From NCBI RefSeq assembly GCF_000186265.1, contig NC_014934.1:434001-498000 (forward strand): a stretch of 64,000 nt of DNA, read 5' to 3'. A program made the translations under genes and the position numbers. The notes below the pieces were generated by a model. It worked only from the letters and a program-made list of their open reading frames with translations, searched no databases and had not been told where the DNA came from. Origin of the DNA: Cellulophaga algicola DSM 14237 (GTDB taxonomy: Bacteria; Bacteroidota; Bacteroidia; Flavobacteriales; Flavobacteriaceae). Below are positions 1 through 64,000 of this stretch, in pieces (within the stretch, counting starts at the first letter, position 1; the number at the start of each line of letters is the position of its first letter).

Positions 1-207
1 GCCGTATTGATCGTAACGTGCTTTTTTATTATCGTCGCTTAAAACTTCATAGGCTTCTGCTGCTTTTTTAAACATCTCTTCAGCCGATGCGTCTCCAGGA
101 TTTTTATCTGGATGATATTGCACGGCTTTTTTCCGATATGCTTTTTTAATTTCTGCTGCGCTTGCGCCTTTGGCTATGCCTAAAATGTCGTAATAATCTT
201 CCTTCAT
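1..207 (-). CDS. dnaJ: Chaperone DnaJ, N-terminal part (cut by window edge)
   Basis: The 69 visible codons encode a J domain. It starts [11 protein letters not shown], carries the HPD tripeptide (YHPDKNPGD, around residues 33-41), and ends in the conserved KKARYDQYG. DnaJ delivers unfolded proteins to DnaK and stimulates its ATPase. The gene lies 9 bp downstream of grpE on the same strand, the usual grpE-dnaJ operon of Bacteroidetes. The G/F-rich, zinc-finger and C-terminal domains lie outside the window, so full-length DnaJ is inferred from this context. Confidence 0.95.
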
Positions 208-216
208 ACTTTATGT

Positions 217-774
217 TTAATTACCAACAACCACTTTTGGATGACGGATAATTTTATCGCCTAACTTAAATCCTTTTTCAATTACATCTATAATCTTGCC
301 CTTCATCTTCTTATTTGGAGCAGGTATTTGTGTTATTGCCTCATGAATATCAGCATCAAATACGTCACCAGCTCTAGCCTCTACTTCTTCTAGGCCTTTA
401 GATTTAAGTACTTGTTCGAATTTGATTTTAATTAATTCTACCCCCTTGAATGTTTCTTTATCATTAGATTTCGCTAATTCTTGCATAGCTCTATCAAAAT
501 CATCAGACACAGGTAACAAAGCTACAATCACTTCTTGCCCTGCAGTCTTAAATAAATCCATTCGTTCTTTAGAAGTTCTTTTTTTATAGTTTTCGAACTC
601 CGCAAATAATCTTAAAAATTTATCTTTTTCTTTAGCTAAATCTTCACTTAATTGTTCTTCAACAGAAAGCTCTACAACTTCAACTTGCTCAGGTGAATTA
701 TCTTGATTCTCTGTGCTGTCTTGTTGCTCTAAGTTTTCTTCTTTTATATCTTCTGTGTTATTTATATCGCTCAT
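217..774 (-). CDS. grpE: Nucleotide exchange factor GrpE
   Basis: This 185-residue protein has the GrpE layout: an acidic, glutamine-rich disordered N-terminus (residues 1-45), a long coiled coil containing AEFENYKKRTSKER, and a C-terminal beta domain ending in the family signature GDKIIRHPKVVVGN. GrpE releases ADP from DnaK in the cytoplasmic Hsp70 cycle. It is followed by dnaJ after 9 bp, so the two are probably co-transcribed. Length and motifs are normal for the family. Confidence 0.97.
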   Translation of the reverse strand: MSDINNTEDIKEENLEQQDSTENQDNSPEQVEVVELSVEEQLSEDLAKEKDKFLRLFAEFENYKKRTSKERMDLFKTAGQEVIVALLPVSDDFDRAMQELAKSNDKETFKGVELIKIKFEQVLKSKGLEEVEARAGDVFDADIHEAITQIPAPNKKMKGKIIDVIEKGFKLGDKIIRHPKVVVGN

Positions 775-941
775 TTTTGACTCAATTTTTCATTCTGCTC
801 TTAACAGTTGGCAAAAGTACTGCCAATTCTTTAAAAATGTCAAAATGTCATCAAACTTTATAAAAAACACGCCGAAAAGCATTAAAATGATTAGTCGACT
901 TAGCCAAAATCACGAAGTGTACTTAGATTTGGCAGATTAAT

Positions 942-1856
942 TTATTTTTTAGGATATAAAGACTCCAGTGCCGGACACACATTTAAGTATTTAAACTTAA
1001 AACCTTCTTCTAAAATCTTCTTATTACTAACACGTTGACTATCTAATAATAAGGCAGACATTTCTCCTAAAATTAATTTTAAAATCGATGCTGGAACTTT
1101 TGGAAACACTAATGGTTTACCCAAAATAGCGGCTACTTTTGATACTAGCTTTTCATTCGTTACAGGGTTTGAAGCTACTCCATTGTACACCCCATTTAAT
1201 TCATTCTTAATCGCAAAAACAAAAAGTTTTGCCAAGTCTTTAATATGAATCCATGATTGCCATTGCTTGCCAGAACCGAAGGCAGACCCTACAAATAATT
1301 TAATAGGCTTTACCATCTCTGGCAAAGCACCTCCTTTATTTGACATGACAAGCCCTATTCTAATTTTAGCGAGACTAAAATTAAAGCCTTTAAGATTATC
1401 CACTTCATTTTCCCATGCTGTTACAACTTCAGATAAAAAGCCATCTGCTTTAAATTGATCGTCTTCTGAATAGAATTTTTTTATTGAATTAGGATAAATA
1501 CCAATAGCAGAAGCCGACACAAAAGACGTAATAGCCGAAGAATCAACTTTTAACAAACCCGAATTAAGTGTTTTTAAAGAATTGATTCTACTTGTAAGAA
1601 TTTCTTTTTTATAGGAAGATGTCCATCTTTTAGAAATTGAAGCACCTGCTAAATTTATAATAGCCGTAACCCCCTTAAAACAATTTAAGTCTATTTCTTT
1701 CTTATCTGGATTCCAATAAAAACCTGAATAATTTTCTTTCGTTACTATTTTATCTTTCCTTGTCGTAAGGAAATTTACCGCAATATTATTCTTATGACAT
1801 TCGTTTACTATAGCATTGCCAACCAATCCTGTAGCACCTGTTATTAATACCTTCAT
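942..1856 (-). CDS. TIGR01777-type NAD(P)-dependent epimerase/dehydratase
   Basis: A 304-residue extended short-chain dehydrogenase/reductase. The Rossmann glycine motif TGATGLVG is at residues 7-14, followed by INLAGASI in the middle and a DUF1731-like C-terminus around KVPASILKLILGEMSALLLDSQRV. This matches the YfcH/TIGR01777 family, predicted cytoplasmic nucleotide-sugar-epimerase-like proteins whose substrate is unknown. It is a single gene between grpE and mnmD on the same strand. Family assignment is secure, the reaction is not. Confidence 0.88.
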   Translation of the reverse strand: MKVLITGATGLVGNAIVNECHKNNIAVNFLTTRKDKIVTKENYSGFYWNPDKKEIDLNCFKGVTAIINLAGASISKRWTSSYKKEILTSRINSLKTLNSGLLKVDSSAITSFVSASAIGIYPNSIKKFYSEDDQFKADGFLSEVVTAWENEVDNLKGFNFSLAKIRIGLVMSNKGGALPEMVKPIKLFVGSAFGSGKQWQSWIHIKDLAKLFVFAIKNELNGVYNGVASNPVTNEKLVSKVAAILGKPLVFPKVPASILKLILGEMSALLLDSQRVSNKKILEEGFKFKYLNVCPALESLYPKK

Positions 1857-1948
1857 AGCAATTTTTTATAAAGGTAATTTTTTAAAAAAGCTTACCGATG
1901 CTATTTAATTAAGGTTTAACATAAAACCCACCTAACAAGCTTCTTAAC

Positions 1949-2611
1949 TTACTTTTTCGTAGCCCTTAACATCTCTCTTTTCCCAGGAGGACCTTCTAAT
2001 CGTTCTACGGTAAACCCTACCGCTAACATAGCTCTCCGAACGCTCCCTTTTGCAGCATAAGTAACTAAAACTCCATTTTTATTTAAAGCTGCATACATAA
2101 TTTTAAAGATGTCTTCTGTCCATAATTCTGGCTGAACGCGGGCCCCAAAAGCATCAAAATAAATTAAATCATAAGCACCTTCATTTTTAATATGCATAAA
2201 ATCCTTCTGTTCTTTGATAAGTTCAAAAGTTGGAGACAGCTTGATAGGTTTTTCCCAGTCTGACGCATGCATTTTTAAAAATAGGTCTTCGTACGTTTGC
2301 GCTTTAAGCTGTTCTATGTAATTGAGCTGCTTTATCTCTAATAGACTTACAGGGTAAGCTTCTATGCCAGTATACTTTACATTTAAATTAATTTTTTGCG
2401 CCTCAATACATGTTATTAAGGCATTTAATCCTGTTCCAAAACCAATTTCTAAAATAGACACATCTCTATCCTTATATAAAGACAAACCCATTTTTATAAA
2501 TACATGATATGCTTCTTGTATTGCGCCGTGGATAGAATGGTATTGTTCATTCCAATCTACAATCTGAATGGTTGTAGAACCATCTGATGTTGTTATAATT
2601 TTTCGTTCCAA
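1949..2611 (-). CDS. mnmD: tRNA 5-methylaminomethyl-2-thiouridine methyltransferase (MnmD-like)
   Basis: A 220-residue SAM-dependent methyltransferase with motif I EIGFGTGLNAL and the MnmC-N/MnmD signature DAFGARVQPELWTED. The C-terminal LEGPPGKREMLRATK is also typical. It lacks the FAD oxidase half of enterobacterial MnmC, as expected for stand-alone MnmD, which completes the mnm5 modification at the wobble uridine. The apparent start is TTG directly after the stop of the upstream DUF4920 gene. No ATG is available that keeps the N-terminal homology, so the two genes are probably translationally coupled. Confidence 0.88.
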   Translation of the reverse strand: MERKIITTSDGSTTIQIVDWNEQYHSIHGAIQEAYHVFIKMGLSLYKDRDVSILEIGFGTGLNALITCIEAQKINLNVKYTGIEAYPVSLLEIKQLNYIEQLKAQTYEDLFLKMHASDWEKPIKLSPTFELIKEQKDFMHIKNEGAYDLIYFDAFGARVQPELWTEDIFKIMYAALNKNGVLVTYAAKGSVRRAMLAVGFTVERLEGPPGKREMLRATKK

Positions 2612-2612
2612 A

Positions 2613-3116
2613 TTATTGTTTTACAAGTACCCCGTCAGCTTCAAATCTGAACGTCTTTTTTGGAGAAACAATAGCTGCTATTGCCGCTACTGATTCATCA
2701 CCATCTTCCGCATAGTGCTTTTGCTCTTCTACAGACATTTCTTCTACGAATGCCAAACCGTTGATCACAACTTCTTTACCCGCAATATCTTTAGGTACAA
2801 AAAAACCATAATCTTTAAATTTAACCATTGCCTCAGATCCATTATCCAATTTAACATTCATCCAACATCCTTTTGCCTGACAAACCGCTAAGACTGTTCC
2901 TGAAAATTTTGTTGAAATAGTATCTGCAACACCCAAATTCTGATATTTTAACGTCATCTCACTTGTATTTAAAGCATTATCTGCTCCAATTTCAGTTCCA
3001 AAAGAAGAAAAATTAGTAGCAACCTCTGGTAATGGCTGCGCTACACTCTGTTTATTTTGACCCTTGCAACTCACAAAGCATACAATTATCACAAGTAAAA
3101 TGTTAATTCTTTTCAT
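2613..3116 (-). CDS. DUF4920 lipoprotein
   Basis: This 167-residue protein begins with a lipoprotein signal (MKRINILLVIIVCFVSC, lipid-modified Cys17). Its body resembles DUF4920, an OB-fold-like family of Bacteroidetes envelope proteins, with VCQAKGCWMNVKL and the conserved KDYGFFVPKDI. The C-x4-C pair in the CQAKGCW segment could bind a metal or form a disulfide. It sits directly upstream of mnmD (stop and next start nearly touch), with no obvious functional link. The molecular role is unknown. Confidence 0.85.
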   Translation of the reverse strand: MKRINILLVIIVCFVSCKGQNKQSVAQPLPEVATNFSSFGTEIGADNALNTSEMTLKYQNLGVADTISTKFSGTVLAVCQAKGCWMNVKLDNGSEAMVKFKDYGFFVPKDIAGKEVVINGLAFVEEMSVEEQKHYAEDGDESVAAIAAIVSPKKTFRFEADGVLVKQ

Positions 3117-3222
3117 ATCTATTAGTAATTACGGAATTGTTACAAAGTTGGTTATTTTTAGATAAAAAAAGAAGCACTACTAGTTATTATTCATTAATTT
3201 TATTGCATTAAACATATAATAA

Positions 3223-4290
3223 ATGGAAACTACCGCAAATAGCTTAGTTACGGTTGAAAAAAGTAAAACATCTAAAATTGATCAAGTAGATTTTGACAAT
3301 TTATCATTTGGAAGTACCTTCTCAGACCATATGTTGGTCTGTGATTATAAAAATGGTGCTTGGGAAAACCCAAAAGTTGTACCCTACGGTCCTGTATCCC
3401 TAGATCCTTCTGCAAAAATCTTCCATTACGGACAGTCTATTTTTGAAGGAATGAAAGCGTACAAGGACACCGAAGATTCTACTTGGCTATTTAGACCATT
3501 AGACAACCACAAACGACTTAACATCTCTGCAAAAAGATTAGCTATTCCAGAAATTCCTGAAAATTATTTCATGGAAGGTCTTAAAACACTTTTAAAGGTT
3601 GACGAAAAATGGATTCCTAAAAACGAAGGAAGCTCTATGTATATACGACCTTTTATTTTTGCATCTGGTAACGGCTTCCACGCATCTCCAGCAAATGAAT
3701 ACAAATTCATGATTTGTCTTGCCCCTTCAGGAGCATATTTCTCTGGAAAAGTAAAGGTATTGATAGAAGAAAAATACTCTAGGTCTGCAAATGGCGGAGT
3801 AGGTTTTGCAAAAGCAGGAGGTAATTATGCAGGACAATTCTATCCTACTCAATTAGCCGTAGAAAAAGGATATAATCAAGTAATTTGGACAGATGACAAT
3901 ACACATGAATATATTGAAGAGGCTGGTGCAATGAACATTTTTGTTCGTATTAATGACACTTTAATTACCGGACCAACTAGTGATAGAATCTTAGATGGTA
4001 TTACCAGAAAAAGCATTATAGAAATAGCAAAAGACGAAAACATTAACGTTGAAGTTCGAAAATTAACAGTTTCTGAAGTTGTTACCGCTGCAAAAGATGG
4101 TTCTTTAAAAGAAATGTTTGGCGCAGGAACTGCTGCTGTTATTTCTCCTATCTCTGGATTTGGTTATAAAGAAACTGATTATGACTTACCTGAACTAAAA
4201 GAAGGTTTTGCCTCTTTATTAAAGAAAAGAATCACCGATATTCAGTATAATAAAGCTGAAGATAAATTTGGTTGGCGTTATAAATTATAG
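3223..4290 (+). CDS. ilvE: Branched-chain amino acid aminotransferase
   Basis: A 355-residue fold-type IV PLP enzyme. The GGNYAGQFYPTQLAVEKGYNQ-type segment (broken here at the PLP-Lys region) and EYIEEAGAMNIFVRI are diagnostic of the class II branched-chain aminotransferase group found in Bacteroidetes. It interconverts Leu, Ile and Val with their 2-oxo acids using glutamate/2-oxoglutarate in the cytoplasm. It is transcribed alone and is followed 20 bp later by a strong hairpin terminator shared with the convergent gene. Confidence 0.95.
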   Translation: METTANSLVTVEKSKTSKIDQVDFDNLSFGSTFSDHMLVCDYKNGAWENPKVVPYGPVSLDPSAKIFHYGQSIFEGMKAYKDTEDSTWLFRPLDNHKRLNISAKRLAIPEIPENYFMEGLKTLLKVDEKWIPKNEGSSMYIRPFIFASGNGFHASPANEYKFMICLAPSGAYFSGKVKVLIEEKYSRSANGGVGFAKAGGNYAGQFYPTQLAVEKGYNQVIWTDDNTHEYIEEAGAMNIFVRINDTLITGPTSDRILDGITRKSIIEIAKDENINVEVRKLTVSEVVTAAKDGSLKEMFGAGTAAVISPISGFGYKETDYDLPELKEGFASLLKKRITDIQYNKAEDKFGWRYKL

Positions 4291-4310
4291 AAAAAACTCA
4301 AATAATAAAA

Positions 4311-4334
4311 AAAAACCGCCAATTGGCGGTTTTT
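4311..4334. terminator. Bidirectional intrinsic terminator after ilvE
   Basis: The stem ACCGCCAATTGGCGGT is a perfect palindrome flanked by an A-run on the left and a T-run on the right. It can therefore terminate both ilvE and the convergent pyrophosphohydrolase gene. Confidence 0.9.
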
Positions 4335-4721
4335 TTATTCCTTTAAAATTTCATCAATATTCGGCGCAAAATAATTCGGGCCTTTTAAAACTTTACCATC
4401 TTCTCTATAGATAGGTTTCCCATCTGCTCCGAGCTTACTCATATTACTACGTTGAATTTCATTGAACACCTCTTCTATTTTGTATTGCATACCATGTTCT
4501 AGAATAGTACCACATAAAATATACAACATATCACCTAAGGCGTCTGCCACTTCAACTAAGTCGTTATTTTCAGCAGCCTCCAGATATTCCTTATTTTCTT
4601 CATCCATTAAATTAAAACGAAGCAGGTTTTTACGTGATCCCAAAGTAGCTTGCATAGCTTTAGAAACGCCCATTCCAAAAGTTTCATGAAAAAGTGCTAC
4701 AGCTTTAAGTTTATTTTCCAT
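4335..4721 (-). CDS. MazG-like nucleotide pyrophosphohydrolase
   Basis: A 128-residue all-alpha NTP pyrophosphohydrolase-type protein. The metal-binding pattern is visible as DEENKEYLEA followed by EVADALGDMLYIL, the EExxE...ExxD layout of the MazG/HisE superfamily. Such enzymes hydrolyse nucleoside triphosphates, often non-canonical ones, to monophosphate and pyrophosphate. The C-terminal DGKPIYREDGKVLKGPNY is conserved in the phosphoribosyl-ATP-pyrophosphohydrolase-like subgroup. The exact substrate cannot be read from the sequence. Confidence 0.83.
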   Translation of the reverse strand: MENKLKAVALFHETFGMGVSKAMQATLGSRKNLLRFNLMDEENKEYLEAAENNDLVEVADALGDMLYILCGTILEHGMQYKIEEVFNEIQRSNMSKLGADGKPIYREDGKVLKGPNYFAPNIDEILKE

Positions 4722-4762
4722 CTGTCTTATTATTAGGTTATTTTTGCATAAAATTAAAAAAT

Positions 4763-4951
4763 ATGTTCAGTACAGGACAATTAATATTTGCAGGTCTATT
4801 TTTTTTATCATTTGTAGTAATTATTTTTTTTACTTATAGAAGAGATAAAAATCTACATTTAAAAAATTATAAGGGCGTTAAATGGGTTGGACTAACATTC
4901 CTAATATTCATTATTTCACTATTCGTTATTAAATATTTACTTAAAAATTAA
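4763..4951 (+). CDS. Small two-TM hypothetical membrane protein
   Basis: A 62-residue protein with two hydrophobic segments (about residues 6-25 and 42-58) joined by a basic loop, TYRRDKNLHLKNYKGVKW. This predicts an inner-membrane hairpin. It belongs to a type of short membrane protein common in flavobacteria. No function is recognised. It is divergent from the pyrophosphohydrolase gene and 41 bp from it. Confidence 0.7.
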   Translation: MFSTGQLIFAGLFFLSFVVIIFFTYRRDKNLHLKNYKGVKWVGLTFLIFIISLFVIKYLLKN

Positions 4952-5055
4952 CATTAAAGTTATATACACCACAAAAATCAAGTGGGTCACAACAATTTTA
5001 AGATTTTTGTAAGAAAAGACGTATTTTTGCGTTGTAATACTATAAACAAAGTTCT

Positions 5056-5235
5056 ATGGTTACCTTTTTTAGTGTGTTGTTAATTTTAGTCGGTTTAAAT
5101 GCATTTTTATTACTGTTTAGCGTAAATAGTAATAAGAAAAGAATCGAGAAAAAAGACATAAACCTTCCAGAAATTTCTACAGAGAATATTTATCCTTTAA
5201 ATATTCTTGAGACAAAGTATAAAAAGGCAGTTTAG
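5056..5235 (+). CDS. Small single-TM hypothetical protein
   Basis: A 59-residue reading frame starting MVTFFSVLLILVGLNAFLLLF, one membrane helix, followed by a charged tail (NSNKKRIEKKDINLPEI) ending KYKKAV. The codon use is gene-like and the stop is 17 bp upstream of crcB, suggesting one transcript. No family is recognised; a small inner-membrane protein is all that can be said. Confidence 0.6.
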   Translation: MVTFFSVLLILVGLNAFLLLFSVNSNKKRIEKKDINLPEISTENIYPLNILETKYKKAV

Positions 5236-5252
5236 TTTTATACTTTTAAAGT

Positions 5253-5624
5253 ATGAAACAAATTCTACTTGTTTTTTTAGGCGGTGGTCTTGGCAGTGTA
5301 CTAAGGTATATAATCAGCAAGCCACTTAATTTCTATTTCACTAATTTTTATTTAGGCACTTTTATTGTAAATATATTAGGATGCCTACTCATTGGACTTA
5401 TTCTAGGACTCTCGTTAAAGAATAATTATTTTAGCGAAAACCAAATATTACTTTTAGCCACTGGTTTTTGTGGAGGCTTTACCACCTTCTCTACTTTTGC
5501 ATTAGAAAACAATTCTCTTTTAAAAAATGGAGATTTACTTGCCTTCGCTTTATATACTACCTTAAGTATTACGGTTGGCATCATTGCAGTATCTCTTGGT
5601 ATCTGGCTGACTAAGCTTAACTAA
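5253..5624 (+). CDS. crcB: Fluoride ion exporter CrcB/FluC
   Basis: A 123-residue protein with four membrane helices and the Fluc signatures GGGLGSVLRYIIS, GTFIVNILGC and GFCGGFTTFSTFALEN. Fluc channels work as dual-topology dimers that export fluoride across the inner membrane. The length is standard and only one copy is visible here, so a homodimer is expected. A fluoride riboswitch was not recognised upstream; the gene follows a small membrane-protein ORF by 17 bp. Confidence 0.95.
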   Translation: MKQILLVFLGGGLGSVLRYIISKPLNFYFTNFYLGTFIVNILGCLLIGLILGLSLKNNYFSENQILLLATGFCGGFTTFSTFALENNSLLKNGDLLAFALYTTLSITVGIIAVSLGIWLTKLN

Positions 5625-5895
5625 ACGATCATTACAACTTCCACATTTTCTACATTCTCTATTGCTTGTTATAATTTAAACGATAACGAATCTATTTTTA
5701 GATTTTATGTACTTTACCTCTTTTCTTGTTGGTTTTTAAACATATCATAATAAAATCTATAAAAAAATCTACTTCTCCCAAGTTTTACGGCAAATAATCA
5801 ATTTAATTAAATCAAATTTTTATTTATTTCATCAAAAAATAATGATACCCATAAATTTTAGGGGTATATATTACAATTATCAAAAAAATAATAGC
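5625..5895. other. Intergenic region before the first PII gene
   Basis: An AT-rich stretch with no recognisable gene. It contains runs of A/T and an ATTTTAGGGGTATAT segment around 5855-5870. The regulatory elements of the following PII operon lie just downstream. Confidence 0.5.
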
Positions 5896-5942
5896 AACAC
5901 CCCTCATCAACAAGGGGTGTTAATTATTTTAACATACATTTG
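5896..5942 (+). promoter_or_regulatory. PII-1 upstream hairpin and -7 promoter element
   Basis: A 9-bp inverted repeat (AACACCCCT at 5896-5904 and AGGGGTGTT at 5913-5921) is followed by TACATTTG at 5935-5942. That octamer fits the Bacteroidetes -7 consensus TAnnTTTG and lies 23 bp before the PII start. The place where a -33 TTTG should be is occupied by the repeat. This suggests an activator or repressor site, perhaps for nitrogen control; that role is inferred. Confidence 0.55.
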
Positions 5943-5965
5943 CCTCATCAACAAACAAATCAAAT

Positions 5966-6304
5966 ATGAAAAAAATCGAGGCAATTATTCGAAAATCAAA
6001 ATTTGATGAAGTGAAAAAAGCACTCCATCAAATTGAAGTTAATTTTTTTAGTTACTGGGATGTAACTGGAGTAGGTAATGAAAAACAAGGACATGTATAC
6101 CGTGGTATTTCATACAGCACTTCAGACATTCAAAGAAGATACTTAACTATAGTTGTATCCGATGAGTTTTTAGAAAAAACTGTAAGCACCATATTAGAAG
6201 CTTCTAGTACTGGCAATGTAGGTGATGGAAAAATATTTGTTTCAGATGTTTCTGAAGCTTATAGAATAAGAACCAAAGAAAGCGGACAAGCTGGTATTAA
6301 CTAA
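5966..6304 (+). CDS. PII nitrogen regulatory protein, copy 1
   Basis: A 112-residue PII signal protein that senses 2-oxoglutarate, ATP/ADP and nitrogen status and binds the ammonium channel. It has the N-terminal MKKIEAIIRKSKFDEV, the T-loop around residues 37-55 (GHVYRGISY) and the C-terminal GDGKIFVSDVSEAYRIRT. Tyr50 aligns with the uridylylated Tyr51 of E. coli PII after a one-residue shorter T-loop. It is 27 bp upstream of an ammonium transporter, the standard glnK-amtB arrangement. It is very similar to the second copy at 9055. Confidence 0.95.
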   Translation: MKKIEAIIRKSKFDEVKKALHQIEVNFFSYWDVTGVGNEKQGHVYRGISYSTSDIQRRYLTIVVSDEFLEKTVSTILEASSTGNVGDGKIFVSDVSEAYRIRTKESGQAGIN

Positions 6305-6331
6305 TCAAGATTTTCAAAAAAAACTAACATT

Positions 6332-7648
6332 ATGAATGAAGCACAACAAGAAGCTATAACAAAAGTAGCTGAAGGTGTCAGCCAAGAGACACTAGACCAA
6401 GCTATTCAAAGCATTAATGGCGATATGGGCGCATTATGGATTATAATAGCCGCTATTTTAGTATTTTTTATGCAAGCTGGATTTACACTTGTAGAAGTAG
6501 GTTTTACTAGAAGTAAAAATTCTGGTAACATTATTATGAAGAACATTATGGACTTATGTATTGGTTCATTACTATTCTGGGCTGTAGGTTATGGTATTAT
6601 GTACGGCAGCGATACCGTTTTAGGAGGCTTTTTTAGAACAAGCCCTTCTGATCAAGGATATTTCTTCTTCTCTGCTACTGATTGGTACAATTTACTTTTC
6701 CAAACAGTATTCTGTGCAACGGCTGCTACCATTGTATCTGGAGCAATCGCTGAAAGAACTAAATTTTCTACTTATTTGATATTCTCTGCAGTATTAACTA
6801 CAATTATCTACCCTATATCCGGTAGTTGGTATTGGCCATTTGACGACAGTGCGTGGTTAAATGTTGCAGGTTTTGTAGATTTTGCAGGATCTTCAGTAGT
6901 ACACGCTGTAGGTGGTTCGGCTGCTTTAGTTGCTGCAATTTTAGTTGGACCTAGAATTGGTAAATATAAAGACGGTAAAGTAAATGCTATACCAGGTCAC
7001 AATATGACGTATGGTGCCTTAGGTGTTTTAATTCTTTGGCTAGGATGGTTCGGATTTAACGGAGGATCACAATTGGCTTTCGGCGGTAATGATACTATTG
7101 CCGTAGGTAGCGTAATCATAAATACAAATATTGCTGCCGCTATCGGAGCAGTAGCTGCTATGGTATTATCATGGCTTAAGTATGGTAAACCAGACATCTC
7201 TATGACTTTGAACGGAGCTTTAGCCGGTCTTGTGGGTATTACTGCAGGTTGTGGTGCTGTGAATGCTTGGGGAGCTTTAGCTATTGGTTTAATATGTGGT
7301 ATCACTGTAGTTTTATCTATAGAATTTATTGATAGAAAATTAAAAATTGACGATCCAGTTGGAGCAATATCTGTACACGGTGTATGTGGTTTCTTAGGAA
7401 CTGTATTAGTAGGTGTTTTTGCTTTAGATGGAGGTCTTCTTTCTGGTGGAGGTGCTGGCTTATTATGGGTTCAATTTTACGGATCACTAGCCTATATAGT
7501 TTGGGCAGCAGTTGCTTCTTTTATCGTATTATTCATTTTAAAGAAAACCATAGGGTTAAGAGTTACACAAGAAGAAGAAATGGACGGATTAGATATTCAC
7601 GAACATGATTCTAGTGCTTATCCTGAGTTTACTATCAACGATAAATAA
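6332..7648 (+). CDS. amtB: Ammonium transporter, copy 1
   Basis: A 438-residue Amt/Mep/Rh channel with 11-12 membrane helices. The paired pore histidines lie in VVHAVGGSAALVAA and ISVHGVCGFLGT, and ammonium-channel motifs such as AGFTLVEVGFTRSKN and GAIAERTKFSTY are present. It carries ammonium across the inner membrane and is gated by the PII protein encoded just upstream. The C-terminal tail ends EEEMDGLDIHEHDSSAYPEF, the conserved cytosolic region needed for PII docking. Confidence 0.95.
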   Translation: MNEAQQEAITKVAEGVSQETLDQAIQSINGDMGALWIIIAAILVFFMQAGFTLVEVGFTRSKNSGNIIMKNIMDLCIGSLLFWAVGYGIMYGSDTVLGGFFRTSPSDQGYFFFSATDWYNLLFQTVFCATAATIVSGAIAERTKFSTYLIFSAVLTTIIYPISGSWYWPFDDSAWLNVAGFVDFAGSSVVHAVGGSAALVAAILVGPRIGKYKDGKVNAIPGHNMTYGALGVLILWLGWFGFNGGSQLAFGGNDTIAVGSVIINTNIAAAIGAVAAMVLSWLKYGKPDISMTLNGALAGLVGITAGCGAVNAWGALAIGLICGITVVLSIEFIDRKLKIDDPVGAISVHGVCGFLGTVLVGVFALDGGLLSGGGAGLLWVQFYGSLAYIVWAAVASFIVLFILKKTIGLRVTQEEEMDGLDIHEHDSSAYPEFTINDK

Positions 7649-7769
7649 ACATAAACAATGGAACGTTCAAACGAACGTTCCATTACAATACTCATTATTT
7701 CAACAAACAACACTTATTTTCAAACAATTCCTTTAACAGAAAAAAAAAGGAACATTTAAAACATCATTT

Positions 7770-8792
7770 ATGAAAGCGATTACAAAAACGAATTACGTAA
7801 AAAATATATTTTTTGCAGCAGTACTTTTTACAGGAGCTAGTTTAGTTGCCCAAGAAGAGGTTGAAGAAAAAAAAGCATTATCTATAAGCGGTACAGTTGA
7901 TGCTTATTACAAGACTAATTTGAGTTCTAGTGATGTTGGAGCGCAAACTCCAGGATCTTCTTTCGCAAATGAAACAGGTTTTGCATTAGGTATGGCTAAT
8001 TTAATAGCTAGCTATGAAGGTGAAAAAACAGGAGCTGTGGCTGATTTAACTTTTGGACCTAGAGGTGATGACGCTACTGGTGGATATAACATCAACCAAT
8101 TATATGCATACTGGAATGTATCTGAAGGGACAAAGTTGACTGCTGGTCGTTTCAATACGTATTTAGGATATGAAGTAATATCACCTGCTGCGAACTTTAA
8201 CTACAGCACATCTTACTTGTTTTCTTACGGACCATTTTCACATGTTGGAATTAAAGCAGATTTTGCTTTATCAGAAGACTTCAGTTTAATGCTTGCCGTA
8301 ATGAATGTAACTGACGTAAATAATAACCTTACAGGAGAATATTCTTTAGGAGCTCAATTAGGATATTCAGGACAATTTTTAAACCTATACTATGATGGAA
8401 ATGCAAACCTAGGTTTCGAAATTGACTATACAGGTGGATTTGATTTATCTGACTCAGTTTTCCTAGGACTTAATGCTGCTTACCAAGATAATGACGGTAG
8501 TGGTTTCTTTGGAGCTGCAATCTACCCACAATTGGCTACTTCTGATAGCTTTACAGTAGGATTAAGAGGTGAATATTTTGCTGAAAGCGGTGCTTATGGC
8601 GCAATTGGAACAGGCGTTGAAGATTCTAGCGTTTTCGCTGCAACTTTAACAGGAAGTTATACTGTTGAGAACTTAACTATCAAACCTGAATTAAGATTAG
8701 ACAATGCTTCTGATGATGCATTCTTTGATAACGATGGTGCTGCTTCTAAAAGCCTATCTTCATTCTTAATTGCTGCGATTTATTCGTTCTAA
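7770..8792 (+). CDS. Outer-membrane beta-barrel (porin-like) protein
   Basis: A 340-residue secreted protein. The signal peptide ends around ASLVAQ (residue 28), and the body consists of alternating amphipathic beta strands ending in SFLIAAIYSF, an aromatic C-terminus typical of barrel proteins. It resembles porin-like outer-membrane proteins of Bacteroidetes that often accompany Amt genes. It lies between the two PII-Amt pairs, 121 bp after the first transporter, and a terminator follows. A role in passage of nitrogen compounds is an inference from position only. Confidence 0.75.
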   Translation: MKAITKTNYVKNIFFAAVLFTGASLVAQEEVEEKKALSISGTVDAYYKTNLSSSDVGAQTPGSSFANETGFALGMANLIASYEGEKTGAVADLTFGPRGDDATGGYNINQLYAYWNVSEGTKLTAGRFNTYLGYEVISPAANFNYSTSYLFSYGPFSHVGIKADFALSEDFSLMLAVMNVTDVNNNLTGEYSLGAQLGYSGQFLNLYYDGNANLGFEIDYTGGFDLSDSVFLGLNAAYQDNDGSGFFGAAIYPQLATSDSFTVGLRGEYFAESGAYGAIGTGVEDSSVFAATLTGSYTVENLTIKPELRLDNASDDAFFDNDGAASKSLSSFLIAAIYSF

Positions 8793-8820
8793 ATTAAATT
8801 TGTTAATTGTTTATATTTTG

Positions 8821-8855
8821 AAAAGAGCTTGACTTTTAAAAGTCAAGCTCTTTTT
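8821..8855 (+). terminator. Intrinsic terminator after the porin-like gene
   Basis: A long perfect stem formed by AAAGAGCTTGACTTTT and its complement AAAAGTCAAGCTCTTT, ending in a T-run. It closes the first PII-Amt-porin transcript. Confidence 0.92.
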
Positions 8856-9002
8856 CTTTGCCTAAAGGTCAGATTTCTCACAAATTAGTTTCGAAATACT
8901 TGATTTCCTAACATCATAAAAAACACGATACAAACACCTAAAAAACAATTAGTTACAATAAATAATAGCGCTTCACTATCAACCAATTAGCTTGTTAATG
9001 AA

Positions 9003-9032
9003 TTGTTAAAAATTATTTTTAATTTACATTTG
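9003..9032 (+). promoter_or_regulatory. Promoter of the second PII-Amt operon
   Basis: TACATTTG at 9025-9032 fits the Bacteroidetes -7 element and TTG at 9003-9005 sits 19 bp upstream as a -33 element. The octamer is identical to that of the first PII gene and lies 22 bp before the start codon. Confidence 0.6.
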
Positions 9033-9054
9033 TAGCAAATCAAACAAATCAATC

Positions 9055-9393
9055 ATGAAAAAAATCGAGGCAATTATTCGAAAGTCCAAGTTCGATGAAG
9101 TAAAAAAAGCACTTCATGAAATTGAAGTAAACTTTTTTAGCTACTGGGATGTAACTGGAGTTGGTAACGAAAAACAAGGTCACGTTTATCGCGGAATATC
9201 TTACAGTACCACAGACATCCAACGAAGACATTTAAGCATTGTAATATCTGATGAATTCTTAGAAAAAACAATTCATACGATTTTAGAAGCTGCTAGTACT
9301 GGAAATGTTGGAGATGGAAAAATATTTGTATCAGAAATAACGGAAGCCTATAGAATAAGGACAAAAGAAAGCGGAAGCGCAGGAATCAACTAA
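9055..9393 (+). CDS. PII nitrogen regulatory protein, copy 2
   Basis: A 112-residue PII protein almost identical in sequence to the copy at 5966; differences are concentrated in the C-terminal half (for example RRHLSIVISDE versus RRYLTIVVSDE). The T-loop tyrosine at residue 50 and GDGKIFVSEITEAYRIRT are present. It is 10 bp upstream of its own ammonium transporter. The duplication probably allows separate pairing of each PII protein with its channel, but this is inferred. Confidence 0.95.
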   Translation: MKKIEAIIRKSKFDEVKKALHEIEVNFFSYWDVTGVGNEKQGHVYRGISYSTTDIQRRHLSIVISDEFLEKTIHTILEAASTGNVGDGKIFVSEITEAYRIRTKESGSAGIN

Positions 9394-9403
9394 TAAAAAC
9401 ACT

Positions 9404-10678
9404 ATGAACGACGGATTATTTACAGCTAATAATGTTTGGATGATGATATGCACAGCACTCGTGTTTTTCATGCATTTAGGCTTTTCTTTTTTAGAGATTG
9501 GATTAACAAGACAAAAAAATACCATCAATATATTATTTAAAAACCTATTTATTATTTGTGCCGGACTTTTACTGTACTATATAGCCGGATTTAACCTTAT
9601 GTATCCTGGGGATTTTAATGGAGTTTTAGGATTTGCAGGATTTGGAATTGAAGCTCCCGCAAATGGCATGACTGCTGAATACGCCCCTAGTGGAGGCTAT
9701 ACATATTGGACAGATTTTCTTTTTCAGGGGATGTTTGCTGCAACAGCTGCAACTATAGTTTCTGGAGCAGTTGCTGAACGCATAAAAATTGGAGGTTTCA
9801 TGATTTTTACTGTCATCTATGTAGGTCTAATTTATCCAATTGTAGGTTCATGGCAATGGGGCGGCGGATTTCTTTCAACCCTAGGCAACGAAGTAAATGC
9901 AGCAGGAGAACTTGTAAAAGAAGCTGGGTTTCATGATTTTGCTGGCTCTACACTAGTACATTCTGTAGGTGGATGGGCAGCACTTGTAGCCGTTTATTTA
10001 TTAGGTCCAAGAATTGGTAAATTTGATGAAAACGGAGAAACATTCGCTATTCCTGGTCATAATATTCCCATAGCCACTGCTGGTGTATTAATTCTTTGGT
10101 TAGGATGGTTTGGTTTTAACGGAGGCTCTGTACTTTCCGCAGATCCAGGAGGCACTTCATTAGTACTTGTTACCACATCATTAGCAGCAGCAGCTGGAGG
10201 AATTGCTGCTTTCATATTTTCATTTATACTCTATAAGAACTTAGATTTAACTATGTTCCTAAATGGTATTTTAGGTGGCCTAGTAGGGATTACCGCAGGA
10301 GCAGATTTAATGTCTCCTAATGAAGCCATAATTATTGGAGCATTAGCAGGTATTCTTGTTGTAGGAGCCGTTGCTCTTATTGATAAAATAAAATTAGACG
10401 ATCCTGTAGGAGCAATTGCCGTTCATCTTATTTGTGGCGTATGGGGAACATTAGCTGTTGGGTTCTTAGGAACTAAAGCTGGTGGATCACAAATTCTATA
10501 TCAACTAGCAGGTATTGTTATTATTGGTATCTTTTGTTCTTTGACTACGTTTATAATACTTTTTACGTTAAAGAAAACCGTTGGCATAAGAGTATCTCGA
10601 GAAGAAGAACTTGAAGGACTAGATCTTCATGAACATGGCATGGATGCTTATCCAGATTTTAGGCTGAATCAACATTAA
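9404..10678 (+). CDS. amtB: Ammonium transporter, copy 2
   Basis: A 424-residue Amt-family channel. Pore histidines are in LVHSVGGWAALVAV and IAVHLICGVWGT, and the cytosolic C-terminus EEELEGLDLHEHGMDAYPDF matches that of copy 1. It is clearly diverged from copy 1 in the membrane part (for example, no long N-terminal extension and a different first helix, VWMMICTALVFFMHLGF). So this is an old duplication rather than a recent repeat. It is co-transcribed with PII copy 2 and followed by a hairpin terminator. Confidence 0.95.
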   Translation: MNDGLFTANNVWMMICTALVFFMHLGFSFLEIGLTRQKNTINILFKNLFIICAGLLLYYIAGFNLMYPGDFNGVLGFAGFGIEAPANGMTAEYAPSGGYTYWTDFLFQGMFAATAATIVSGAVAERIKIGGFMIFTVIYVGLIYPIVGSWQWGGGFLSTLGNEVNAAGELVKEAGFHDFAGSTLVHSVGGWAALVAVYLLGPRIGKFDENGETFAIPGHNIPIATAGVLILWLGWFGFNGGSVLSADPGGTSLVLVTTSLAAAAGGIAAFIFSFILYKNLDLTMFLNGILGGLVGITAGADLMSPNEAIIIGALAGILVVGAVALIDKIKLDDPVGAIAVHLICGVWGTLAVGFLGTKAGGSQILYQLAGIVIIGIFCSLTTFIILFTLKKTVGIRVSREEELEGLDLHEHGMDAYPDFRLNQH

Positions 10679-10692
10679 TAAATTATTTTCAA

Positions 10693-10730
10693 TAAACATC
10701 GGGTCTAAAGTAATTTAGAACCGATGTTTA
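10693..10730. terminator. Bidirectional hairpin between Amt-2 and DUF1684 gene
   Basis: TAAACATCGGGTCTAAA pairs with TTTAGAACCGATGTTTA with a single mismatch and a 4-base loop. It lies between two convergent genes. Confidence 0.8.
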
Positions 10731-10731
10731 T

Positions 10732-11376
10732 TTATTGTTTTTTAAATGCCATTACTCCTGCATTAATTTTTATAGGAAGGTAATTCACCTTGGGTACTAT
10801 GGGACAGGAATACTTTTTGTTATATGCGCAATAGGGGTTATATGCTTTATTAAAATCTATCACTATAGTATCTCCTTTAGGGATAGATAAATCTACATAC
10901 CTACCACCTGTATAACTTAAATTCCCATTAGTTTCATCCGAGAAGGGTAAAAATAAATACTCCCTAAATTTCTCTTGCACAGTTAACGAAGGGCTTTGAT
11001 ATACTTCTAACTGATAGTCTTTACCATCAATAGCAAAATAAGCAATACCATACACTACTTCTTCAGATTTTCTATCTGTCGTAGTAGCCATTAAAAAAGG
11101 CAAAGCGTCTGGTGTTCTTTCAAATTTTGCAACTACCCTTAAAGTAGTGTCCGGCTTAAAAAAATCTAAGGTCTCAAAATTTTTCCTATCCTTATTATAT
11201 AGAGGAGAGGTTTCAGGATCTTTATATTCCTTATTTAATTCGCGTTGAAATTTTAAAATATCTGCCATCGCATTAGAAACATCTTGAGGAATTTCATTTG
11301 CCACGACATCATGATATTTTTTCTCTTGCTTACAACTCAACAATAGTATTACCGCTAAAAAAAGCAATTTTCGCAT
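10732..11376 (-). CDS. DUF1684 lipoprotein
   Basis: A 214-residue lipoprotein (signal MRKLLFLAVILLLSC, Cys15). The C-terminal part contains the DUF1684 signature: GGRYVDLSIPKGDTIVIDFNKAYNPYCAY in pieces, then SCPIVPKVNYLPIKINAG. The N-x-YNPYCAYN region with downstream CP is the conserved core of the family. Function is not known; it is an envelope protein. It is transcribed alone and converges on the second ammonium transporter. Confidence 0.85.
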   Translation of the reverse strand: MRKLLFLAVILLLSCKQEKKYHDVVANEIPQDVSNAMADILKFQRELNKEYKDPETSPLYNKDRKNFETLDFFKPDTTLRVVAKFERTPDALPFLMATTTDRKSEEVVYGIAYFAIDGKDYQLEVYQSPSLTVQEKFREYLFLPFSDETNGNLSYTGGRYVDLSIPKGDTIVIDFNKAYNPYCAYNKKYSCPIVPKVNYLPIKINAGVMAFKKQ

Positions 11377-11543
11377 ACCTAAAATGGTTTAATTTAAGAT
11401 AAATTAAAGTCTCTTTTTACTACTAATTAATTGAAGCAAAACAAGAATTACCTCTAAGTTACAAACTTATAAATAAAATAGTTACCATTCATATCTTGCA
11501 CATCTAGGTTTTGTTTGTAAATTCGGTTTAAATTAAAACCCCT

Positions 11544-12269
11544 ATGAAAGCTGCAATTATTTTACTCCTTTCTATATTCTTGCTGGTCTCTTGTAGCGAA
11601 ATTAATTCTACTCATAGTAATAAAAAAGCCTTAGAGAAAATACAACCCGATCGCTACAATGTCGCTTTTTTAATTATGGATGGCACCTATAATACAGAGT
11701 TTACCGCACCATACGATATATTTCAACACACACAGTTCCGAAAAAACATTAAGGCAATGAATGTCTTTACCGTAGCGAACACCTTAAAACCCATTACCAC
11801 TTTTGAGGGCGTACGCATTCTCCCAGATTTTGATTACACAAAAAATAATCTTCCTAATATTGATATTTTGGTAATTCCTAGCGCTGAACATCATATAGAT
11901 ACAGATTTAGATGATGTTGTAATGCTTAGTTTTGTAAAGAAAGTTGATGAAAAAGCTCTTTTTATGACCAGTCATTGCGATGGGGCTTTTGTATTAGCTA
12001 AAACTGGTTTATTAGACACCGTTGCCTCTACAACTTTTCCTGGAGATTTACTTAAATACCAAGAAAAATTCCCGCAATTAAATGTAAAGAAAAATTCATT
12101 ATTTGTTCATGATGGTAAGTATATTACATCTGCTGGTGGTGCAAAAAGCTTTGAAGCCGCTCTTTATTTATGCGAATATTTATACGGGAAAGAAGTAGCA
12201 CAATCCTTAGCAAAAGGTCTTGTTATTGATTGGGACGTAAATAAAGTACCTCATTTTATTGTTCCTTAA
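11544..12269 (+). CDS. DJ-1/PfpI family lipoprotein (glutamine-amidotransferase-like fold)
   Basis: A 241-residue protein with a lipoprotein signal (IFLLVSC, Cys17) and a DJ-1/PfpI domain from about residue 37. The nucleophile elbow is MTSHCDGAFVLAKTGLLD with Cys145, and the family feature ATTFPGD-like segment (STTFPGDL) follows. Related proteins act as amidases, glyoxalases, deglycases or as AraC-regulator domains. A lipid-anchored version implies an envelope role. Its 3' end overlaps the convergent hydrolase gene by 14 bp. Confidence 0.82.
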   Translation: MKAAIILLLSIFLLVSCSEINSTHSNKKALEKIQPDRYNVAFLIMDGTYNTEFTAPYDIFQHTQFRKNIKAMNVFTVANTLKPITTFEGVRILPDFDYTKNNLPNIDILVIPSAEHHIDTDLDDVVMLSFVKKVDEKALFMTSHCDGAFVLAKTGLLDTVASTTFPGDLLKYQEKFPQLNVKKNSLFVHDGKYITSAGGAKSFEAALYLCEYLYGKEVAQSLAKGLVIDWDVNKVPHFIVP

Positions 12270-13674
12270 TATCATACCTAGCTTCTTTTAAATAGGTTAG
12301 CATTAAGGCATTATACTCTGGAGAAATTCTTAATAAAGCAGTATTAGGAATATCATAAAGTCTTTGTTTATCTGTAAATCCTGTTTTCAACAACTCTTCT
12401 AAATAAAATAATGCGGTACTATAATCTTCCACTTTAGAACTTAAAGATATCACTCCTATATAAGCATCATGATTGTCAGAATCTGTTATCGTATTCAGCA
12501 TATAAAGAAGAGTAAGACCTTCTTCATCTAGTACGTTCTCTTCTTTTAATTCTTTTATATTTTTATCTACCAGATAGTCTACAAAATCCTTTAACCTATT
12601 ACCCATCTGACGTTCGTAAGGGTTTTCAGCATTCTGAAACTTTTTAATTTCCTGCATTTGAAAATTCCACCAGCCTAAATTATTAAAATTATATGTAGCT
12701 ACATCTTCATAAACGGCATAATCATAATCTTCTTGCAATAATTCTTCTTGAAATCTATAATTAGATTCCATACGTTTCGCTACCTTATATTCTTTGCTTT
12801 TCCTAAGACTCTTTTGTACTTCTTTAAGTTCCGAAATATCTAAATGTACACGAAAAATCTCCATTATTTCCTCTGAAAAACTATAAGCTCGCAATAACTT
12901 CTGATCCTTTATAAGACTATTTACCACCATTAAATTCTTGCGATAGCTGTCTAAAATAAAGTCTTCATCTTTTACAACTTCTCCTTTGGCCATTGCATTT
13001 AACGTAAATACTTGTAAGGCTAAATCAACAAAATAAATAGCACTAGGATTTGTATGCTCCTCATAAAAAAACAATTGATTTGAAAACCTTAAGTTATTTA
13101 AAAGACGCTCTGATTCCTCCATTTGAATACTTTTATATTCATTTACTGATGTAATACCAATAAATTGAAATGGATTTCCTGGCGTTAAAACATCTGCGTT
13201 TGCAATACCACCACCCACAGAAACAATACCCTTTATATTTTTACTAACAATAGGCATTATAGAAGCAAACGTTCCTCCTAAAGCTATACCTCCCGTATAA
13301 ATTCGCCTAGCATCTATTGGTAAAATAGCAAGAACACGATTAATCACCCTACTCGCGATTAATACATTTTGGGTAATGGAAAGCGAATCATTTACATGAT
13401 TAGAAGCTACAAGAATATAATTCTGATTTTCTCCTGCCTGAACAAAAGGTTGAATCGCAGCCTTACCTTTACCTTCCATGTTAAACAAAAAAAGCACTGG
13501 CCAATGTTCTTTTACATCAAATTTCCTAGGAAGATATAATGCAAAATTTTCTGAAATGGAATCATTTACACGAATAGAATCTAAGATAATTCCTTTTCTT
13601 AGCGTTATTTCTTGCGCTGATGTAGTTGACACACAACAAAAGGCAAAAGTTAGAAGGAGTATTATTTTTTTCAT
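12256..13674 (-). CDS. Exported alpha/beta-hydrolase-like protein lacking the catalytic serine
   Basis: A 472-residue secreted protein. The chosen ATG at 13674 gives the signal peptide MKKIILLLTFAFCCVSTTSAQ; a longer frame adds ten residues that do not look like a signal. Residues 30-200 resemble an esterase/PHB-depolymerase-type alpha/beta hydrolase (VLFLFNMEGKG, RRIYTGGIALGGTFA). The nucleophile elbow is GIALGG instead of GxSxGG, so the expected serine is alanine. The C-terminal half is helical and charged, with no recognised domain. It may be a non-catalytic binder. Confidence 0.68.
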   Translation of the reverse strand: MKKIILLLTFAFCCVSTTSAQEITLRKGIILDSIRVNDSISENFALYLPRKFDVKEHWPVLFLFNMEGKGKAAIQPFVQAGENQNYILVASNHVNDSLSITQNVLIASRVINRVLAILPIDARRIYTGGIALGGTFASIMPIVSKNIKGIVSVGGGIANADVLTPGNPFQFIGITSVNEYKSIQMEESERLLNNLRFSNQLFFYEEHTNPSAIYFVDLALQVFTLNAMAKGEVVKDEDFILDSYRKNLMVVNSLIKDQKLLRAYSFSEEIMEIFRVHLDISELKEVQKSLRKSKEYKVAKRMESNYRFQEELLQEDYDYAVYEDVATYNFNNLGWWNFQMQEIKKFQNAENPYERQMGNRLKDFVDYLVDKNIKELKEENVLDEEGLTLLYMLNTITDSDNHDAYIGVISLSSKVEDYSTALFYLEELLKTGFTDKQRLYDIPNTALLRISPEYNALMLTYLKEARYDIKEQ

Positions 13675-13766
13675 ATCAATTTGATGCATCAAAAATCTCG
13701 CCAAATTACAATTAAAGTTACAAATTTAAAAAGCAGTTACATAGTAGATCCCATAAAAAAATAAGA

Positions 13767-14225
13767 CTATCCTGGTTTTGGCCTTCTACCCACAGGTGCA
13801 TCAGAAACTACTTCGGAGAGAATTATATGTGTTCTAGTCTCCCCGTATTGAATTAGTTTATCAATAAATTTCTCTAAATGAAATTGATCTTTGAAAACTA
13901 CTTCCATGATAATATTCTCATTTCCAGTTATTCGGTAACAATTTACTACTTCTTCATAAGTTTTTACCGCTTCTAAAAAAGGCTTCAATTTCCCCATAAA
14001 AGCGCGCAACGTAATCATGGCTTTTAGCTGATATCCTGTTTCTGTATGAGATATAATAGCTTTATAACCATTAATAATTCCCATGTCTTCCATTTTCTTG
14101 ATTCGCTCTGCAACAGCAGGAGGCGTTAAGCCCACTTTACGACCAATATTTGCAAAAGAATCTCTTGCATTTTTCTGGAGGCTTTGAAGAATACCCCAAT
14201 TTAAATCATCAATCTTTGGATTCAA
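13767..14225 (-). CDS. Lrp/AsnC family transcriptional regulator
   Basis: A 152-residue protein with the Lrp layout: an N-terminal winged helix (DDLNWGILQSLQKNARDSF, then GLTPPAVAERIKKMEDMGII) and a C-terminal RAM ligand-binding domain (YRITGNENIIMEVVFKD). Lrp-type regulators respond to amino acids. The start is TTG at 14225, which gives the normal N-terminus; no in-frame ATG was found upstream. It is transcribed away from the helix-bundle protein gene. Targets cannot be deduced from the window. Confidence 0.9.
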   Translation of the reverse strand: MNPKIDDLNWGILQSLQKNARDSFANIGRKVGLTPPAVAERIKKMEDMGIINGYKAIISHTETGYQLKAMITLRAFMGKLKPFLEAVKTYEEVVNCYRITGNENIIMEVVFKDQFHLEKFIDKLIQYGETRTHIILSEVVSDAPVGRRPKPG

Positions 14226-14335
14226 TAGTAATGTGGTTTAAAATATTTGTATTCAAAAGCAAAACTTAATATTTGCTTTATAAAAATAAGATAAATTTTA
14301 TAATCTAGCCGTAATTTTATAGAAAATTGCTAAAG

Positions 14336-14722
14336 ATGCCAAATCGAAATTTGAATACATTACCCGTTTATAGAAAAGCCTTAGACTTATGCTCTATAAG
14401 CAGAGAAATTGTATCTTATATCACCTACAATAAAGATTTGCTGCATTTGTATAAATCTCAAAGCCACAGAGATATCATTGCAGATTCTTTACTAACAGAC
14501 ACTATTTTAATTCCTCAAAAAATTGAATTAGCAGAACGTTCTGATTCCTACCTAATTAGAATATCAACAATACATCATATTAACATCATCAGTAAAAACA
14601 TTCTATCCTATTGTAGAGGTTTAGAAATGGATGGTTTAAAAGAAAAAGAATATTTAAATCTTTTACGCGAAGAATTAAAAATTTTTAGAAAAACTTACAG
14701 AATATGGAAACGCTCTTTATAA
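14336..14722 (+). CDS. Conserved hypothetical helical protein
   Basis: A 128-residue protein (ATG at 14336; a TTG three codons upstream is possible) that is almost entirely helical, with KALDLCSISREIVSYI near the start and EELKIFRKTYRIWKRSL at the end. The pattern resembles small four-helix-bundle proteins of flavobacteria, but no function is known. The stop codon lies within the stem of the terminator that follows. Confidence 0.65.
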   Translation: MPNRNLNTLPVYRKALDLCSISREIVSYITYNKDLLHLYKSQSHRDIIADSLLTDTILIPQKIELAERSDSYLIRISTIHHINIISKNILSYCRGLEMDGLKEKEYLNLLREELKIFRKTYRIWKRSL

Positions 14723-14736
14723 AGAGCGTTTTTTTT
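14708..14736 (+). terminator. Intrinsic terminator overlapping the preceding stop codon
   Basis: AAACGCTCTTT-AT-AAAGAGCGTTT followed by a T-run. The left arm encodes the last residues of the upstream protein. Confidence 0.9.
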
Positions 14737-14758
14737 ATTCCTAGCCTCAATTTATCTC

Positions 14759-17700
14759 TTACATATTTCTTCGGTACTGCCCTCCTACTTTAAATAGTGC
14801 ATTAGTAATCTGCCCCAAAGAACTTACTTTAGAAATCTCCATTAACTTCTCGAATATATTTTCATTATTCATAGCTGCTTGTTGTATTTCACTCAACGCC
14901 AGTTTAGAGGCTTCTTCATTCATTTCTTTAAGATGCTCTAAAGTCACAATCTGCGCTTTTTTCTCTTCATCTGTTGCCCGAATTACTTCTGCGGGCAGCA
15001 CTGTTGGCGATCCTTTTGAACTTAAAAAAGTATTAACTCCAATAATAGGAAATTTACCATTGTGCTTTAATGTCTCATAATACAAACTTTCTTCCTGTAT
15101 TTTTGAACGTTGATACATCGTTTCCATGGCGCCTAAGACCCCTCCTCGTTCTGTAATTCTATCAAATTCTATTAATACGGCTTCTTCTACTAAATCTGTT
15201 AATTCTTCAATAATAAAAGAGCCTTGAAGCGGATTCTCATTTTTAGCTAAACCTAATTCCTTATTGATAATTAACTGAATTGCCATTGCTCTACGAACAG
15301 ACTCTTCTGTAGGCGTAGTAATTGCCTCATCATACGCATTGGTATGCAATGAATTACAATTGTCATAAATTGCATATAACGCTTGCAACGTTGTACGGAT
15401 ATCATTAAAATCTATTTCTTGTGCATGCAAACTACGACCAGAAGTCTGTATATGATACTTCAACATTTGAGCTCTTGGCCCTGCTCCGTATTTATGTTTT
15501 AATGCTTTTGCCCATATTTTACGCGCTACACGCCCAATAACGGCATATTCTGGATCAATACCATTTGAAAAAAAGAATGATAAATTAGGTCCGAAAGCAT
15601 TAATATCCATTCCTCTACTTAAATAATACTCTACATAAGTAAACCCGTTAGATAAGGTAAATGCTAATTGCGTAATTGGGTTAGCCCCAGCTTCTGCAAT
15701 ATGGTATCCTGAAATAGAAACTGAATAAAAATTACGAACTTGCTGCTGAATAAAATACTCTTGCACATCTCCCATTAGACGCAATGCAAATTCAGTTGAA
15801 AAAATACAAGTATTTTGTGCTTGATCTTCTTTTAAAATATCAGCTTGTACAGTACCCCTAACTTCATGCAAGGTTTTAATCTTAATACTATGGTACACCT
15901 CCAATGGCAACACTTGGTCGCCAGTAACCCCAAGAAGCATTAAACCTAACCCATTATTACCTTCTGGCAAAGCGCCGTTATATTTAGGTTTTTTCTCTTC
16001 CCTTCCTTTATAAAGTGCTGCTATTTTAACAGTAACTTCTTTTTCTAAACCATGTTCTATTATGTATTTCTCGCAATTCTGATCTATTGCTGCGTTTAAA
16101 AAGAAACCTAATAACATGGGAGCTGGGCCATTAATAGTCATACTAACCGAAGTCATTGCATTAGACAAGTCAAAACCTGAATACAGTTTTTTAGCATCGT
16201 CTAAACAACATACAGAAACCCCTGCATTACCAATTTTACCATAAATATCTGGTCTAATATCTGGATCGTTACCGTATAAGGTTACCGAATCAAACGCGGT
16301 AGAAAGTCGTTTTGCCGGCAAGCCTAAACTTACATAGTGAAAACGACGATTGGTACGCTCTGGTCCACCTTCGCCCGCAAACATTCTTGTAGGATCTTCT
16401 CCAGTACGCTTAAAGGGATACAAACCCGCGGTATATGGAAATTCTCCTGGTACGTTTTCCTGAATCATCCAACGCAGCAAATCGCCCCATGCTTTATATT
16501 TTGGGAGTGCTACTTTCGGGATTTGAGTCTGCGAAAGAGAACTTGTATGTGTTTCTAATTTTAATTCTTTATCGCGAACTTTAAATGTATAAATAGGATC
16601 TTTATATTTCTGTACTTTTTCCTCCCAGTTTACAATAGCTTCCCAATGGTACGGGTCTAAATCTAACTTTACCCGATCAAATTCTTTGAGCAATAGGTTT
16701 AGAAATGCTTTATGCTCTTCTGATATGCTTATCGCTGTAATAGCAGCTTCATCCAATCCATTTTTTGAAAGGTATGTCTGCTCAGATACCGATGATTTTA
16801 TATTCAGAATGGACAAAATAGCTTGAAAAACACCATAAAGGCGCTGTGCAACGTGTATTTGTTCAATTCCTTTATCATCATAACTTCTATTATTCTCCGC
16901 TATTTCAGAGAGGTATCTTATGCGAGACGGAGGAATTACGAAGGCATGCTCTTTGTCATCTGTATAAAATTCAAAAGTCGATTTTAAATCAGCCTTCGCT
17001 TTTTCTACCAATTTATCCATTAACGTACGATACAACCTATTGGTCCCGGGATCGTTAAACTGACTCGCCATAGTACCAAAAATTGGCAAATCATTTTGAT
17101 CCATATCCCACAGGTTATGATTGCGCATGTATTGTTTTTTCACATCACGCAAAGCATCTAAAGAGCCTCTTTTATCAAATTTATTTATAGATACAACATC
17201 TGCAAAATCAAGCATATCTATCTTCTCCAACTGTGTTGCAGCTCCAAACTCTGGCGTCATTACATATAACGAAACATCTGAATGTTGAATAATTTCGGTA
17301 TCGGATTGCCCTATTCCTGAGGTTTCTAGCACTATTAAATCAAATTCGGCTGCTTTTAGCACCTGAACTGCCTCCTCTACATATTTTGACAATGCCAAAT
17401 TAGATTGCCTTGTTGCTAATGAACGCATATAAACGCGCTCATTATTTATAGCATTCATACGGATACGGTCGCCTAATAAAGCACCTCCTGTTTTTCGCTT
17501 AGAAGGATCTACAGAAATTAATCCGATTCTTTTCTCTGGAAAATCTGCTAAAAATCTACGCACCAATTCATCTACCAAACTAGATTTACCAGAACCACCG
17601 GTTCCTGTAATTCCTAAAACAGGAACAGTATCCGGTATTTTTACATCAGAAAAATGTTTCTTAAATTCATCCGGTCTGTTTTCTGCTAAAGAAATTAACC

Positions 17701-18214
17701 TAGATATGGTATTAATATCTTTAGCCTTTAACGCTTCTGTAACGGAAACATTCTTTTGTTTTTTTAAATCTGGAACTGGAAAATCACTTCGCTCAACCAA
17801 ATCATTAATCATTCCTTGCAAGCCCATGGTACGCCCATCATCTGGAGCATAAATACGAGCAATACCATACGCCATTAATTCCTTTATCTCGTCTGGAAGA
17901 ATTACTCCTCCACCACCACCAAAGATTTTTATATGTTCTGCTCCCCGTTCTTTGAGTAAATCGTACATGTACCGGAAATATTCATTATGCCCGCCTTGAT
18001 AAGAGGTTAATGCAATTGCGTTTACATCTTCCTGAATTGCACAATCTACCATTTCCTGAACACTACGGTCATGTCCTAAATGAATAACCTCTACTCCTGT
18101 AGACTGAATAATTCTTCGCATTATGTTAATTGCGGAATCATGCCCATCAAAGAGAGATGCTGCGGTAACTATTCGTATTTTATTCTTCGGTTTATAAGGT
18201 ATAATTTGCTCCAT
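14759..18214 (-). CDS. icmF: Fused isobutyryl-CoA mutase IcmF
   Basis: An 1151-residue fusion of three parts. The N-terminal B12-binding domain (residues 12-145) has the cobalt-ligand motif DGHDSA with His25. A MeaB-like G-protein chaperone domain follows, with Walker [10 protein letters not shown] at 204-212 and downstream INKFDKRG for guanine recognition. The C-terminal half is the acyl-CoA mutase barrel ([20 protein letters not shown]). IcmF interconverts isobutyryl-CoA and n-butyryl-CoA with adenosylcobalamin, and some members also act on isovaleryl-CoA. The order distinguishes it from methylmalonyl-CoA mutase. It is a single-gene unit. Confidence 0.93.
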
Positions 18215-18355
18215 TGATAATAAAAGGTGTTTTTACAGCATGCAATTTACGAAAAACGCAAAGATTATTTAATAAAATTTACAATATTGTAAAAATGACT
18301 ATTTAATACAGCCTATTCTTTTCAATATCATAATTTTACCTCTTAATTAAGTCTC

Positions 18356-19207
18356 GTGAAAACAACAATTTTAATACATTGCCCAGATCAATCTGGAATT
18401 ATTTGTACCGTTACTGGTTTCGTTCATGCTCAAGGAGGAAATATTATTTACTTAGACCAACATGTTGATAAAGCTTCTGGCGAATTATTCATGCGTATTG
18501 AAAGCGAATTTTTGGATACTAAGCTTAGTGTGCACCATTTTAAATCTAAATTTGAAGAGCAATTAACCGCAAAATTTAAAATAAAGTGGAGTATTCATAC
18601 CGATGAGACCAAACCTAGAATGGGATTGTTTGTATCTAAATACAACCATTGTCTATATGATTTGTTAAGTCGATTTAATTCAGGAGAATTAGCCGTTGAC
18701 ATTCCCTTTATTATAAGTAACCACAATGATTTAGAATTTGTAGCCAAGCAATTTGATATTCCTTTCTATCATATTCCTGTAACAAAAGCTACAAAGGCTG
18801 AAGCTGAGAACAAACAATTAGAACTCTTAGAAAAATATAAGATAGATTTTATTGTTCTTGCTAGATATATGCAAATTGTAACTAGTAAGATTATTGATCA
18901 TTACCCCAATAAAATAATTAACATACATCATTCTTTTTTACCTGCCTTTGCTGGTGCCAAGCCCTACCATGCCGCTTTTAAAAGAGGTGTAAAAATAATA
19001 GGCGCTACAGGTCATTATGTTACAGAAGAATTAGATGCTGGACCAATTATTGCGCAGGATACCACTACGGTCTCTCATACAAATTCTATTGATGACCTTA
19101 TAGCCAAAGGGCGTGACCTTGAAAAAATAGTTCTTTCTAGAGCTGTAAAACTCCATATTCAACGCAAGACGATGGTTTATAACAACAAAACCATCATTTT
19201 TTCATAG
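18356..19207 (+). CDS. purU: Formyltetrahydrofolate deformylase
   Basis: A 283-residue protein with an N-terminal ACT domain (TILIHCPDQSGIICTVTGF) and a C-terminal formyltransferase-fold hydrolase domain containing FIVLARYMQIV and INIHHSFLPAFAGAKPYH. PurU hydrolyses 10-formyl-THF to THF and formate, supplying formate for PurT and balancing one-carbon pools. The start is GTG at 18356; no ATG fits the ACT domain start. It stands divergent from icmF with 141 bp between them. Confidence 0.93.
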   Translation: MKTTILIHCPDQSGIICTVTGFVHAQGGNIIYLDQHVDKASGELFMRIESEFLDTKLSVHHFKSKFEEQLTAKFKIKWSIHTDETKPRMGLFVSKYNHCLYDLLSRFNSGELAVDIPFIISNHNDLEFVAKQFDIPFYHIPVTKATKAEAENKQLELLEKYKIDFIVLARYMQIVTSKIIDHYPNKIINIHHSFLPAFAGAKPYHAAFKRGVKIIGATGHYVTEELDAGPIIAQDTTTVSHTNSIDDLIAKGRDLEKIVLSRAVKLHIQRKTMVYNNKTIIFS

Positions 19208-19247
19208 CATCAATTTTTTAAACTATAAATTTGTAAAAACATTACCC

Positions 19248-19952
19248 ATGAAATATAAAATTTTTACATTAAGCGCAGTTTTTTTATTATTTAGCTGTCA
19301 CGAATTACAACAAGTTGTAAACCAACTTCCACAAAGTGGAACGATTGGCAATGACCAAATTGCAAGCGGTTTACGAGAAGCATTAGATCTAGGTATTGAA
19401 AAACAAGTACAAAAACTTACGCAAGAGGATGGTTTCTTTAAGAATGATCTTGTAAAAATTGTTTTACCTGAAGATTTACAAAAAGTAGATAATACACTCC
19501 GTAAAATGGGTTTAAGCAGTTTAGCCGATGAAGGTCTTAAAGTTTTGAATCGTGCAGCGGAAGACGCTGTGAAGGAAGCTACCCCAATATTTGTTAACGC
19601 TGTTAAGGGAATTACCTTTAGTGATGCTAAGCAAATTTTATTAGGTACTGATGATGCTGCCACTAATTATTTAAAATCAACTACTGAAACACAACTTTAC
19701 GCTTCGTTTAGTCCGGTTATAAAAAATTCATTTTCAAAAGTAGGTGCAGATCAAGTATGGAGTAACCTTATCACCAGATATAACAACATTCCTTTTGTAA
19801 CCCAGGTAAATCCTGATTTAACAGATTATGTAACCGAGGAAGCTTTAAAAGGAGTTTATACGATGATTGCTGTTGAAGAACAAGAAATAAGAACGAAAGC
19901 TTCTTCAAGAACCACGGCATTATTGCAAAAAGTATTTGCCCTACAAGATTAA
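19248..19952 (+). CDS. DUF4197 lipoprotein
   Basis: A 234-residue lipoprotein (MKYKIFTLSAVFLLFSC, Cys17) with a helical DUF4197 body: IASGLREALDLGIEKQVQKL near residue 42 and IVLPEDLQKVDNTLRKMGL around 73. DUF4197 proteins occur in proteobacteria and Bacteroidetes with no established role. It lies 40 bp after purU, possibly co-transcribed. Confidence 0.85.
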   Translation: MKYKIFTLSAVFLLFSCHELQQVVNQLPQSGTIGNDQIASGLREALDLGIEKQVQKLTQEDGFFKNDLVKIVLPEDLQKVDNTLRKMGLSSLADEGLKVLNRAAEDAVKEATPIFVNAVKGITFSDAKQILLGTDDAATNYLKSTTETQLYASFSPVIKNSFSKVGADQVWSNLITRYNNIPFVTQVNPDLTDYVTEEALKGVYTMIAVEEQEIRTKASSRTTALLQKVFALQD

Positions 19953-20132
19953 ATGTAACTATTTTAAAATAAATAGGTTACGAAATATAATAACTCAAAA
20001 GAATGTGCGTTATTTTGTTATAAGCAACATTGATAACAATTAGCTAAGGTTAGATTAACCTTAGTATATAAAAATGATATTACTTTTGAAGAATAATATT
20101 TGAGTTTAGTAATTTTTTGAGTTAGTTAGTCT

Positions 20133-20159
20133 AAAACCGGTGGGAGCACCGGTTTTTTT
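20133..20159. terminator. Bidirectional terminator between DUF4197 and hydrolase genes
   Basis: AAAACCGGTG-GGAG-CACCGGTTTT with a T-run on the + strand and an A-run on the left. It lies between convergent genes. Confidence 0.88.
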
Positions 20160-20163
20160 ATGC

Positions 20164-20943
20164 CTAAATTTTAGACAAATAAGAAATAACGGTTTCATTA
20201 AACACTAGTGGTTGCTCTACATTAACAACATGACCGCATTTTTCAACTATAAATAATTCTGAGTTAGCATGCGATGCTACTATTTTTTCTATGGAAGGTA
20301 AAAACAGATAATCCTCTCTACCCATAACGTACAACGTAGGTATTTTAATATCTACCATTCTAAAAAAGCGCAGTAGCGGAGTAATCTCTGAGGTAAGCTT
20401 AAACCAACGTATAAACTCTTTTTGGTACAATTTCTTTGCTTCCCTTACAAATAGTGATCGGGACTCTTTATGGTTCTTATTGGGCATGATAATAAATGCA
20501 AAAAACTTATACAACCACAAATAGGGTACTACGGATTTAAAGATAACACCCAAACGTATTAACACTTGTGATCTTAAATTCAATTTCATAATTGCTCCTC
20601 CCATAATCATGCTCTCTACACGATTGGGATACTTCTCTGCTAAATTTCTAATTAAAATAGTACCCAATGAGATACCCACAAAATGAGATTTCTCTATTTT
20701 CTCATGGTCTATAACATGTAAAATATCATCGGTAATAAAATCAAAAGTATACTTATCACTAAAAGCATCTTTTAAATGCACTTTTGAATTTCCGTGCCCT
20801 CTTAAGTCTAGAAGTAAAACATTAAAATGTTTTCTAAATTCACGAACTTGCTTAAACCAAATTGTTGAACTCCCTCCTGCTCCATGAACAAAAGTCACCC
20901 ATTTTGTAGAAGTTTTATGTTTGTGTTTGGTATAACTTAGCAA
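20164..20943 (-). CDS. Alpha/beta hydrolase
   Basis: A 259-residue hydrolase with oxyanion segment HGAGGSSTIW, LLLDLRGHGNSK, nucleophile elbow VGISLGT (Ser in GxSxG), MGREDYLF carrying the acid, and CGHVVNVEQP carrying the histidine. The full triad is present. The start codon is TTG and no signal peptide is seen, so it is cytoplasmic. The substrate is unknown; carboxylesterase or lactonase-type activities are typical of the family. Confidence 0.85.
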   Translation of the reverse strand: MLSYTKHKHKTSTKWVTFVHGAGGSSTIWFKQVREFRKHFNVLLLDLRGHGNSKVHLKDAFSDKYTFDFITDDILHVIDHEKIEKSHFVGISLGTILIRNLAEKYPNRVESMIMGGAIMKLNLRSQVLIRLGVIFKSVVPYLWLYKFFAFIIMPNKNHKESRSLFVREAKKLYQKEFIRWFKLTSEITPLLRFFRMVDIKIPTLYVMGREDYLFLPSIEKIVASHANSELFIVEKCGHVVNVEQPLVFNETVISYLSKI

Positions 20944-21173
20944 TCGGTTCTTTTTTTGTAAATGTACTTAATTTTTTTAATAGAAAGAATTATCAGTATA
21001 ACGACTAAAAACGGAGTTTATTTAAAATGATCAATACTTTCTATAATCATTTACGAGCAAAAGTAAAAACACTATACAAAACAACTGATTTTTAGGTACA
21101 TATAACGAATAGCAAACGTCCATAACCTGCTTTTCAACGTATATTTGTTATACTTAAAATAACGAGAAACACT

Positions 21174-21365
21174 ATGAATAATCAATACTGTAAAGTAGGA
21201 ACAGTTAAAGCATTAAATAAAGAAGAATATTCTATTACAGCATTAGAATTTCTGTATCAAAATTTTATAGAAAAAGCTAATAATATTCAATATGCAAATA
21301 CCAAATTGGGTGATTTCTTTGCATCTAAAGCTCAAAAGCTAGAGAAATTATTAAATGAATTTTAA
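21174..21365 (+). CDS. Small conserved hypothetical protein
   Basis: A 63-residue soluble protein, MNNQYCKVGTVKAL at the start and FASKAQKLEKLLNEF at the end, predicted helical. Its stop codon lies one base before the convergent pyrF stop. Codon use is coding-like, but the function is unknown. Confidence 0.55.
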   Translation: MNNQYCKVGTVKALNKEEYSITALEFLYQNFIEKANNIQYANTKLGDFFASKAQKLEKLLNEF

Positions 21366-22187
21366 TTAGAATTTTTTCTCTAATTCTATTTTCATTTGTT
21401 TTTGCAGGTCTTTTGCTTGCTCTCTTGAAGATTGTGCAAAATCTTCCTCATTTGAAGCATATAGAATACCCCTAGAAGAGTTTACTAACAATCCAACATT
21501 GTTAGTCATTCCATAAGCACAAACTTCAGATAAGCTTCCTCCCTGAGCTCCTACACCAGGAACTAGCAAAAAACTATCCGGAATAATTTGTCTTATATCC
21601 CCTAAGTACTTGGCTTTAGTTGCCCCAACAACATACATTAGATTTTCTGAATTTTTGTACGTTTTAGAAGTCTGCAACACATGCTTATAAAGCTCTTTAC
21701 CTTCTATTTCTTTTGTTTGAAAATCAAAAGCACCTTCATTAGAAGTTAATGCTAATAAAATGGTATGTTTATCTTTGAATGCTAGAAAAGGCTCTACGGA
21801 ATCTTTTCCCATATAAGGAGCTACAGTAACAGAATCAAAGCCTAAATCGTCTAAAAATGCCTTCGCATACATTGTTGACGTATTACCTATATCTCCTCTT
21901 TTCGCATCTGCTATGGTGAAAATTTCAGGATACTTATCATTCAAGTATTTTATTGTTTTCTCTAAAGCTTTCCACCCCCTAATACCATAAGCTTCATAGA
22001 ACGCTGTATTAGGCTTATAAGCAACACAGAATTCATGAGTCGCATCGATAATTGCTTTATTAAAAGCAAAAATCGGGTCTTCTTCTTTTAGTAAATGTTC
22101 TGGTATCTTGGCTAAGTCTACGTCTAAGCCGACACATAAAAACGATTGCTTTTTATGGATTTGCGCTACTAAATGTTCTGTGGTCAT
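21366..22187 (-). CDS. pyrF: Orotidine 5'-phosphate decarboxylase (type 2)
   Basis: A 273-residue enzyme with the OMPDC catalytic signature [12 protein letters not shown] (Lys-Asp pair) around residue 90 and the phosphate-binding [11 protein letters not shown] and [11 protein letters not shown] near the end. It decarboxylates OMP to UMP in pyrimidine synthesis. The length and the TIADAKRGD context indicate the longer type 2 family found in Bacteroidetes. It follows prfA by 2 bp on the same strand, a conserved flavobacterial pair. Confidence 0.96.
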
Positions 22188-22189
22188 TT

Positions 22190-23266
22190 CTAAAAAATTT
22201 CTGAAGCTTCTTTTAGTTTCTCCGTATTTTCAACAAGACTTAATTCGTCAATAATTCTTTGAATATCACCATTCATAATATTTTGCAAATCATATAAAGT
22301 AAGTCCTATTCTATGATCTGTAACTCTACCTTGAGAGTAGTTGTATGTTCTAATTTTCGCAGAACGGTCACCACTACTTACTTGAGAATTACGTTTTGCC
22401 GCATCTTCCTCTTGTTTCTTAGCTAATTCTTGGTCATATAAACGAGAACGAAGTACTTTAAAGGCTTTTTCCTTGTTTTTATGTTGTGATTTCTGATCTT
22501 GACACTGCGCTACCAATCCGGATGGAATATGCGTTAAACGTACTGCAGAATAGGTAGTATTCACCGATTGCCCTCCTGGTCCTGATGAACAGAAAAAATC
22601 TATACGAACATCTTTTGGCTCAATTTGAACATCAAAGTCTTCCGCTTCCGGTAAAACCATCACTGTAGCAGCACTGGTATGTACACGACCTTGCGTTTCT
22701 GTTTGAGGAACACGCTGTACACGGTGCACTCCTGCTTCAAATTTTAAGGTACCATACACATTGTCACCAGTTACTTCAAATTGAATTTCCTTGTAACCAC
22801 CACTAGTACCTTCACTTAAATCTATAACGTTAGTTTTCCAACCTTTAGATTCACAGTATTTGGTATACATTCTGAATAAATCTCCAGCAAAAATACTGGC
22901 TTCATCACCGCCTGTACCGGCTCTAACCTCAACCACAACGTTTTTAGAATCCTCAGGATCCTTTGGTATTAAAAGAACTTTTATCTCTTCTTCTAATTTA
23001 GGCAATCCAACTTTAGCTTCCTCTAGTTGCATTTTAGCCATTTCTACCATTTCTGCATCACTTCCGTCAGAAATAATTTCTTGAGCTTCTTCTACATTAT
23101 TAGTGAATTCTATATATAAATCTCGTTTATCAACTAAACTTTTAAGGTCTTTGTACTCCTTATTTAACTCAACATATCGTTTTTGATCAGAAATTACATC
23201 AGGTTGAATAATCAAATCTGAAACCTCATCAAAACGTTGTTTTACTATATTTAACTTATCTAACAT
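22190..23266 (-). CDS. prfA: Peptide chain release factor 1
   Basis: The start at 23266 gives the standard N-terminus [15 protein letters not shown] and a 358-residue protein; a longer frame would add 14 unlike residues. The peptidyl-tRNA hydrolysis motif GPGGQSVN (GGQ about residues 231-233) and the stop-codon-recognition segment [19 protein letters not shown] in parts are present. RF1 ends translation at UAA and UAG. The pairing with pyrF is noted in that entry. Confidence 0.96.
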
Positions 23267-23405
23267 GACCGTGCTAACATTTTGTGCGAAATTACAATAA
23301 ATTTGCACATTTAAACATATCTTAATTATTCGATATCGTCAATTTAAAAAAACTTTCTTAAATAAATGTCGTTTTTAAATTATTGATGAAGGAAAAAAAA
23401 CATAA

Positions 23406-24677
23406 TTATCTTACAAAAGTAGTCCCAAAGGTAAAAATATAAGAACTTAAACCATCACTACGGTCGTAATTACTAAAACGTAAATCTATTGTTTTAAGCC
23501 CAAAACTTAACAATTTGGCGTCGGTAAAAATATCTTTATACCGAATTCCGAATCCGTATTGGTGCGCATTAAATTTTGACAAATCATAATCTGACGTATA
23601 ATAATCTAAGCCTGAAGTAGCCTCTTCTTTTGCGTAAAAATAATCTGCAGCGGTCTGTGTATAATACCGGTATGTTGGATACACCGTAAACAAACTACTT
23701 ATTTTAATAGGCAATTCTAAACTTGCCGTATGAGATTTTATCCCCCAATCATCAGAATAAAAGCGATAATAACTTCTTAAAATCAAATAATCATTAATAA
23801 AGTAATTTAAACGCCCTCCTATAGGAATTTTAAAACGCGTATTAGGCAATCGTTCTACATCATCTGCTAGTTGAAAATCTTGAATAAAAAAATCGTCTAC
23901 ATCTGAAAAATATACCCTTTGAAATGGTGTACTTAACAACCCATCTTGCGCTACCAAATCTAGAAAAACTGAGCCCTGTACTCGCTTGCTTAAAATTTGT
24001 GAAACCCCTAAAGACAAGGAGTATGAATTTCTGTTTTCTGACTCAAATGCTGTGAAATTAGGAGCATAAGTACCATTCCCAATTACCCGATCATCAAAAA
24101 AACCATCTCGCAGTTCTATGGGATATTGCGGTTTCCAGGTATCAAAATAAACCTTTGCACTCGCCGTTATTTCAGTATTTTTTTCGTTAAACAATTGTGC
24201 ATACCCTCCTCCAAAACCAATAGAAGAATAATCATACTCTGAAGATAAATATGCGTTTGCTGTCCATACTTTATTTCTATCATCTGAACTATGTTGATAA
24301 GTAGGATTCACATGTACCAAAACATCTGATTGTGAGGCTCCTGATGAAGCTATATAAGGACTTACACGTTCATTTACACTACCGTCTAACGGATTTATAT
24401 TACTAGAAGATGCTGATGAATATGCAGAAATACCAACATCTACTGTTAATACATCATCATCATTCATAGGCAACCGAACAACTATTGTTGATGTTACATC
24501 TGTTAACTCTTCTGACCCATCTCCTCCTGAAACTGCGGCATTTGAACCATCTTGATTGTAATAACTAAATAAGGCATCTACTTCTGTTGTTTCTAGAACA
24601 CGCTTTTTATAAGCAGTTTCCTGCGTATGAAGTGCTAAACCGATAAAAAATAAAATAATGAATGCTATTTTTTGCAT
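23406..24677 (-). CDS. DUF3570 outer-membrane barrel-like protein
   Basis: A 423-residue exported protein (ATG at 24677, signal MQKIAFIILFFIGLALHTQ) with many alternating beta strands and a final aromatic-containing strand IFTFGTTFVR. It matches DUF3570, often predicted as an outer-membrane barrel. It contains VEVDALFSYYNQDGSNAAVSGG-like acidic repeats near the N-terminus and ISAYSSASSSNINP around residues 83-96. That segment lies where other DUF3570 proteins have a TGAS-like motif reminiscent of ApbE flavinylation sites; this comparison is from memory. It is the last gene of the ApbE operon. Confidence 0.8.
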   Translation of the reverse strand: MQKIAFIILFFIGLALHTQETAYKKRVLETTEVDALFSYYNQDGSNAAVSGGDGSEELTDVTSTIVVRLPMNDDDVLTVDVGISAYSSASSSNINPLDGSVNERVSPYIASSGASQSDVLVHVNPTYQHSSDDRNKVWTANAYLSSEYDYSSIGFGGGYAQLFNEKNTEITASAKVYFDTWKPQYPIELRDGFFDDRVIGNGTYAPNFTAFESENRNSYSLSLGVSQILSKRVQGSVFLDLVAQDGLLSTPFQRVYFSDVDDFFIQDFQLADDVERLPNTRFKIPIGGRLNYFINDYLILRSYYRFYSDDWGIKSHTASLELPIKISSLFTVYPTYRYYTQTAADYFYAKEEATSGLDYYTSDYDLSKFNAHQYGFGIRYKDIFTDAKLLSFGLKTIDLRFSNYDRSDGLSSYIFTFGTTFVR

Positions 24678-24704
24678 TATGCTTTTCAAATTTAAATGCT
24701 TCCT

Positions 24705-24914
24705 TTAATTACAACCACAACCACCACCAGATTTACCCCCATTGGCACCTGCTGCCGCTTCACGATAAATTTGGAAATTAGTCTCGAATTGATCCATACT
24801 TTTTGCTGACAAAGCCATTTCTTCATCATTTAAATAAACTTTATCATATTCTTTAACAACAACACAAGATGTAGCGCAAATAGTTACTACAACTAATAAA
24901 ATACCTTTTCGCAT
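24705..24914 (-). CDS. DUF4266 small lipoprotein with Cys-rich tail
   Basis: A 69-residue protein (ATG at 24914) starting MRKGILLVVVTICATSC, a lipobox cysteine, and ending GANGGKSGGGCGCN. The CGCN tail is the DUF4266 hallmark. The middle (YDKVYLNDEEMALSAKSMD) is soluble. DUF4266 genes regularly sit beside DUF3570 and ApbE genes, as here (10 bp after apbE). The terminal cysteines could bind metal, carry electrons or be modified; nothing is proven. Confidence 0.8.
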   Translation of the reverse strand: MRKGILLVVVTICATSCVVVKEYDKVYLNDEEMALSAKSMDQFETNFQIYREAAAGANGGKSGGGCGCN

Positions 24915-24924
24915 AGTCTTAAAA

Positions 24925-25920
24925 TTACGGATTATTATCAAACTTAATTCCATTACTTTTATGAATTTTATTTTCAGAATCTACAATAATAACCTCCGTA
25001 CCTTTTAATTGATTGATGAAGGAAATACCTGTATCTATCCCCATAATAAAAACTGCAGTAGCCAAAGCGTCACACAATTCTGCGCTTTTAGAAAGTACAG
25101 AAACACTATTAATGCCTTTAGATGGGTATCCTGTTCTTGGATCTATGATATGAGAATATTTCTCCCCGTCAATAACTACATATTTTTCATAGTTTCCTGA
25201 AGTTGCTATAGAAGACTCATCTAAAGGCATCCACGAAAATACGTTCTCCTTCTCTAAAGGATTACTTATCCCTACAATCCATTTTTCTCCTGTAGCTTGC
25301 CTACCCCAAGTGGTTAAATCTCCTGAGGCATTAATTACACCCGCAAACACTTTTTTTGAAATCATTAGTGCTTTTGCCTTCTCTGCAGCATATCCTTTAC
25401 CTAGCGCACCAAAACCAATTCTCATACCTTCCTTTTTTAAAAAGACTGTAGAATTCTGTTGGTCTAATATTATATTTTCATAACCTACCCTAGCAATAGA
25501 TGTTGTAATTTGTTCTGGTGTTGGCGGATACTTCATCGTACCATCAAATTTCCAAACTTGATCCATGGAAGCGTATGAAATATCAAATGCACCGTCTGTA
25601 ATTTCAGAAACTTTAATTGCCCGCTCAATTAAACCAAATAATTCTGGGCAAATTTTTACAGGTTTTATTCCTGCATTTCTATTAATCTCTGAGGTTTCAG
25701 AATTTTCATCCCAAGAAGATATTATCTTTTCTATTCTACTGATTTCCGCAACCACCTCCGCTATATTTTTCTTAGCAGCACTCTCTGCTTCTGCAACAAT
25801 AGTAATATCAAACCGAGACCCCATAAGCCTCATGGTCTCTACCAAGGTTACATACTTTTTTTCTTGACTATTTACCAATACCGTAAAGAATATCAGCAAA
25901 TAAAGGGGGAAGTTTTTCAC
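24925..25920 (-). CDS. apbE: FAD:protein FMN transferase ApbE
   Basis: A 331-residue exported enzyme (signal ending VLVNSQ). ApbE motifs are MGSRFDITI near the N-terminus, GFGALGKGYAAEKA for flavin binding, NASGDLTTWG, and HIIDPRTGYPS with the Mg-binding Asp. It transfers FMN from FAD to threonine or serine of extracytoplasmic proteins. The start is GTG, overlapping the upstream thioredoxin stop by 4 bp (GTGA). A likely target is encoded in the same operon. Confidence 0.93.
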   Translation of the reverse strand: MKNFPLYLLIFFTVLVNSQEKKYVTLVETMRLMGSRFDITIVAEAESAAKKNIAEVVAEISRIEKIISSWDENSETSEINRNAGIKPVKICPELFGLIERAIKVSEITDGAFDISYASMDQVWKFDGTMKYPPTPEQITTSIARVGYENIILDQQNSTVFLKKEGMRIGFGALGKGYAAEKAKALMISKKVFAGVINASGDLTTWGRQATGEKWIVGISNPLEKENVFSWMPLDESSIATSGNYEKYVVIDGEKYSHIIDPRTGYPSKGINSVSVLSKSAELCDALATAVFIMGIDTGISFINQLKGTEVIIVDSENKIHKSNGIKFDNNP

Positions 25921-26303
25921 TCTAAAAATTCGTTTAAGACCGAAATATACTCATTTGGCGTCACTTTTTTATATCCAGTTTCACCTAATTTATCTCCTTC
26001 TACATTTAAAATCACCACAAGCGGAAAATATCCTTTAGAGTTGTATTTATCCGCTAATAATTTATGCCGATTTTCTATTCCTTCAGAAAGTTTATTAGCT
26101 GTACGCCGCGGAAAATCTGCTTTATACAATACATAATTTTCTTCTGCATATTTCTTAAACTCTTCTGACTGCCAGATATCACGGTCTAATTTAATACACG
26201 GAGCACACCAATCTGAACCAGCGAATACTAGAACTATAGGTCGATTTGTTTTTTTTGAAAGTGTTTGTGCGTCAGCAAATGTTTTTTTGCCAGTTTTGTG
26301 CAT
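25917..26303 (-). CDS. Thioredoxin-like protein, signal peptide frameshifted off
   Basis: The open frame from the ATG at 26303 gives 128 residues with a thioredoxin fold: RPIVLVFAGSDWCAPCIKLDRD carries the CAPC active site, and GYFPLVVILN holds the cis-proline. It lacks a signal. In another frame, codons from 26352 encode MKKLFFLSIFLCVMVVNAQNWQ, a perfect signal peptide, and removing one base from the A7 run (T7 at 26282-26288 on the + strand) joins it to KTFADAQTLSKKTN. The ancestral gene was thus probably 25917-26352 and exported. Its position, between the Rieske gene and apbE, supports an envelope redox role. Confidence 0.8.
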   Translation of the reverse strand: MHKTGKKTFADAQTLSKKTNRPIVLVFAGSDWCAPCIKLDRDIWQSEEFKKYAEENYVLYKADFPRRTANKLSEGIENRHKLLADKYNSKGYFPLVVILNVEGDKLGETGYKKVTPNEYISVLNEFLE

Positions 26304-26363
26304 TAACAACCATCACACACAAAAATATACTTAGAAAAAACAGCTTTTTCATAATCAAAAATA

Positions 26364-26819
26364 TTACGCTTCAAAAATACGCAACATATCATCTGCTAAA
26401 ACTTCTGTACTATAAATTTTTAAAGGCCTACCTTCTGATGTACTATTTAGAGGGGTACCATCTTGCGCAAATCTAGAACCATGAACATCACAATAAAAAA
26501 TCCCTACATTATCTGGTGATGCAAAACGAACTTGATCATAACCTTCATGACTACATATTTGACTTGCAGCCACAAATTCACCTTCTAAATTTTTTACGAT
26601 TACCACTAAATCTTTAAGAATAAAACCTCCATTACTAGTTAGATTTACTGCTTCGGCAGAATTTAAATCAATTGTAAAATCTATCCCTGTAGGTTCTTCT
26701 ACAACCTCTCCTTCAATCTCGTTATCACCACTATCAGAAGAACAACCATGTAAACATGAGAATGTAAGTGCAAATGCTGCTCCAGCACCTAGAGTTTTTA
26801 AAAAAGCTTTTCTTTCCAT
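26364..26819 (-). CDS. Rieske [2Fe-2S] protein, exported
   Basis: A 151-residue protein with a lipoprotein-like signal (FLKTLGAGAAFALTFSCLHGC) and a Rieske domain. Cluster ligands are ICSHEGYD (C-x-H) and FYCDVHGSRF (C-x2-H), the normal two-Cys two-His set. It would carry one electron at the cell surface or in the periplasm. It is the first gene of the minus-strand operon Rieske, thioredoxin, apbE, DUF4266, DUF3570, with an 11-bp gap to the (repaired) thioredoxin start. Confidence 0.9.
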   Translation of the reverse strand: MERKAFLKTLGAGAAFALTFSCLHGCSSDSGDNEIEGEVVEEPTGIDFTIDLNSAEAVNLTSNGGFILKDLVVIVKNLEGEFVAASQICSHEGYDQVRFASPDNVGIFYCDVHGSRFAQDGTPLNSTSEGRPLKIYSTEVLADDMLRIFEA

Positions 26820-26870
26820 AATACTATTCCGTTTAATGACACAACGAAAAACTACCGCTTATCGTATGTA

Positions 26871-28049
26871 TTAATATACAAAAGTTCCTTTTGGACTCTT
26901 TATCGTTAATTTCTTTTCTTCGCTTTCTTCTACCCGACCTACGATTCTACCGCGGACACCAAAAGTATCGGCTATCTGAATTAAATCTAAAGCAATAGCT
27001 TCATTTACATAAAACTCTAAACGATGTCCACAATTAAATACCTGATACATTTCTTTCCAATCTGTTTTAGACTGCTCTTGTATTAGGTTGAATAATGGTG
27101 GTACTTCAAAAAGATTATCTTTTATAATATGAAGGTTATCAATAAAATGAAGAATTTTAGTTTGCGCCCCACCACTACAGTGTACCATTCCATGAATATC
27201 TTCGCTAGTGTATTTCTCTAAAACTTTTTTAACTATTGGAGCATAAGTACGTGTTGGCGATAATACTAACTTACCTGCATCCAATGGCGCATCTTTAACA
27301 GCATCCGTTAGTTTTATTTTACCTGAATACACTAAATCTTCAGGCACTTCCGCGTCATAACTTTCAGGATACTTATCGGCTAAATATTTAGAAAACACAT
27401 CATGGCGCGCAGAAGTTAATCCATTACTCCCCATTCCTCCATTATATTCTGTTTCGTAATTGGCCTGACCAAAAGATTCTAATCCTACGATAACATCCCC
27501 GGCTTTTATATTAGCATTATTTATAACATCACTTCTTTTAAGTCTTGCCGTTACTGTAGAATCTACAATAATAGTGCGCACTAAATCTCCTACATCAGCC
27601 GTTTCTCCGCCAGTAGAATGTATTGTTACTCCATGCTTTTTTAAATCTAAAATTAATTCTTCGGTACCATTAATAAGTGCCGAAAGTACTTCTGCCGGTA
27701 TCTTATTCTTGTTTCTACCTATTGTAGAAGATAACATAATATTATCTGTAGCTCCTACGCAAATTAAATCATCAATATTCATAATTAAGGCATCTTGAGC
27801 AATACCTTTCCAAACTGATAAATCGCCAGTTTCTTTCCAATACATGTATGCCAAAGACGATTTTGTTCCTGCACCATCGGCATGCATTACCAAACAATAA
27901 GCATCATCATTGGTTAAATAATCAGGTACAATTTTACAGAATGCTTTTGGAAACAATCCTTTATCTATATTTTTAATAGCACTATGCACATCTTCTTTTG
28001 ATGCCGAAACACCTCTTTGATTATACCTTTCGCTGTTTGATGAACTCAT
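26871..28049 (-). CDS. purM: Phosphoribosylformylglycinamidine cyclo-ligase (PurM, AIR synthase)
   Basis: A 392-residue enzyme beginning SERYNQRGVSASKEDVHSAIKN, followed by VMHADGAGTKSSLAY and ALIMNIDDLICVGAT, the AIR synthase signatures. The C-terminal half has MVHCSGGAQTKILHF and NCGHRLEFYV. PurM closes the imidazole ring to give 5-aminoimidazole ribotide in purine synthesis. The length is that of the longer Bacteroidetes type. It is separated from glnN by a terminator. Confidence 0.92.
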   Translation of the reverse strand: MSSSNSERYNQRGVSASKEDVHSAIKNIDKGLFPKAFCKIVPDYLTNDDAYCLVMHADGAGTKSSLAYMYWKETGDLSVWKGIAQDALIMNIDDLICVGATDNIMLSSTIGRNKNKIPAEVLSALINGTEELILDLKKHGVTIHSTGGETADVGDLVRTIIVDSTVTARLKRSDVINNANIKAGDVIVGLESFGQANYETEYNGGMGSNGLTSARHDVFSKYLADKYPESYDAEVPEDLVYSGKIKLTDAVKDAPLDAGKLVLSPTRTYAPIVKKVLEKYTSEDIHGMVHCSGGAQTKILHFIDNLHIIKDNLFEVPPLFNLIQEQSKTDWKEMYQVFNCGHRLEFYVNEAIALDLIQIADTFGVRGRIVGRVEESEEKKLTIKSPKGTFVY

Positions 28050-28086
28050 GAATGTTGATTTTCGACAAAAATAGTGGAATCATAAA

Positions 28087-28113
28087 AAAAAGCACCCCTA
28101 TTTGAGTGCTTTT
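28087..28113 (-). terminator. Intrinsic terminator of glnN
   Basis: AAAAGCAC pairs with GTGCTTTT across an 11-base loop, and on the minus strand the stem is followed by a run of eight T. It lies 20 bp after the glnN stop. Confidence 0.8.
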
Positions 28114-28132
28114 AGTTAAAAAAAATGTGATA

Positions 28133-30319
28133 TTATTTTTGAAATAATAATTCCCGGTACTTTGTTAGTGGCCAAAGATTATTATCCATTAGACTTTCTA
28201 GCTTATCACAATGCAAGCGAATCTTATTAAAGTACGGTTTTACCGTATCACAATACGCAAAAGCCTTTTTATCAATGTCTTTTAATCGATTAGCACTTCT
28301 ACGCGCATCTGTCATTAAATCTGATTGCTTTTTAACATCTGCAATATGTTCTGCAATTTGTTCTATAAGCGATAATTGACCGTCTGTTAATTTTTTATGT
28401 GCAGCACCATAAATATCTTTTAGTCCCATTACATTCTTAATCAATTCATTCTGATACTTTACAGCAGCAGGAATTATATAACTATAGACCAATTCATTAT
28501 ACATTCTACCCTCTATTTGTAGCTGAAAAATATAAGTCTCTAATTCCACTTCCTTTCGAGCAGAAATTTCTACCTCACTCATGACTTTCATAGTCCTGAA
28601 TAAATCTAAACTCTCTTTAGAGGTTAAAACCTGAAGTGCAGAGGGGGTGTTTTTATTATTGCTTAATTTTCTACGTTCTGCTTCTTTCTCCCATTCATCG
28701 CTATACCCATCGCCATCAAAACGAATACGTTTTGATGTCTTTATATATTCCCTTAAAACATTAAAAACAGCCTCGTCTTTTTTGAGACTCTTTTTATCTA
28801 TAAGAATATCTACTTCTTTCTTAAAATCTATCAGTTGTTTTGCGACAATAGTATTTAATACTGTCATTGGTTTAGCGCAATTGGTCTTAGCTCCTACTCC
28901 ACGCATTTCAAATTTATTCCCTGTAAAAGCAAATGGGGATGTTCTATTTCTATCTGTATTATCTAATAAGATTTCCGGAATTTTCCCAACAACATTTAGT
29001 TTAAGCTCCGTTTTTTCTTCAGGTGATAATTTTCCATGAGAAACTCCTTCTAACTCATCTAATACATTGCTTAACTGGGTACCTACAAAAATAGAAAATA
29101 TAGCTGGTGGAGCTTCATTTGCTCCTAATCTATGATCATTACTTGCAGATGCTATAGATGCTCTAAGCAATTCCTCATAGGTATCTACCGCTTTTATAGT
29201 ATTAATAAAGAAGGTTAAGAATTGCAGGTTTTTCATTGGCGTAGAACCAGGACTTAATAAGTTTACCCCTGTATCTGTTGCTAAGGACCAATTATTATGC
29301 TTTCCAGATCCGTTTATGCCTGCAAATGGCTTTTCATGAAATAGAACTTTAAAATGATGTTTATCTGCAATTTTATCCATAACATCCATTAGTAGTAAAT
29401 TATGATCTACTGCTAAATTAGCCTCTTCAAAAACTGGAGCAAGCTCAAACTGATTTGGAGCTACCTCATTATGCCTAGTTTTTACTGGAATACCTAGTTT
29501 AGTACACTCTTTCTCTAAATCGCTCATGAAACTTAATACGCGATCTGGAATCACTCCAAAATAATGATCATCTAATTGTTGCCCCTTCGCGGCCTGATGT
29601 CCTATTAAGGTTCTACCCGTCATTACGATATCTGGTCTAGAAACAGCTAAAGCTTTATCCAATAAAAAATATTCCTGTTCCCAGCCAAGTGTTGCATTTA
29701 CTTTAGATACATTTTTATCAAAATATTTAGCCACAGCAGTTGCCGCCTCATCAACAGCGCCCAATGCCCTTAATAAAGGAGCCTTATTATCTAAAGCCTC
29801 TCCTGTATAGGATACAAATATTGTTGGAATACACAGTGTAGTCCCATAAATGAAAGCTGCGGACGTAGGATCCCATGCAGTATATCCCCTAGCTTCAAAT
29901 GTATTTCGGATTCCTCCGCTCGGAAAACTAGACGCATCTGGTTCTTGCTGCACTAATTGCCCGCCTCCAAATTTCTCTAAAGCACGACCATCAGGCAATA
30001 AATCAAAAAAAGCATCATGTTTTTCTGCTGTTGCACCCGTCAAAGGCTGAAACCAATGTGTATAATGCGTAGCACCCATAGTAATAGCCCAAGATTTCAT
30101 AGATTCTGCTACCTGATCTGCTATTTTTCGATCTATTTTAGAACCTGAAAATATTGCACTTTGCACACTTTCAAGCGCATCTTTAGTTAAATACTGAAGC
30201 ATGCGCTCTTCATTAAAAACATTCACACCGAAAAGTTCTGAACGTCTACCTTTTTCTTCGATAGGAATACGTTCACGGTCTTGGCTTTTAGAAATAGCCT
30301 CTAATCTTATTTTAGACAT
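28133..30319 (-). CDS. glnN: Glutamine synthetase type III
   Basis: A 728-residue GSIII, typical of Bacteroidetes and cyanobacteria. Motifs include GWEQEYFLLDKALAVSRPD, VKTRHNEVAPNQFELAPVFEEAN and GINGSGKHNNWSL, and the C-terminal GSIII-specific helical region (KDIYGAAHKKLTDGQLSLIEQIAEHI in parts) is intact. It forms glutamine from glutamate and ammonia, working downstream of the ammonium channels. It is divergent from a second glutamine synthetase of a different type, 210 bp away. Confidence 0.97.
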   Translation of the reverse strand: MSKIRLEAISKSQDRERIPIEEKGRRSELFGVNVFNEERMLQYLTKDALESVQSAIFSGSKIDRKIADQVAESMKSWAITMGATHYTHWFQPLTGATAEKHDAFFDLLPDGRALEKFGGGQLVQQEPDASSFPSGGIRNTFEARGYTAWDPTSAAFIYGTTLCIPTIFVSYTGEALDNKAPLLRALGAVDEAATAVAKYFDKNVSKVNATLGWEQEYFLLDKALAVSRPDIVMTGRTLIGHQAAKGQQLDDHYFGVIPDRVLSFMSDLEKECTKLGIPVKTRHNEVAPNQFELAPVFEEANLAVDHNLLLMDVMDKIADKHHFKVLFHEKPFAGINGSGKHNNWSLATDTGVNLLSPGSTPMKNLQFLTFFINTIKAVDTYEELLRASIASASNDHRLGANEAPPAIFSIFVGTQLSNVLDELEGVSHGKLSPEEKTELKLNVVGKIPEILLDNTDRNRTSPFAFTGNKFEMRGVGAKTNCAKPMTVLNTIVAKQLIDFKKEVDILIDKKSLKKDEAVFNVLREYIKTSKRIRFDGDGYSDEWEKEAERRKLSNNKNTPSALQVLTSKESLDLFRTMKVMSEVEISARKEVELETYIFQLQIEGRMYNELVYSYIIPAAVKYQNELIKNVMGLKDIYGAAHKKLTDGQLSLIEQIAEHIADVKKQSDLMTDARRSANRLKDIDKKAFAYCDTVKPYFNKIRLHCDKLESLMDNNLWPLTKYRELLFQK

Positions 30320-30486
30320 AATTATAACCCGGATTACATTGCTTGCAAAATTAACGATTTAATAATTTAATCAGCAAAAAATTAAATTAAATATAAAATA
30401 CCCCAAAAAAAATACACCTTCATCGAATTATAATGAATATTTTGACATTTACCCCCTAAAAAACGAGAAGTAACGCTAAAAAAATT

Positions 30487-30494
30487 TATTTTTG
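30487..30494 (+). promoter_or_regulatory. -7 element of the eukaryote-type glutamine synthetase promoter
   Basis: TATTTTTG fits TAnnTTTG and lies 35 bp before the ATG. No good -33 TTTG is found at the normal distance. Confidence 0.4.
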
Positions 30495-30529
30495 TTGGAA
30501 TCTATAAAGAATTATAATTAGTTAATATT

Positions 30530-31552
30530 ATGGCCAAAATTAAATTAGAATACATCTGGTTAGATGGGTACTTTCCAACACAAAACATGCGAAGCAAGAC
30601 AAAAGTTGAAGAGCATGAAGACTTTAAAGGTACAATTGAAGAAATTGGTAATTGGTCTTTTGACGGATCATCTACGAGACAAGCCGTAGGCGGATCTTCT
30701 GATTGTTTATTAGTTCCAGTTGCAATTTATCCAGATCCAGACAGAATTAATGGTTACTTAGTTATGACCGAAGTTATGAATCCTGACGGGACACCACACG
30801 TTTCTAACGGAAGAGCAACTATAGACGATGAAGATTCTGATTTCTGGTTTGGTTTTGAGCAAGAATATTTTATCATGGATAACAAAACTCAATTACCTTT
30901 AGGTTTCCCTATTGGTGGTTACCCTGCTCCACAAGGAATGTACTATTGTTCTGTTGGTGGTAAAAATACGCACGGTAGAGGTTTAGTTGAGAAACATGCT
31001 GATTTATGTATTGAAGCTGGTTTAAACTTTGAAGGTATCAATCAAGAAGTTGCTTCTGGACAATGGGAGTATCAATTGTTTGCTAAAGGTGCTAAAAAGG
31101 CAGGTGATGAAATCTGGATCTCTAGATACCTATTAGATCGTTTGACAGAAAAATATGGTTACTATATAGATTATCACCCAAAACCATTAGGAAAAGACAT
31201 GGACTGGAATGGTTCTGGTATGCATGCTAACTTCTCTAACGAGGTTTTAAGAACTTGTGGCAGTAAAGAAGTTTATGCTACAATATGTGAAGCGTTCAGA
31301 CCATTTGTAAAAGAGCATATTGCTGTTTATGGTGAGTTTAACGACCAACGTTTAACTGGATTACATGAAACTGCATCTATCAATGATTTCTCATGGGGTG
31401 TTTCTGATAGAGGAGCCTCTATCCGTATTCCATTAATTGCTGTTCAAAAAGGATATAAAGGATGGTTAGAAGATAGACGTCCTGCTTCAAATGGTGATCC
31501 ATACAAAATTGCAGCTAGAATTATCAAAACGGTAAAAACCGCTAAGATTTAA
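30530..31552 (+). CDS. glnA: Glutamine synthetase type II-like (eukaryote-type)
   Basis: A 340-residue GS with the beta-grasp N-terminus (IWLDGYFPTQNMRSKTK), NWSFDGSSTRQA, EQEYFIMDNKTQLPLGFP and the catalytic GSGMHANFSN. The compact length and these motifs are those of type II (eukaryotic-like, decameric) enzymes rather than type I. It is divergent from glnN, so the bacterium has two classes of GS. A strong terminator follows. Confidence 0.93.
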   Translation: MAKIKLEYIWLDGYFPTQNMRSKTKVEEHEDFKGTIEEIGNWSFDGSSTRQAVGGSSDCLLVPVAIYPDPDRINGYLVMTEVMNPDGTPHVSNGRATIDDEDSDFWFGFEQEYFIMDNKTQLPLGFPIGGYPAPQGMYYCSVGGKNTHGRGLVEKHADLCIEAGLNFEGINQEVASGQWEYQLFAKGAKKAGDEIWISRYLLDRLTEKYGYYIDYHPKPLGKDMDWNGSGMHANFSNEVLRTCGSKEVYATICEAFRPFVKEHIAVYGEFNDQRLTGLHETASINDFSWGVSDRGASIRIPLIAVQKGYKGWLEDRRPASNGDPYKIAARIIKTVKTAKI

Positions 31553-31575
31553 ATTATAAAATTATTTTTATACAC

Positions 31576-31611
31576 AAAAAGAGCTGTTGATTATTTAACA
31601 GCTCTTTTTTT
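31576..31611. terminator. Terminator after type II glutamine synthetase
   Basis: AAAAAGAGCTGTT pairs with AACAGCTCTTTTT around an 8-base loop, with T-runs on both sides, between convergent genes. Confidence 0.9.
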
Positions 31612-31638
31612 ATACTTCTATTTCTACTTACGGCACTA

Positions 31639-32574
31639 CTATAGTGTAAAATAAACAAAAGTGAGGTAAGTAAGCAACAATACAATTCCTTCCCATTTTC
31701 CTAAATGCATTCGCTTAGGAAAGAATACCATTGGCAATATTAAAAACGATATGCCTAACATCCAGAAAATATCATTATCTAAAAGTCCTAAATCTTTGAC
31801 TTTAATTGGTGTTATAATTGACGTTATCCCTAAGACTGCTAATAAATTAAAAATATTAGACCCTATTAAATTACCCAAAGATATTGCTTTTTCCTTTTTT
31901 ATTATAGCTATAATAGACGCCGCTAATTCTGGTATACTAGTACCTATTGAAATTACTGTTACTGCTATTACACGTTCACTTACTTTATAAAACTCTGCCA
32001 AGCCAACTGCTCCCATAATTAATAATTCTGAACCTCCCCATAAGGCGACTCCCCCTAAAATTAAGAATAATGCCGTTTTATAATTTGGTAATAAAATATC
32101 ATCCTCAGGTTTTTCATCTTCGACCGCTTGTTTTTGAAAACGCAGTAAATAGATTAAAAAAGCAAATAGAAAAACAACCATAATAATCCCCTCATAACGC
32201 TGAATCTCATGATCAAAATAAATAAAGCCAAAAAATAATAATGAGGCTATCATCATTACAGGCCAATCTGTAGTATAAAAACTCTTTTTAACATCCATAG
32301 CGCCCAAAACTATAGTCACCCCTAGTACTAGCCCTAAATTTGCAATATTAGACCCTACTACGTTACCTACTGCTAAATCTGGAAAACCATCTAAGGCTGC
32401 TTTTATACTCACGATAAGTTCGGGTGCCGAAGTTGCAAAAGAAACCACAGTCATCCCTATTACAATTTTAGGAATATTTAACCGAAGTGATAAGGCCACT
32501 GCCGCTTTTAGAAGCCAACTACCCCCAAAAATTAAAAGCACCAAACCAGCAATGATAAAAAGGATATTTTGCAT
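31639..32574 (-). CDS. Calcium/sodium antiporter (CaCA family, YrbG-like)
   Basis: A 311-residue inner-membrane protein with 10 helices and two inverted alpha repeats: VVSFATSAPELIVS with GNVVGSNIANLGLVLG in the first half, and ISIGTSIPELAASI with GNLIGSNIFNLLAVLG in the second. These carry the acidic ion-binding residues. It exchanges cations, probably Na+ for Ca2+, at the inner membrane. It is a single gene with nothing recognisable on its promoter side. Confidence 0.93.
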   Translation of the reverse strand: MQNILFIIAGLVLLIFGGSWLLKAAVALSLRLNIPKIVIGMTVVSFATSAPELIVSIKAALDGFPDLAVGNVVGSNIANLGLVLGVTIVLGAMDVKKSFYTTDWPVMMIASLLFFGFIYFDHEIQRYEGIIMVVFLFAFLIYLLRFQKQAVEDEKPEDDILLPNYKTALFLILGGVALWGGSELLIMGAVGLAEFYKVSERVIAVTVISIGTSIPELAASIIAIIKKEKAISLGNLIGSNIFNLLAVLGITSIITPIKVKDLGLLDNDIFWMLGISFLILPMVFFPKRMHLGKWEGIVLLLTYLTFVYFTL

Positions 32575-33066
32575 TCTTATGTTTTTTTGACAAATATAAA
32601 GGAAGTACTAATCTTATAATACCGTTTAAATCATATTAATTTTTAATTCAAAAACCTTTTTAGAAACAGAAGAGTACTTGAATAACTGTGAGACTATACA
32701 GTGATAAAAACCATTTTATTGGGCGACAAAAAGTGTTTCTCTGAGTAGGCATACTTCTCTGTAAAAAAATGAAAGCTATAAAAAAAGTGGTAAAAAACAC
32801 CAAAACGCCCTTGGTGTGCAACACAACATTCAAAAACACACTACAATACTTTTAATTTAAAACAAAAAACACCTAATTCACTACAATATTAAAACAGCAA
32901 TACAGCAAAGTAAGTTTCATTTTAAAACAAATTACATTAAAACAATAGCATAATCATATGCACTTTTAATAAATCGGATAGTACAATTTGCTTGATAGTA
33001 TTACTATTATATATATTCATCAAACAATCGATTATAAACTATTTATAACCTTTAAAACTTTCAACT
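32575..33066. other. Gene-poor AT-rich region
   Basis: No gene is supported. Only a 28-codon frame at 32769 is open, and nothing identifies it as coding. Confidence 0.4.
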
Positions 33067-33129
33067 ATGATTATTCTCGCTAAACTATTATTATTAATGA
33101 TGTTGTCACTGATCATGACTATTGCATAA
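33067..33129 (+). CDS. Possible 20-residue hydrophobic peptide
   Basis: A frame encoding MIILAKLLLLMMLSLIMTIA, a single membrane helix. It is followed 30 bp later by a hairpin terminator. The short transcript could encode a type I toxin-like or regulatory membrane peptide, or be a small RNA. Evidence is only the hydrophobic run plus the terminator, so this is tentative. Confidence 0.3.
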   Translation: MIILAKLLLLMMLSLIMTIA

Positions 33130-33158
33130 TAAAAAATCATATAGGCCTATATTTACAA

Positions 33159-33182
33159 AAGACTGTCACCAATGGCAGTCTT
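33159..33182 (+). terminator. Hairpin after the 20-residue ORF
   Basis: AAGACTGtC and GgCAGTCTT pair around a short loop with one mismatch. The following TTAATTATTA is only weakly T-rich. Confidence 0.5.
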
Positions 33183-33224
33183 AATTATTAAATTTTACAG
33201 CTATATTTGCGTAAAGATTAGAAA

Positions 33225-33377
33225 ATGAAGAAATCTATATTCAAAATTTTAGCAAAACTGAATACCCTAATTCTTCCTTCATTTACCAAAAAGAGATTAG
33301 ATTTAGCCAAAGCTTCAAAATTTCAATTAGCACTTATTGGTTGGCGCTATTATGTAACCACTAATGCATTGGATTAA
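33225..33377 (+). CDS. Small basic flavobacterial protein (50 aa)
   Basis: The frame encodes a 50-residue basic protein, MKKSIFKILAKLNTLILPSF at the start and FQLALIGWRYYVTTNALD at the end. Short proteins of this kind, with LDLAKASKFQLALIGWRYY, are widespread in flavobacteria and are sometimes loosely labelled SsrA-binding protein, although they are far too short to be SmpB. The real function is unknown. Confidence 0.65.
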   Translation: MKKSIFKILAKLNTLILPSFTKKRLDLAKASKFQLALIGWRYYVTTNALD

Positions 33378-33799
33378 TACGCTATTTTAGATTAAAAAAA
33401 CCATACCCTGTAATTGACACGTTTTACAAAAAAAATTGCTTAAAGTTAATAAGCTTATCAAAACGTAAAATACAGAATAGATCCTTTCCCAAAGTATACA
33501 CCCTGTTTTACTATTAACTTGTAGCTCTTAAACCATTAAAGAGCAATTCTCCTGATTTTAAAAAAAGCCAAATAACGCATTTAATTTAGTTCTTGACACC
33601 GGTATAAAGTTAAGTTTTGGCTTTAAAAACTAAAAATTGTATCTAATTATTCAAAGAACGCCACTCATTTGCGGTATTATTCAACATTTATGAATTACGC
33701 AACAAAGCTGTAACACTCTTAAATACAATACCTTGATTTAAAAAATAAAGAATTTCGTGCATACACTTTTAAAATTCGAACTTTTTTACGAATTCTTAT
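33378..33799. other. Intergenic region before tRNA-Arg
   Basis: AT-rich sequence with no open frame of note and no recognisable RNA. It ends at the tRNA promoter. Confidence 0.4.
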
Positions 33800-33830
33800 T
33801 TTGCTGTAACGTTAAAAAGAAATATATTTG
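33800..33830 (+). promoter_or_regulatory. Canonical Bacteroidetes promoter of tRNA-Arg
   Basis: TTTG at 33800-33803 and TATATTTG at 33823-33830 are 19 bp apart, an exact match to the housekeeping promoter. The tRNA begins 24 bp downstream. Confidence 0.75.
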
Positions 33831-33853
33831 CAGCCCGTTAAGGGTGAAAAAAT

Positions 33854-33930
33854 GGCCTCGTGGCGCAACTGAATAGCGCACTTGATTACGGCTCAAGAGG
33901 TTACTGGTTTGAATCCAGTCGAGGTCACCA
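33854..33930 (+). tRNA. tRNA-Arg (anticodon ACG)
   Basis: The cloverleaf can be drawn in full. The acceptor stem is GGCCTCG with CGAGGTC (one G-U), the D stem is GCGC/GCGC, and the anticodon stem CTTGA/TCAAG encloses the loop TTACGGC with anticodon ACG. The variable loop has 5 bases and the T arm is ACTGG-TTTGAAT-CCAGT. The 3' CCA is encoded. ACG is read as inosine-containing ICG and decodes CGN arginine codons. Confidence 0.95.
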
Positions 33931-33938
33931 CTAAAATC

Positions 33939-33967
33939 AAAGCTTCCAAGAAATTGGAAGCTTTTTT
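33939..33967 (+). terminator. Terminator after tRNA-Arg
   Basis: AAAGCTTCCAA-GAAA-TTGGAAGCTTTTTT, a strong stem followed by T-run. Confidence 0.9.
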
Positions 33968-34175
33968 GTTTTATTATATTCACACTTTTCTATTATTAAG
34001 ATCATCCAGACTATACCAGATATTTAAAAATCTTCAAGTTTACTTTCATTGATTATAAAAATAATTCTTTTTTTTTAGAGCTACACTTACTACATCTTTT
34101 AGGCATTTATCATAATGAATATATACCAGTTGCTTAATGCTTTGTAAATTTCATTATTTTTACTCCATATTGTAA

Positions 34176-34223
34176 CGGGAAATATATTACCCGAATTACG
34201 TATATTTGTGTAATATATTACAC
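34176..34223 (+). promoter_or_regulatory. hipBA promoter with two palindromic operators
   Basis: Operator 1 (34176-34193, CGGGAAATATATTACCCG) is a near-perfect palindrome, with one mismatched pair. Operator 2 (34208-34223, GTGTAATATATTACAC) is a perfect 16-bp palindrome sharing the AATATATTAC core. Their centres are about 31 bp apart, three helical turns. The -7 element TATATTTG (34201-34208) lies between them and abuts operator 2. Binding of the HTH antitoxin would block transcription, giving autorepression; this is inferred. Confidence 0.7.
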
Positions 34224-34226
34224 GTT

Positions 34227-34541
34227 ATGTCTAAAAACAATTCAATACTCCTACCAAAACTAGAGCGCTTGCTAGAAGAAATGGGAGAGCAAATAAGGTT
34301 AGCACGTCTAAGAAGAACGTTAAGTGCAGATCAAGTTGCAGAACGAGCAGGTACGAGCAGAAGAACATTATATTCGATAGAGAAAGGGAAAAGTTCTGTT
34401 GGTATTGGTATTTACCTTAAAGTATTAAACGTACTCGGATTAGAAAAAGATGTTTTAAATATTGCAAAGGATGATGTTCTTGGTCGAAAATTACAAGACA
34501 TAGGGTTAACCACTAAAGAACGTGCTCCAAAAAGAAACTAA
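34227..34541 (+). CDS. hipB: HipB-like helix-turn-helix antitoxin
   Basis: A 104-residue XRE-family protein, with the start at 34227 chosen because the seven extra upstream residues overlap the operator. The helix-turn-helix is ARLRRTLSADQVAERAGTSRRTLYSIEKG (in pieces), around residues 25-53. The gene is 3 bp upstream of the HipA-like kinase. It should bind DNA at the two palindromes and neutralise the kinase. Confidence 0.88.
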   Translation: MSKNNSILLPKLERLLEEMGEQIRLARLRRTLSADQVAERAGTSRRTLYSIEKGKSSVGIGIYLKVLNVLGLEKDVLNIAKDDVLGRKLQDIGLTTKERAPKRN

Positions 34542-34544
34542 GAA

Positions 34545-35798
34545 ATGAAAAGGACAATATATGTTTATGCCGATTGGTTAGAATTTGATTCTCCTGTATT
34601 AATAGGTGAATTGTATTCAGAGACTTTAAGAGGCAAAGAGGTGTTTTCTTTTACTTATCATAAAGATTGGTTGCAATCTGATTATGCATATCAATTAGAT
34701 CCAGATTTGGGTCTGTTTGAGGGTATACAATATTTGAGTGATGAAAAATCAAATTTTGGATTGTTTTTAGATTCTTCTCCTGACCGTTGGGGTAGAGTGC
34801 TAATGAAAAGAAGAGAAGCTGCATTTGCTAGGAAAGAAGAAAGAAAAATTGATAAATTATTTGAAACTGATTTCTTATTAGGTGTTTTTGATGATCATAA
34901 GATGGGTGCTTTACGTTTTAAACTTGATAAGAAAGATTCTTTTTTAAATGATAATAAAGAATTAGCAAGTCCACCTTGGACATCTATTAGAGAACTAGAG
35001 CAAATAAGTTTACGCTTAGAAGATGATAGTAGTTTAGATGATCCTGATTATCTAAAATGGTTACAAATGTTAATTTCTCCTGGTTCTTCTTTAGGAGGTG
35101 CAAGACCAAAGGCAAGTGTTTTAGATAACAAAGGTAATTTATGGATTGCTAAATTTCCAAGTAAAAATGATGGTGACGATATTGGTGCATGGGAAATGGT
35201 AACCTACCAATTAGCCATTCAATCTGGTATTGAAATGGCGGAGTCTAAGGCTGAAAAATTTAGCAGTAATCAACATACCTTTTTAACGAAACGTTTTGAT
35301 AGGACAATTAATGGTAAAAGGATTCATTTTGCATCTGCAATGACATTATTAGGCTATACGGATGGTACAGATGCATCAACCGGTGTTAGTTATTTAGAAT
35401 TAGTAGATTTTATTACAAAACATGGTGCAAACACTGAAAATGATTTAAAACAATTATGGAGAAGAATTGTTTTTAGTATTTGTGTTTCTAATACAGATGA
35501 CCACTTAAGAAACCATGGTTTTTTATTGACCGATAAAGGCTGGATTTTATCACCTGCCTATGATATAAACCCCGTTGAAACAGGTATGGGTTTAAAATTA
35601 AATATTTCTGAGGATGATAATGCTTTGGATCTTGATCTTGCTTTGGAAGTTGCTCCTTATTTTAGGCTAGAAAAAGAGGATGCGAAAATTATAATTGATG
35701 AAATTTTAGCTGTTATTTCTCAATGGAAAAAATATGCCACTAAATTTGGAATTTCTCGATTGGAACAAGAGCGCAAGGCGGAAGCTTTTTTCAAATAA
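34545..35798 (+). CDS. hipA: HipA-like serine/threonine kinase toxin
   Basis: A 417-residue protein with a HipA N-terminal (couple-hipA) region (residues 1-110) and a kinase domain. The Gly-rich loop GSSLGGARPKA is at 180-190, the ATP-binding Lys is at 203 (WIAKF), the catalytic loop is SNTDDHLRNHG with Asp318/Asn323, and the metal-binding Asp340 is in SPAYDINP. All catalytic residues are intact. E. coli HipA phosphorylates glutamyl-tRNA synthetase and causes persistence; the target here is unknown. The last codons overlap a degenerate IS element read on the other strand. Confidence 0.9.
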   Translation: MKRTIYVYADWLEFDSPVLIGELYSETLRGKEVFSFTYHKDWLQSDYAYQLDPDLGLFEGIQYLSDEKSNFGLFLDSSPDRWGRVLMKRREAAFARKEERKIDKLFETDFLLGVFDDHKMGALRFKLDKKDSFLNDNKELASPPWTSIRELEQISLRLEDDSSLDDPDYLKWLQMLISPGSSLGGARPKASVLDNKGNLWIAKFPSKNDGDDIGAWEMVTYQLAIQSGIEMAESKAEKFSSNQHTFLTKRFDRTINGKRIHFASAMTLLGYTDGTDASTGVSYLELVDFITKHGANTENDLKQLWRRIVFSICVSNTDDHLRNHGFLLTDKGWILSPAYDINPVETGMGLKLNISEDDNALDLDLALEVAPYFRLEKEDAKIIIDEILAVISQWKKYATKFGISRLEQERKAEAFFK

Positions 35799-36045
35799 TC
35801 TCTTTAGCGATCTGATGGTCCAATGCTAAAGTAGCATACATTTGTTTGAGTTTGAGGTTCTCTTCTACTAAAAATTTAAGACGCTTTAGTTCTTTAGAAT
35901 TTACACCTGCATAATTAGAACGTCACTTATAAAACGCGGCTGAACTAACACCATGGTTTCAGGTATTATCTGCTACAGATTTGTCGTGTTCAAACTCCTT
36001 TAATATAGAAGTGATTTGCTGTGGACTGAATTTGTTTTTTCTCAT
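35791..36045 (-). pseudogene. Decayed IS3-family transposase OrfA
   Basis: The minus strand reads MRKNKFSPQQITSILKEFEH, then DKSVADNT, a stop, NHGVSSAAFYK, a stop (normally W), and a Leu-zipper KELKRLKFLVEENLKLKQMY, ending ATLALDHQIAKEII and a third stop. This is the helix-turn-helix OrfA of IS3-type elements with three premature stops in one frame. OrfB is not visible. The remnant overlaps the end of hipA by 8 bp, marking an old insertion boundary. Confidence 0.85.
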
Positions 36046-36382
36046 AATTACCGTTTAAGGTTAAATCTATTTTTACACTTTTAAACAGTTTGGTTTTAAG
36101 AGGAGCTTACATTATGATTTACAGGAGTTTTTTTTATTAGTATAATTAGCCTTTAACTGTCTCTTTAAATAACAAATAAGACTATAGCAAGAGGCTCCAG
36201 TTCTTCTCTTAATACCGTCAAATACATTTGGCTCAAATTAAAATATCAATCCAATCAAAAAAAAATTCTATAAAGCTAATTCGTCATAAAACTAGAACGT
36301 AATTTTCCACTTAGAAGTTATATTTCTGTAAAACTTCATAAACTGGATTATATCAATTATTTTTATCAAATAAATTACAAGT
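36046..36382. other. Intergenic region beside the IS remnant
   Basis: AT-rich DNA without a supported gene. No clear IS terminal repeat was found, although CTGTTTAAAAGTGTAAAAA on the minus strand near 36070-36090 could be one. Confidence 0.35.
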
Positions 36383-37288
36383 ATGAAATGGCAAGGCAGA
36401 CGTCAAAGTTCAAATGTAGACGACCAAAGAGGTAGGTCTAGTTCAAAAAGAGGTACCGGTGGTTTTAATCCCATGTTACTTGGACCATTATTTAAACTTC
36501 TATTTTCAAAAGTCGGTCTAGTTATCGTCGGAGTGCTACTTTTATTTTCATTTATTACTGGAAATAATCCATTAAATTTTATTGGTAATTTATTTCTTGG
36601 TGGCAATAGTAACAATCAAGCAGTGTCAAGCACACCCTATCAAGGCACTGAGAAAGAAAATGAACAAGCTGCATTCAGTGCTACTATACTTGCCAGTACT
36701 GAAGATGTATGGAATGATATTTTGGATAATTATAGAGAGCCAACATTAGTTATTTTCACAGGCCAGGTTACATCTGCCTGCGGCTCTGCTTCTAGTGCCA
36801 CTGGGCCTTTTTATTGTCCTGGTGACGAGAAATTATATCTTGACCTTAGCTTCTTTCAAGATATGGAAAACAAAATGAATGCCCCTGGAGATTTTGCACA
36901 GGCATACGTAATTGCCCATGAAGTTGGCCACCATATTCAAAACCTTATGGGAACAACCGATAAATTAGATAAACTCAGAGGACAAGTAAGCAAAACAGAA
37001 TTCAATAAATATTCCGTTCGATTAGAGTTACAGGCAGACTTTTTAGCTGGTGTTTGGGCAAACCACTCACAAAGTATGACTCAAATGATGGAAAATGGTG
37101 ATCTTGAAGAGGCTCTCAATGCCGCCAATGCTATTGGAGATGACCGTTTACAGCGCCAGTCTACAGGAAAGGTAGTCCCAGATTCTTTTACGCATGGAAC
37201 ATCTGAACAACGGATGAGATGGTTTAAGAAAGGGTTTGAAACCGGAGATATTTCTCAGGGAGATACTTTTAGTGCAACCTCTCTTTAG
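36383..37288 (+). CDS. YpfJ-type neutral zinc metallopeptidase
   Basis: A 301-residue membrane-anchored protein starting MKWQGRRQSSNVDDQRG, the family signature, with one membrane helix at about residues 38-60. The zinc site is VIAHEVGHHIQNL (HExxH) near residue 180, and the third ligand is probably Glu of RLELQADFLAGVWA. CGSASSATGPFYCP precedes it, as in KPN_02809/YpfJ proteins. The physiological substrate is unknown. Confidence 0.92.
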   Translation: MKWQGRRQSSNVDDQRGRSSSKRGTGGFNPMLLGPLFKLLFSKVGLVIVGVLLLFSFITGNNPLNFIGNLFLGGNSNNQAVSSTPYQGTEKENEQAAFSATILASTEDVWNDILDNYREPTLVIFTGQVTSACGSASSATGPFYCPGDEKLYLDLSFFQDMENKMNAPGDFAQAYVIAHEVGHHIQNLMGTTDKLDKLRGQVSKTEFNKYSVRLELQADFLAGVWANHSQSMTQMMENGDLEEALNAANAIGDDRLQRQSTGKVVPDSFTHGTSEQRMRWFKKGFETGDISQGDTFSATSL

Positions 37289-37575
37289 GCCACTCAAAGT
37301 AAGTACTATATTACTTTAGAATACTCTAAAAATTTAAGCTTGCATAGGGATGACAGCTCTTATAAATAATATTGAGTCAGATGGTATTACAAGTCATTAA
37401 TTTCTTTTACTTAGATTTTAGCTGAGATAAAATACTAGTTTAAGTTTTTATTACACCCATTTTTATTGAACCACAGTAGTAGATACAAGTATAGAAATAA
37501 AATAAACGAATCATCATAGTTTAGTATACCCCTTTTCTTTTTTTCCTTTTTATTTTAAACACCGCTATACTTTAT

Positions 37576-38691
37576 ATGAAAAGAACATTAGTTAAATTTA
37601 GAAATAGCGCTTTTAGGAGATATCTAAGGAAATATCAAAAATATGCTCCTCTTGTATTCTTTATTGGCGGATTTATATTTGATTCTTTAACTCTTGGACG
37701 TATTGACAGATTGTATGATTTAATAGTTTTATGCTTACATATGTCATCCTTGACCGTAGCCCTGTATCTCTATAATTTAGCGGACGATGGTAAATGGAAA
37801 AACACCGTACTTGAGCGTTATCAGGAATATCTCCCATTAGCTATACAATTCTTTTTCGGTGCGCTTTCCAGTGCATATGTCATTTATTTTTCTCGCAGTG
37901 TTTCTCTGTCTAAGACAATTTCATTTTTTATTATTCTGGTTTCATTATTGGTTGCTAATGAATTTTTAAAAAAACAGATTTCCAATAAGTACCTACAATT
38001 TAGTCTCTACTTCTTTGTAAACTTTACCTTTTTCACTTTTATGATACCCGTATTCATAAAAGTAATGAATACAAACATTTTTATAATATCGGGTTTACTC
38101 AGCTTACTATTTACCATACTATTCATATTCGTCATTTATCGCGTTAGCCCGAGTACTCGTAAAGAAATACATATTGGAAGAATTCTGGGTATTGTATTCA
38201 TCATGTACGCTTCCATTAATATATTTTATTACTTTAGACTCATTCCTCCCGTACCTCTTGCGTTAGCAAATGGTATTGTAGCACACAATGTTGAAGTGAA
38301 AAACCATAATTATGTAGTTACCTACGAAACTGATGAATCGTACGTATTCTGGAGGGAACATAGGCTAAAATTCATTCATAATCCAGGTGAAAATGTATAT
38401 ATTTTTACCTCAATATTTGCTCCAACAGATATTGAAAAGTTAATATCACACCGTTGGAATTGGTATGATGATACGATTAACGAATGGCAAGTGATTGAAG
38501 ATATAGGCTATGATATTACAGGAGGCAGAGATGCTGGTTATCGCGGCTATACATTTAAAAATAATTTAAAACAAGGATTATGGAAGGTTGAAGTCATTAC
38601 AAAAGAAGAGCTTATTTTAGGCGTGGTTGACTTTGAAATCATTATTAACCCTACCCTGCACCCAAGGGGCTTAGTCGTAAAAAATTTTTAA
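37576..38691 (+). CDS. DUF2914 membrane protein
   Basis: A 371-residue protein with about 7 membrane helices (residues 25-230) and a C-terminal DUF2914 domain. The latter shows SHRWNWYDD, YDITGGRDAGYRGYTFKNNL and QGLWKVEVITKEELILGVVDF. DUF2914 is a beta-rich domain of unknown function, usually periplasmic. The gene stands alone, 287 bp after the peptidase. Confidence 0.85.
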   Translation: MKRTLVKFRNSAFRRYLRKYQKYAPLVFFIGGFIFDSLTLGRIDRLYDLIVLCLHMSSLTVALYLYNLADDGKWKNTVLERYQEYLPLAIQFFFGALSSAYVIYFSRSVSLSKTISFFIILVSLLVANEFLKKQISNKYLQFSLYFFVNFTFFTFMIPVFIKVMNTNIFIISGLLSLLFTILFIFVIYRVSPSTRKEIHIGRILGIVFIMYASINIFYYFRLIPPVPLALANGIVAHNVEVKNHNYVVTYETDESYVFWREHRLKFIHNPGENVYIFTSIFAPTDIEKLISHRWNWYDDTINEWQVIEDIGYDITGGRDAGYRGYTFKNNLKQGLWKVEVITKEELILGVVDFEIIINPTLHPRGLVVKNF

Positions 38692-39070
38692 TTACTAATG
38701 GGGTTTCAAAACCTGACATTAGAAAAATGAATAGCGAAGGAGCATTTTTTAACATTTAAGTCTCTTAACTCATCTAATTAAAATAAAGCCCAGTCCTACC
38801 AATCCCATAGTGTTCAATTGCTACAATTACAAAGTACTCATAACGTATTGAATAAATAACCAATGAACTACCCTCAAAGCATGTATCTACCAGAATTGCA
38901 GATACTATAATTCATTAGATAGATAACTGAATACACTAGAGGGAATTAGCCTACAAAACTGCTTTAAAAATAAAATATATTTCCTGAAATCTTGAAACAT
39001 AATCAGAAAATTATATAACAATTCTAGCACGAGTATAATTCATCTTTACCGAACACCAAAAACTTCAACC
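38692..39070. other. Intergenic region
   Basis: AT-rich and not coding as far as can be seen. Confidence 0.4.
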
Positions 39071-39211
39071 ATGAAAAATAAACACTACGTAACAATAGCT
39101 ACTTCTACCGAAAAAATTATTCTTACTACAGATGAAATATTCTTACACGAAAGTCTTATTCGTGCACAATTTTCAAAAGAAGATGATGGATTGGGTTCTG
39201 AAATGGCTTAG
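39071..39211 (+). CDS. Possible 46-residue hypothetical protein
   Basis: A frame starting MKNKHYVTIATSTEKIILTT and ending KEDDGLGSEMA. The composition is coding-like (acidic C-terminus, frequent K/E), but no family is recognised and there is no clear terminator. Low confidence. Confidence 0.3.
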   Translation: MKNKHYVTIATSTEKIILTTDEIFLHESLIRAQFSKEDDGLGSEMA

Positions 39212-39913
39212 TATACCTTAGAAAAAAGTCCCCTATAGACTTGGAATTATCTAAAAATATCTCACAGCTAAATTAGCTTAAAAGGAGTACATATTAACTC
39301 CTACCCTATCTTACAATTATAAAAAAAAGAGTATAAACAGTTAATAACTCTAGTTCTTTTACTAGCGTTGTTTTAAAGTTTGACTATTTGTTTAATGTAA
39401 TGAAACGCAACAAAACAAACCTATTGAACTTCTCAATAAATTTTATTTTAAATACTATAGTCATTTACTTATTTAGAAAGCTTCATTAGTTACAACCGAA
39501 TACGATCTAAGTAAACTCACTTTATACTTCAAGTATAAGCTTTAGCAGATAACATTTTACGATTAGCGGTTAACTCTGTCCGTTTTTTAGATTTAATCCA
39601 ACTAAACTATAAAAAGGATTTAGCTGAACCCATATCGATTCCTTTTGTGGATATATTAAATAGCTTTGGAAAATTATACATAATATATAAAAACACCCCT
39701 AAATATAGCCAACGTTAACGAACAAAATCAATTCCCGAGGTACCAAAACAGGCACAATAAAACGCATGATAAATAAAATATTATGACACTATTCTATCTT
39801 AAATATTAAATTATTCATTTTTTTTGGTTAATTTTCTTCCTTTATCAATATTTTTACCCCTATAAATCTCTGAACTTAGCATTAAATCTTAGCTAAAATA
39901 AAAATTAAAACTA
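39212..39913. other. Intergenic region with a possible gene remnant
   Basis: No complete gene. From about 39543 a stop-free frame runs for nearly 60 codons, reading ADNILRLAVNSVRFLDLIQL and onward to a TAA at 39718, without a usable start. It may be the tail of a decayed gene. The remainder is AT-rich leader in front of the AraC gene. Confidence 0.35.
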
Positions 39914-40798
39914 ATGAAACTAACCTACAAGCAAACTGAGAATAGACCTGAGAACTCGTTTCTTGCTAGACAAGATAGACTGCCATGTATTGAGCAAAAT
40001 TGGCATTTTCATAAGGAGTTAGAGCTAATATATTTTATTAAAAGTACAGGTACTAGATATGTAGGCAACTCCATAGGTAATTTTGCTCCAGGTGAGCTAT
40101 ATTTAATCGGTAGCAATGTACCACACCTCTTCAAAAATCATAAAGAATATTACGCAGACAAGCTAGAGGATGAAGCGGTAGATTTGGTTGTGATTAAATT
40201 TGTCCCTGATTTTTTAGGGGATGGTTTTTTAGATTTAGCTGAATCAAAAAAAATACAACTCTTATTTCAACGTGCAAATATGGGCTTAAAATTTTCTAAC
40301 GCAGCTAGTTATTTAGTCCATAACTATATTTTAGGTTTAATAGGAAACCAAGGGCTCTCTAGAGTAATAGGCCTATTGCAAATCTTAGATATTCTATCTG
40401 TAGGAGAAAATTATAAAACCTTATGTTCTGAAGTTATTACAAATACCTACAGTAAAAATGAAAAAGATCGAATGGGTAGAGTCATTACTTTTTTAACTGA
40501 AAATTTTGATAAGAAAATAGAATTAGAAGAAGTAGCGGCTATCGCCTATATGACTCCTAATGCATTTTGTCGTTATTTTAAAAAACGTACATTAAAATCT
40601 TTTACGCAATATTTAAATGAAATTCGGTTAAGACACGCTTGTAAACTTTTGATTGAAGGCGAAATGCAAATAGCAACAGTTTGCTATCAATCTGGCTTTA
40701 ATACCTTAACCAATTTCAACAGGCAATTTAAAAATCTGATGAAAGTTACCCCTTCCGAATACATGGAAAAATACAATAAAAGTTTAATGAGTAATTAA
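39914..40798 (+). CDS. AraC-family transcriptional regulator of the PUL
   Basis: A 294-residue regulator. The N-terminal cupin sensor domain shows PCIEQNWHFHKELELIYFIKSTG and PGELYLIGSNVPHLF, and the C-terminal AraC DNA-binding domain (about 190-290) has MTPNAFCRYFKKRTLKSFTQ and CYQSGFNTLTNFNRQFKNLMKVTPSEY. It is the first gene of the galactan locus, as in the Zobellia carrageenan regulon. The best candidate ligand is a sugar or oligosaccharide of the pathway, and the best candidate targets are the 21-bp-spaced GGnTAAAAT pairs. Confidence 0.92.
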   Translation: MKLTYKQTENRPENSFLARQDRLPCIEQNWHFHKELELIYFIKSTGTRYVGNSIGNFAPGELYLIGSNVPHLFKNHKEYYADKLEDEAVDLVVIKFVPDFLGDGFLDLAESKKIQLLFQRANMGLKFSNAASYLVHNYILGLIGNQGLSRVIGLLQILDILSVGENYKTLCSEVITNTYSKNEKDRMGRVITFLTENFDKKIELEEVAAIAYMTPNAFCRYFKKRTLKSFTQYLNEIRLRHACKLLIEGEMQIATVCYQSGFNTLTNFNRQFKNLMKVTPSEYMEKYNKSLMSN

Positions 40799-40841
40799 TA
40801 TGGTATTAAAAATTAAAATAATTTAACAGCCATTAATCTTA

Positions 40842-40907
40842 GGGTATAATAGTGCTATTTTTAGATAAAGTTAAAGAACCCAAAATAACAAGCTTCCTTT
40901 ATTTTTG
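40842..40907 (+). promoter_or_regulatory. PUL operator-promoter A (GntP gene)
   Basis: Box 1 GGGTATAATAGTGC begins at 40842 and box 2 AGATAAAG begins at 40863, 21 bp later. The -7 element TATTTTTG ends at 40907, 44 bp after the start of box 2. The ATG is 30 bp further on. The arrangement is the same at three other PUL promoters. Confidence 0.7.
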
Positions 40908-40937
40908 ATTCTATAAAAACCTGCCTAATCCTCATTT

Positions 40938-42242
40938 ATGTCTGCAACAGTTATTCTAGTACTATGTATTGTCTTATTAATTGTAGCCGTTACAATTCTT
41001 AAAATTCACCCTATTCCTGCCTTATTAGTTTTTGGTTTATTGCTGGGCTTAGCTACTGGCGGTACCGTAACCACAGTCACAGAAAGTCTTTTAAATGGTT
41101 TTGGGAATACGTTAAAATGGATAGGCCTAATCATTTTCTTTGGAGCTTTTTTAGGTGAAATACTCTCCAAATCTGGGGGTGCAGAAATTATCGCTAATAC
41201 CCTTATTAAATTATTTGGAACAAAATTCCTACCGTTAAGCATGGCAGTAATAGGTTTTTTAATTGGAATTCCTGTTTTTATGGATGTCGCTTACCTAACC
41301 TTATTGCCTACGCTTCATGTATTATCCAAAAAATCTGGTCATTCCATATTAGTGTTGGGTCTTTCATTAGCCATGAGTTTAACTGTTGCCCATGCGCTAG
41401 TCCCCCCCACTCCAGGCCCTTTAGCTGTCGCGGCTATATTAGAAGTAAATGTTGGTGAAATTATACCCTTAAATATGCTAATTGCTATTTGCGCTATTGC
41501 GGGAGGTTTAATCTGGTTAAAACTAAACAAGAATTTTTTAAAACAAACAAAAATTCAAGAGTCTATTGAAATTAACACTAAGGAACATCAAATTAAGGGC
41601 TTTAAGAGATTACTCCCTTTTATAGCACTTTTACTTCCTTTGGCTTTGATGTCTATTGGCTCTTTTTTTAATACCGAAAATCAATATATTGCTTTTATTA
41701 AAAACCCTATGTGGGCATTATTAATAGGTATTCTATGCGCACTTCCCCTTTTACCTTCAAAAAAATTTAGTAGTACTGTAAATCAATATTTTCAAAATGC
41801 TGCTACAAAAACTGCCATTGTAATCTTAATAACAGGTACAGGAGGCGCTTTCGGACAAGTAATAAAAGATACTGAAATAGTAAATTCTATGTTTGCTAAT
41901 GTTAATGCTACTGGAGTTATGACAGTAATAATTCCTTTTCTCTTGAGCATGTTATTTACTACAATTACCGGTTCTATTACTGTTTCATTGATCACTACGG
42001 CATCAATTGTAGCCCCATTAATAGCTAATGGCACACTCGACCCACAGTTTACTACTGCAGCTATCTGCACAGGATCATTAGGCATAATTCACGTAAATAG
42101 CAGCTTCTTTTGGCTCTTTAAGGAAGTACATGATGTGTCGGTTAGTAAACTTCTAAAATCCTTTAGCCTACTCTCTTTTGTCGTATCTCTATTTGGCGGA
42201 TTTACAGTACTATTGGCATACTATTTTAAAGAATTACTCTAA
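40938..42242 (+). CDS. GntP-family gluconate/sugar-acid:H+ symporter
   Basis: A 434-residue inner-membrane transporter of the GntP family with 12-14 helices. Signatures are IPVFMDVAYLTLLPTLHVL, HALVPPTPGPLAVAAIL and GSLGIIHVNSSFFWLFKEV. It would import aldonic or related sugar acids with protons. In this locus the substrate could be 3,6-anhydrogalactonate, galactonate or a keto-deoxy acid; that is inferred from the neighbours. It has its own operator-promoter. Confidence 0.88.
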   Translation: MSATVILVLCIVLLIVAVTILKIHPIPALLVFGLLLGLATGGTVTTVTESLLNGFGNTLKWIGLIIFFGAFLGEILSKSGGAEIIANTLIKLFGTKFLPLSMAVIGFLIGIPVFMDVAYLTLLPTLHVLSKKSGHSILVLGLSLAMSLTVAHALVPPTPGPLAVAAILEVNVGEIIPLNMLIAICAIAGGLIWLKLNKNFLKQTKIQESIEINTKEHQIKGFKRLLPFIALLLPLALMSIGSFFNTENQYIAFIKNPMWALLIGILCALPLLPSKKFSSTVNQYFQNAATKTAIVILITGTGGAFGQVIKDTEIVNSMFANVNATGVMTVIIPFLLSMLFTTITGSITVSLITTASIVAPLIANGTLDPQFTTAAICTGSLGIIHVNSSFFWLFKEVHDVSVSKLLKSFSLLSFVVSLFGGFTVLLAYYFKELL

Positions 42243-42266
42243 AACAGTATAAGTATCCCCATTAAC

Positions 42267-42332
42267 GGTTAAAATAATGCCTACTTGGGGTAAAATCATT
42301 GAATACAAGCATTGCTTATTCTTTTTTCTTTG
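42267..42332 (+). promoter_or_regulatory. PUL operator-promoter B (RhaT gene)
   Basis: Box 1 GGTTAAAATAATGC begins at 42267 and box 2 GGGTAAAATC at 42288, 21 bp apart. TTTCTTTG ends at 42332, 44 bp after box 2 start, a variant -7 element (TTnnTTTG). Confidence 0.7.
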
Positions 42333-42401
42333 TAATGGCATGATAGAGAATAGTTTTCCATGTACTAATTTACAAACTATTCATCTAAAAATACAATCAA
42401 T

Positions 42402-43409
42402 ATGAATGAGTATACCTTAGCTATAACCCTAGTTGTGTTCGCTAGTTTCTTTCAAGGAACTTTCGGATTAGGTATGAAGAATATAGCCCCGTTAAAATGG
42501 GAGGCTTGGTGGGTAATTCAATCTTTAGTAGCTATGATTATAGTGCCAGTAGCCTGGGCTCTTTTTGTTATTCCAGATCTTTTTGAGATTATCCAGCAAA
42601 CTGAAAACTTTACATTATTCATTTCTGCCTTTTACGGTTTACTATGGGGCATAGGTGGCATTTTATTTGGTATTAGTGTTGAAAAAACAGGAATCTCCAT
42701 CACTTATGGTATTGTAATGGGGCTCGCTGCATCTGTAGGCTGTATAATTCCTTTATTCCAAATAGAAGGTGCATTCGCACAACCCTCATTTCCTATAATA
42801 GTATGCGGCGTTGTACTTCTTTTAGTTGGAGTAACGATAACTGCAATTGCAGGAGTAAAAAGAGATCAATTAAAGGAGCAGAATTCAACAGCAAATAAAT
42901 CAATTAAAATTGGAGTACTTATCGCAGTAGCATCTGGTATTTTATCCGCCTTTTTAAACGTAGGTTTTATTAAAGCGGGTCCTGTTGCGAAATTAGCGGT
43001 AGAAGCTTATAATACCTCTACACAAAATGCTAGTCTAGCCTCATGGGTAGTGGTTCTTGTAGGAGGATTTGTCATGAATGGCGGCTATGCATTATTCCTA
43101 TTGATAAAAAATAACTCATGGAGTTCCTTTAAAGTAAAAAATAGTAAGAAAGCCTATTTCTGGTCCGTATTAACGGGGGTTTTCTGGTTTTCAGCCTTAG
43201 GAGTTTACGGCCAAGGAGCTGCACTGATGGGAGATTTAGGCCCCGTAATTGGCTGGCCTATACTCTTAGGTTTAGCATTAATCATTAGTAATATTTGGGC
43301 ATATCGTGCAGGAGAATGGAAAGATGCACACAAGCCTTTCAAAATTCTCTTAACAGGCTTAGCCGTTTTAATAGGAGCAATTTGCTTATTAGGATATGCA
43401 AATTATTAA
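42402..43409 (+). CDS. RhaT-like sugar:H+ symporter
   Basis: A 335-residue protein with 10 helices resembling the L-rhamnose-proton symporter RhaT: KNIAPLKWEAWWVIQSLVAM near the N-terminus and LLWGIGGILFGISVEKTGISITYGI in the third segment. Position in the locus suggests a sugar such as anhydrogalactose or galactose rather than rhamnose; no rhamnose genes are present. It starts a new transcription unit that may run on into the catabolic genes, 74 bp later. Confidence 0.85.
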   Translation: MNEYTLAITLVVFASFFQGTFGLGMKNIAPLKWEAWWVIQSLVAMIIVPVAWALFVIPDLFEIIQQTENFTLFISAFYGLLWGIGGILFGISVEKTGISITYGIVMGLAASVGCIIPLFQIEGAFAQPSFPIIVCGVVLLLVGVTITAIAGVKRDQLKEQNSTANKSIKIGVLIAVASGILSAFLNVGFIKAGPVAKLAVEAYNTSTQNASLASWVVVLVGGFVMNGGYALFLLIKNNSWSSFKVKNSKKAYFWSVLTGVFWFSALGVYGQGAALMGDLGPVIGWPILLGLALIISNIWAYRAGEWKDAHKPFKILLTGLAVLIGAICLLGYANY

Positions 43410-43483
43410 GACTTATAAATTAAAAACAAACCATTAATTTCTTGTAATCAAACACAGGAAACTTTATAAAATATCGACTAGGC

Positions 43484-44653
43484 ATGAAGATCAAATCAAT
43501 AGAACCTTTCGTAATTAGCCATAAGCTAGATACACCTTTTTATTTCTCACAATGGCAATATGATACCCGAAAAATATGCCTTGTAAAAATTACTTTAGAA
43601 GACGGTACCTATGGCTGGGGAGAAGGGTATGGTCCTGCCAATGTTATAAAAGCTGGAATTGAATTTTTTGAACCTTTTTTAATTGGTAAAATTGCCATTG
43701 AAAACGAGGTCCTTTGGCAAGAAATGTATCGTAGATCCATGGATTATGCCCGAAGCGGAACCTTACAAGCCTCTATAAGTGCCATTGATGTTGCTCTTTG
43801 GGACATTAAAGGAAAACTTCTAAACTTACCTGTTTCTGTTCTTTTAGGCGGGTTAAAAAATCCGATTATTGAACCCTATGCAACAGGATTATATTTTACA
43901 CGAGTAGAAAACTTAGAGCAATCGCTTATAGCAGAGGCCTTGCTTTACAAATCTCAAGGATTTAAAGCTATAAAAATGAAAGTAGGCTTAAGTGTAAATG
44001 AAGACATTAAATACGTTGGTGCAATACGTAAAGCTATTGGTCCTAATGTGCGCTTAATGATAGACTCTAACCATGCGTATTCCTACAAAGAGGCTATAGA
44101 ATTAGCTAGAAAAGTAGAGAAATATGATATCTCTTGGTTTGAGGAACCTGTTTCTCCAGAAGATTACTCTGGCTATAAAAAATTAAGAGCAAACACTACA
44201 ATTCCTATCGCTGGTGGAGAATGTGAATACCTTAAATTTGGTTTTAAACGTTTATTAGAAAATGAATGCGTTGATATTGCGCAACCCGATATTTGCGCCG
44301 CAGGCGGATTAACAGAAGCAAAGAAAATTGCCACTTTAGCACAGGTCTTTAACAAAGATGTAGTACCACATACTTGGGGGACCTGGATCGCTATTAGTGC
44401 AGCAGCACATTTTATAGGTAATTTAGATAAAAATCCTGGTAGGATGTATAATGATCTTCCAACTATGGAATTAGACAGAACAGAAAACGCCTTAAGGGAT
44501 ATTGTAACTAAGGGCGAAATAAATGTGGTAAACGGACAGTTTTGTGTCCCTACGTCTCCCGGATTAGGTGTTGATGTAGACTTGAATAAATTAGAAGAAT
44601 ATCTTGATAAAGAAATACACCAAAATGAAAACAAATTTAAAATTCGGTCATAA
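43484..44653 (+). CDS. Enolase-superfamily cycloisomerase candidate (3,6-anhydro-D-galactonate)
   Basis: A 389-residue mandelate-racemase-subgroup enzyme. The KxK pair is KAIKMKVG (Lys164/Lys166). Mg ligands are Asp194, Glu220 and Glu246 (in DSNHAYS, WFEEP, AGGECEY), and the general-acid/base His296 is in VPHTWGT. Enzymes of this type convert 3,6-anhydro-D-galactonate to 2-keto-3-deoxy-D-galactonate in the carrageenan pathway (called DauB in the literature). The next genes, dehydrogenase, kinase and aldolase, are the other steps, which supports this. A galactonate dehydratase role is the alternative. Confidence 0.72.
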   Translation: MKIKSIEPFVISHKLDTPFYFSQWQYDTRKICLVKITLEDGTYGWGEGYGPANVIKAGIEFFEPFLIGKIAIENEVLWQEMYRRSMDYARSGTLQASISAIDVALWDIKGKLLNLPVSVLLGGLKNPIIEPYATGLYFTRVENLEQSLIAEALLYKSQGFKAIKMKVGLSVNEDIKYVGAIRKAIGPNVRLMIDSNHAYSYKEAIELARKVEKYDISWFEEPVSPEDYSGYKKLRANTTIPIAGGECEYLKFGFKRLLENECVDIAQPDICAAGGLTEAKKIATLAQVFNKDVVPHTWGTWIAISAAAHFIGNLDKNPGRMYNDLPTMELDRTENALRDIVTKGEINVVNGQFCVPTSPGLGVDVDLNKLEEYLDKEIHQNENKFKIRS

Positions 44654-46073
44654 AAAGTTATATATAAATGGGGAATTAAGAGATGCTTCTAATGGAGCTT
44701 CTTTTGATGTCATTTGCCCTGCAGACGAGCAAGTCGTTGCAAACCTTGCTTGGGCGAGTAAAGAAGATACTCAACTTGCTTTATCTAGTGCTCAAAAAGG
44801 ATTCGAATATTGGTCAACATTACCTATTACCGAACGTTTAGATTGGATTGATAAGCTAAGAAATAAATTAATTGAAAATAGTGATTTATTACGAGAAAGT
44901 ATCATGTATGAAATGGGAAAAACTTGGGAAGGTAGCGCCGAAGACCTTACGAGTATTACCAATTCTCTTAAATATTATGCCGAAGAAATTGTAAAACGTC
45001 ATGATATTAATATTGACGATAAAGAAGGCACACATTCACATTATGTAAAATCGCAACCTTTGGGTGTTGTCGTGGCATTTTTAGCCTATAACTTTCCGTT
45101 ATTAAACCTAGGTTTTAAACTGGGACCAGCACTTGCGGCTGGGTGTAGTATTATACTAAAACCATCAGAATTCTCGCCGCTCTCTGCTTATATTATCGGA
45201 GCGCTATGCAAAGAACTAAATTTCCCTAAAGGGGTTATTACTATTATAAGTGGCGACGTAGAAAATGTTGGAATTCCACTTTGCGAAAGCAAAATTCCAC
45301 GCCTGATTACAATGATAGGTTCTACAGAAACTGCACAAAAATTAATAGCACAAAGCAGTAAAACATCTATTAAAAGATACAGTATGGAATGTGGTGGAAA
45401 TGCCCCATTTATAGTTTTTGATGATGCTGATTTAGAATTAGCAATCACAATTGGAGCTGCACTTAAAACAGGCAACACAGGTCAAATTTGTGTTGCTCCC
45501 AATAGATTTTTTATCCATGAATCTGTAATTGATGCTTTTACTGATGGCATGGTAGCCAAGTTTAAAAATACAGTTATTGGCTTCGGAAAAGAGAATAAGC
45601 CAGACATGGGGCCCATGACCAATAAACAATCCGTTTTAAAAGTAAGTAAGATTGTAAAAGATGCTATAGCACAAGGCGGGAAATTAATTTATGGAGGAAA
45701 ACCTATCAATAGAAAAGGATTTTATTTTGAACCTACCATAATCCGAATGGATGATAATAATGCTGCAATTTTACAAGAAGAAATTTTTGGACCCATAGCT
45801 AATATTGTTACTTTTAGCTCTAAAGAAGAAGTTTTAGAATTAGCCAATAATACAGATGCTGGATTAGCTTCTTATGTCTTTTCTAAAAATACTGACACTT
45901 TAAATTATTTTGCTGATAAATTAGAATTTGGCGAGGTACAATTGAATGGTGTAAAATATGATATCTACCTACCTCATGGCGGAGTAAAAAATAGCGGAAT
46001 AGGTGTAGACTGCTCTACTTATGCTTTAGATGATTATTTAGCTAAAAAGAGGGTAACAAAAGCTTTGATATAA
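44625..46073 (+). CDS. Aldehyde dehydrogenase, probable 3,6-anhydro-D-galactose dehydrogenase
   Basis: A 482-residue NAD(P)-dependent ALDH. The start at 44625 (MKTNLKFGHKKLY) overlaps the upstream gene by 29 bp. Catalytic residues are Glu255 in RYSMECGGNAPF and Cys289 in GNTGQICVAPN, and LKPSEFSPLSA is the cofactor-binding segment. It is closest to succinate-semialdehyde or lactaldehyde dehydrogenase types. The position between a cycloisomerase and KDGal kinase makes oxidation of 3,6-anhydro-D-galactose to the acid (DauA in the literature) the likely reaction. Confidence 0.8.
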   Translation: MKTNLKFGHKKLYINGELRDASNGASFDVICPADEQVVANLAWASKEDTQLALSSAQKGFEYWSTLPITERLDWIDKLRNKLIENSDLLRESIMYEMGKTWEGSAEDLTSITNSLKYYAEEIVKRHDINIDDKEGTHSHYVKSQPLGVVVAFLAYNFPLLNLGFKLGPALAAGCSIILKPSEFSPLSAYIIGALCKELNFPKGVITIISGDVENVGIPLCESKIPRLITMIGSTETAQKLIAQSSKTSIKRYSMECGGNAPFIVFDDADLELAITIGAALKTGNTGQICVAPNRFFIHESVIDAFTDGMVAKFKNTVIGFGKENKPDMGPMTNKQSVLKVSKIVKDAIAQGGKLIYGGKPINRKGFYFEPTIIRMDDNNAAILQEEIFGPIANIVTFSSKEEVLELANNTDAGLASYVFSKNTDTLNYFADKLEFGEVQLNGVKYDIYLPHGGVKNSGIGVDCSTYALDDYLAKKRVTKALI

Positions 46074-47021
46074 ATGAAAAAACGTGAATATTTTATTAGT
46101 TGTGACTGGGGAACCTCCAATTTTAGATTGAGAGTTGTAGAAAATTCTAGCTTAAAAATACTAGCGGAACATAAAACAGACCAAGGTATAAAGTCATTAT
46201 ATGAAAAATATTTAACTCAGACGGTAAAAGATCAAACCACTTATTTTGCGGAGTATTTAGCTTCCGAAATTTCAAATTTACCTAAAATACATAGAAAACA
46301 CATTGTAGTAGCAGCTGGTATGGCATCTGCTAATATTGGTCTGTATGAAATGGATTATGCCGATTTTCCTTTAAACGGAAATGGAGATAATTTAAAATGG
46401 AAACATTTAAAACTTCCTAATAATCTAGAACTTCTGCTAATATCTGGAGCAAAAACCAACTCTGAAATGATGCGAGGAGAAGAAATACAAGCGGTAGGCT
46501 TAAATGATCAATTAACTCCTTATCAAAAAGGAGTCTTAATATTACCAGGAACGCATAGCAAACATCTCACATACAGGAATTCGCAATACCTAGACTTAAA
46601 AAATTTCATGACAGGAGAGCTGTTTGAAGTACTTTCTCAAAAAAGTATTCTTTCAAATTCTATTCTTAAAGAAAATACGATTATTAATGAAAATGTTTTT
46701 ATTGAAGGGGTAAAGCTGGGCCTAAAAGGACTTTTAAGTGAGCGTTTATTTTCGGTTAGAGCTAGGCACATATTGGACCATAAACCTAAAGAAGATAATT
46801 ACTATTTTTTAAGCGGACTCCTAATTGGTGATGAAATAAAATACTTAGCGAATACTGTTGATACCATTTTTTTAGTAGCTCCAGATCCTGTATTCAGTCT
46901 CTACAAAATAGCATTAGAACAAATAATTATAAAAGAAAAACTAATCCTTTTAGATGGTCACTATCTAGAAAAAGCACTCTTAATTGGCCAACAAAAAATA
47001 TTAAAAAATTATGACCAGTAA
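46074..47021 (+). CDS. 2-dehydro-3-deoxygalactonokinase (KDGal kinase)
   Basis: A 315-residue DgoK-type kinase of the actin-like ATPase fold. The phosphate-1 motif is FISCDWGTSNFRLRVVE at the N-terminus, and ILPGTHSKHL and FMTGELFEVLSQKSI are DgoK signatures. It phosphorylates 2-keto-3-deoxy-D-galactonate at O6 in the cytoplasm. The ATG touches the upstream stop (TAA then ATG) and the next gene overlaps by 11 bp, so this is a tightly coupled operon. Confidence 0.9.
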   Translation: MKKREYFISCDWGTSNFRLRVVENSSLKILAEHKTDQGIKSLYEKYLTQTVKDQTTYFAEYLASEISNLPKIHRKHIVVAAGMASANIGLYEMDYADFPLNGNGDNLKWKHLKLPNNLELLLISGAKTNSEMMRGEEIQAVGLNDQLTPYQKGVLILPGTHSKHLTYRNSQYLDLKNFMTGELFEVLSQKSILSNSILKENTIINENVFIEGVKLGLKGLLSERLFSVRARHILDHKPKEDNYYFLSGLLIGDEIKYLANTVDTIFLVAPDPVFSLYKIALEQIIIKEKLILLDGHYLEKALLIGQQKILKNYDQ

Positions 47022-47658
47022 AACATCATTTTCTTGGGATGCTTATAACAAAGCTCCAATTGTAGGGATTATACGAGGCGAAAGTATTGATATTGTTCGC
47101 GAAATTGCCAAATCTTATATTGCCGCAGAATTGTTTACCATCGAAATTACAATGAACACAAAAGATGCTGACAAAATCATTACAATGCTTAGAAGCGAAT
47201 TTCCTAATTTAAATGTAGGTGCTGGTACCGTCTGCAATATAAATGATTACGAAAAAGCTATAGAAGCTGGTTCCCAATTTATTGTAACACCTATCATTGA
47301 CGAAGTAGTAATCAAAAAAGCCGTTTCTGATAATATTCCGATTTTCCCAGGAGGTTATTCTCCTACGGAAATCTATAAAGCATGGGATTTGGGTGCTTCT
47401 GTTGTTAAAATTTTTCCAGCCACGCTACTGGGGCCTACTTACGTAAAAGATGTATTAGCACCTCTAAATAAAATAAAACTGCTACCAACAGGAGGCGTTA
47501 ATAAAGATAATATAAAATCTTTTTTTGCTGCCGGAGCTACTGGTGTTGGCATGGGTAGTTCACTATTAAACAAGCAACTTATTAAAGAGAGAAATTTTGA
47601 TGGTTTAACAGAATATTTCAAAAATATAAAGTCAGAAATACAAGAGTATATAAAATAA
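47011..47658 (+). CDS. KDPGal aldolase (2-keto-3-deoxy-6-phosphogalactonate aldolase)
   Basis: A 215-residue class I aldolase of the KDPG/KHG/KDPGal family. Schiff-base Lys133 is in VVKIFPATLLG and Glu45 in IEITMNT, with GAGTVCNINDYEKAIEAGS also conserved. Asn at position 49, where KDPG aldolases have Arg, is as in DgoA (IEIPLN), so the galacto substrate is favoured. It splits KDPGal to pyruvate and glyceraldehyde 3-phosphate. It overlaps the kinase by 11 bp. Confidence 0.9.
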   Translation: MTSKTSFSWDAYNKAPIVGIIRGESIDIVREIAKSYIAAELFTIEITMNTKDADKIITMLRSEFPNLNVGAGTVCNINDYEKAIEAGSQFIVTPIIDEVVIKKAVSDNIPIFPGGYSPTEIYKAWDLGASVVKIFPATLLGPTYVKDVLAPLNKIKLLPTGGVNKDNIKSFFAAGATGVGMGSSLLNKQLIKERNFDGLTEYFKNIKSEIQEYIK

Positions 47659-47736
47659 TCTTCTTGTATTTATTCTAGAATAAAAGCCACTTAACATAGC
47701 ATCGCTAAAATAATATAACACCTAATAATTTCTAGT

Positions 47737-48060
47737 ATGAACTACGAATTTAGCCATATCGGCATACCTACAACTGAAGAAAAAGCGTGGGATGGTTTTT
47801 ACGAACCTGGAAAAATACATTACACAGCGTTTGATAAAGACGAGTACAATATAGAATGGGTAAAATTTGATACTGACAGTCCAATGCCAGAGTTAATACG
47901 CACCATACCACACGTAGCTTACTTTGTAGATAATATGGAAGATGCTTTACAAGGCAAAGATATTTTAGTGGATACTTTTTCTCCTGGCGAAGGCGTGCGC
48001 GTAGCTTTTATAAAACACAACGGTGCTCCTGTAGAGTTTATGGAGATAAAAGACGCATAA
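47737..48060 (+). CDS. Small VOC/glyoxalase-like protein
   Basis: A 107-residue protein with the pattern of one VOC-type module: a first strand MNYEFSHIGIPTT, an IEWVKFD metal-site-like strand, PHVAYFVDNMEDALQGKDIL and a final strand PVEFMEIKDA. His and Glu residues at the strand ends could bind a metal. Its place in the middle of the anhydrogalactose operon points to a role in that pathway, for example a mutarotase or lactone-opening step, but this is inferred from position. Confidence 0.6.
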   Translation: MNYEFSHIGIPTTEEKAWDGFYEPGKIHYTAFDKDEYNIEWVKFDTDSPMPELIRTIPHVAYFVDNMEDALQGKDILVDTFSPGEGVRVAFIKHNGAPVEFMEIKDA

Positions 48061-48082
48061 AGGATATTTAAAAAATTAAAAA

Positions 48083-49372
48083 ATGACCAACCTTAGCCCA
48101 ACTAAAAAAAGATATAATATTCTGGCCTTGATATTTGGCACGGTTGTAATTAATTATTTAGACAGAACCAATATATCTGTTGCTGCTTCCGCAATTAGTG
48201 AATCTTTAGAGCTTAGTACAGTGCAAATGGGGCTTATTTTTTCCGCATTTGGATGGACTTATGTTGCATTGCAAATTCCTGGCGGTCTTATTGTTGATAA
48301 AATTAGATTACGTGTTTTGTATGCTGTAATGCTATTTTGTTGGTCTATTGCTACCTTACTTCAAGGTTTTGTAAACTCTTTTTCTGTTTTATTAGGCTTA
48401 AGAGCTAGTATTGGTGTATTTGAAGCCCCGTCTTACCCTGCAAATAATGCCATCGTAACTAAATGGTTTCCAGAAGAAGAAAGAGCATCCGCAATAGCCA
48501 TTTACACCTCTGGTCAATTTATAGGTTTAGCATTTTTATTTCCTATACTGGCATTCATACAAGATAAATTAGGTTGGCGAGGATTACTCGTAGTCTCTGG
48601 GGTAATCGGTATTATTTGGGCGTTTATTTGGTATTTTATTTACAGAGATCCAGACACGCATAAAACAGTAAATAGAGAAGAATTAGACCATATCCAAAAA
48701 GGTGGTGGTTTAGCAAATGGTTCTAATTCAGAAACTAAAACAAAAATCAATTGGTCTGATTTAGCAGAGGCATTCAAATACAAGAAATTATGGGGGGTTT
48801 ATTTAGGACAATTTTGTGTAGGCTCAGTATCTATATTCTTTCTAACGTGGTTCCCTACCTATTTGGTAGAATACCGCGGCTTAGATTTTATTAAATCTGG
48901 ATTTTTAACCTCTTTACCTTTTTTAGCCGCTTTTTGTGGTGTTTTACTTTCTGGTTTCACATCAGATTATTTAATAAAAAAAGGAAAAACAAAAGAATTT
49001 GCACGAAAAACACCTGTGCTAATCGGACTTTTACTTTCTACGACTATCATTGGCGCCAACTTTACTGACAGTACTTTTTACATTATTTTATTTTTAGCTA
49101 TAGCCTTTTTCGGAAATGGTTTAGCATCTATCACTTGGGTTTTCGTATCCTTATTAGCTCCAAAACGCTTAGTAGGTTTAATAGGAGGCGTTTTTAATTT
49201 AGCAGGTGGCTTATCTGCTGTTGTTGTGCCGTTTGTAATAGGAATCCTCGTAAAGGATGGTGACTTTAGTCCCGCATTATATTTTATAGGAGCAATGACC
49301 CTAATAGGATTTTTATCATTCTTATTTATTGTAGGTAAGGTTGAAAGGGTTGATGAAATAAAAAAGAAATAA
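48083..49372 (+). CDS. MFS sugar-acid transporter (ACS family)
   Basis: A 429-residue 12-helix transporter. The N-terminus shows NYLDRTNISVAASAISESL and GWTYVALQIPGGLIVDKIRLR, typical of the anion:cation symporter (ACS) group that includes ExuT and DgoT. The substrate is probably a uronate-like or galactonate-like acid. It precedes a DgoD-type gene by one base, so D-galactonate is a plausible substrate. Confidence 0.85.
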   Translation: MTNLSPTKKRYNILALIFGTVVINYLDRTNISVAASAISESLELSTVQMGLIFSAFGWTYVALQIPGGLIVDKIRLRVLYAVMLFCWSIATLLQGFVNSFSVLLGLRASIGVFEAPSYPANNAIVTKWFPEEERASAIAIYTSGQFIGLAFLFPILAFIQDKLGWRGLLVVSGVIGIIWAFIWYFIYRDPDTHKTVNREELDHIQKGGGLANGSNSETKTKINWSDLAEAFKYKKLWGVYLGQFCVGSVSIFFLTWFPTYLVEYRGLDFIKSGFLTSLPFLAAFCGVLLSGFTSDYLIKKGKTKEFARKTPVLIGLLLSTTIIGANFTDSTFYIILFLAIAFFGNGLASITWVFVSLLAPKRLVGLIGGVFNLAGGLSAVVVPFVIGILVKDGDFSPALYFIGAMTLIGFLSFLFIVGKVERVDEIKKK

Positions 49373-49373
49373 A

Positions 49374-50531
49374 ATGAAAATATCAGACATAAAAACATAC
49401 CCGATTAATGTAGGTTTCGGTAGTCAATTAGTGGTAAAAGTAGAAACCAATAAAGGTATTTATGGCTACGGGACTTCTGGTTTATCTGGGAGAGAATTAG
49501 CAGTAATAGGTGCAATTGAGCATTTTAAAACGAGTTTAATTGGTAAAGACCCTAATAACATTGGCGCCATTTGGCAGGACTTGTATAGAGGGCAATATTT
49601 TGAAGGTGGTAGGGTTTTAACCGCTGCTATTTCGGCTATAGATATTGCTTTGCATGATATAAAAGGTAAAAAGTTAGGAGTTCCTGTCTATGAGCTTTTG
49701 GGAGGAAAACAAAGAGATTATATAGATTGTTTTGCTTCATTACGCTTTACCTCTAAAGAAGAATTATTTACCAGAGCAAAAATTCTAATTGCTGAAGGAT
49801 GGAATGTGTTACGACTTGCTCCTGCTGAGTATGAACAAGATTCTCATGCCACTTTTGAGCCAAGAGCATCTATTGTGAAAATTGCAAACTGGGTTTCAGA
49901 ATTACGTAAAGAAATTGGTTCTGCTCCCACAATTGGGATAGACTATCATCATAGATTATCTGTTGCAGAAACAGTTTCTTTTATACAACGTATGCCGGCT
50001 GGAACTCTAGATTTTATTGAGGAACCCATTAGAGACGAAAAACCCAATGCCTATGAAACTTTACGTAAAATGATAGATATTCCTTTTGCTATAGGCGAAG
50101 AGTTTGCTAGTAAATGGCAGTTTTTACCTTATTTAGAAAAAGGACTTACCCAGTTTGCAAGAGTTGATGTATGCAATGTCGGCGGATTAACCGAAGCTAT
50201 GAAAGTCGCCGCAATTGCCGAAGCTCATTATATAGACTTAATGCCACACAACCCGTTAGGTCCTATCTGTACAGCGGCATCTATACACATGGCAGCCGCT
50301 TGTCCTAACTTCAATTGGTTAGAAGAAATTAATACCCCAGCAGAACAAGCGGGTACGAACAGTCCTGATTTCTACCCTATACAACCAATATTAGAGGGCG
50401 CTCGCTATCTGTTGCCCACAACACCTGGTTTAGGAGTAGAGTTTAATGAAGAATTAGCACTCAACCATAAATTTGTACCCGTAGAAACCCCTCGTTTAAA
50501 AAGAAAAGATGGGTCTTATACCAACTGGTAA
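49374..50531 (+). CDS. DgoD-like enolase-superfamily dehydratase
   Basis: A 385-residue mandelate-racemase-group enzyme. Metal ligands are Asp190, Glu216 and Glu242 (IGIDYHHRLSV, FIEEPIRDE, AIGEEFASK) and catalytic His292 is in MPHNPLGPICTAAS, the galactonate dehydratase signature. The KxK pair of the paralogue at 43484 is replaced by LRLAP. It would dehydrate D-galactonate or a related acid to the 2-keto-3-deoxy acid used by the kinase and aldolase upstream. The stop of the transporter gene is one base before the start. Confidence 0.75.
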   Translation: MKISDIKTYPINVGFGSQLVVKVETNKGIYGYGTSGLSGRELAVIGAIEHFKTSLIGKDPNNIGAIWQDLYRGQYFEGGRVLTAAISAIDIALHDIKGKKLGVPVYELLGGKQRDYIDCFASLRFTSKEELFTRAKILIAEGWNVLRLAPAEYEQDSHATFEPRASIVKIANWVSELRKEIGSAPTIGIDYHHRLSVAETVSFIQRMPAGTLDFIEEPIRDEKPNAYETLRKMIDIPFAIGEEFASKWQFLPYLEKGLTQFARVDVCNVGGLTEAMKVAAIAEAHYIDLMPHNPLGPICTAASIHMAAACPNFNWLEEINTPAEQAGTNSPDFYPIQPILEGARYLLPTTPGLGVEFNEELALNHKFVPVETPRLKRKDGSYTNW

Positions 50532-50562
50532 ACAAAACTGTAACGTAATATAACCTAATCTA

Positions 50563-52332
50563 ATGGAAATTATACCTAAAATTCGACTATTAATTGCTTT
50601 ACTTTTTTTACTAGTAAATCCATTTAACCATAAAGCTATTACCGCTCAAAAAAGACCGAATGTTATTATTATGATGACAGATGATCAGGGTTATGGAGAT
50701 ATTGGCATGCACGGCAATCCGTATTTAAAAACACGACATATTGAGGCTATTGCCAAACAAGGTATAGAAATGGAAAGTTTTATTGCCTATCCAAACTGTT
50801 CTGCCTCTAGAGCAGCATTGTTAACTGGTCGATACCCTTACCGTACAGGGGTTACAGCTGTTACTCAAGTAGATCATTTTATGAATACATCGGAAGTTAC
50901 CATTGCAGAAATACTTAGCAATAATGGGTATCGAACGGGTATTTTTGGTAAATGGCATTTGGGTGATAATAATCCTATGCGTCCTACCGATCAAGGTTTT
51001 CAAGAAGCATTGGTGCACAAAGGAGGCGGAATTGGACAAGCTGCAGGGCCAGCTGGTAATACTTATTTTGATCCTGTGTTAGAACATAATAATGTATCTA
51101 AAAAATACAAAGGATATTGTGATGACATTTTCACTGATGCTACACTAGATTTTATAAGTGCAAAAAATGATAAACCGTTTTTTGCATATTTAGCTACAAA
51201 CTTGCCGCATTTTCCGCTTCAAGTACCCGATGAAAAAGCAGAACCATATAGAAAAATGGGACTCCATGAAGACAACGCCCTTACCTACGGAATGATTGAC
51301 AATATTGACGGTAATGTAGGTAGAGTTTTAGCCAAACTGAAACAATTAGGAATAGAAGATAATACGATTGTTATTTTTCTTTCTGACAATGGTCCTAGAC
51401 AAAGAAGAACAAAAAATGATGTCTATCCAGGACGTTGGGTTGCCAATTTAAGGGGAACAAAAACGAGCGTGTATGATGCTGGTATCCGCGTTCCTTTCTT
51501 CGTAAAATGGCCCAATCATTTTAAAAAAAATGTAAAATCAAAAACTATGGGGACGGTAATGGATATTTTACCTACCATTTTAGATATTGCAAAGGTACCA
51601 TTACCCGATGCATTACAATTAGATGGTAAATCATTATTACCTCTTTGGAAAAATGATGATGCTGATAGTTTACAAGGAAGAGAATTTATAGTCCAAATGC
51701 ATTATGGACCAACCCCTTTTAAATATATGCATTTTACGGTACGTACTCAAACCTACAAATTAGTTAGTCCAAACGATTTTCCTCACGGAATTTTATATCA
51801 ACCTAAAGATGATCAACTAAAAGAAGTACTATCAAATCTAGAACTTTATAATATTGAGGAAGATCCAAGCGAACGAATAGATTTAGCCAAGAAGTATCCT
51901 GAAATTGTTGAAGATTTATTAGCTAAGTATGAAAATTGGTTTGATGAAGTTACCCAAGAGCGAGACGCTAAAGGCATACAACGGATATATTTGGGAGAAA
52001 CAGCAACACCAGAAGTAAACCTTTCTAGATTTGATTGGGGTGGCCCACGTGTAATCTCTGAAAATGAACTTGGCTTTTGGCGTGTTAGAACAGAAGCTGG
52101 CATCTATGACATTAGTATGGATTTACCTGAAGTAATAGCTGATGGTTTAGCCCATATTAAGTACCAAAATGTACACAAAACACTCGCTATTATAAAAGGT
52201 CAAAAACAAATTATCTTTAAAAATATTTCTTTGCCAAGCGGTGTCGGAAATTTTCAAGCATTTTTCAAAAGCAACCGTTTAGCCACTGGTCCACTATTTG
52301 TGACTATAAAAAGAATTGATGTTTTACCCTAA
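50563..52332 (+). CDS. Type I (FGly) sulfatase with C-terminal extension
   Basis: A 589-residue exported sulfatase (S1 family). The formylglycine site is CSASR (Cys79), using Ala instead of the usual Pro, which is allowed. Metal-site Asp40/Asp41 (MMTDDQGYGD) and GKWHLGD are also present, as is IFLSDNGP. The arylsulfatase core is followed by about 100 residues of a beta-rich domain. The N-terminal hydrophobic stretch with cleavage near KAITAQ is a signal. It probably desulfates carrageenan oligosaccharides; the exact position acted on cannot be told. Confidence 0.88.
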   Translation: MEIIPKIRLLIALLFLLVNPFNHKAITAQKRPNVIIMMTDDQGYGDIGMHGNPYLKTRHIEAIAKQGIEMESFIAYPNCSASRAALLTGRYPYRTGVTAVTQVDHFMNTSEVTIAEILSNNGYRTGIFGKWHLGDNNPMRPTDQGFQEALVHKGGGIGQAAGPAGNTYFDPVLEHNNVSKKYKGYCDDIFTDATLDFISAKNDKPFFAYLATNLPHFPLQVPDEKAEPYRKMGLHEDNALTYGMIDNIDGNVGRVLAKLKQLGIEDNTIVIFLSDNGPRQRRTKNDVYPGRWVANLRGTKTSVYDAGIRVPFFVKWPNHFKKNVKSKTMGTVMDILPTILDIAKVPLPDALQLDGKSLLPLWKNDDADSLQGREFIVQMHYGPTPFKYMHFTVRTQTYKLVSPNDFPHGILYQPKDDQLKEVLSNLELYNIEEDPSERIDLAKKYPEIVEDLLAKYENWFDEVTQERDAKGIQRIYLGETATPEVNLSRFDWGGPRVISENELGFWRVRTEAGIYDISMDLPEVIADGLAHIKYQNVHKTLAIIKGQKQIIFKNISLPSGVGNFQAFFKSNRLATGPLFVTIKRIDVLP

Positions 52333-52378
52333 TTTCAACTTAAAAATAGCTAAATAAGCAACACTTCTCCTCTTACAT

Positions 52379-52444
52379 GGATAAAATAGTGCTATAACTG
52401 GATAAAATCAGTCGAACTTCTTCACTTTATTTTTTATTAATTTG
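52379..52444 (+). promoter_or_regulatory. PUL operator-promoter C (sulfatase-GH127 operon)
   Basis: Box 1 GGATAAAATAGTGC begins at 52379 and box 2 GGATAAAATC at 52400; both boxes are identical over nine bases and 21 bp apart. TTAATTTG ends at 52444, 44 bp after box 2 start. The sulfatase ATG is 65 bp further. The best-conserved of the four copies. Confidence 0.75.
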
Positions 52445-52508
52445 TATCTATTCCTTGTTTTTATTGATAATAACTCAATAAACAAGAATTAAAATTAATA
52501 ATTTAAAA

Positions 52509-53924
52509 ATGAAGACTCTAATACTATTTCTTTCTATTTGCTGTTTCAGCATAAGTTCCGCGCAAGAAAAACCAAACATTATTTTCTTGTTTTCAGATGA
52601 TGCTGGATTTGCAGACTTCGGATTTCAAGGTAGCACAGAGATGAAAACGCCAAATTTGGATAAGCTTGCCAACTCCGGTGTCAAATTCACTCAGGGCTAT
52701 GTTACAGATGCCACTTGTGGTCCTTCAAGAGCAGGTCTAATCACTGGAAAATACCAACAACGTTTTGGCTACGAAGAGATTAATGTACCCGGTTATATGA
52801 GTGAAAACTCAAAGTTTCTTGCAGATGACATGGGGCTACCTCTTGATCAATTAACTATAGGAGATTATTTAAAAAAGTTAGGCTACAATACCGCAATGTA
52901 TGGAAAATGGCACTTGGGTAATGCAGATAGATTTCATCCAATGAACAGAGGTTTTGATGAATTTTACGGATTTAGAGGTGGTGCTCGCAGCTATTTTGGG
53001 TATGATGTAGCTTCCTCAGCTCACCATGACACTAAAATGGAACGAGGTTTTGGTAACTTTGAAGAACCTCAAGAATATGTCACCGATGCTCTTGCAGATG
53101 AAGCAATTTCATTTATAGAAAAAAATAAAAAGAATCCTTTCTTTATTTACTTAGCGTTTAATGCAGTACATACCCCGATGGAAGCTACGAAAGAAGATTT
53201 AAATCAATTTCCAAACTTAACGGGTAAACGTAAAGAATTGGCTGCAATGACATTAGCATTAGATAGAGCTTGTGGTCGGGTGCTCGACAAACTGAAACAA
53301 CTCGGCTTAGATAAAAACACAATCATAGTATTTTCTAATGATAATGGTGGACCAACAGATAAAAATGCCTCTTTAAATTTACCTTTAAGTGGCACAAAAT
53401 CTAACCATTTGGAAGGCGGAATTAGAGTTCCCTTTTTAATGAGTTGGCCAAAGCACATTCAACCAAAAACAACCTATACCTTTCCGATTAGCACCATGGA
53501 TTTATTACCAACTTTTTACGCCGCCGGTGGTGGTAATACCAAAGATTTACAAGAGATAGATGGTATAAACCTTATGCCCTACATTTCAGGAGAAATTAAG
53601 GAGAGACCCCATCAAACTCTATTTTGGAAAAAAGAAGTACGCTTAGCCTTTAGAGAAGGAGATTGGAAACTAATTCGGTTTGCCGATAGACCCGCAGAGC
53701 TTTATGATTTGTCTAAAGACATAACAGAACAAGATGATTTAGCGGCTACTAATCCAGAACGTGTTAAAAGCATGTTTAAAAAAATGTTTGAATGGGAATC
53801 TACTTTAGAGCGTCCATTATGGATGTTAAAACGAAGTTTTGAAAACTATGATATTGAACGTATGGATCGCTACAGAACGCCTGCTTTAATTCAAAAAGAG
53901 AGACCAAATCTTTTAAAATATTAA
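52509..53924 (+). CDS. Type I (FGly) sulfatase, exported
   Basis: A 471-residue sulfatase with signal [19 protein letters not shown]. The maturation site is [12 protein letters not shown] (Cys70 to formylglycine), with metal-binding Asp30/Asp31 ([10 protein letters not shown]), GKWHLGNAD and FSNDNGGP. It is of a different subgroup from the previous sulfatase, closer to N-acetylgalactosamine-type sulfatases. It begins a new operon with GH127, transporter, GH16 and GH127, so it probably removes sulfate before or after GH action. It needs a formylglycine-generating enzyme, not in the window. Confidence 0.9.
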
Positions 53925-53952
53925 CGACTAAACCAAACTAAAAGTTTCCAAA

Positions 53953-56052
53953 ATGAGAAGGATACAAGCACTATTAACACTGGGATTATTTTTTATTTCG
54001 TGCAAACAAGAGGTAAAAGATACAGTAGCTTCAAATACTACAGTAACAGCATCAACTTTAGCATTAGATAACGGTAAGGGCATTTTAAATAATACCAATA
54101 GTCCTCATGTAAAGTTCAAAAGTATAGATTTTGGCGAGTGCCAATGGACGGAAGGTTTTTGGGCAGAAAAATTTAAAACTGCTGAAACCAAAATGATTCC
54201 TTACATGAGGAGTTTACTAACGGGTGATAAGGGTCATGCGCTTAATAATTTTAAAATAGCTGCAGGATTAAAAGAAGGTGAACACAAGGGCATGCATTGG
54301 CATGATGGCGACTTCTATAAATTTATGGAAGCTATCATGTATGTTTACGGGCAAAATAAAGATGAAAATCTTCGCAAAGAAATAGACGATTACATTTTAA
54401 TTATCGGAAAAGCCCAAAAAGAGAATGGGTACCTTCAAACTCAAATTCAGTTGTATGCTGACCGGAAGCCCTATGAAAATAGAAAGTATCATGAAATGTA
54501 TAATTCAGGACACTTACTTACTAGTGCATGCATCCATTATCGCATTACAGGACAAACCAATTTTTTAGATATTGCTATTAAACATGCTGACCTGATGTAT
54601 TCTTTATTCATGACGGATGATTCGCGCTATGGCAGATTTGGTTTTAATCAAACTCAAATCATGGGGCTGGTAGAATTATACAGAACAACTAAAAACAAAA
54701 AATATCTAGATTTAGCAGAGCAATTCATCAACAATAGAGGTAAATATGAGGTTAAAGAGACTCCTGAAACGAAAGGGTATCCTATAGGCGACATGGTTCA
54801 AGAACGTACCCCGCTTCGCGAATCTGATGAAGCTGTTGGTCATGCCGTTTTAGCTTTATACTACTATGCAGGAGCTGCAGATGTTTATGCAGAAACCGGT
54901 GAGCAAGCTTTAATAGATGCTTTAGACAAACTATGGATGAATGTTGCACTGAAAAAAATGTATGTAACTGGTGCTGTAGGTCAAGCACATTACGGTGCAT
55001 CAACCAATAGAGATAAAATAGAAGAAGGTTTTATTAATGAATATATGATGCCTAACACCACGGCCTATAATGAAACTTGTGCAAATATCTGTAATTCTAT
55101 GTTCAGCTATAGAATGTTAGGACTTCACGGTGAATCTAAATATGCCGATGTAATGGAGACGGTATTGTACAACAGTGCGCTTTCTGGAATTAATATTGAA
55201 GGAGACAGGTACTATTATGCCAACCCACTACGTACTGTTCACGGTTCACGAGACTATGATAAGATGAATACCGAGTTTCCTGTGCGACAAGATTATTTAG
55301 AATGCTTTTGTTGTCCGCCAAATTTAGTACGCACTATTGCTCAAGTATCTGGTTGGGCCTACAGCAAATCTGAAAATGGAATCGCTGTTAATTTATATGG
55401 GGGAAATAAATTAGCGACTACTTTAAATGACGGCTCTTCACTTAAACTAAAACAAGAAACAAAATATCCTTGGGAAGGTGATGTTGAAATTACTATTGAA
55501 GCATGCAGAAGTGATGCTTTTGACATTCTTTTGAGAATTCCGGAATGGGCAGAAGGTTCTAAAATAATGATCAATGGTAAAGAGTCTGAAATCCTTGCTA
55601 CTCCAGGAACCTATGCTACATTAAACCGAACTTGGAAAGCCAATGACACTATTCGCTTAGACTTGCCTTTAGCTATCAATTTCATTGAAGGTCATGGTCG
55701 TATAGAAGAAGTAAGAAATCAGGTGGCAATAAAAAGAGGTCCTGTAGTATATTGCTTAGAATCTGTAGATTTACCAGCGGAAAGCAGCATATTAGATGTG
55801 TATATCAAAGGAGATACAAAACAATTAAAATCTGATTTTCATCCAGATTTTTTAGGAGGAGTGTCCACTATATCCGGAGAGGTATTATTACGTAAAGAAC
55901 ATAATGCTGATGATGCGATGTATCAAAAAATAGAACATCCAGAATGGACAACTTTTAAAACGACATTCATACCTTACTTTACGTGGTCAAACAGAAGTAA
56001 TGAAGAGACAGAAATGTCTGTATTCTTACCTGTTGTATGGGAGCAAAAATAG
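53953..56052 (+). CDS. GH127 family glycoside hydrolase, lipoprotein
   Basis: A 699-residue DUF1680/GH127 protein with a lipoprotein signal (LGLFFISC, Cys17), so it acts at the envelope. The (alpha/alpha)6 barrel part has GMHWHDGDFYKF. Zinc/thiolate residues match HypBA1: Glu374 and Cys376 in YNETCAN, and Cys453 and Cys454 in CFCCPPN. Zobellia GH127 enzymes in the carrageenan regulon are alpha-1,3-(3,6-anhydro)-D-galactosidases, which is the most likely activity here. It is followed by a sugar porter gene and has a cytoplasmic-type paralogue at 59195. Confidence 0.88.
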   Translation: MRRIQALLTLGLFFISCKQEVKDTVASNTTVTASTLALDNGKGILNNTNSPHVKFKSIDFGECQWTEGFWAEKFKTAETKMIPYMRSLLTGDKGHALNNFKIAAGLKEGEHKGMHWHDGDFYKFMEAIMYVYGQNKDENLRKEIDDYILIIGKAQKENGYLQTQIQLYADRKPYENRKYHEMYNSGHLLTSACIHYRITGQTNFLDIAIKHADLMYSLFMTDDSRYGRFGFNQTQIMGLVELYRTTKNKKYLDLAEQFINNRGKYEVKETPETKGYPIGDMVQERTPLRESDEAVGHAVLALYYYAGAADVYAETGEQALIDALDKLWMNVALKKMYVTGAVGQAHYGASTNRDKIEEGFINEYMMPNTTAYNETCANICNSMFSYRMLGLHGESKYADVMETVLYNSALSGINIEGDRYYYANPLRTVHGSRDYDKMNTEFPVRQDYLECFCCPPNLVRTIAQVSGWAYSKSENGIAVNLYGGNKLATTLNDGSSLKLKQETKYPWEGDVEITIEACRSDAFDILLRIPEWAEGSKIMINGKESEILATPGTYATLNRTWKANDTIRLDLPLAINFIEGHGRIEEVRNQVAIKRGPVVYCLESVDLPAESSILDVYIKGDTKQLKSDFHPDFLGGVSTISGEVLLRKEHNADDAMYQKIEHPEWTTFKTTFIPYFTWSNRSNEETEMSVFLPVVWEQK

Positions 56053-56095
56053 ATTGAACAGTAATACGAAAAAAAACATTTAAACCAATAGATTT

Positions 56096-57661
56096 ATGAA
56101 TTCATTTAAAAGAAATGCATACACCTACTCTACCATTGTTGCTATTGGTGGTTTTATTTTTGGATTAGATGCTGCCCTTATATCAGGAACCATAAATTTC
56201 ATTACTAAAGAATTTGGTTTAACAGCATTAGAATTAGGTACTGTAGTGAGTGCTCCTGGACTGGGTGTTTTAATTGCTTTACCCATTGCAGGTTATGCTT
56301 GTAATTCTTTAGGAAGAAAAAAAACATTACAAATCGTTGCGGCACTTTATCTAATTTCTGCCATAGGATCTACTTTTGCTCCAAACTATTGGACCCTAGT
56401 TATTGCTCGTTTTTTAGGGGGTTTAGCATTTAGTTCTATATCATTAGCCTCTATGTACATTGGCGAAATAGCTCCACCAAAATGGAGAGGCAAACTAGTC
56501 TCTATGACTCAAATTAATATTGTATTTGGTTTATCTGCTGCCTATTTCATTAATTATATCATCATACAGTCTATAGATCTCAATGCCACTTGGGTCATTA
56601 ATTGGGGCGTAGATCAACATACATGGCGATGGATGCTTGGTTCAGAAATAATACCTGCTTTGGTATGGTTACTACTATTATTTTTTATTCCAAGAAGTCC
56701 GGCATGGCTGGTTTATCAAGGTAAGCAAGAGGAAGCAAAGAATACATTAAGAAAAATTATTCCAGAAGAAGAAGCTCAGATCCAAATTATAGAAATGCAG
56801 CACACTATGGATACTGGAAATCACAATCATTCTGCGGTATTACAATTAAAAGCAATATTCAGTAAGCCAATGCGTGTTACAATGATTATTGCAATGACGA
56901 TAGCTATAGCACAGCAATCTACAGGTATAAATGCTATACTATTTTATGCTCCAACCGTTTTTGAACAATTAGGTATTGGCACAGATGCTGCATTCATGCA
57001 AGCAATTTGGATTGGCTTAACTAGCGTTGTTTTTACTATTTTAGGTTTACTATTAGTAGATAAATTAGGACGTAGACCTCTTATAATTTGGGGAATGGCT
57101 TGGATTATTTTAAGTCTAGGCATTTGTTTTTACGGATTTAAAACAGCAAGCTATACGATCTCTTCTGAGGCCATTGTTGAAATGAAGGCAATACCCAACG
57201 TAGAGCGACTTAATCCAATAATAGGGATTGAGTATGGTTCTGATATTGCATTTAAAGAAGCTTTAAAAACTACTTTAGGTGATAATGATTCTAGAGAATA
57301 TGCAAGCTTATTACTACAACAGTCTGCAGATATTAATGCAGTATTAATCTTAATAGGAATTTTAAGTTTCATTGCTGCTTTTCACTTTTCTGTAGGCCCT
57401 GTAATGTGGGTGCTCTTTTCAGAGATTTTCCCAATCTCCTTAAGAGGTATTGCAATCCCGTTCTTTACGCTTGTAACAAGTATAGTTAGCTATTTAGTAC
57501 AGAAATTCTTTCCATGGCAATTAGATACCATGGGAATAAGCAACACCCTTTTGTTTTATGCGATAACTGTAGCAATTGGCTTAGTGATTCTTTTTAAATA
57601 TCTGATTGAAACCAAAAATATGACCATTGAAGAAATTCAATTAAAACTTCAAAATAAATAA
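56096..57661 (+). CDS. MFS sugar porter (SP family)
   Basis: A 521-residue 12-helix transporter with sugar porter motifs LGRKKTLQ, ARFLGGLAFSS, PRSPAWLVYQGKQEEA and DKLGRRPLIIWG. A long loop between helices 9 and 10 (residues 350-420) is like that of XylE-type porters of Bacteroidetes. It carries a monosaccharide, here probably galactose or anhydrogalactose, across the inner membrane by proton symport. Confidence 0.9.
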   Translation: MNSFKRNAYTYSTIVAIGGFIFGLDAALISGTINFITKEFGLTALELGTVVSAPGLGVLIALPIAGYACNSLGRKKTLQIVAALYLISAIGSTFAPNYWTLVIARFLGGLAFSSISLASMYIGEIAPPKWRGKLVSMTQINIVFGLSAAYFINYIIIQSIDLNATWVINWGVDQHTWRWMLGSEIIPALVWLLLLFFIPRSPAWLVYQGKQEEAKNTLRKIIPEEEAQIQIIEMQHTMDTGNHNHSAVLQLKAIFSKPMRVTMIIAMTIAIAQQSTGINAILFYAPTVFEQLGIGTDAAFMQAIWIGLTSVVFTILGLLLVDKLGRRPLIIWGMAWIILSLGICFYGFKTASYTISSEAIVEMKAIPNVERLNPIIGIEYGSDIAFKEALKTTLGDNDSREYASLLLQQSADINAVLILIGILSFIAAFHFSVGPVMWVLFSEIFPISLRGIAIPFFTLVTSIVSYLVQKFFPWQLDTMGISNTLLFYAITVAIGLVILFKYLIETKNMTIEEIQLKLQNK

Positions 57662-57680
57662 ACATTCTCAAAAAATACTC

Positions 57681-59165
57681 ATGAAATACTTCAAAATTTA
57701 TAAACTACTATTTATAGTTTGTGTTCTGCTTTGTACCTCAGAAAACCATGCTCAAAAAAAAAGCGCCAAGGCTGCAAAAGAAAAATTGAATAAGAAGAAT
57801 AATGCATCAAACGCATATCCTTTTTCTGATCCCAATAATGAAGGGAATTGGATGCTGAATAAAGAGGTTAGTGATGAGTTTGAAGGCACAGAAATAGATA
57901 CCACAAAATGGTTTGTAGAAGGTCAGAATGGAGATTACTACATTTGGAAAGGCAGAGCCCCTTCTCAATTTGCACCCCATAACGTACGCGTAGAAGATGG
58001 TATTCTAAAATTACGCACTCAATGGGAACCTGATTATCCTTTTGCTAACGAGAGCTACGCAGATGGTAGTAATAATGATACCTATGGCGTTTTTGAAGGA
58101 GAATCATTACCAATAACTACAGCTGGTATTGTAGGAAAAAAACGTTTCTTAAATGGATATATGGAAGTAAAATCTAAACAAGGTAATGCTGCCATAACAG
58201 GTGCCTTCTGGGCCATTGGATATGAACAAGAGTTAGATGTCTATGAACTTATGGGAAACCCAAAAATAGATGGGAATATAAAGGCTAATTCGTATCTGGC
58301 TACAGCTCACGATTGGAGTCCACCTGCAGTAAGACCTACTAAAGTATTTAACCATATAGAAGAGTTACCTTTTAGAACTGCAGATGATTTTCATGTGTAT
58401 GGTGCTGAATGGGGGAAAGACTTTCTTAAATTATTTATTGATGGTAAATTGGTACATCATTTTACCCAAGACCAAGTAGGGACAGATTGGGTATTAAATA
58501 ACCCGATGGAAATCTGGTTAGATTCAGAAATTTTCAAATGGTTAGGACTTCCTCACAAAGAGGAGCTTCCTGTAGATTTTGAGATTGACTACATGCGTGT
58601 ATGGCAAAAACCTACAGACAACTTGTTAGCTCCTGCATTTTTTGGCTTTGAAGGCCCCATTTTATTTGAGGAAAACCCAAGACCTCTAAAAATGGTTCCT
58701 GAAGACTCTACCCCTAATGATTATCAAAAATTTTGGTCTATAGACGACTCATCTGCTACTTATCTAAGCATTGTTCATGGCGATTATGCTTCTGGCGTAA
58801 ATAGTTTGAAATTTACAGGCTATGGAAAAAATGACTCATTAAATGTAGATACTGTCAAAATTATTAGCCCAGAAGGTGCGCTCAAGTTACCCGCTGGAGC
58901 ATTAGAAGTTTCTATGAAAGTTTGGTTAGATCAAGGTCGTGTAACCGATAAAATTCATGTTACCTTAACCAACCCCAATGTAAAAGTGGTTTTTTCTGAT
59001 CTTAATAAATTGGCCAGACGTGAATGGATAACGGTATCTGCAAAAATAAACAGAACACAGGCCTCTAAAAAAGAAGATCAAATGATTATCGAAATTAAAA
59101 AAGAAGACCTCCCTGCTACAAAAGCAGCGAAATTCCTTATTGATGACATAAAAATTAAAAAGTAA
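57681..59165 (+). CDS. GH16 galactanase with C-terminal beta-sandwich
   Basis: A 494-residue exported enzyme (signal ending SENHAQ). The GH16 catalytic motif is ELDVYELMG with Glu184 as nucleophile, Asp186 and Glu189 as acid/base. VSDEFEGTEIDTTKWF is the usual GH16 N-terminus, and DFEIDYMRVWQKP closes the domain at about residue 310. The remaining 180 residues form a jelly-roll-like module that may bind carbohydrate. Within a carrageenan-type PUL it is most likely a kappa-carrageenase or furcellaranase-like endo-hydrolase; agarase or porphyranase is possible. Confidence 0.85.
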   Translation: MKYFKIYKLLFIVCVLLCTSENHAQKKSAKAAKEKLNKKNNASNAYPFSDPNNEGNWMLNKEVSDEFEGTEIDTTKWFVEGQNGDYYIWKGRAPSQFAPHNVRVEDGILKLRTQWEPDYPFANESYADGSNNDTYGVFEGESLPITTAGIVGKKRFLNGYMEVKSKQGNAAITGAFWAIGYEQELDVYELMGNPKIDGNIKANSYLATAHDWSPPAVRPTKVFNHIEELPFRTADDFHVYGAEWGKDFLKLFIDGKLVHHFTQDQVGTDWVLNNPMEIWLDSEIFKWLGLPHKEELPVDFEIDYMRVWQKPTDNLLAPAFFGFEGPILFEENPRPLKMVPEDSTPNDYQKFWSIDDSSATYLSIVHGDYASGVNSLKFTGYGKNDSLNVDTVKIISPEGALKLPAGALEVSMKVWLDQGRVTDKIHVTLTNPNVKVVFSDLNKLARREWITVSAKINRTQASKKEDQMIIEIKKEDLPATKAAKFLIDDIKIKK

Positions 59166-59194
59166 GCTATTTAAAAATATATAATCTAGTATTT

Positions 59195-61183
59195 ATGAAT
59201 ACCACCATGAAAAAATCTACCGTCTCAAGTATAGATAATTCTGCAAGCCCATTTGTACAACTAAAAAACATCAATCTTACAGATTGCCAATGGACCAATG
59301 GTTTTTGGGCAGAAAAATTTAAAACCTGTGAAGATATTATGGTACCATATATGGGTGAGGTGCTCTGTGGTGATATAGGGCATGCTTTAAACAATTTTAA
59401 AATTGCAGCTGGCGAAAAAGAGGGAGAACACAAAGGAATGTTTTGGCACGATGGTGATTTCTATAAATTTATAGAAGCCAAAATTTACGTGTATGCACAA
59501 AATAAAGACATTAAAATACTTGAAGAAATAGACCACTATATCCGTATAATCGCCAAAGCTCAAGAAGCAGATGGATACCTACAAACACAAATACAACTGC
59601 GACCAGAAGTAGATCGTTACGAAAATAGGAAGTACCATGAGATGTACAATACAGGGCATCTATTGATTACAGCTTGTGTACATTTTCGAGTGACTGAGCA
59701 ACGTACTTTTTTAGACATTGCTATCAAGCACGCAGATTTATTACATACCATTTTTATGCCTGAAACTAAACATTATGGTCGGTTTGGTTTTAATCAAACG
59801 CAAATAATGGGATTGGTAGAATTATACAGAACTACGGAAGATAAAAAGTATTTGGCCCTTGCAGAACGTTTTATAAACAATAGAGGTGTCTATGCCGTAG
59901 AACATAATGATACTACCATTGGCTACCCTATTGGAGATATGGTTCAAGAACGTACTCCTTTACGTGAATCTACTGAAGCTGTTGGTCATGCAGTTCTTGC
60001 TTTATATTTCTATGCAGGTGCTGCTGATGTAGCCGCTGAAACTGGCGAAGAAGCTTTAATAAAAGCTTTAGACCGACTTTGGGAAAATGTAACTCAGAAA
60101 AAAATGTACCTTACTGGAGCTGTTGGTCAAGCCCATTACGGGGCTTCGACTAATTTAGATATGATTGAAGAAGGCTTCATTAATGAATATATGATGCCAA
60201 ACATGACAGCGTATAATGAGACGTGCGCAAATATTTGTAATGCCATGTTTAGTTATAGAATGTTAGGACTCCATGGAGCATCTAAATATGCAGATATTAT
60301 GGAGCTTGTACTCTACAATAGTGCACTATCTGGAATTAGTATTGAAGGTAATTCATACTTCTACGCTAATCCATTAAGAATGTTAAACAACACTCGAGAT
60401 TACGATGCGCATGAAAATGTTACCGAGACACCCAATAGAGAACCTTATTTAAGTTGCTTTTGCTGCCCTCCTAATTTAGTGCGTACCATTGCGCAGGTTT
60501 CTGGGTGGACGTATAGTATAGCAAAAAATGGTATTGCTCTAAATTTATTTGGCAGTAGTGTACTAAAAACAACGTTAGCAGACGGCTCTAGTTTGGTGAT
60601 ACATCAAGATACGGAATACCCTTGGAAAGGCTTAGTAAAATTAACTATCGAAGAATGTAAAGATACTGCTTTCGATATTTTAGTTAGAATCCCTTCTTGG
60701 GCTACTGGAGCAACATTAACTATTAATGGCACTAAAACTGATGCCCCAGTTACGGCTGGAAAATATGCCATTATTAACAAAAATTGGAAAAAAGGAGATT
60801 TGCTTGTGTTAGACATGCCTATGGATGTTCAAATTATAGAAGGCCATCCAAGAATTGAAGAAGTTAGAAATCAAATCGCCGTAAAAAGAGGTCCTATTGT
60901 ATACTGTATAGAATCTCCAGATTTACCCAAACATACGAGTATTCTAGACGTGTATTTTAATAAAAATGCCTCCTTAGAAGCTACGCATAAACCTGATTTT
61001 TTAGGCGGTATAACAACGTTACAAGGAGAGCTATTAATACGAAAAGATAAAAGTGAAAGCATGTACAGAACGGTTCAAAAACCAGAATTTGAATCTTACA
61101 AAACACAACTTGTACCCTATTTTGCATGGAGTAATAGAGGTCAAGCAGAAATGACTGTATTTATGCCCGTAGTCTGGGAATAA
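59195..61183 (+). CDS. GH127 family glycoside hydrolase, no signal peptide
   Basis: A 662-residue GH127 closely similar along its length to the lipoprotein at 53953, but it starts MNTTMKKSTVSSIDNSASPF, with no signal, so it is probably cytoplasmic. Active-site residues are kept: Glu342 and Cys344 in YNETCAN, Cys423 and Cys424 in CFCCPPN. An internal start at 59207 (MKKS) is also possible. It probably acts on imported oligosaccharides to free 3,6-anhydro-D-galactose for the dehydrogenase. It is the last gene of its operon. Confidence 0.87.
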   Translation: MNTTMKKSTVSSIDNSASPFVQLKNINLTDCQWTNGFWAEKFKTCEDIMVPYMGEVLCGDIGHALNNFKIAAGEKEGEHKGMFWHDGDFYKFIEAKIYVYAQNKDIKILEEIDHYIRIIAKAQEADGYLQTQIQLRPEVDRYENRKYHEMYNTGHLLITACVHFRVTEQRTFLDIAIKHADLLHTIFMPETKHYGRFGFNQTQIMGLVELYRTTEDKKYLALAERFINNRGVYAVEHNDTTIGYPIGDMVQERTPLRESTEAVGHAVLALYFYAGAADVAAETGEEALIKALDRLWENVTQKKMYLTGAVGQAHYGASTNLDMIEEGFINEYMMPNMTAYNETCANICNAMFSYRMLGLHGASKYADIMELVLYNSALSGISIEGNSYFYANPLRMLNNTRDYDAHENVTETPNREPYLSCFCCPPNLVRTIAQVSGWTYSIAKNGIALNLFGSSVLKTTLADGSSLVIHQDTEYPWKGLVKLTIEECKDTAFDILVRIPSWATGATLTINGTKTDAPVTAGKYAIINKNWKKGDLLVLDMPMDVQIIEGHPRIEEVRNQIAVKRGPIVYCIESPDLPKHTSILDVYFNKNASLEATHKPDFLGGITTLQGELLIRKDKSESMYRTVQKPEFESYKTQLVPYFAWSNRGQAEMTVFMPVVWE

Positions 61184-61216
61184 TAAATTGAGTAAGTTTA
61201 ATTAAGCTTTATTTTA

Positions 61217-61254
61217 ATAACCACTACAAATTAAAAAATGTAGTGGTTATTTTA
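61217..61254 (+). terminator. Terminator of the sulfatase-GH127 operon
   Basis: ATAACCACTACA and TGTAGTGGTTAT pair in a perfect 12-bp stem over a 10-base loop, followed by TTTTA. Confidence 0.85.
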
Positions 61255-61962
61255 TGAGCAAGTTTTATTATTTAAACAAAACTATAGTCCATCAAAAGTA
61301 AATTCTTAAACCCTTTACTCTATGCTTTACCACTAACATTGATAATCGCAGTTGTAAGTATAGCTAACAGACTCCCCTATCCCCCCAACTATTTATTATT
61401 CACTACTATTTTAACATAAAGATTAGGTGCATGTGGCATTATCTGCTGGTAAATTTTAATCCTGTCTGCATTTTTTTGTTACTATTTTCAAAACATATTA
61501 TAAATGAGCTGTATCCTATTTATGGTCATTTTCAATATCTTCTATACAATTAGTACTCATAAGATATAATCTAAAACGTAAATCTCTACTTCCTATGCTA
61601 GTTGATGGGTTAAACCATACCTACACCACACAAACCTTTACCTCATCCCAATTTGAAACCCGTAAAATATATAATACCTCCTGCAGCCAAAAGTAGTGAC
61701 AGATCTTCACTTACCTGTACTTAATATACGCTTCTGTTCATTTAAGTTTAACCATATATTAGTAGGATTAAATTTAATTTGAAATAAGATATGGTAAATA
61801 GAAAGCCCAACAACAGCATTTTTAAATCATTGAGTACTGTACTTCCCCATTTCTATCAGAATATAAACTTTTATTTATCAAAATAGACAGAGATAGTAGG
61901 CCCTTACTTAAAGCAACTAATCATTTCTATTACCCAACAAATACTAAGATTCTATATAATTA
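61255..61962. other. Intergenic region before the last sulfatases
   Basis: About 700 bp, AT-rich. No gene, RNA or repeat was recognised. A 38-codon open frame near 61590-61700 has no start and no recognisable product. Confidence 0.4.
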
Positions 61963-62028
61963 GGGTAAAATAGTGCGATAATAGGTTAAATGATAAGAAG
62001 TCTTTATACTTAAAATTGATTTATTTTG
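61963..62028 (+). promoter_or_regulatory. PUL operator-promoter D (sulfatase pair)
   Basis: Box 1 GGGTAAAATAGTGC begins at 61963 and box 2 GGTTAAATG at 61984, 21 bp later. TTATTTTG ends at 62028, 44 bp after box 2 start. The sulfatase ATG is 24 bp further on. Confidence 0.7.
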
Positions 62029-62051
62029 ACTACTATTCAATTTTTACAAAC

Positions 62052-63707
62052 ATGACAAAGTATCTAAAATTTTTTATCCTTCTAGCAATCGTAAGCAGTT
62101 GCAAAGAAAATGAAGTCAAAAAAGAGGAAATTAAAAAGCAACCCAATATTCTTTTTATTGCCATTGATGACTTGAGACCTGAATTGGGTGCTTACGGTTC
62201 TGATATAGCCATCAGCCCAAATATAGATGCATTAGCCGCAGACGGTTTACTATTTAATAATGCGTATTGTCAAGAAGCAATTTGCAGCCCATCAAGGGCT
62301 AGTGTGATGACAGGAGCACGACCAGAAACCTTACGAGTAATTGAAAACTACTCCTATTTCCGTGATTTAAATCCAGATATTGAAACCCTACCTCAGCATT
62401 TACGCGCAAATGGTTATGAAACCGTGTATACGGGTAAAATTTTTCATCCAGGATATACTGATGCTGCTTTATCATGGAGCAGAAAAGCAGATCCTAATAG
62501 CATAAGTACTAAAGCACCTAGAACTCCAGGGGGGTTTAAACTTGTTGAAAACCAAGAACTTTATAAAAGCAATAGTGCCGAGATGGCTAAAAAGTATGGG
62601 AAAGAATCTTTAAAAAGTGGTTTAGGCCGCGGTCCAGCATATGAATTCGTAGACTTACCCGATAATGAATACGAAGATGGCTACAATACCGATTTAGCAA
62701 TAGCTACCTTAAAAGATATGGTTAAAGAAGGTGATAAGCCTTTCTTCTTAGGATTAGGATTTCTAAAACCACACTTAGACTGGGTAGCACCAAAAAAGTA
62801 TTGGGATTTATATGATGATAAAGACATTAAATTAGCGAAAGAAACAACAGGTCCAAAAGATGGTGCTGAAATGGGGTTACACGCTTCGTTTGAATTAAGA
62901 GCACGAGCTAATATTCCTAATGCGGGAGAAATAAGTGATGAACAAGCCATACAATTAAAGCATGCCTATTTAGCATGTGTAAGCTATGTAGACGCACAAA
63001 TAGGAAGAATGATTGACGCCTTAGACGAGGCTGGTATCCGTGACAATACTATTATTGTACTTTGGAGTGATCACGGTTGGCACTTAGGCGATATGGGTAT
63101 TTGGGGAAAAGCCACCAATTATGAAATAGCTACACGAGTTCCCTTAATTGTTTGGAGTCCAGAAATGGCAAAAGAAAATAGAGGTAGAAAAACAGATGCA
63201 TTAGTAGAACTGGTAGATATGTATCCAACCCTATGCGAATTAACAGGGGTTTCTATTCCAGAAACGGTAGAAGGTCAAAGCTTTGCTCCGCTTTTAAAAA
63301 ACCCTGATTTGGAATGGAAAAAAGCGGCATTTAGCCAATTCCCTACACCCGCATTACGAGAATGGGCAGCAAACCCATTATCAAAAGGAATGCGAGAGAC
63401 TTATTTTGGTCCGTTAATAGAAAAAGTAGAAGAACGTATTATTAAACAACAAGGTGATACTTGGGACAGAGATTTATTTGAAAATAGATTAATGGGCTAT
63501 TCTATGCGTACAAAAGACTACAGGTTTATTGTATGGAAAGACTACACTAAAAAAGATGCAGAACCTATTTTTGTTGAGTTATTCAATCACCAAACAGATC
63601 CTTCTGAAACCATAAATATTGCAAAAGAAAATCCAGAATTAGTGGCATCGCTTTTGGTTCAATTGAATAAAGGTTGGCAAGGTAATTTATCAACTTCAAG
63701 TAACTAG
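62052..63707 (+). CDS. Type I (FGly) sulfatase, lipoprotein
   Basis: A 551-residue sulfatase (ATG at 62052; an upstream TTG would place the start within the promoter). Signal MTKYLKFFILLAIVSSC gives a lipid anchor. The maturation motif is CSPSR (Cys78). Asp39/Asp40 ([11 protein letters not shown]) and WSDHGWHLGD are iduronate-2-sulfatase-type features (S1_7-like). A similar sulfatase is part of the Zobellia carrageenan system, so it probably acts on carrageenan oligosaccharides. Confidence 0.9.
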   Translation: MTKYLKFFILLAIVSSCKENEVKKEEIKKQPNILFIAIDDLRPELGAYGSDIAISPNIDALAADGLLFNNAYCQEAICSPSRASVMTGARPETLRVIENYSYFRDLNPDIETLPQHLRANGYETVYTGKIFHPGYTDAALSWSRKADPNSISTKAPRTPGGFKLVENQELYKSNSAEMAKKYGKESLKSGLGRGPAYEFVDLPDNEYEDGYNTDLAIATLKDMVKEGDKPFFLGLGFLKPHLDWVAPKKYWDLYDDKDIKLAKETTGPKDGAEMGLHASFELRARANIPNAGEISDEQAIQLKHAYLACVSYVDAQIGRMIDALDEAGIRDNTIIVLWSDHGWHLGDMGIWGKATNYEIATRVPLIVWSPEMAKENRGRKTDALVELVDMYPTLCELTGVSIPETVEGQSFAPLLKNPDLEWKKAAFSQFPTPALREWAANPLSKGMRETYFGPLIEKVEERIIKQQGDTWDRDLFENRLMGYSMRTKDYRFIVWKDYTKKDAEPIFVELFNHQTDPSETINIAKENPELVASLLVQLNKGWQGNLSTSSN

Positions 63708-63713
63708 ATCTTT

Positions 63714-64000
63714 ATGTTTAAACGATGTAAAATAGCGTTCTTATTTCTAGTTTTTATTTCTTATCAGTTCCATGCTCAAAATCAACCGACAAAGAAAAAA
63801 CCAAATATCCTATTTATAGCAATAGATGACCTTCGTCCGGAATTAGGAACTTATGGCTCAGAAATTGCCGTAAGTCCGAATATAGATAAATTGGCTAGTC
63901 AAGGTTTACAGTTTAATAAGGCCTATTGCCAGCAAGCCATTTGCGGACCTTCAAGAGCTAGTGTAATGACAGGATTACGTCCAGAAACGAGTGGTGTTTT
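63714..64000 (+). CDS. Type I (FGly) sulfatase, N-terminal part (cut by window edge)
   Basis: The first 95 residues of another sulfatase: signal [22 protein letters not shown], then [14 protein letters not shown] and [11 protein letters not shown] with formylglycine-forming Cys77. It is 6 bp after the previous sulfatase and closely resembles it, so these are tandem paralogues in one operon. The former is a lipoprotein while this one has a cleavable signal. The rest lies outside the window. Confidence 0.9.

Follow-up and report, generated by a model that had tools for sequence, protein, structure and literature searches.

What reads a direct repeat that recurs at four promoters of a carrageenan-type gene cluster, and to what effect, is the question raised by a 64,000-nt stretch (positions 434001-498000) of the Cellulophaga algicola DSM 14237 genome (hereafter, the window), in which the cluster lies downstream of an AraC-family gene at position 39914. 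An earlier note, made from the letters of this DNA, had suggested that an AraC-family activator works at weak promoters from a site at constant spacing, and we find this to be the best-supported reading: very probably, the repeats constitute the operator of the CgrA protein encoded at 39914, which would work as an activator at operons for carrageenan import and breakdown. The reading draws its support from the orthology of the regulator to CgrA, from a fifth promoter that had not been seen when the repeat was described, from the co-occurrence of repeat and regulator across the family, and from published induction in Zobellia galactanivorans, which fits with one exception.

Four operators in register with their promoters

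The pattern GGNTAAAATARTGC-N7-GGNTAAA, derived from the four window sites themselves, describes two like boxes in the same direction, 21 bp apart, as in AraC-type operators with 21-bp direct repeats. All four sites lie where the earlier note had placed them (Table 1), with box 2 starting 21 nt after the start of box 1 and the G of TTTG following 44 nt past the start of box 2 in every case. Three sites match the pattern without mismatches, while the first carries two, one in each box (GGGTATAATAGTGC and AGATAAA). At up to three mismatches, the window holds exactly these four matches against 0.11 expected from shuffles, a comparison that is partly circular, as the pattern was made from the same sites. 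The TTTG register of the -7 element thus stands, and the TAnnTTTG form ascribed to it does not, since three of the four elements read TTnnTTTG.

Table 1. Operators, promoter elements and genes in the window, with the site beyond its end
Feature	Position (strand)	Basis or remark
cgrA-like gene, AraC-family regulator: cupin-like sensor and predicted seven-helix DNA-binding domain	39914..40798 (+)	Pfam, model, Foldseek
Operator 1	40842..40869 (+), box 1 40842-40855, box 2 40863-40869	2 mismatches
TTTG, -7 element of promoter 1	40904..40907 (+)	predicted +1 at 40912
GntP-family permease, ZGAL_3158-like, first gene behind operator 1	40938..42242 (+)	Pfam 7.2e-85
Operator 2	42267..42294 (+)	0 mismatches
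TTTG, promoter 2	42329..42332 (+)	predicted +1 at 42337
Gene run behind operator 2	42402..52332 (+)	Pfam; putative single transcript
Operator 3	52379..52406 (+)	0 mismatches
TTTG, promoter 3	52441..52444 (+)	predicted +1 at 52449
Run behind operator 3: sulfatase, GH127, sugar transporter, GH16, GH127	52509..61183 (+)	Pfam
Operator 4	61963..61990 (+)	0 mismatches
TTTG, promoter 4	62025..62028 (+)	predicted +1 at 62033
Sulfatase, first gene behind operator 4	62052..63707 (+)	Pfam
Fifth operator, ahead of susC/susD	genome 505992 (L014:9993), outside window	whole-genome scan

We scanned the whole genome (4.89 Mb, a single contig) with the same pattern, using its reversed version as a control. The boxes alone gave 13 matches at up to three mismatches, against six in the control, and five at up to two mismatches, all of them inside 31 kb around the cluster; with TTTG required at its fixed place, five matches were found at up to three mismatches against one in the control. 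The fifth site, 8 kb past the end of the window, precedes a susC/susD pair, and no further one was found at up to three mismatches with TTTG. All five sites with TTTG are confined to 31 kb.

The register was also observed in 22 loci fetched solely for encoding a close CgrA, with TTTG left unused in the search for the boxes. TTTG occupies the exact offset in 26 of 28 sites at up to one mismatch, in 32/37 at up to two and in 39/45 at up to three, at a background frequency of 0.8% of positions, although loci within one genus are related and these counts are not independent trials. The two exceptions among the 28 (L024 and L026) have TTTA in the same place. Conservation at related loci, which the earlier note had proposed to look for, was evident in 22/22 genomes fetched through CgrA: they contain 135 matches in total (up to three mismatches, TTTG included), against four for the reversed pattern. 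Window shuffles, reversed controls and the fixed TTTG offset in orthologous loci together rule out a chance repeat.

The anatomy of the operator was derived from 36 sites that share less than 80% identity and were selected by their boxes alone (up to two mismatches). Their consensus is (G/T)GNTA(A)AATARTG(C/T) for box 1 and (G/A)GNTAA(A/T) for box 2, and the -7 element begins with T in 36/36 sites, followed by T (24) or A (12) at the second position and, further on, by TTTG. With the TAnnTTTG box of F. psychrophilum, located at -12 to -5 (PMC9723704), as reference, box 1 is predicted to start at -70 and box 2 at -49 relative to the start of transcription. At the expected location of a -33 element, columns 30 to 49, the information content is below 0.4 bits throughout. 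The lack of such an element carries little weight in Flavobacteriaceae, since no -33 motif could be identified in F. johnsoniae at large, as stated in a paper on B. thetaiotaomicron (PMC7366714).

Start codons follow TTTG at anything between 17 and 524 nt in the 94 classified sites at up to two mismatches, while the spacing of boxes and TTTG is constant, which makes the promoter the anchor of the operator. As, moreover, the boxes sit upstream of the predicted start, an RNA leader element can be ruled out as the meaning of the repeat. No Rfam family reached its gathering score between positions 39700 and 64000 of the window.

The regulator and the genomes that carry it

The protein encoded at 39914 matches the Pfam profiles HTH_18 (2.3e-21) and HTH_AraC (3.1e-9) over their cut-offs and Cupin_2 (0.00064) below its cut-off. 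In a structure model (mean pLDDT 79), seven helices follow from residue 181 on, and Foldseek matched this model to AraC-family proteins, with TM 0.78 for the AraC DNA-binding domain (2k9s) and, for the sensor, 0.63 for RhaR (5u93) and 0.57 for AraC (2arc), all by target length; the whole-chain matches ToxT, CsvR and Rns reached only TM 0.33-0.37 (query length). The predicted architecture, a C-terminal domain with two HTH motifs joined to a cupin-type N-terminal domain, is that of the AraC/XylS family. Residues H31, H33, E35 and H71 of the sensor (gene 39914-40798) are conserved in all 29 aligned relatives; they presumably resemble the metal-binding set of cupins, and ligand binding by CgrA may involve a metal.

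The earlier note took this to be the only AraC-family gene in the window, and a profile search agrees, giving a single match to the AraC-type DNA-binding profile there. This is no proof by itself, because 27 HTH_18 matches exceed the Pfam cut-off in the genome as a whole (28 in all); among them, only 39914 reaches E 1e-60 in a search with CgrA, in which six candidates were scored. The protein is 67-93% identical, over nearly its full length, to 22 orthologues and, judged by sequence, is the orthologue of CgrA (ZGAL_3159) of Z. galactanivorans, a known activator of carrageenan use (PMC5698469). Gene neighbourhood is kept as well, with GntP and RhaT homologues behind the sites in orthologous loci, Z. 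galactanivorans included. According to PMC5698469, a cgrA deletion mutant starts to grow on carrageenans after a lag and grows less on them, with growth on agar unaffected, which the authors read as positive control, and 3,6-anhydro-D-galactose is proposed there as an effector.

Operator and regulator co-occur in a sample of 397 genomes of the family (C. algicola included), 11 of which encode a CgrA orthologue at 69% identity or higher. Two or more sites at up to two mismatches were found in all 11 of these genomes and in 6/386 of the others (Fisher p 1.5e-17, with the relatedness of the genomes ignored), and all 11 zero-mismatch matches in the sample belong to CgrA genomes. A genome of the same genus without the orthologue (G229) has no sites. 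At least one match at up to two mismatches occurs in 49 of the 386 genomes without the orthologue; many of the matches in such genomes resemble sites of related AraC regulators, and in seven of the 49, by our reading, a site has a CgrA relative (37-40% identity) no more than about 5 kb away.

Genes behind the operators and their induction

In C. algicola, the run behind operator 2 comprises a RhaT-type symporter, two sugar-acid enzymes like dauB and dauA, a dauC-like kinase and a dauD-like aldolase (dau names were assigned by family and gene order), as well as a 107-aa ORF, an MFS transporter, a second enolase-family protein and a sulfatase. The sulfatase behind operator 4 is followed, beyond the window, by two further sulfatases and other genes. 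Compared with the Z. galactanivorans system (PMC5698469), the regulator, the gene order at the cgrA end (GntP, RhaT, enolase-family and aldehyde dehydrogenase genes) and the kinds of genes in the regulon are the same, whereas susC/susD and a GH16 gene, which accompany the main cluster in C. algicola, are located elsewhere in Z. galactanivorans. Upstream of the carrageenan cluster, at 34206-35798, a 111-aa ORF followed by a gene for a HipA-domain protein possibly represents a HipA-type toxin-antitoxin pair.

For every distinct site in sequence pieces of 25 genomes, we classified the gene that it leads, with identical sites counted once and with ten matches in G025, one 3-mismatch match in G026 and loci L197-L198 excluded. 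Of 98 distinct sites at up to two mismatches, 93 lead homologues of carrageenan PUL genes (seven of these assignments rest on a second susC reference from the site-bearing locus L109, two of the seven at 30% identity, and two more, L024 and L026, on 27% identity to a sulfatase), one leads an iota-carrageenase, one a DHDPS-family gene (L111), and three lead other genes: a peptidase-M64-like protein (L117), an MFS transporter (L160) and one without identification (L157). The 52 matches with three mismatches are mixed: 27 are followed by other reference-set homologues, in one case a CgrA relative, eight by DHDPS-family genes and one by no gene, and 16 have an unclassified first gene. One of the 16 (L130), on a contig other than that of cgrA in Cellulophaga G004, later proved to lead an iota-carrageenase; another is conserved in Zobellia (L102, L169, L185) and in L102 lies opposite an ORF.

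Z. galactanivorans itself (G024) was recognized by its dagB, which matches 5OPQ, the structure of ZGAL_3152 (PMC5698469), over the full length, and the other ZGAL tags were inferred from gene order and homology. It has nine matches at up to three mismatches. Seven lead ZGAL_3158, 3157, 3150, 3147, cgsB2 (181), cgtA (3581) and an iota-carrageenase taken as ZGAL_1973, two of the four PUL sites (3158 and 3147) having three mismatches; the remaining two, also with three mismatches, are the match opposite an ORF (L102) and a site of the DHDPS type that belongs to a CgrA relative (L103).

In the published RNA-seq table, which is its authors' selection, 6/7 site-led first genes respond to 3,6-anhydro-D-galactose against 0/5 site-less ones, the latter being our own choice of "first genes" (Fisher p 0.015); at the gene level, 13/18 genes in site-led runs respond against 0/11 (p 1.3e-4). 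Along the main cluster, log2 induction falls from 7.0 at ZGAL_3157 to 0.7 at 3151 and returns to 7.1 at 3150, where the next site is found; ZGAL_3151-3154, behind the 3157 site, are not induced. The exception is the iota-carrageenase ZGAL_1973, which has a 1-mismatch site and responds by 0.1 log2 to anhydro-galactose, yet strongly to carrageenan; this gene and the uninduced ZGAL_3151-3154 count against the reading. The sites separate the anhydro-galactose-responsive genes from site-less carrageenan-induced genes, which are probably under another regulator. The Z. galactanivorans iota-carrageenase at L101:4021-6003 (minus strand) is split into two frames (4021-4905 and 5014-6003) and reads as interrupted.

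Mode of action, rival readings and related operators

We infer a mode of action in which a CgrA dimer would occupy the two direct-repeat half-sites on one face of the DNA, and box 1 near -70 and box 2 near -49 would bring the protein up to RNA polymerase, with the poor -7 element (T[T/A]nnTTTG) immediately downstream. The ligand, probably 3,6-anhydro-D-galactose or a derivative or product of it, would be held in the cupin-like sensor domain, and ligand-bound CgrA would recruit or activate the polymerase. The AraC dimer of E. coli contacts polymerase at its own target promoter in a like manner, and at araI1-I2 it binds a pair of half-sites in direct repeat at a spacing of 21 bp, of which the proximal adjoins the upstream element of the promoter. 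The regulatory and DNA-binding domains of AraC are among the structural matches of the 39914 protein, whereas the sigma factor and promoter elements are different. It weighs against this reading that the cgrA deletion delays and reduces growth and does not abolish it (PMC5698469).

With 27 HTH_18 matches over the cut-off in the genome, another AraC-type protein could bind the sites and CgrA act indirectly, which we consider unlikely. One candidate would be a 1344-aa hybrid two-component regulator at genome position 529.9 kb (L015:14014-18048, minus strand), some 24 kb beyond the fifth site. In Bacteroides, hybrid regulators are also predicted to bind 21-bp direct repeats (PMC3878776), and Z. 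galactanivorans has another hybrid regulator beside cgsB2 (L099, a 1304-aa ORF). Among the matches listed, however, a close orthologue (at least 59% identical, near full length) occurs in 11 of 23 site-bearing genomes, and in the other 12 the matches listed are at most 42% identical and mostly partial, yet the sites are present; this makes that hybrid regulator improbable as a general binder, and the sites follow CgrA across the family sample. Action of CgrA as a repressor or dual regulator, with the sites blocking polymerase when no ligand is bound, appears very unlikely: box 2 does abut the -33 region, and PMC5698469 speaks of a complex mode of regulation on solid media, but the deletion phenotype was taken there as positive control, and in 24/36 sites the -7 element has T, not A, as its second base, which suits activation. 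That the boxes belong to promoters in general, as an extended upstream element read by the primary sigma factor, is most improbable despite their nearly constant distance from TTTG, as the combination is found at just five places in the 4.89-Mb genome, all within 31 kb, and 337/397 family genomes have no match at up to two mismatches.

Binding by CgrA, then, remains the preferred reading, and what appears to be new is restricted to its operator, the register and the regulon. The earlier note knew of no description of such an operator; this holds for CgrA, for which our literature search, with the supplementary files of PMC5698469 outside its scope, found no description, and the main text of that paper gives no operator sequence. 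It does not hold for the architecture: direct repeats with a periodicity of about 21 bp are known from the hybrid two-component and RhaR regulators of Bacteroides (PMC3878776, PMC3870299), which share the repeat and an AraC-type DNA-binding domain as its reader, but are other regulators, with no fixed distance to the -7 element reported in these sources; the comparison is one of architecture, not of motif sequence. The main text of PMC5698469 does not give the promoters on which CgrA acts. The operator yields a testable regulon, distant genes included. A strict operator-promoter distance for an AraC-type activator, in a phylum with unusual promoters, should also aid the finding of regulons at other algal-polysaccharide loci.

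The layout extends to relatives of CgrA at 31-40% identity. In 14 of 23 such loci (L039-L061), a site of the same layout is present on the opposite strand; the TTTG distance is kept in 13 of them and differs by one base in L049. A DHDPS-family gene follows 13 of the 14 sites, in two loci (L041 and L042) assigned at only 30% identity. When positions 13-14 of box 1 were left free and TTTG was required, position 13 was G in 33/35 sites of CgrA loci and A in 11/12 sites of the relatives. Behind its DHDPS-family gene, Z. galactanivorans has genes for an aldehyde dehydrogenase and a proline racemase, a set known from hydroxyproline breakdown. These comparisons indicate that the operator layout belongs to a clade of regulators, and specificity may rest on few bases. 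Whether one rigid grammar, with boxes at -70 and -49 locked to TTTG, serves a whole Bacteroidota AraC clade, its regulons kept distinct largely by the last one or two bases of box 1, we regard as an evenly balanced proposition; if true, the regulons of such activators would be predictable from sequence alone and could be rewired by a single base change.

The susC genes behind the operator have long leaders, with 123-224 nt between TTTG and the start codon (19 sites). A hairpin upstream of the start codon is present in 8/13 aligned susC leaders (L100, L168, L184, L146, L152 and L138, and, more weakly, L113 and L119), with a stem of up to about 10 bp, one A-C mismatch and stem bases that have changed and are still paired; it was not found in C. 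algicola itself, and the leaders of L100, L138, L146, L152, L168 and L014 gave no Rfam match at E<=1.

A related box pair of the type GGnTAAAATA..CATA..GGAAAA, with TTTG at the same offset, occurs in L122, L132, L150, L155, L164 and L166 and perhaps marks another AraC-type regulon. The genes behind it encode, in several genomes, proteins of 186-194 aa, in which DUF3244 and a secretion-tail domain score over the cut-off in two of five tested and weakly in a third.
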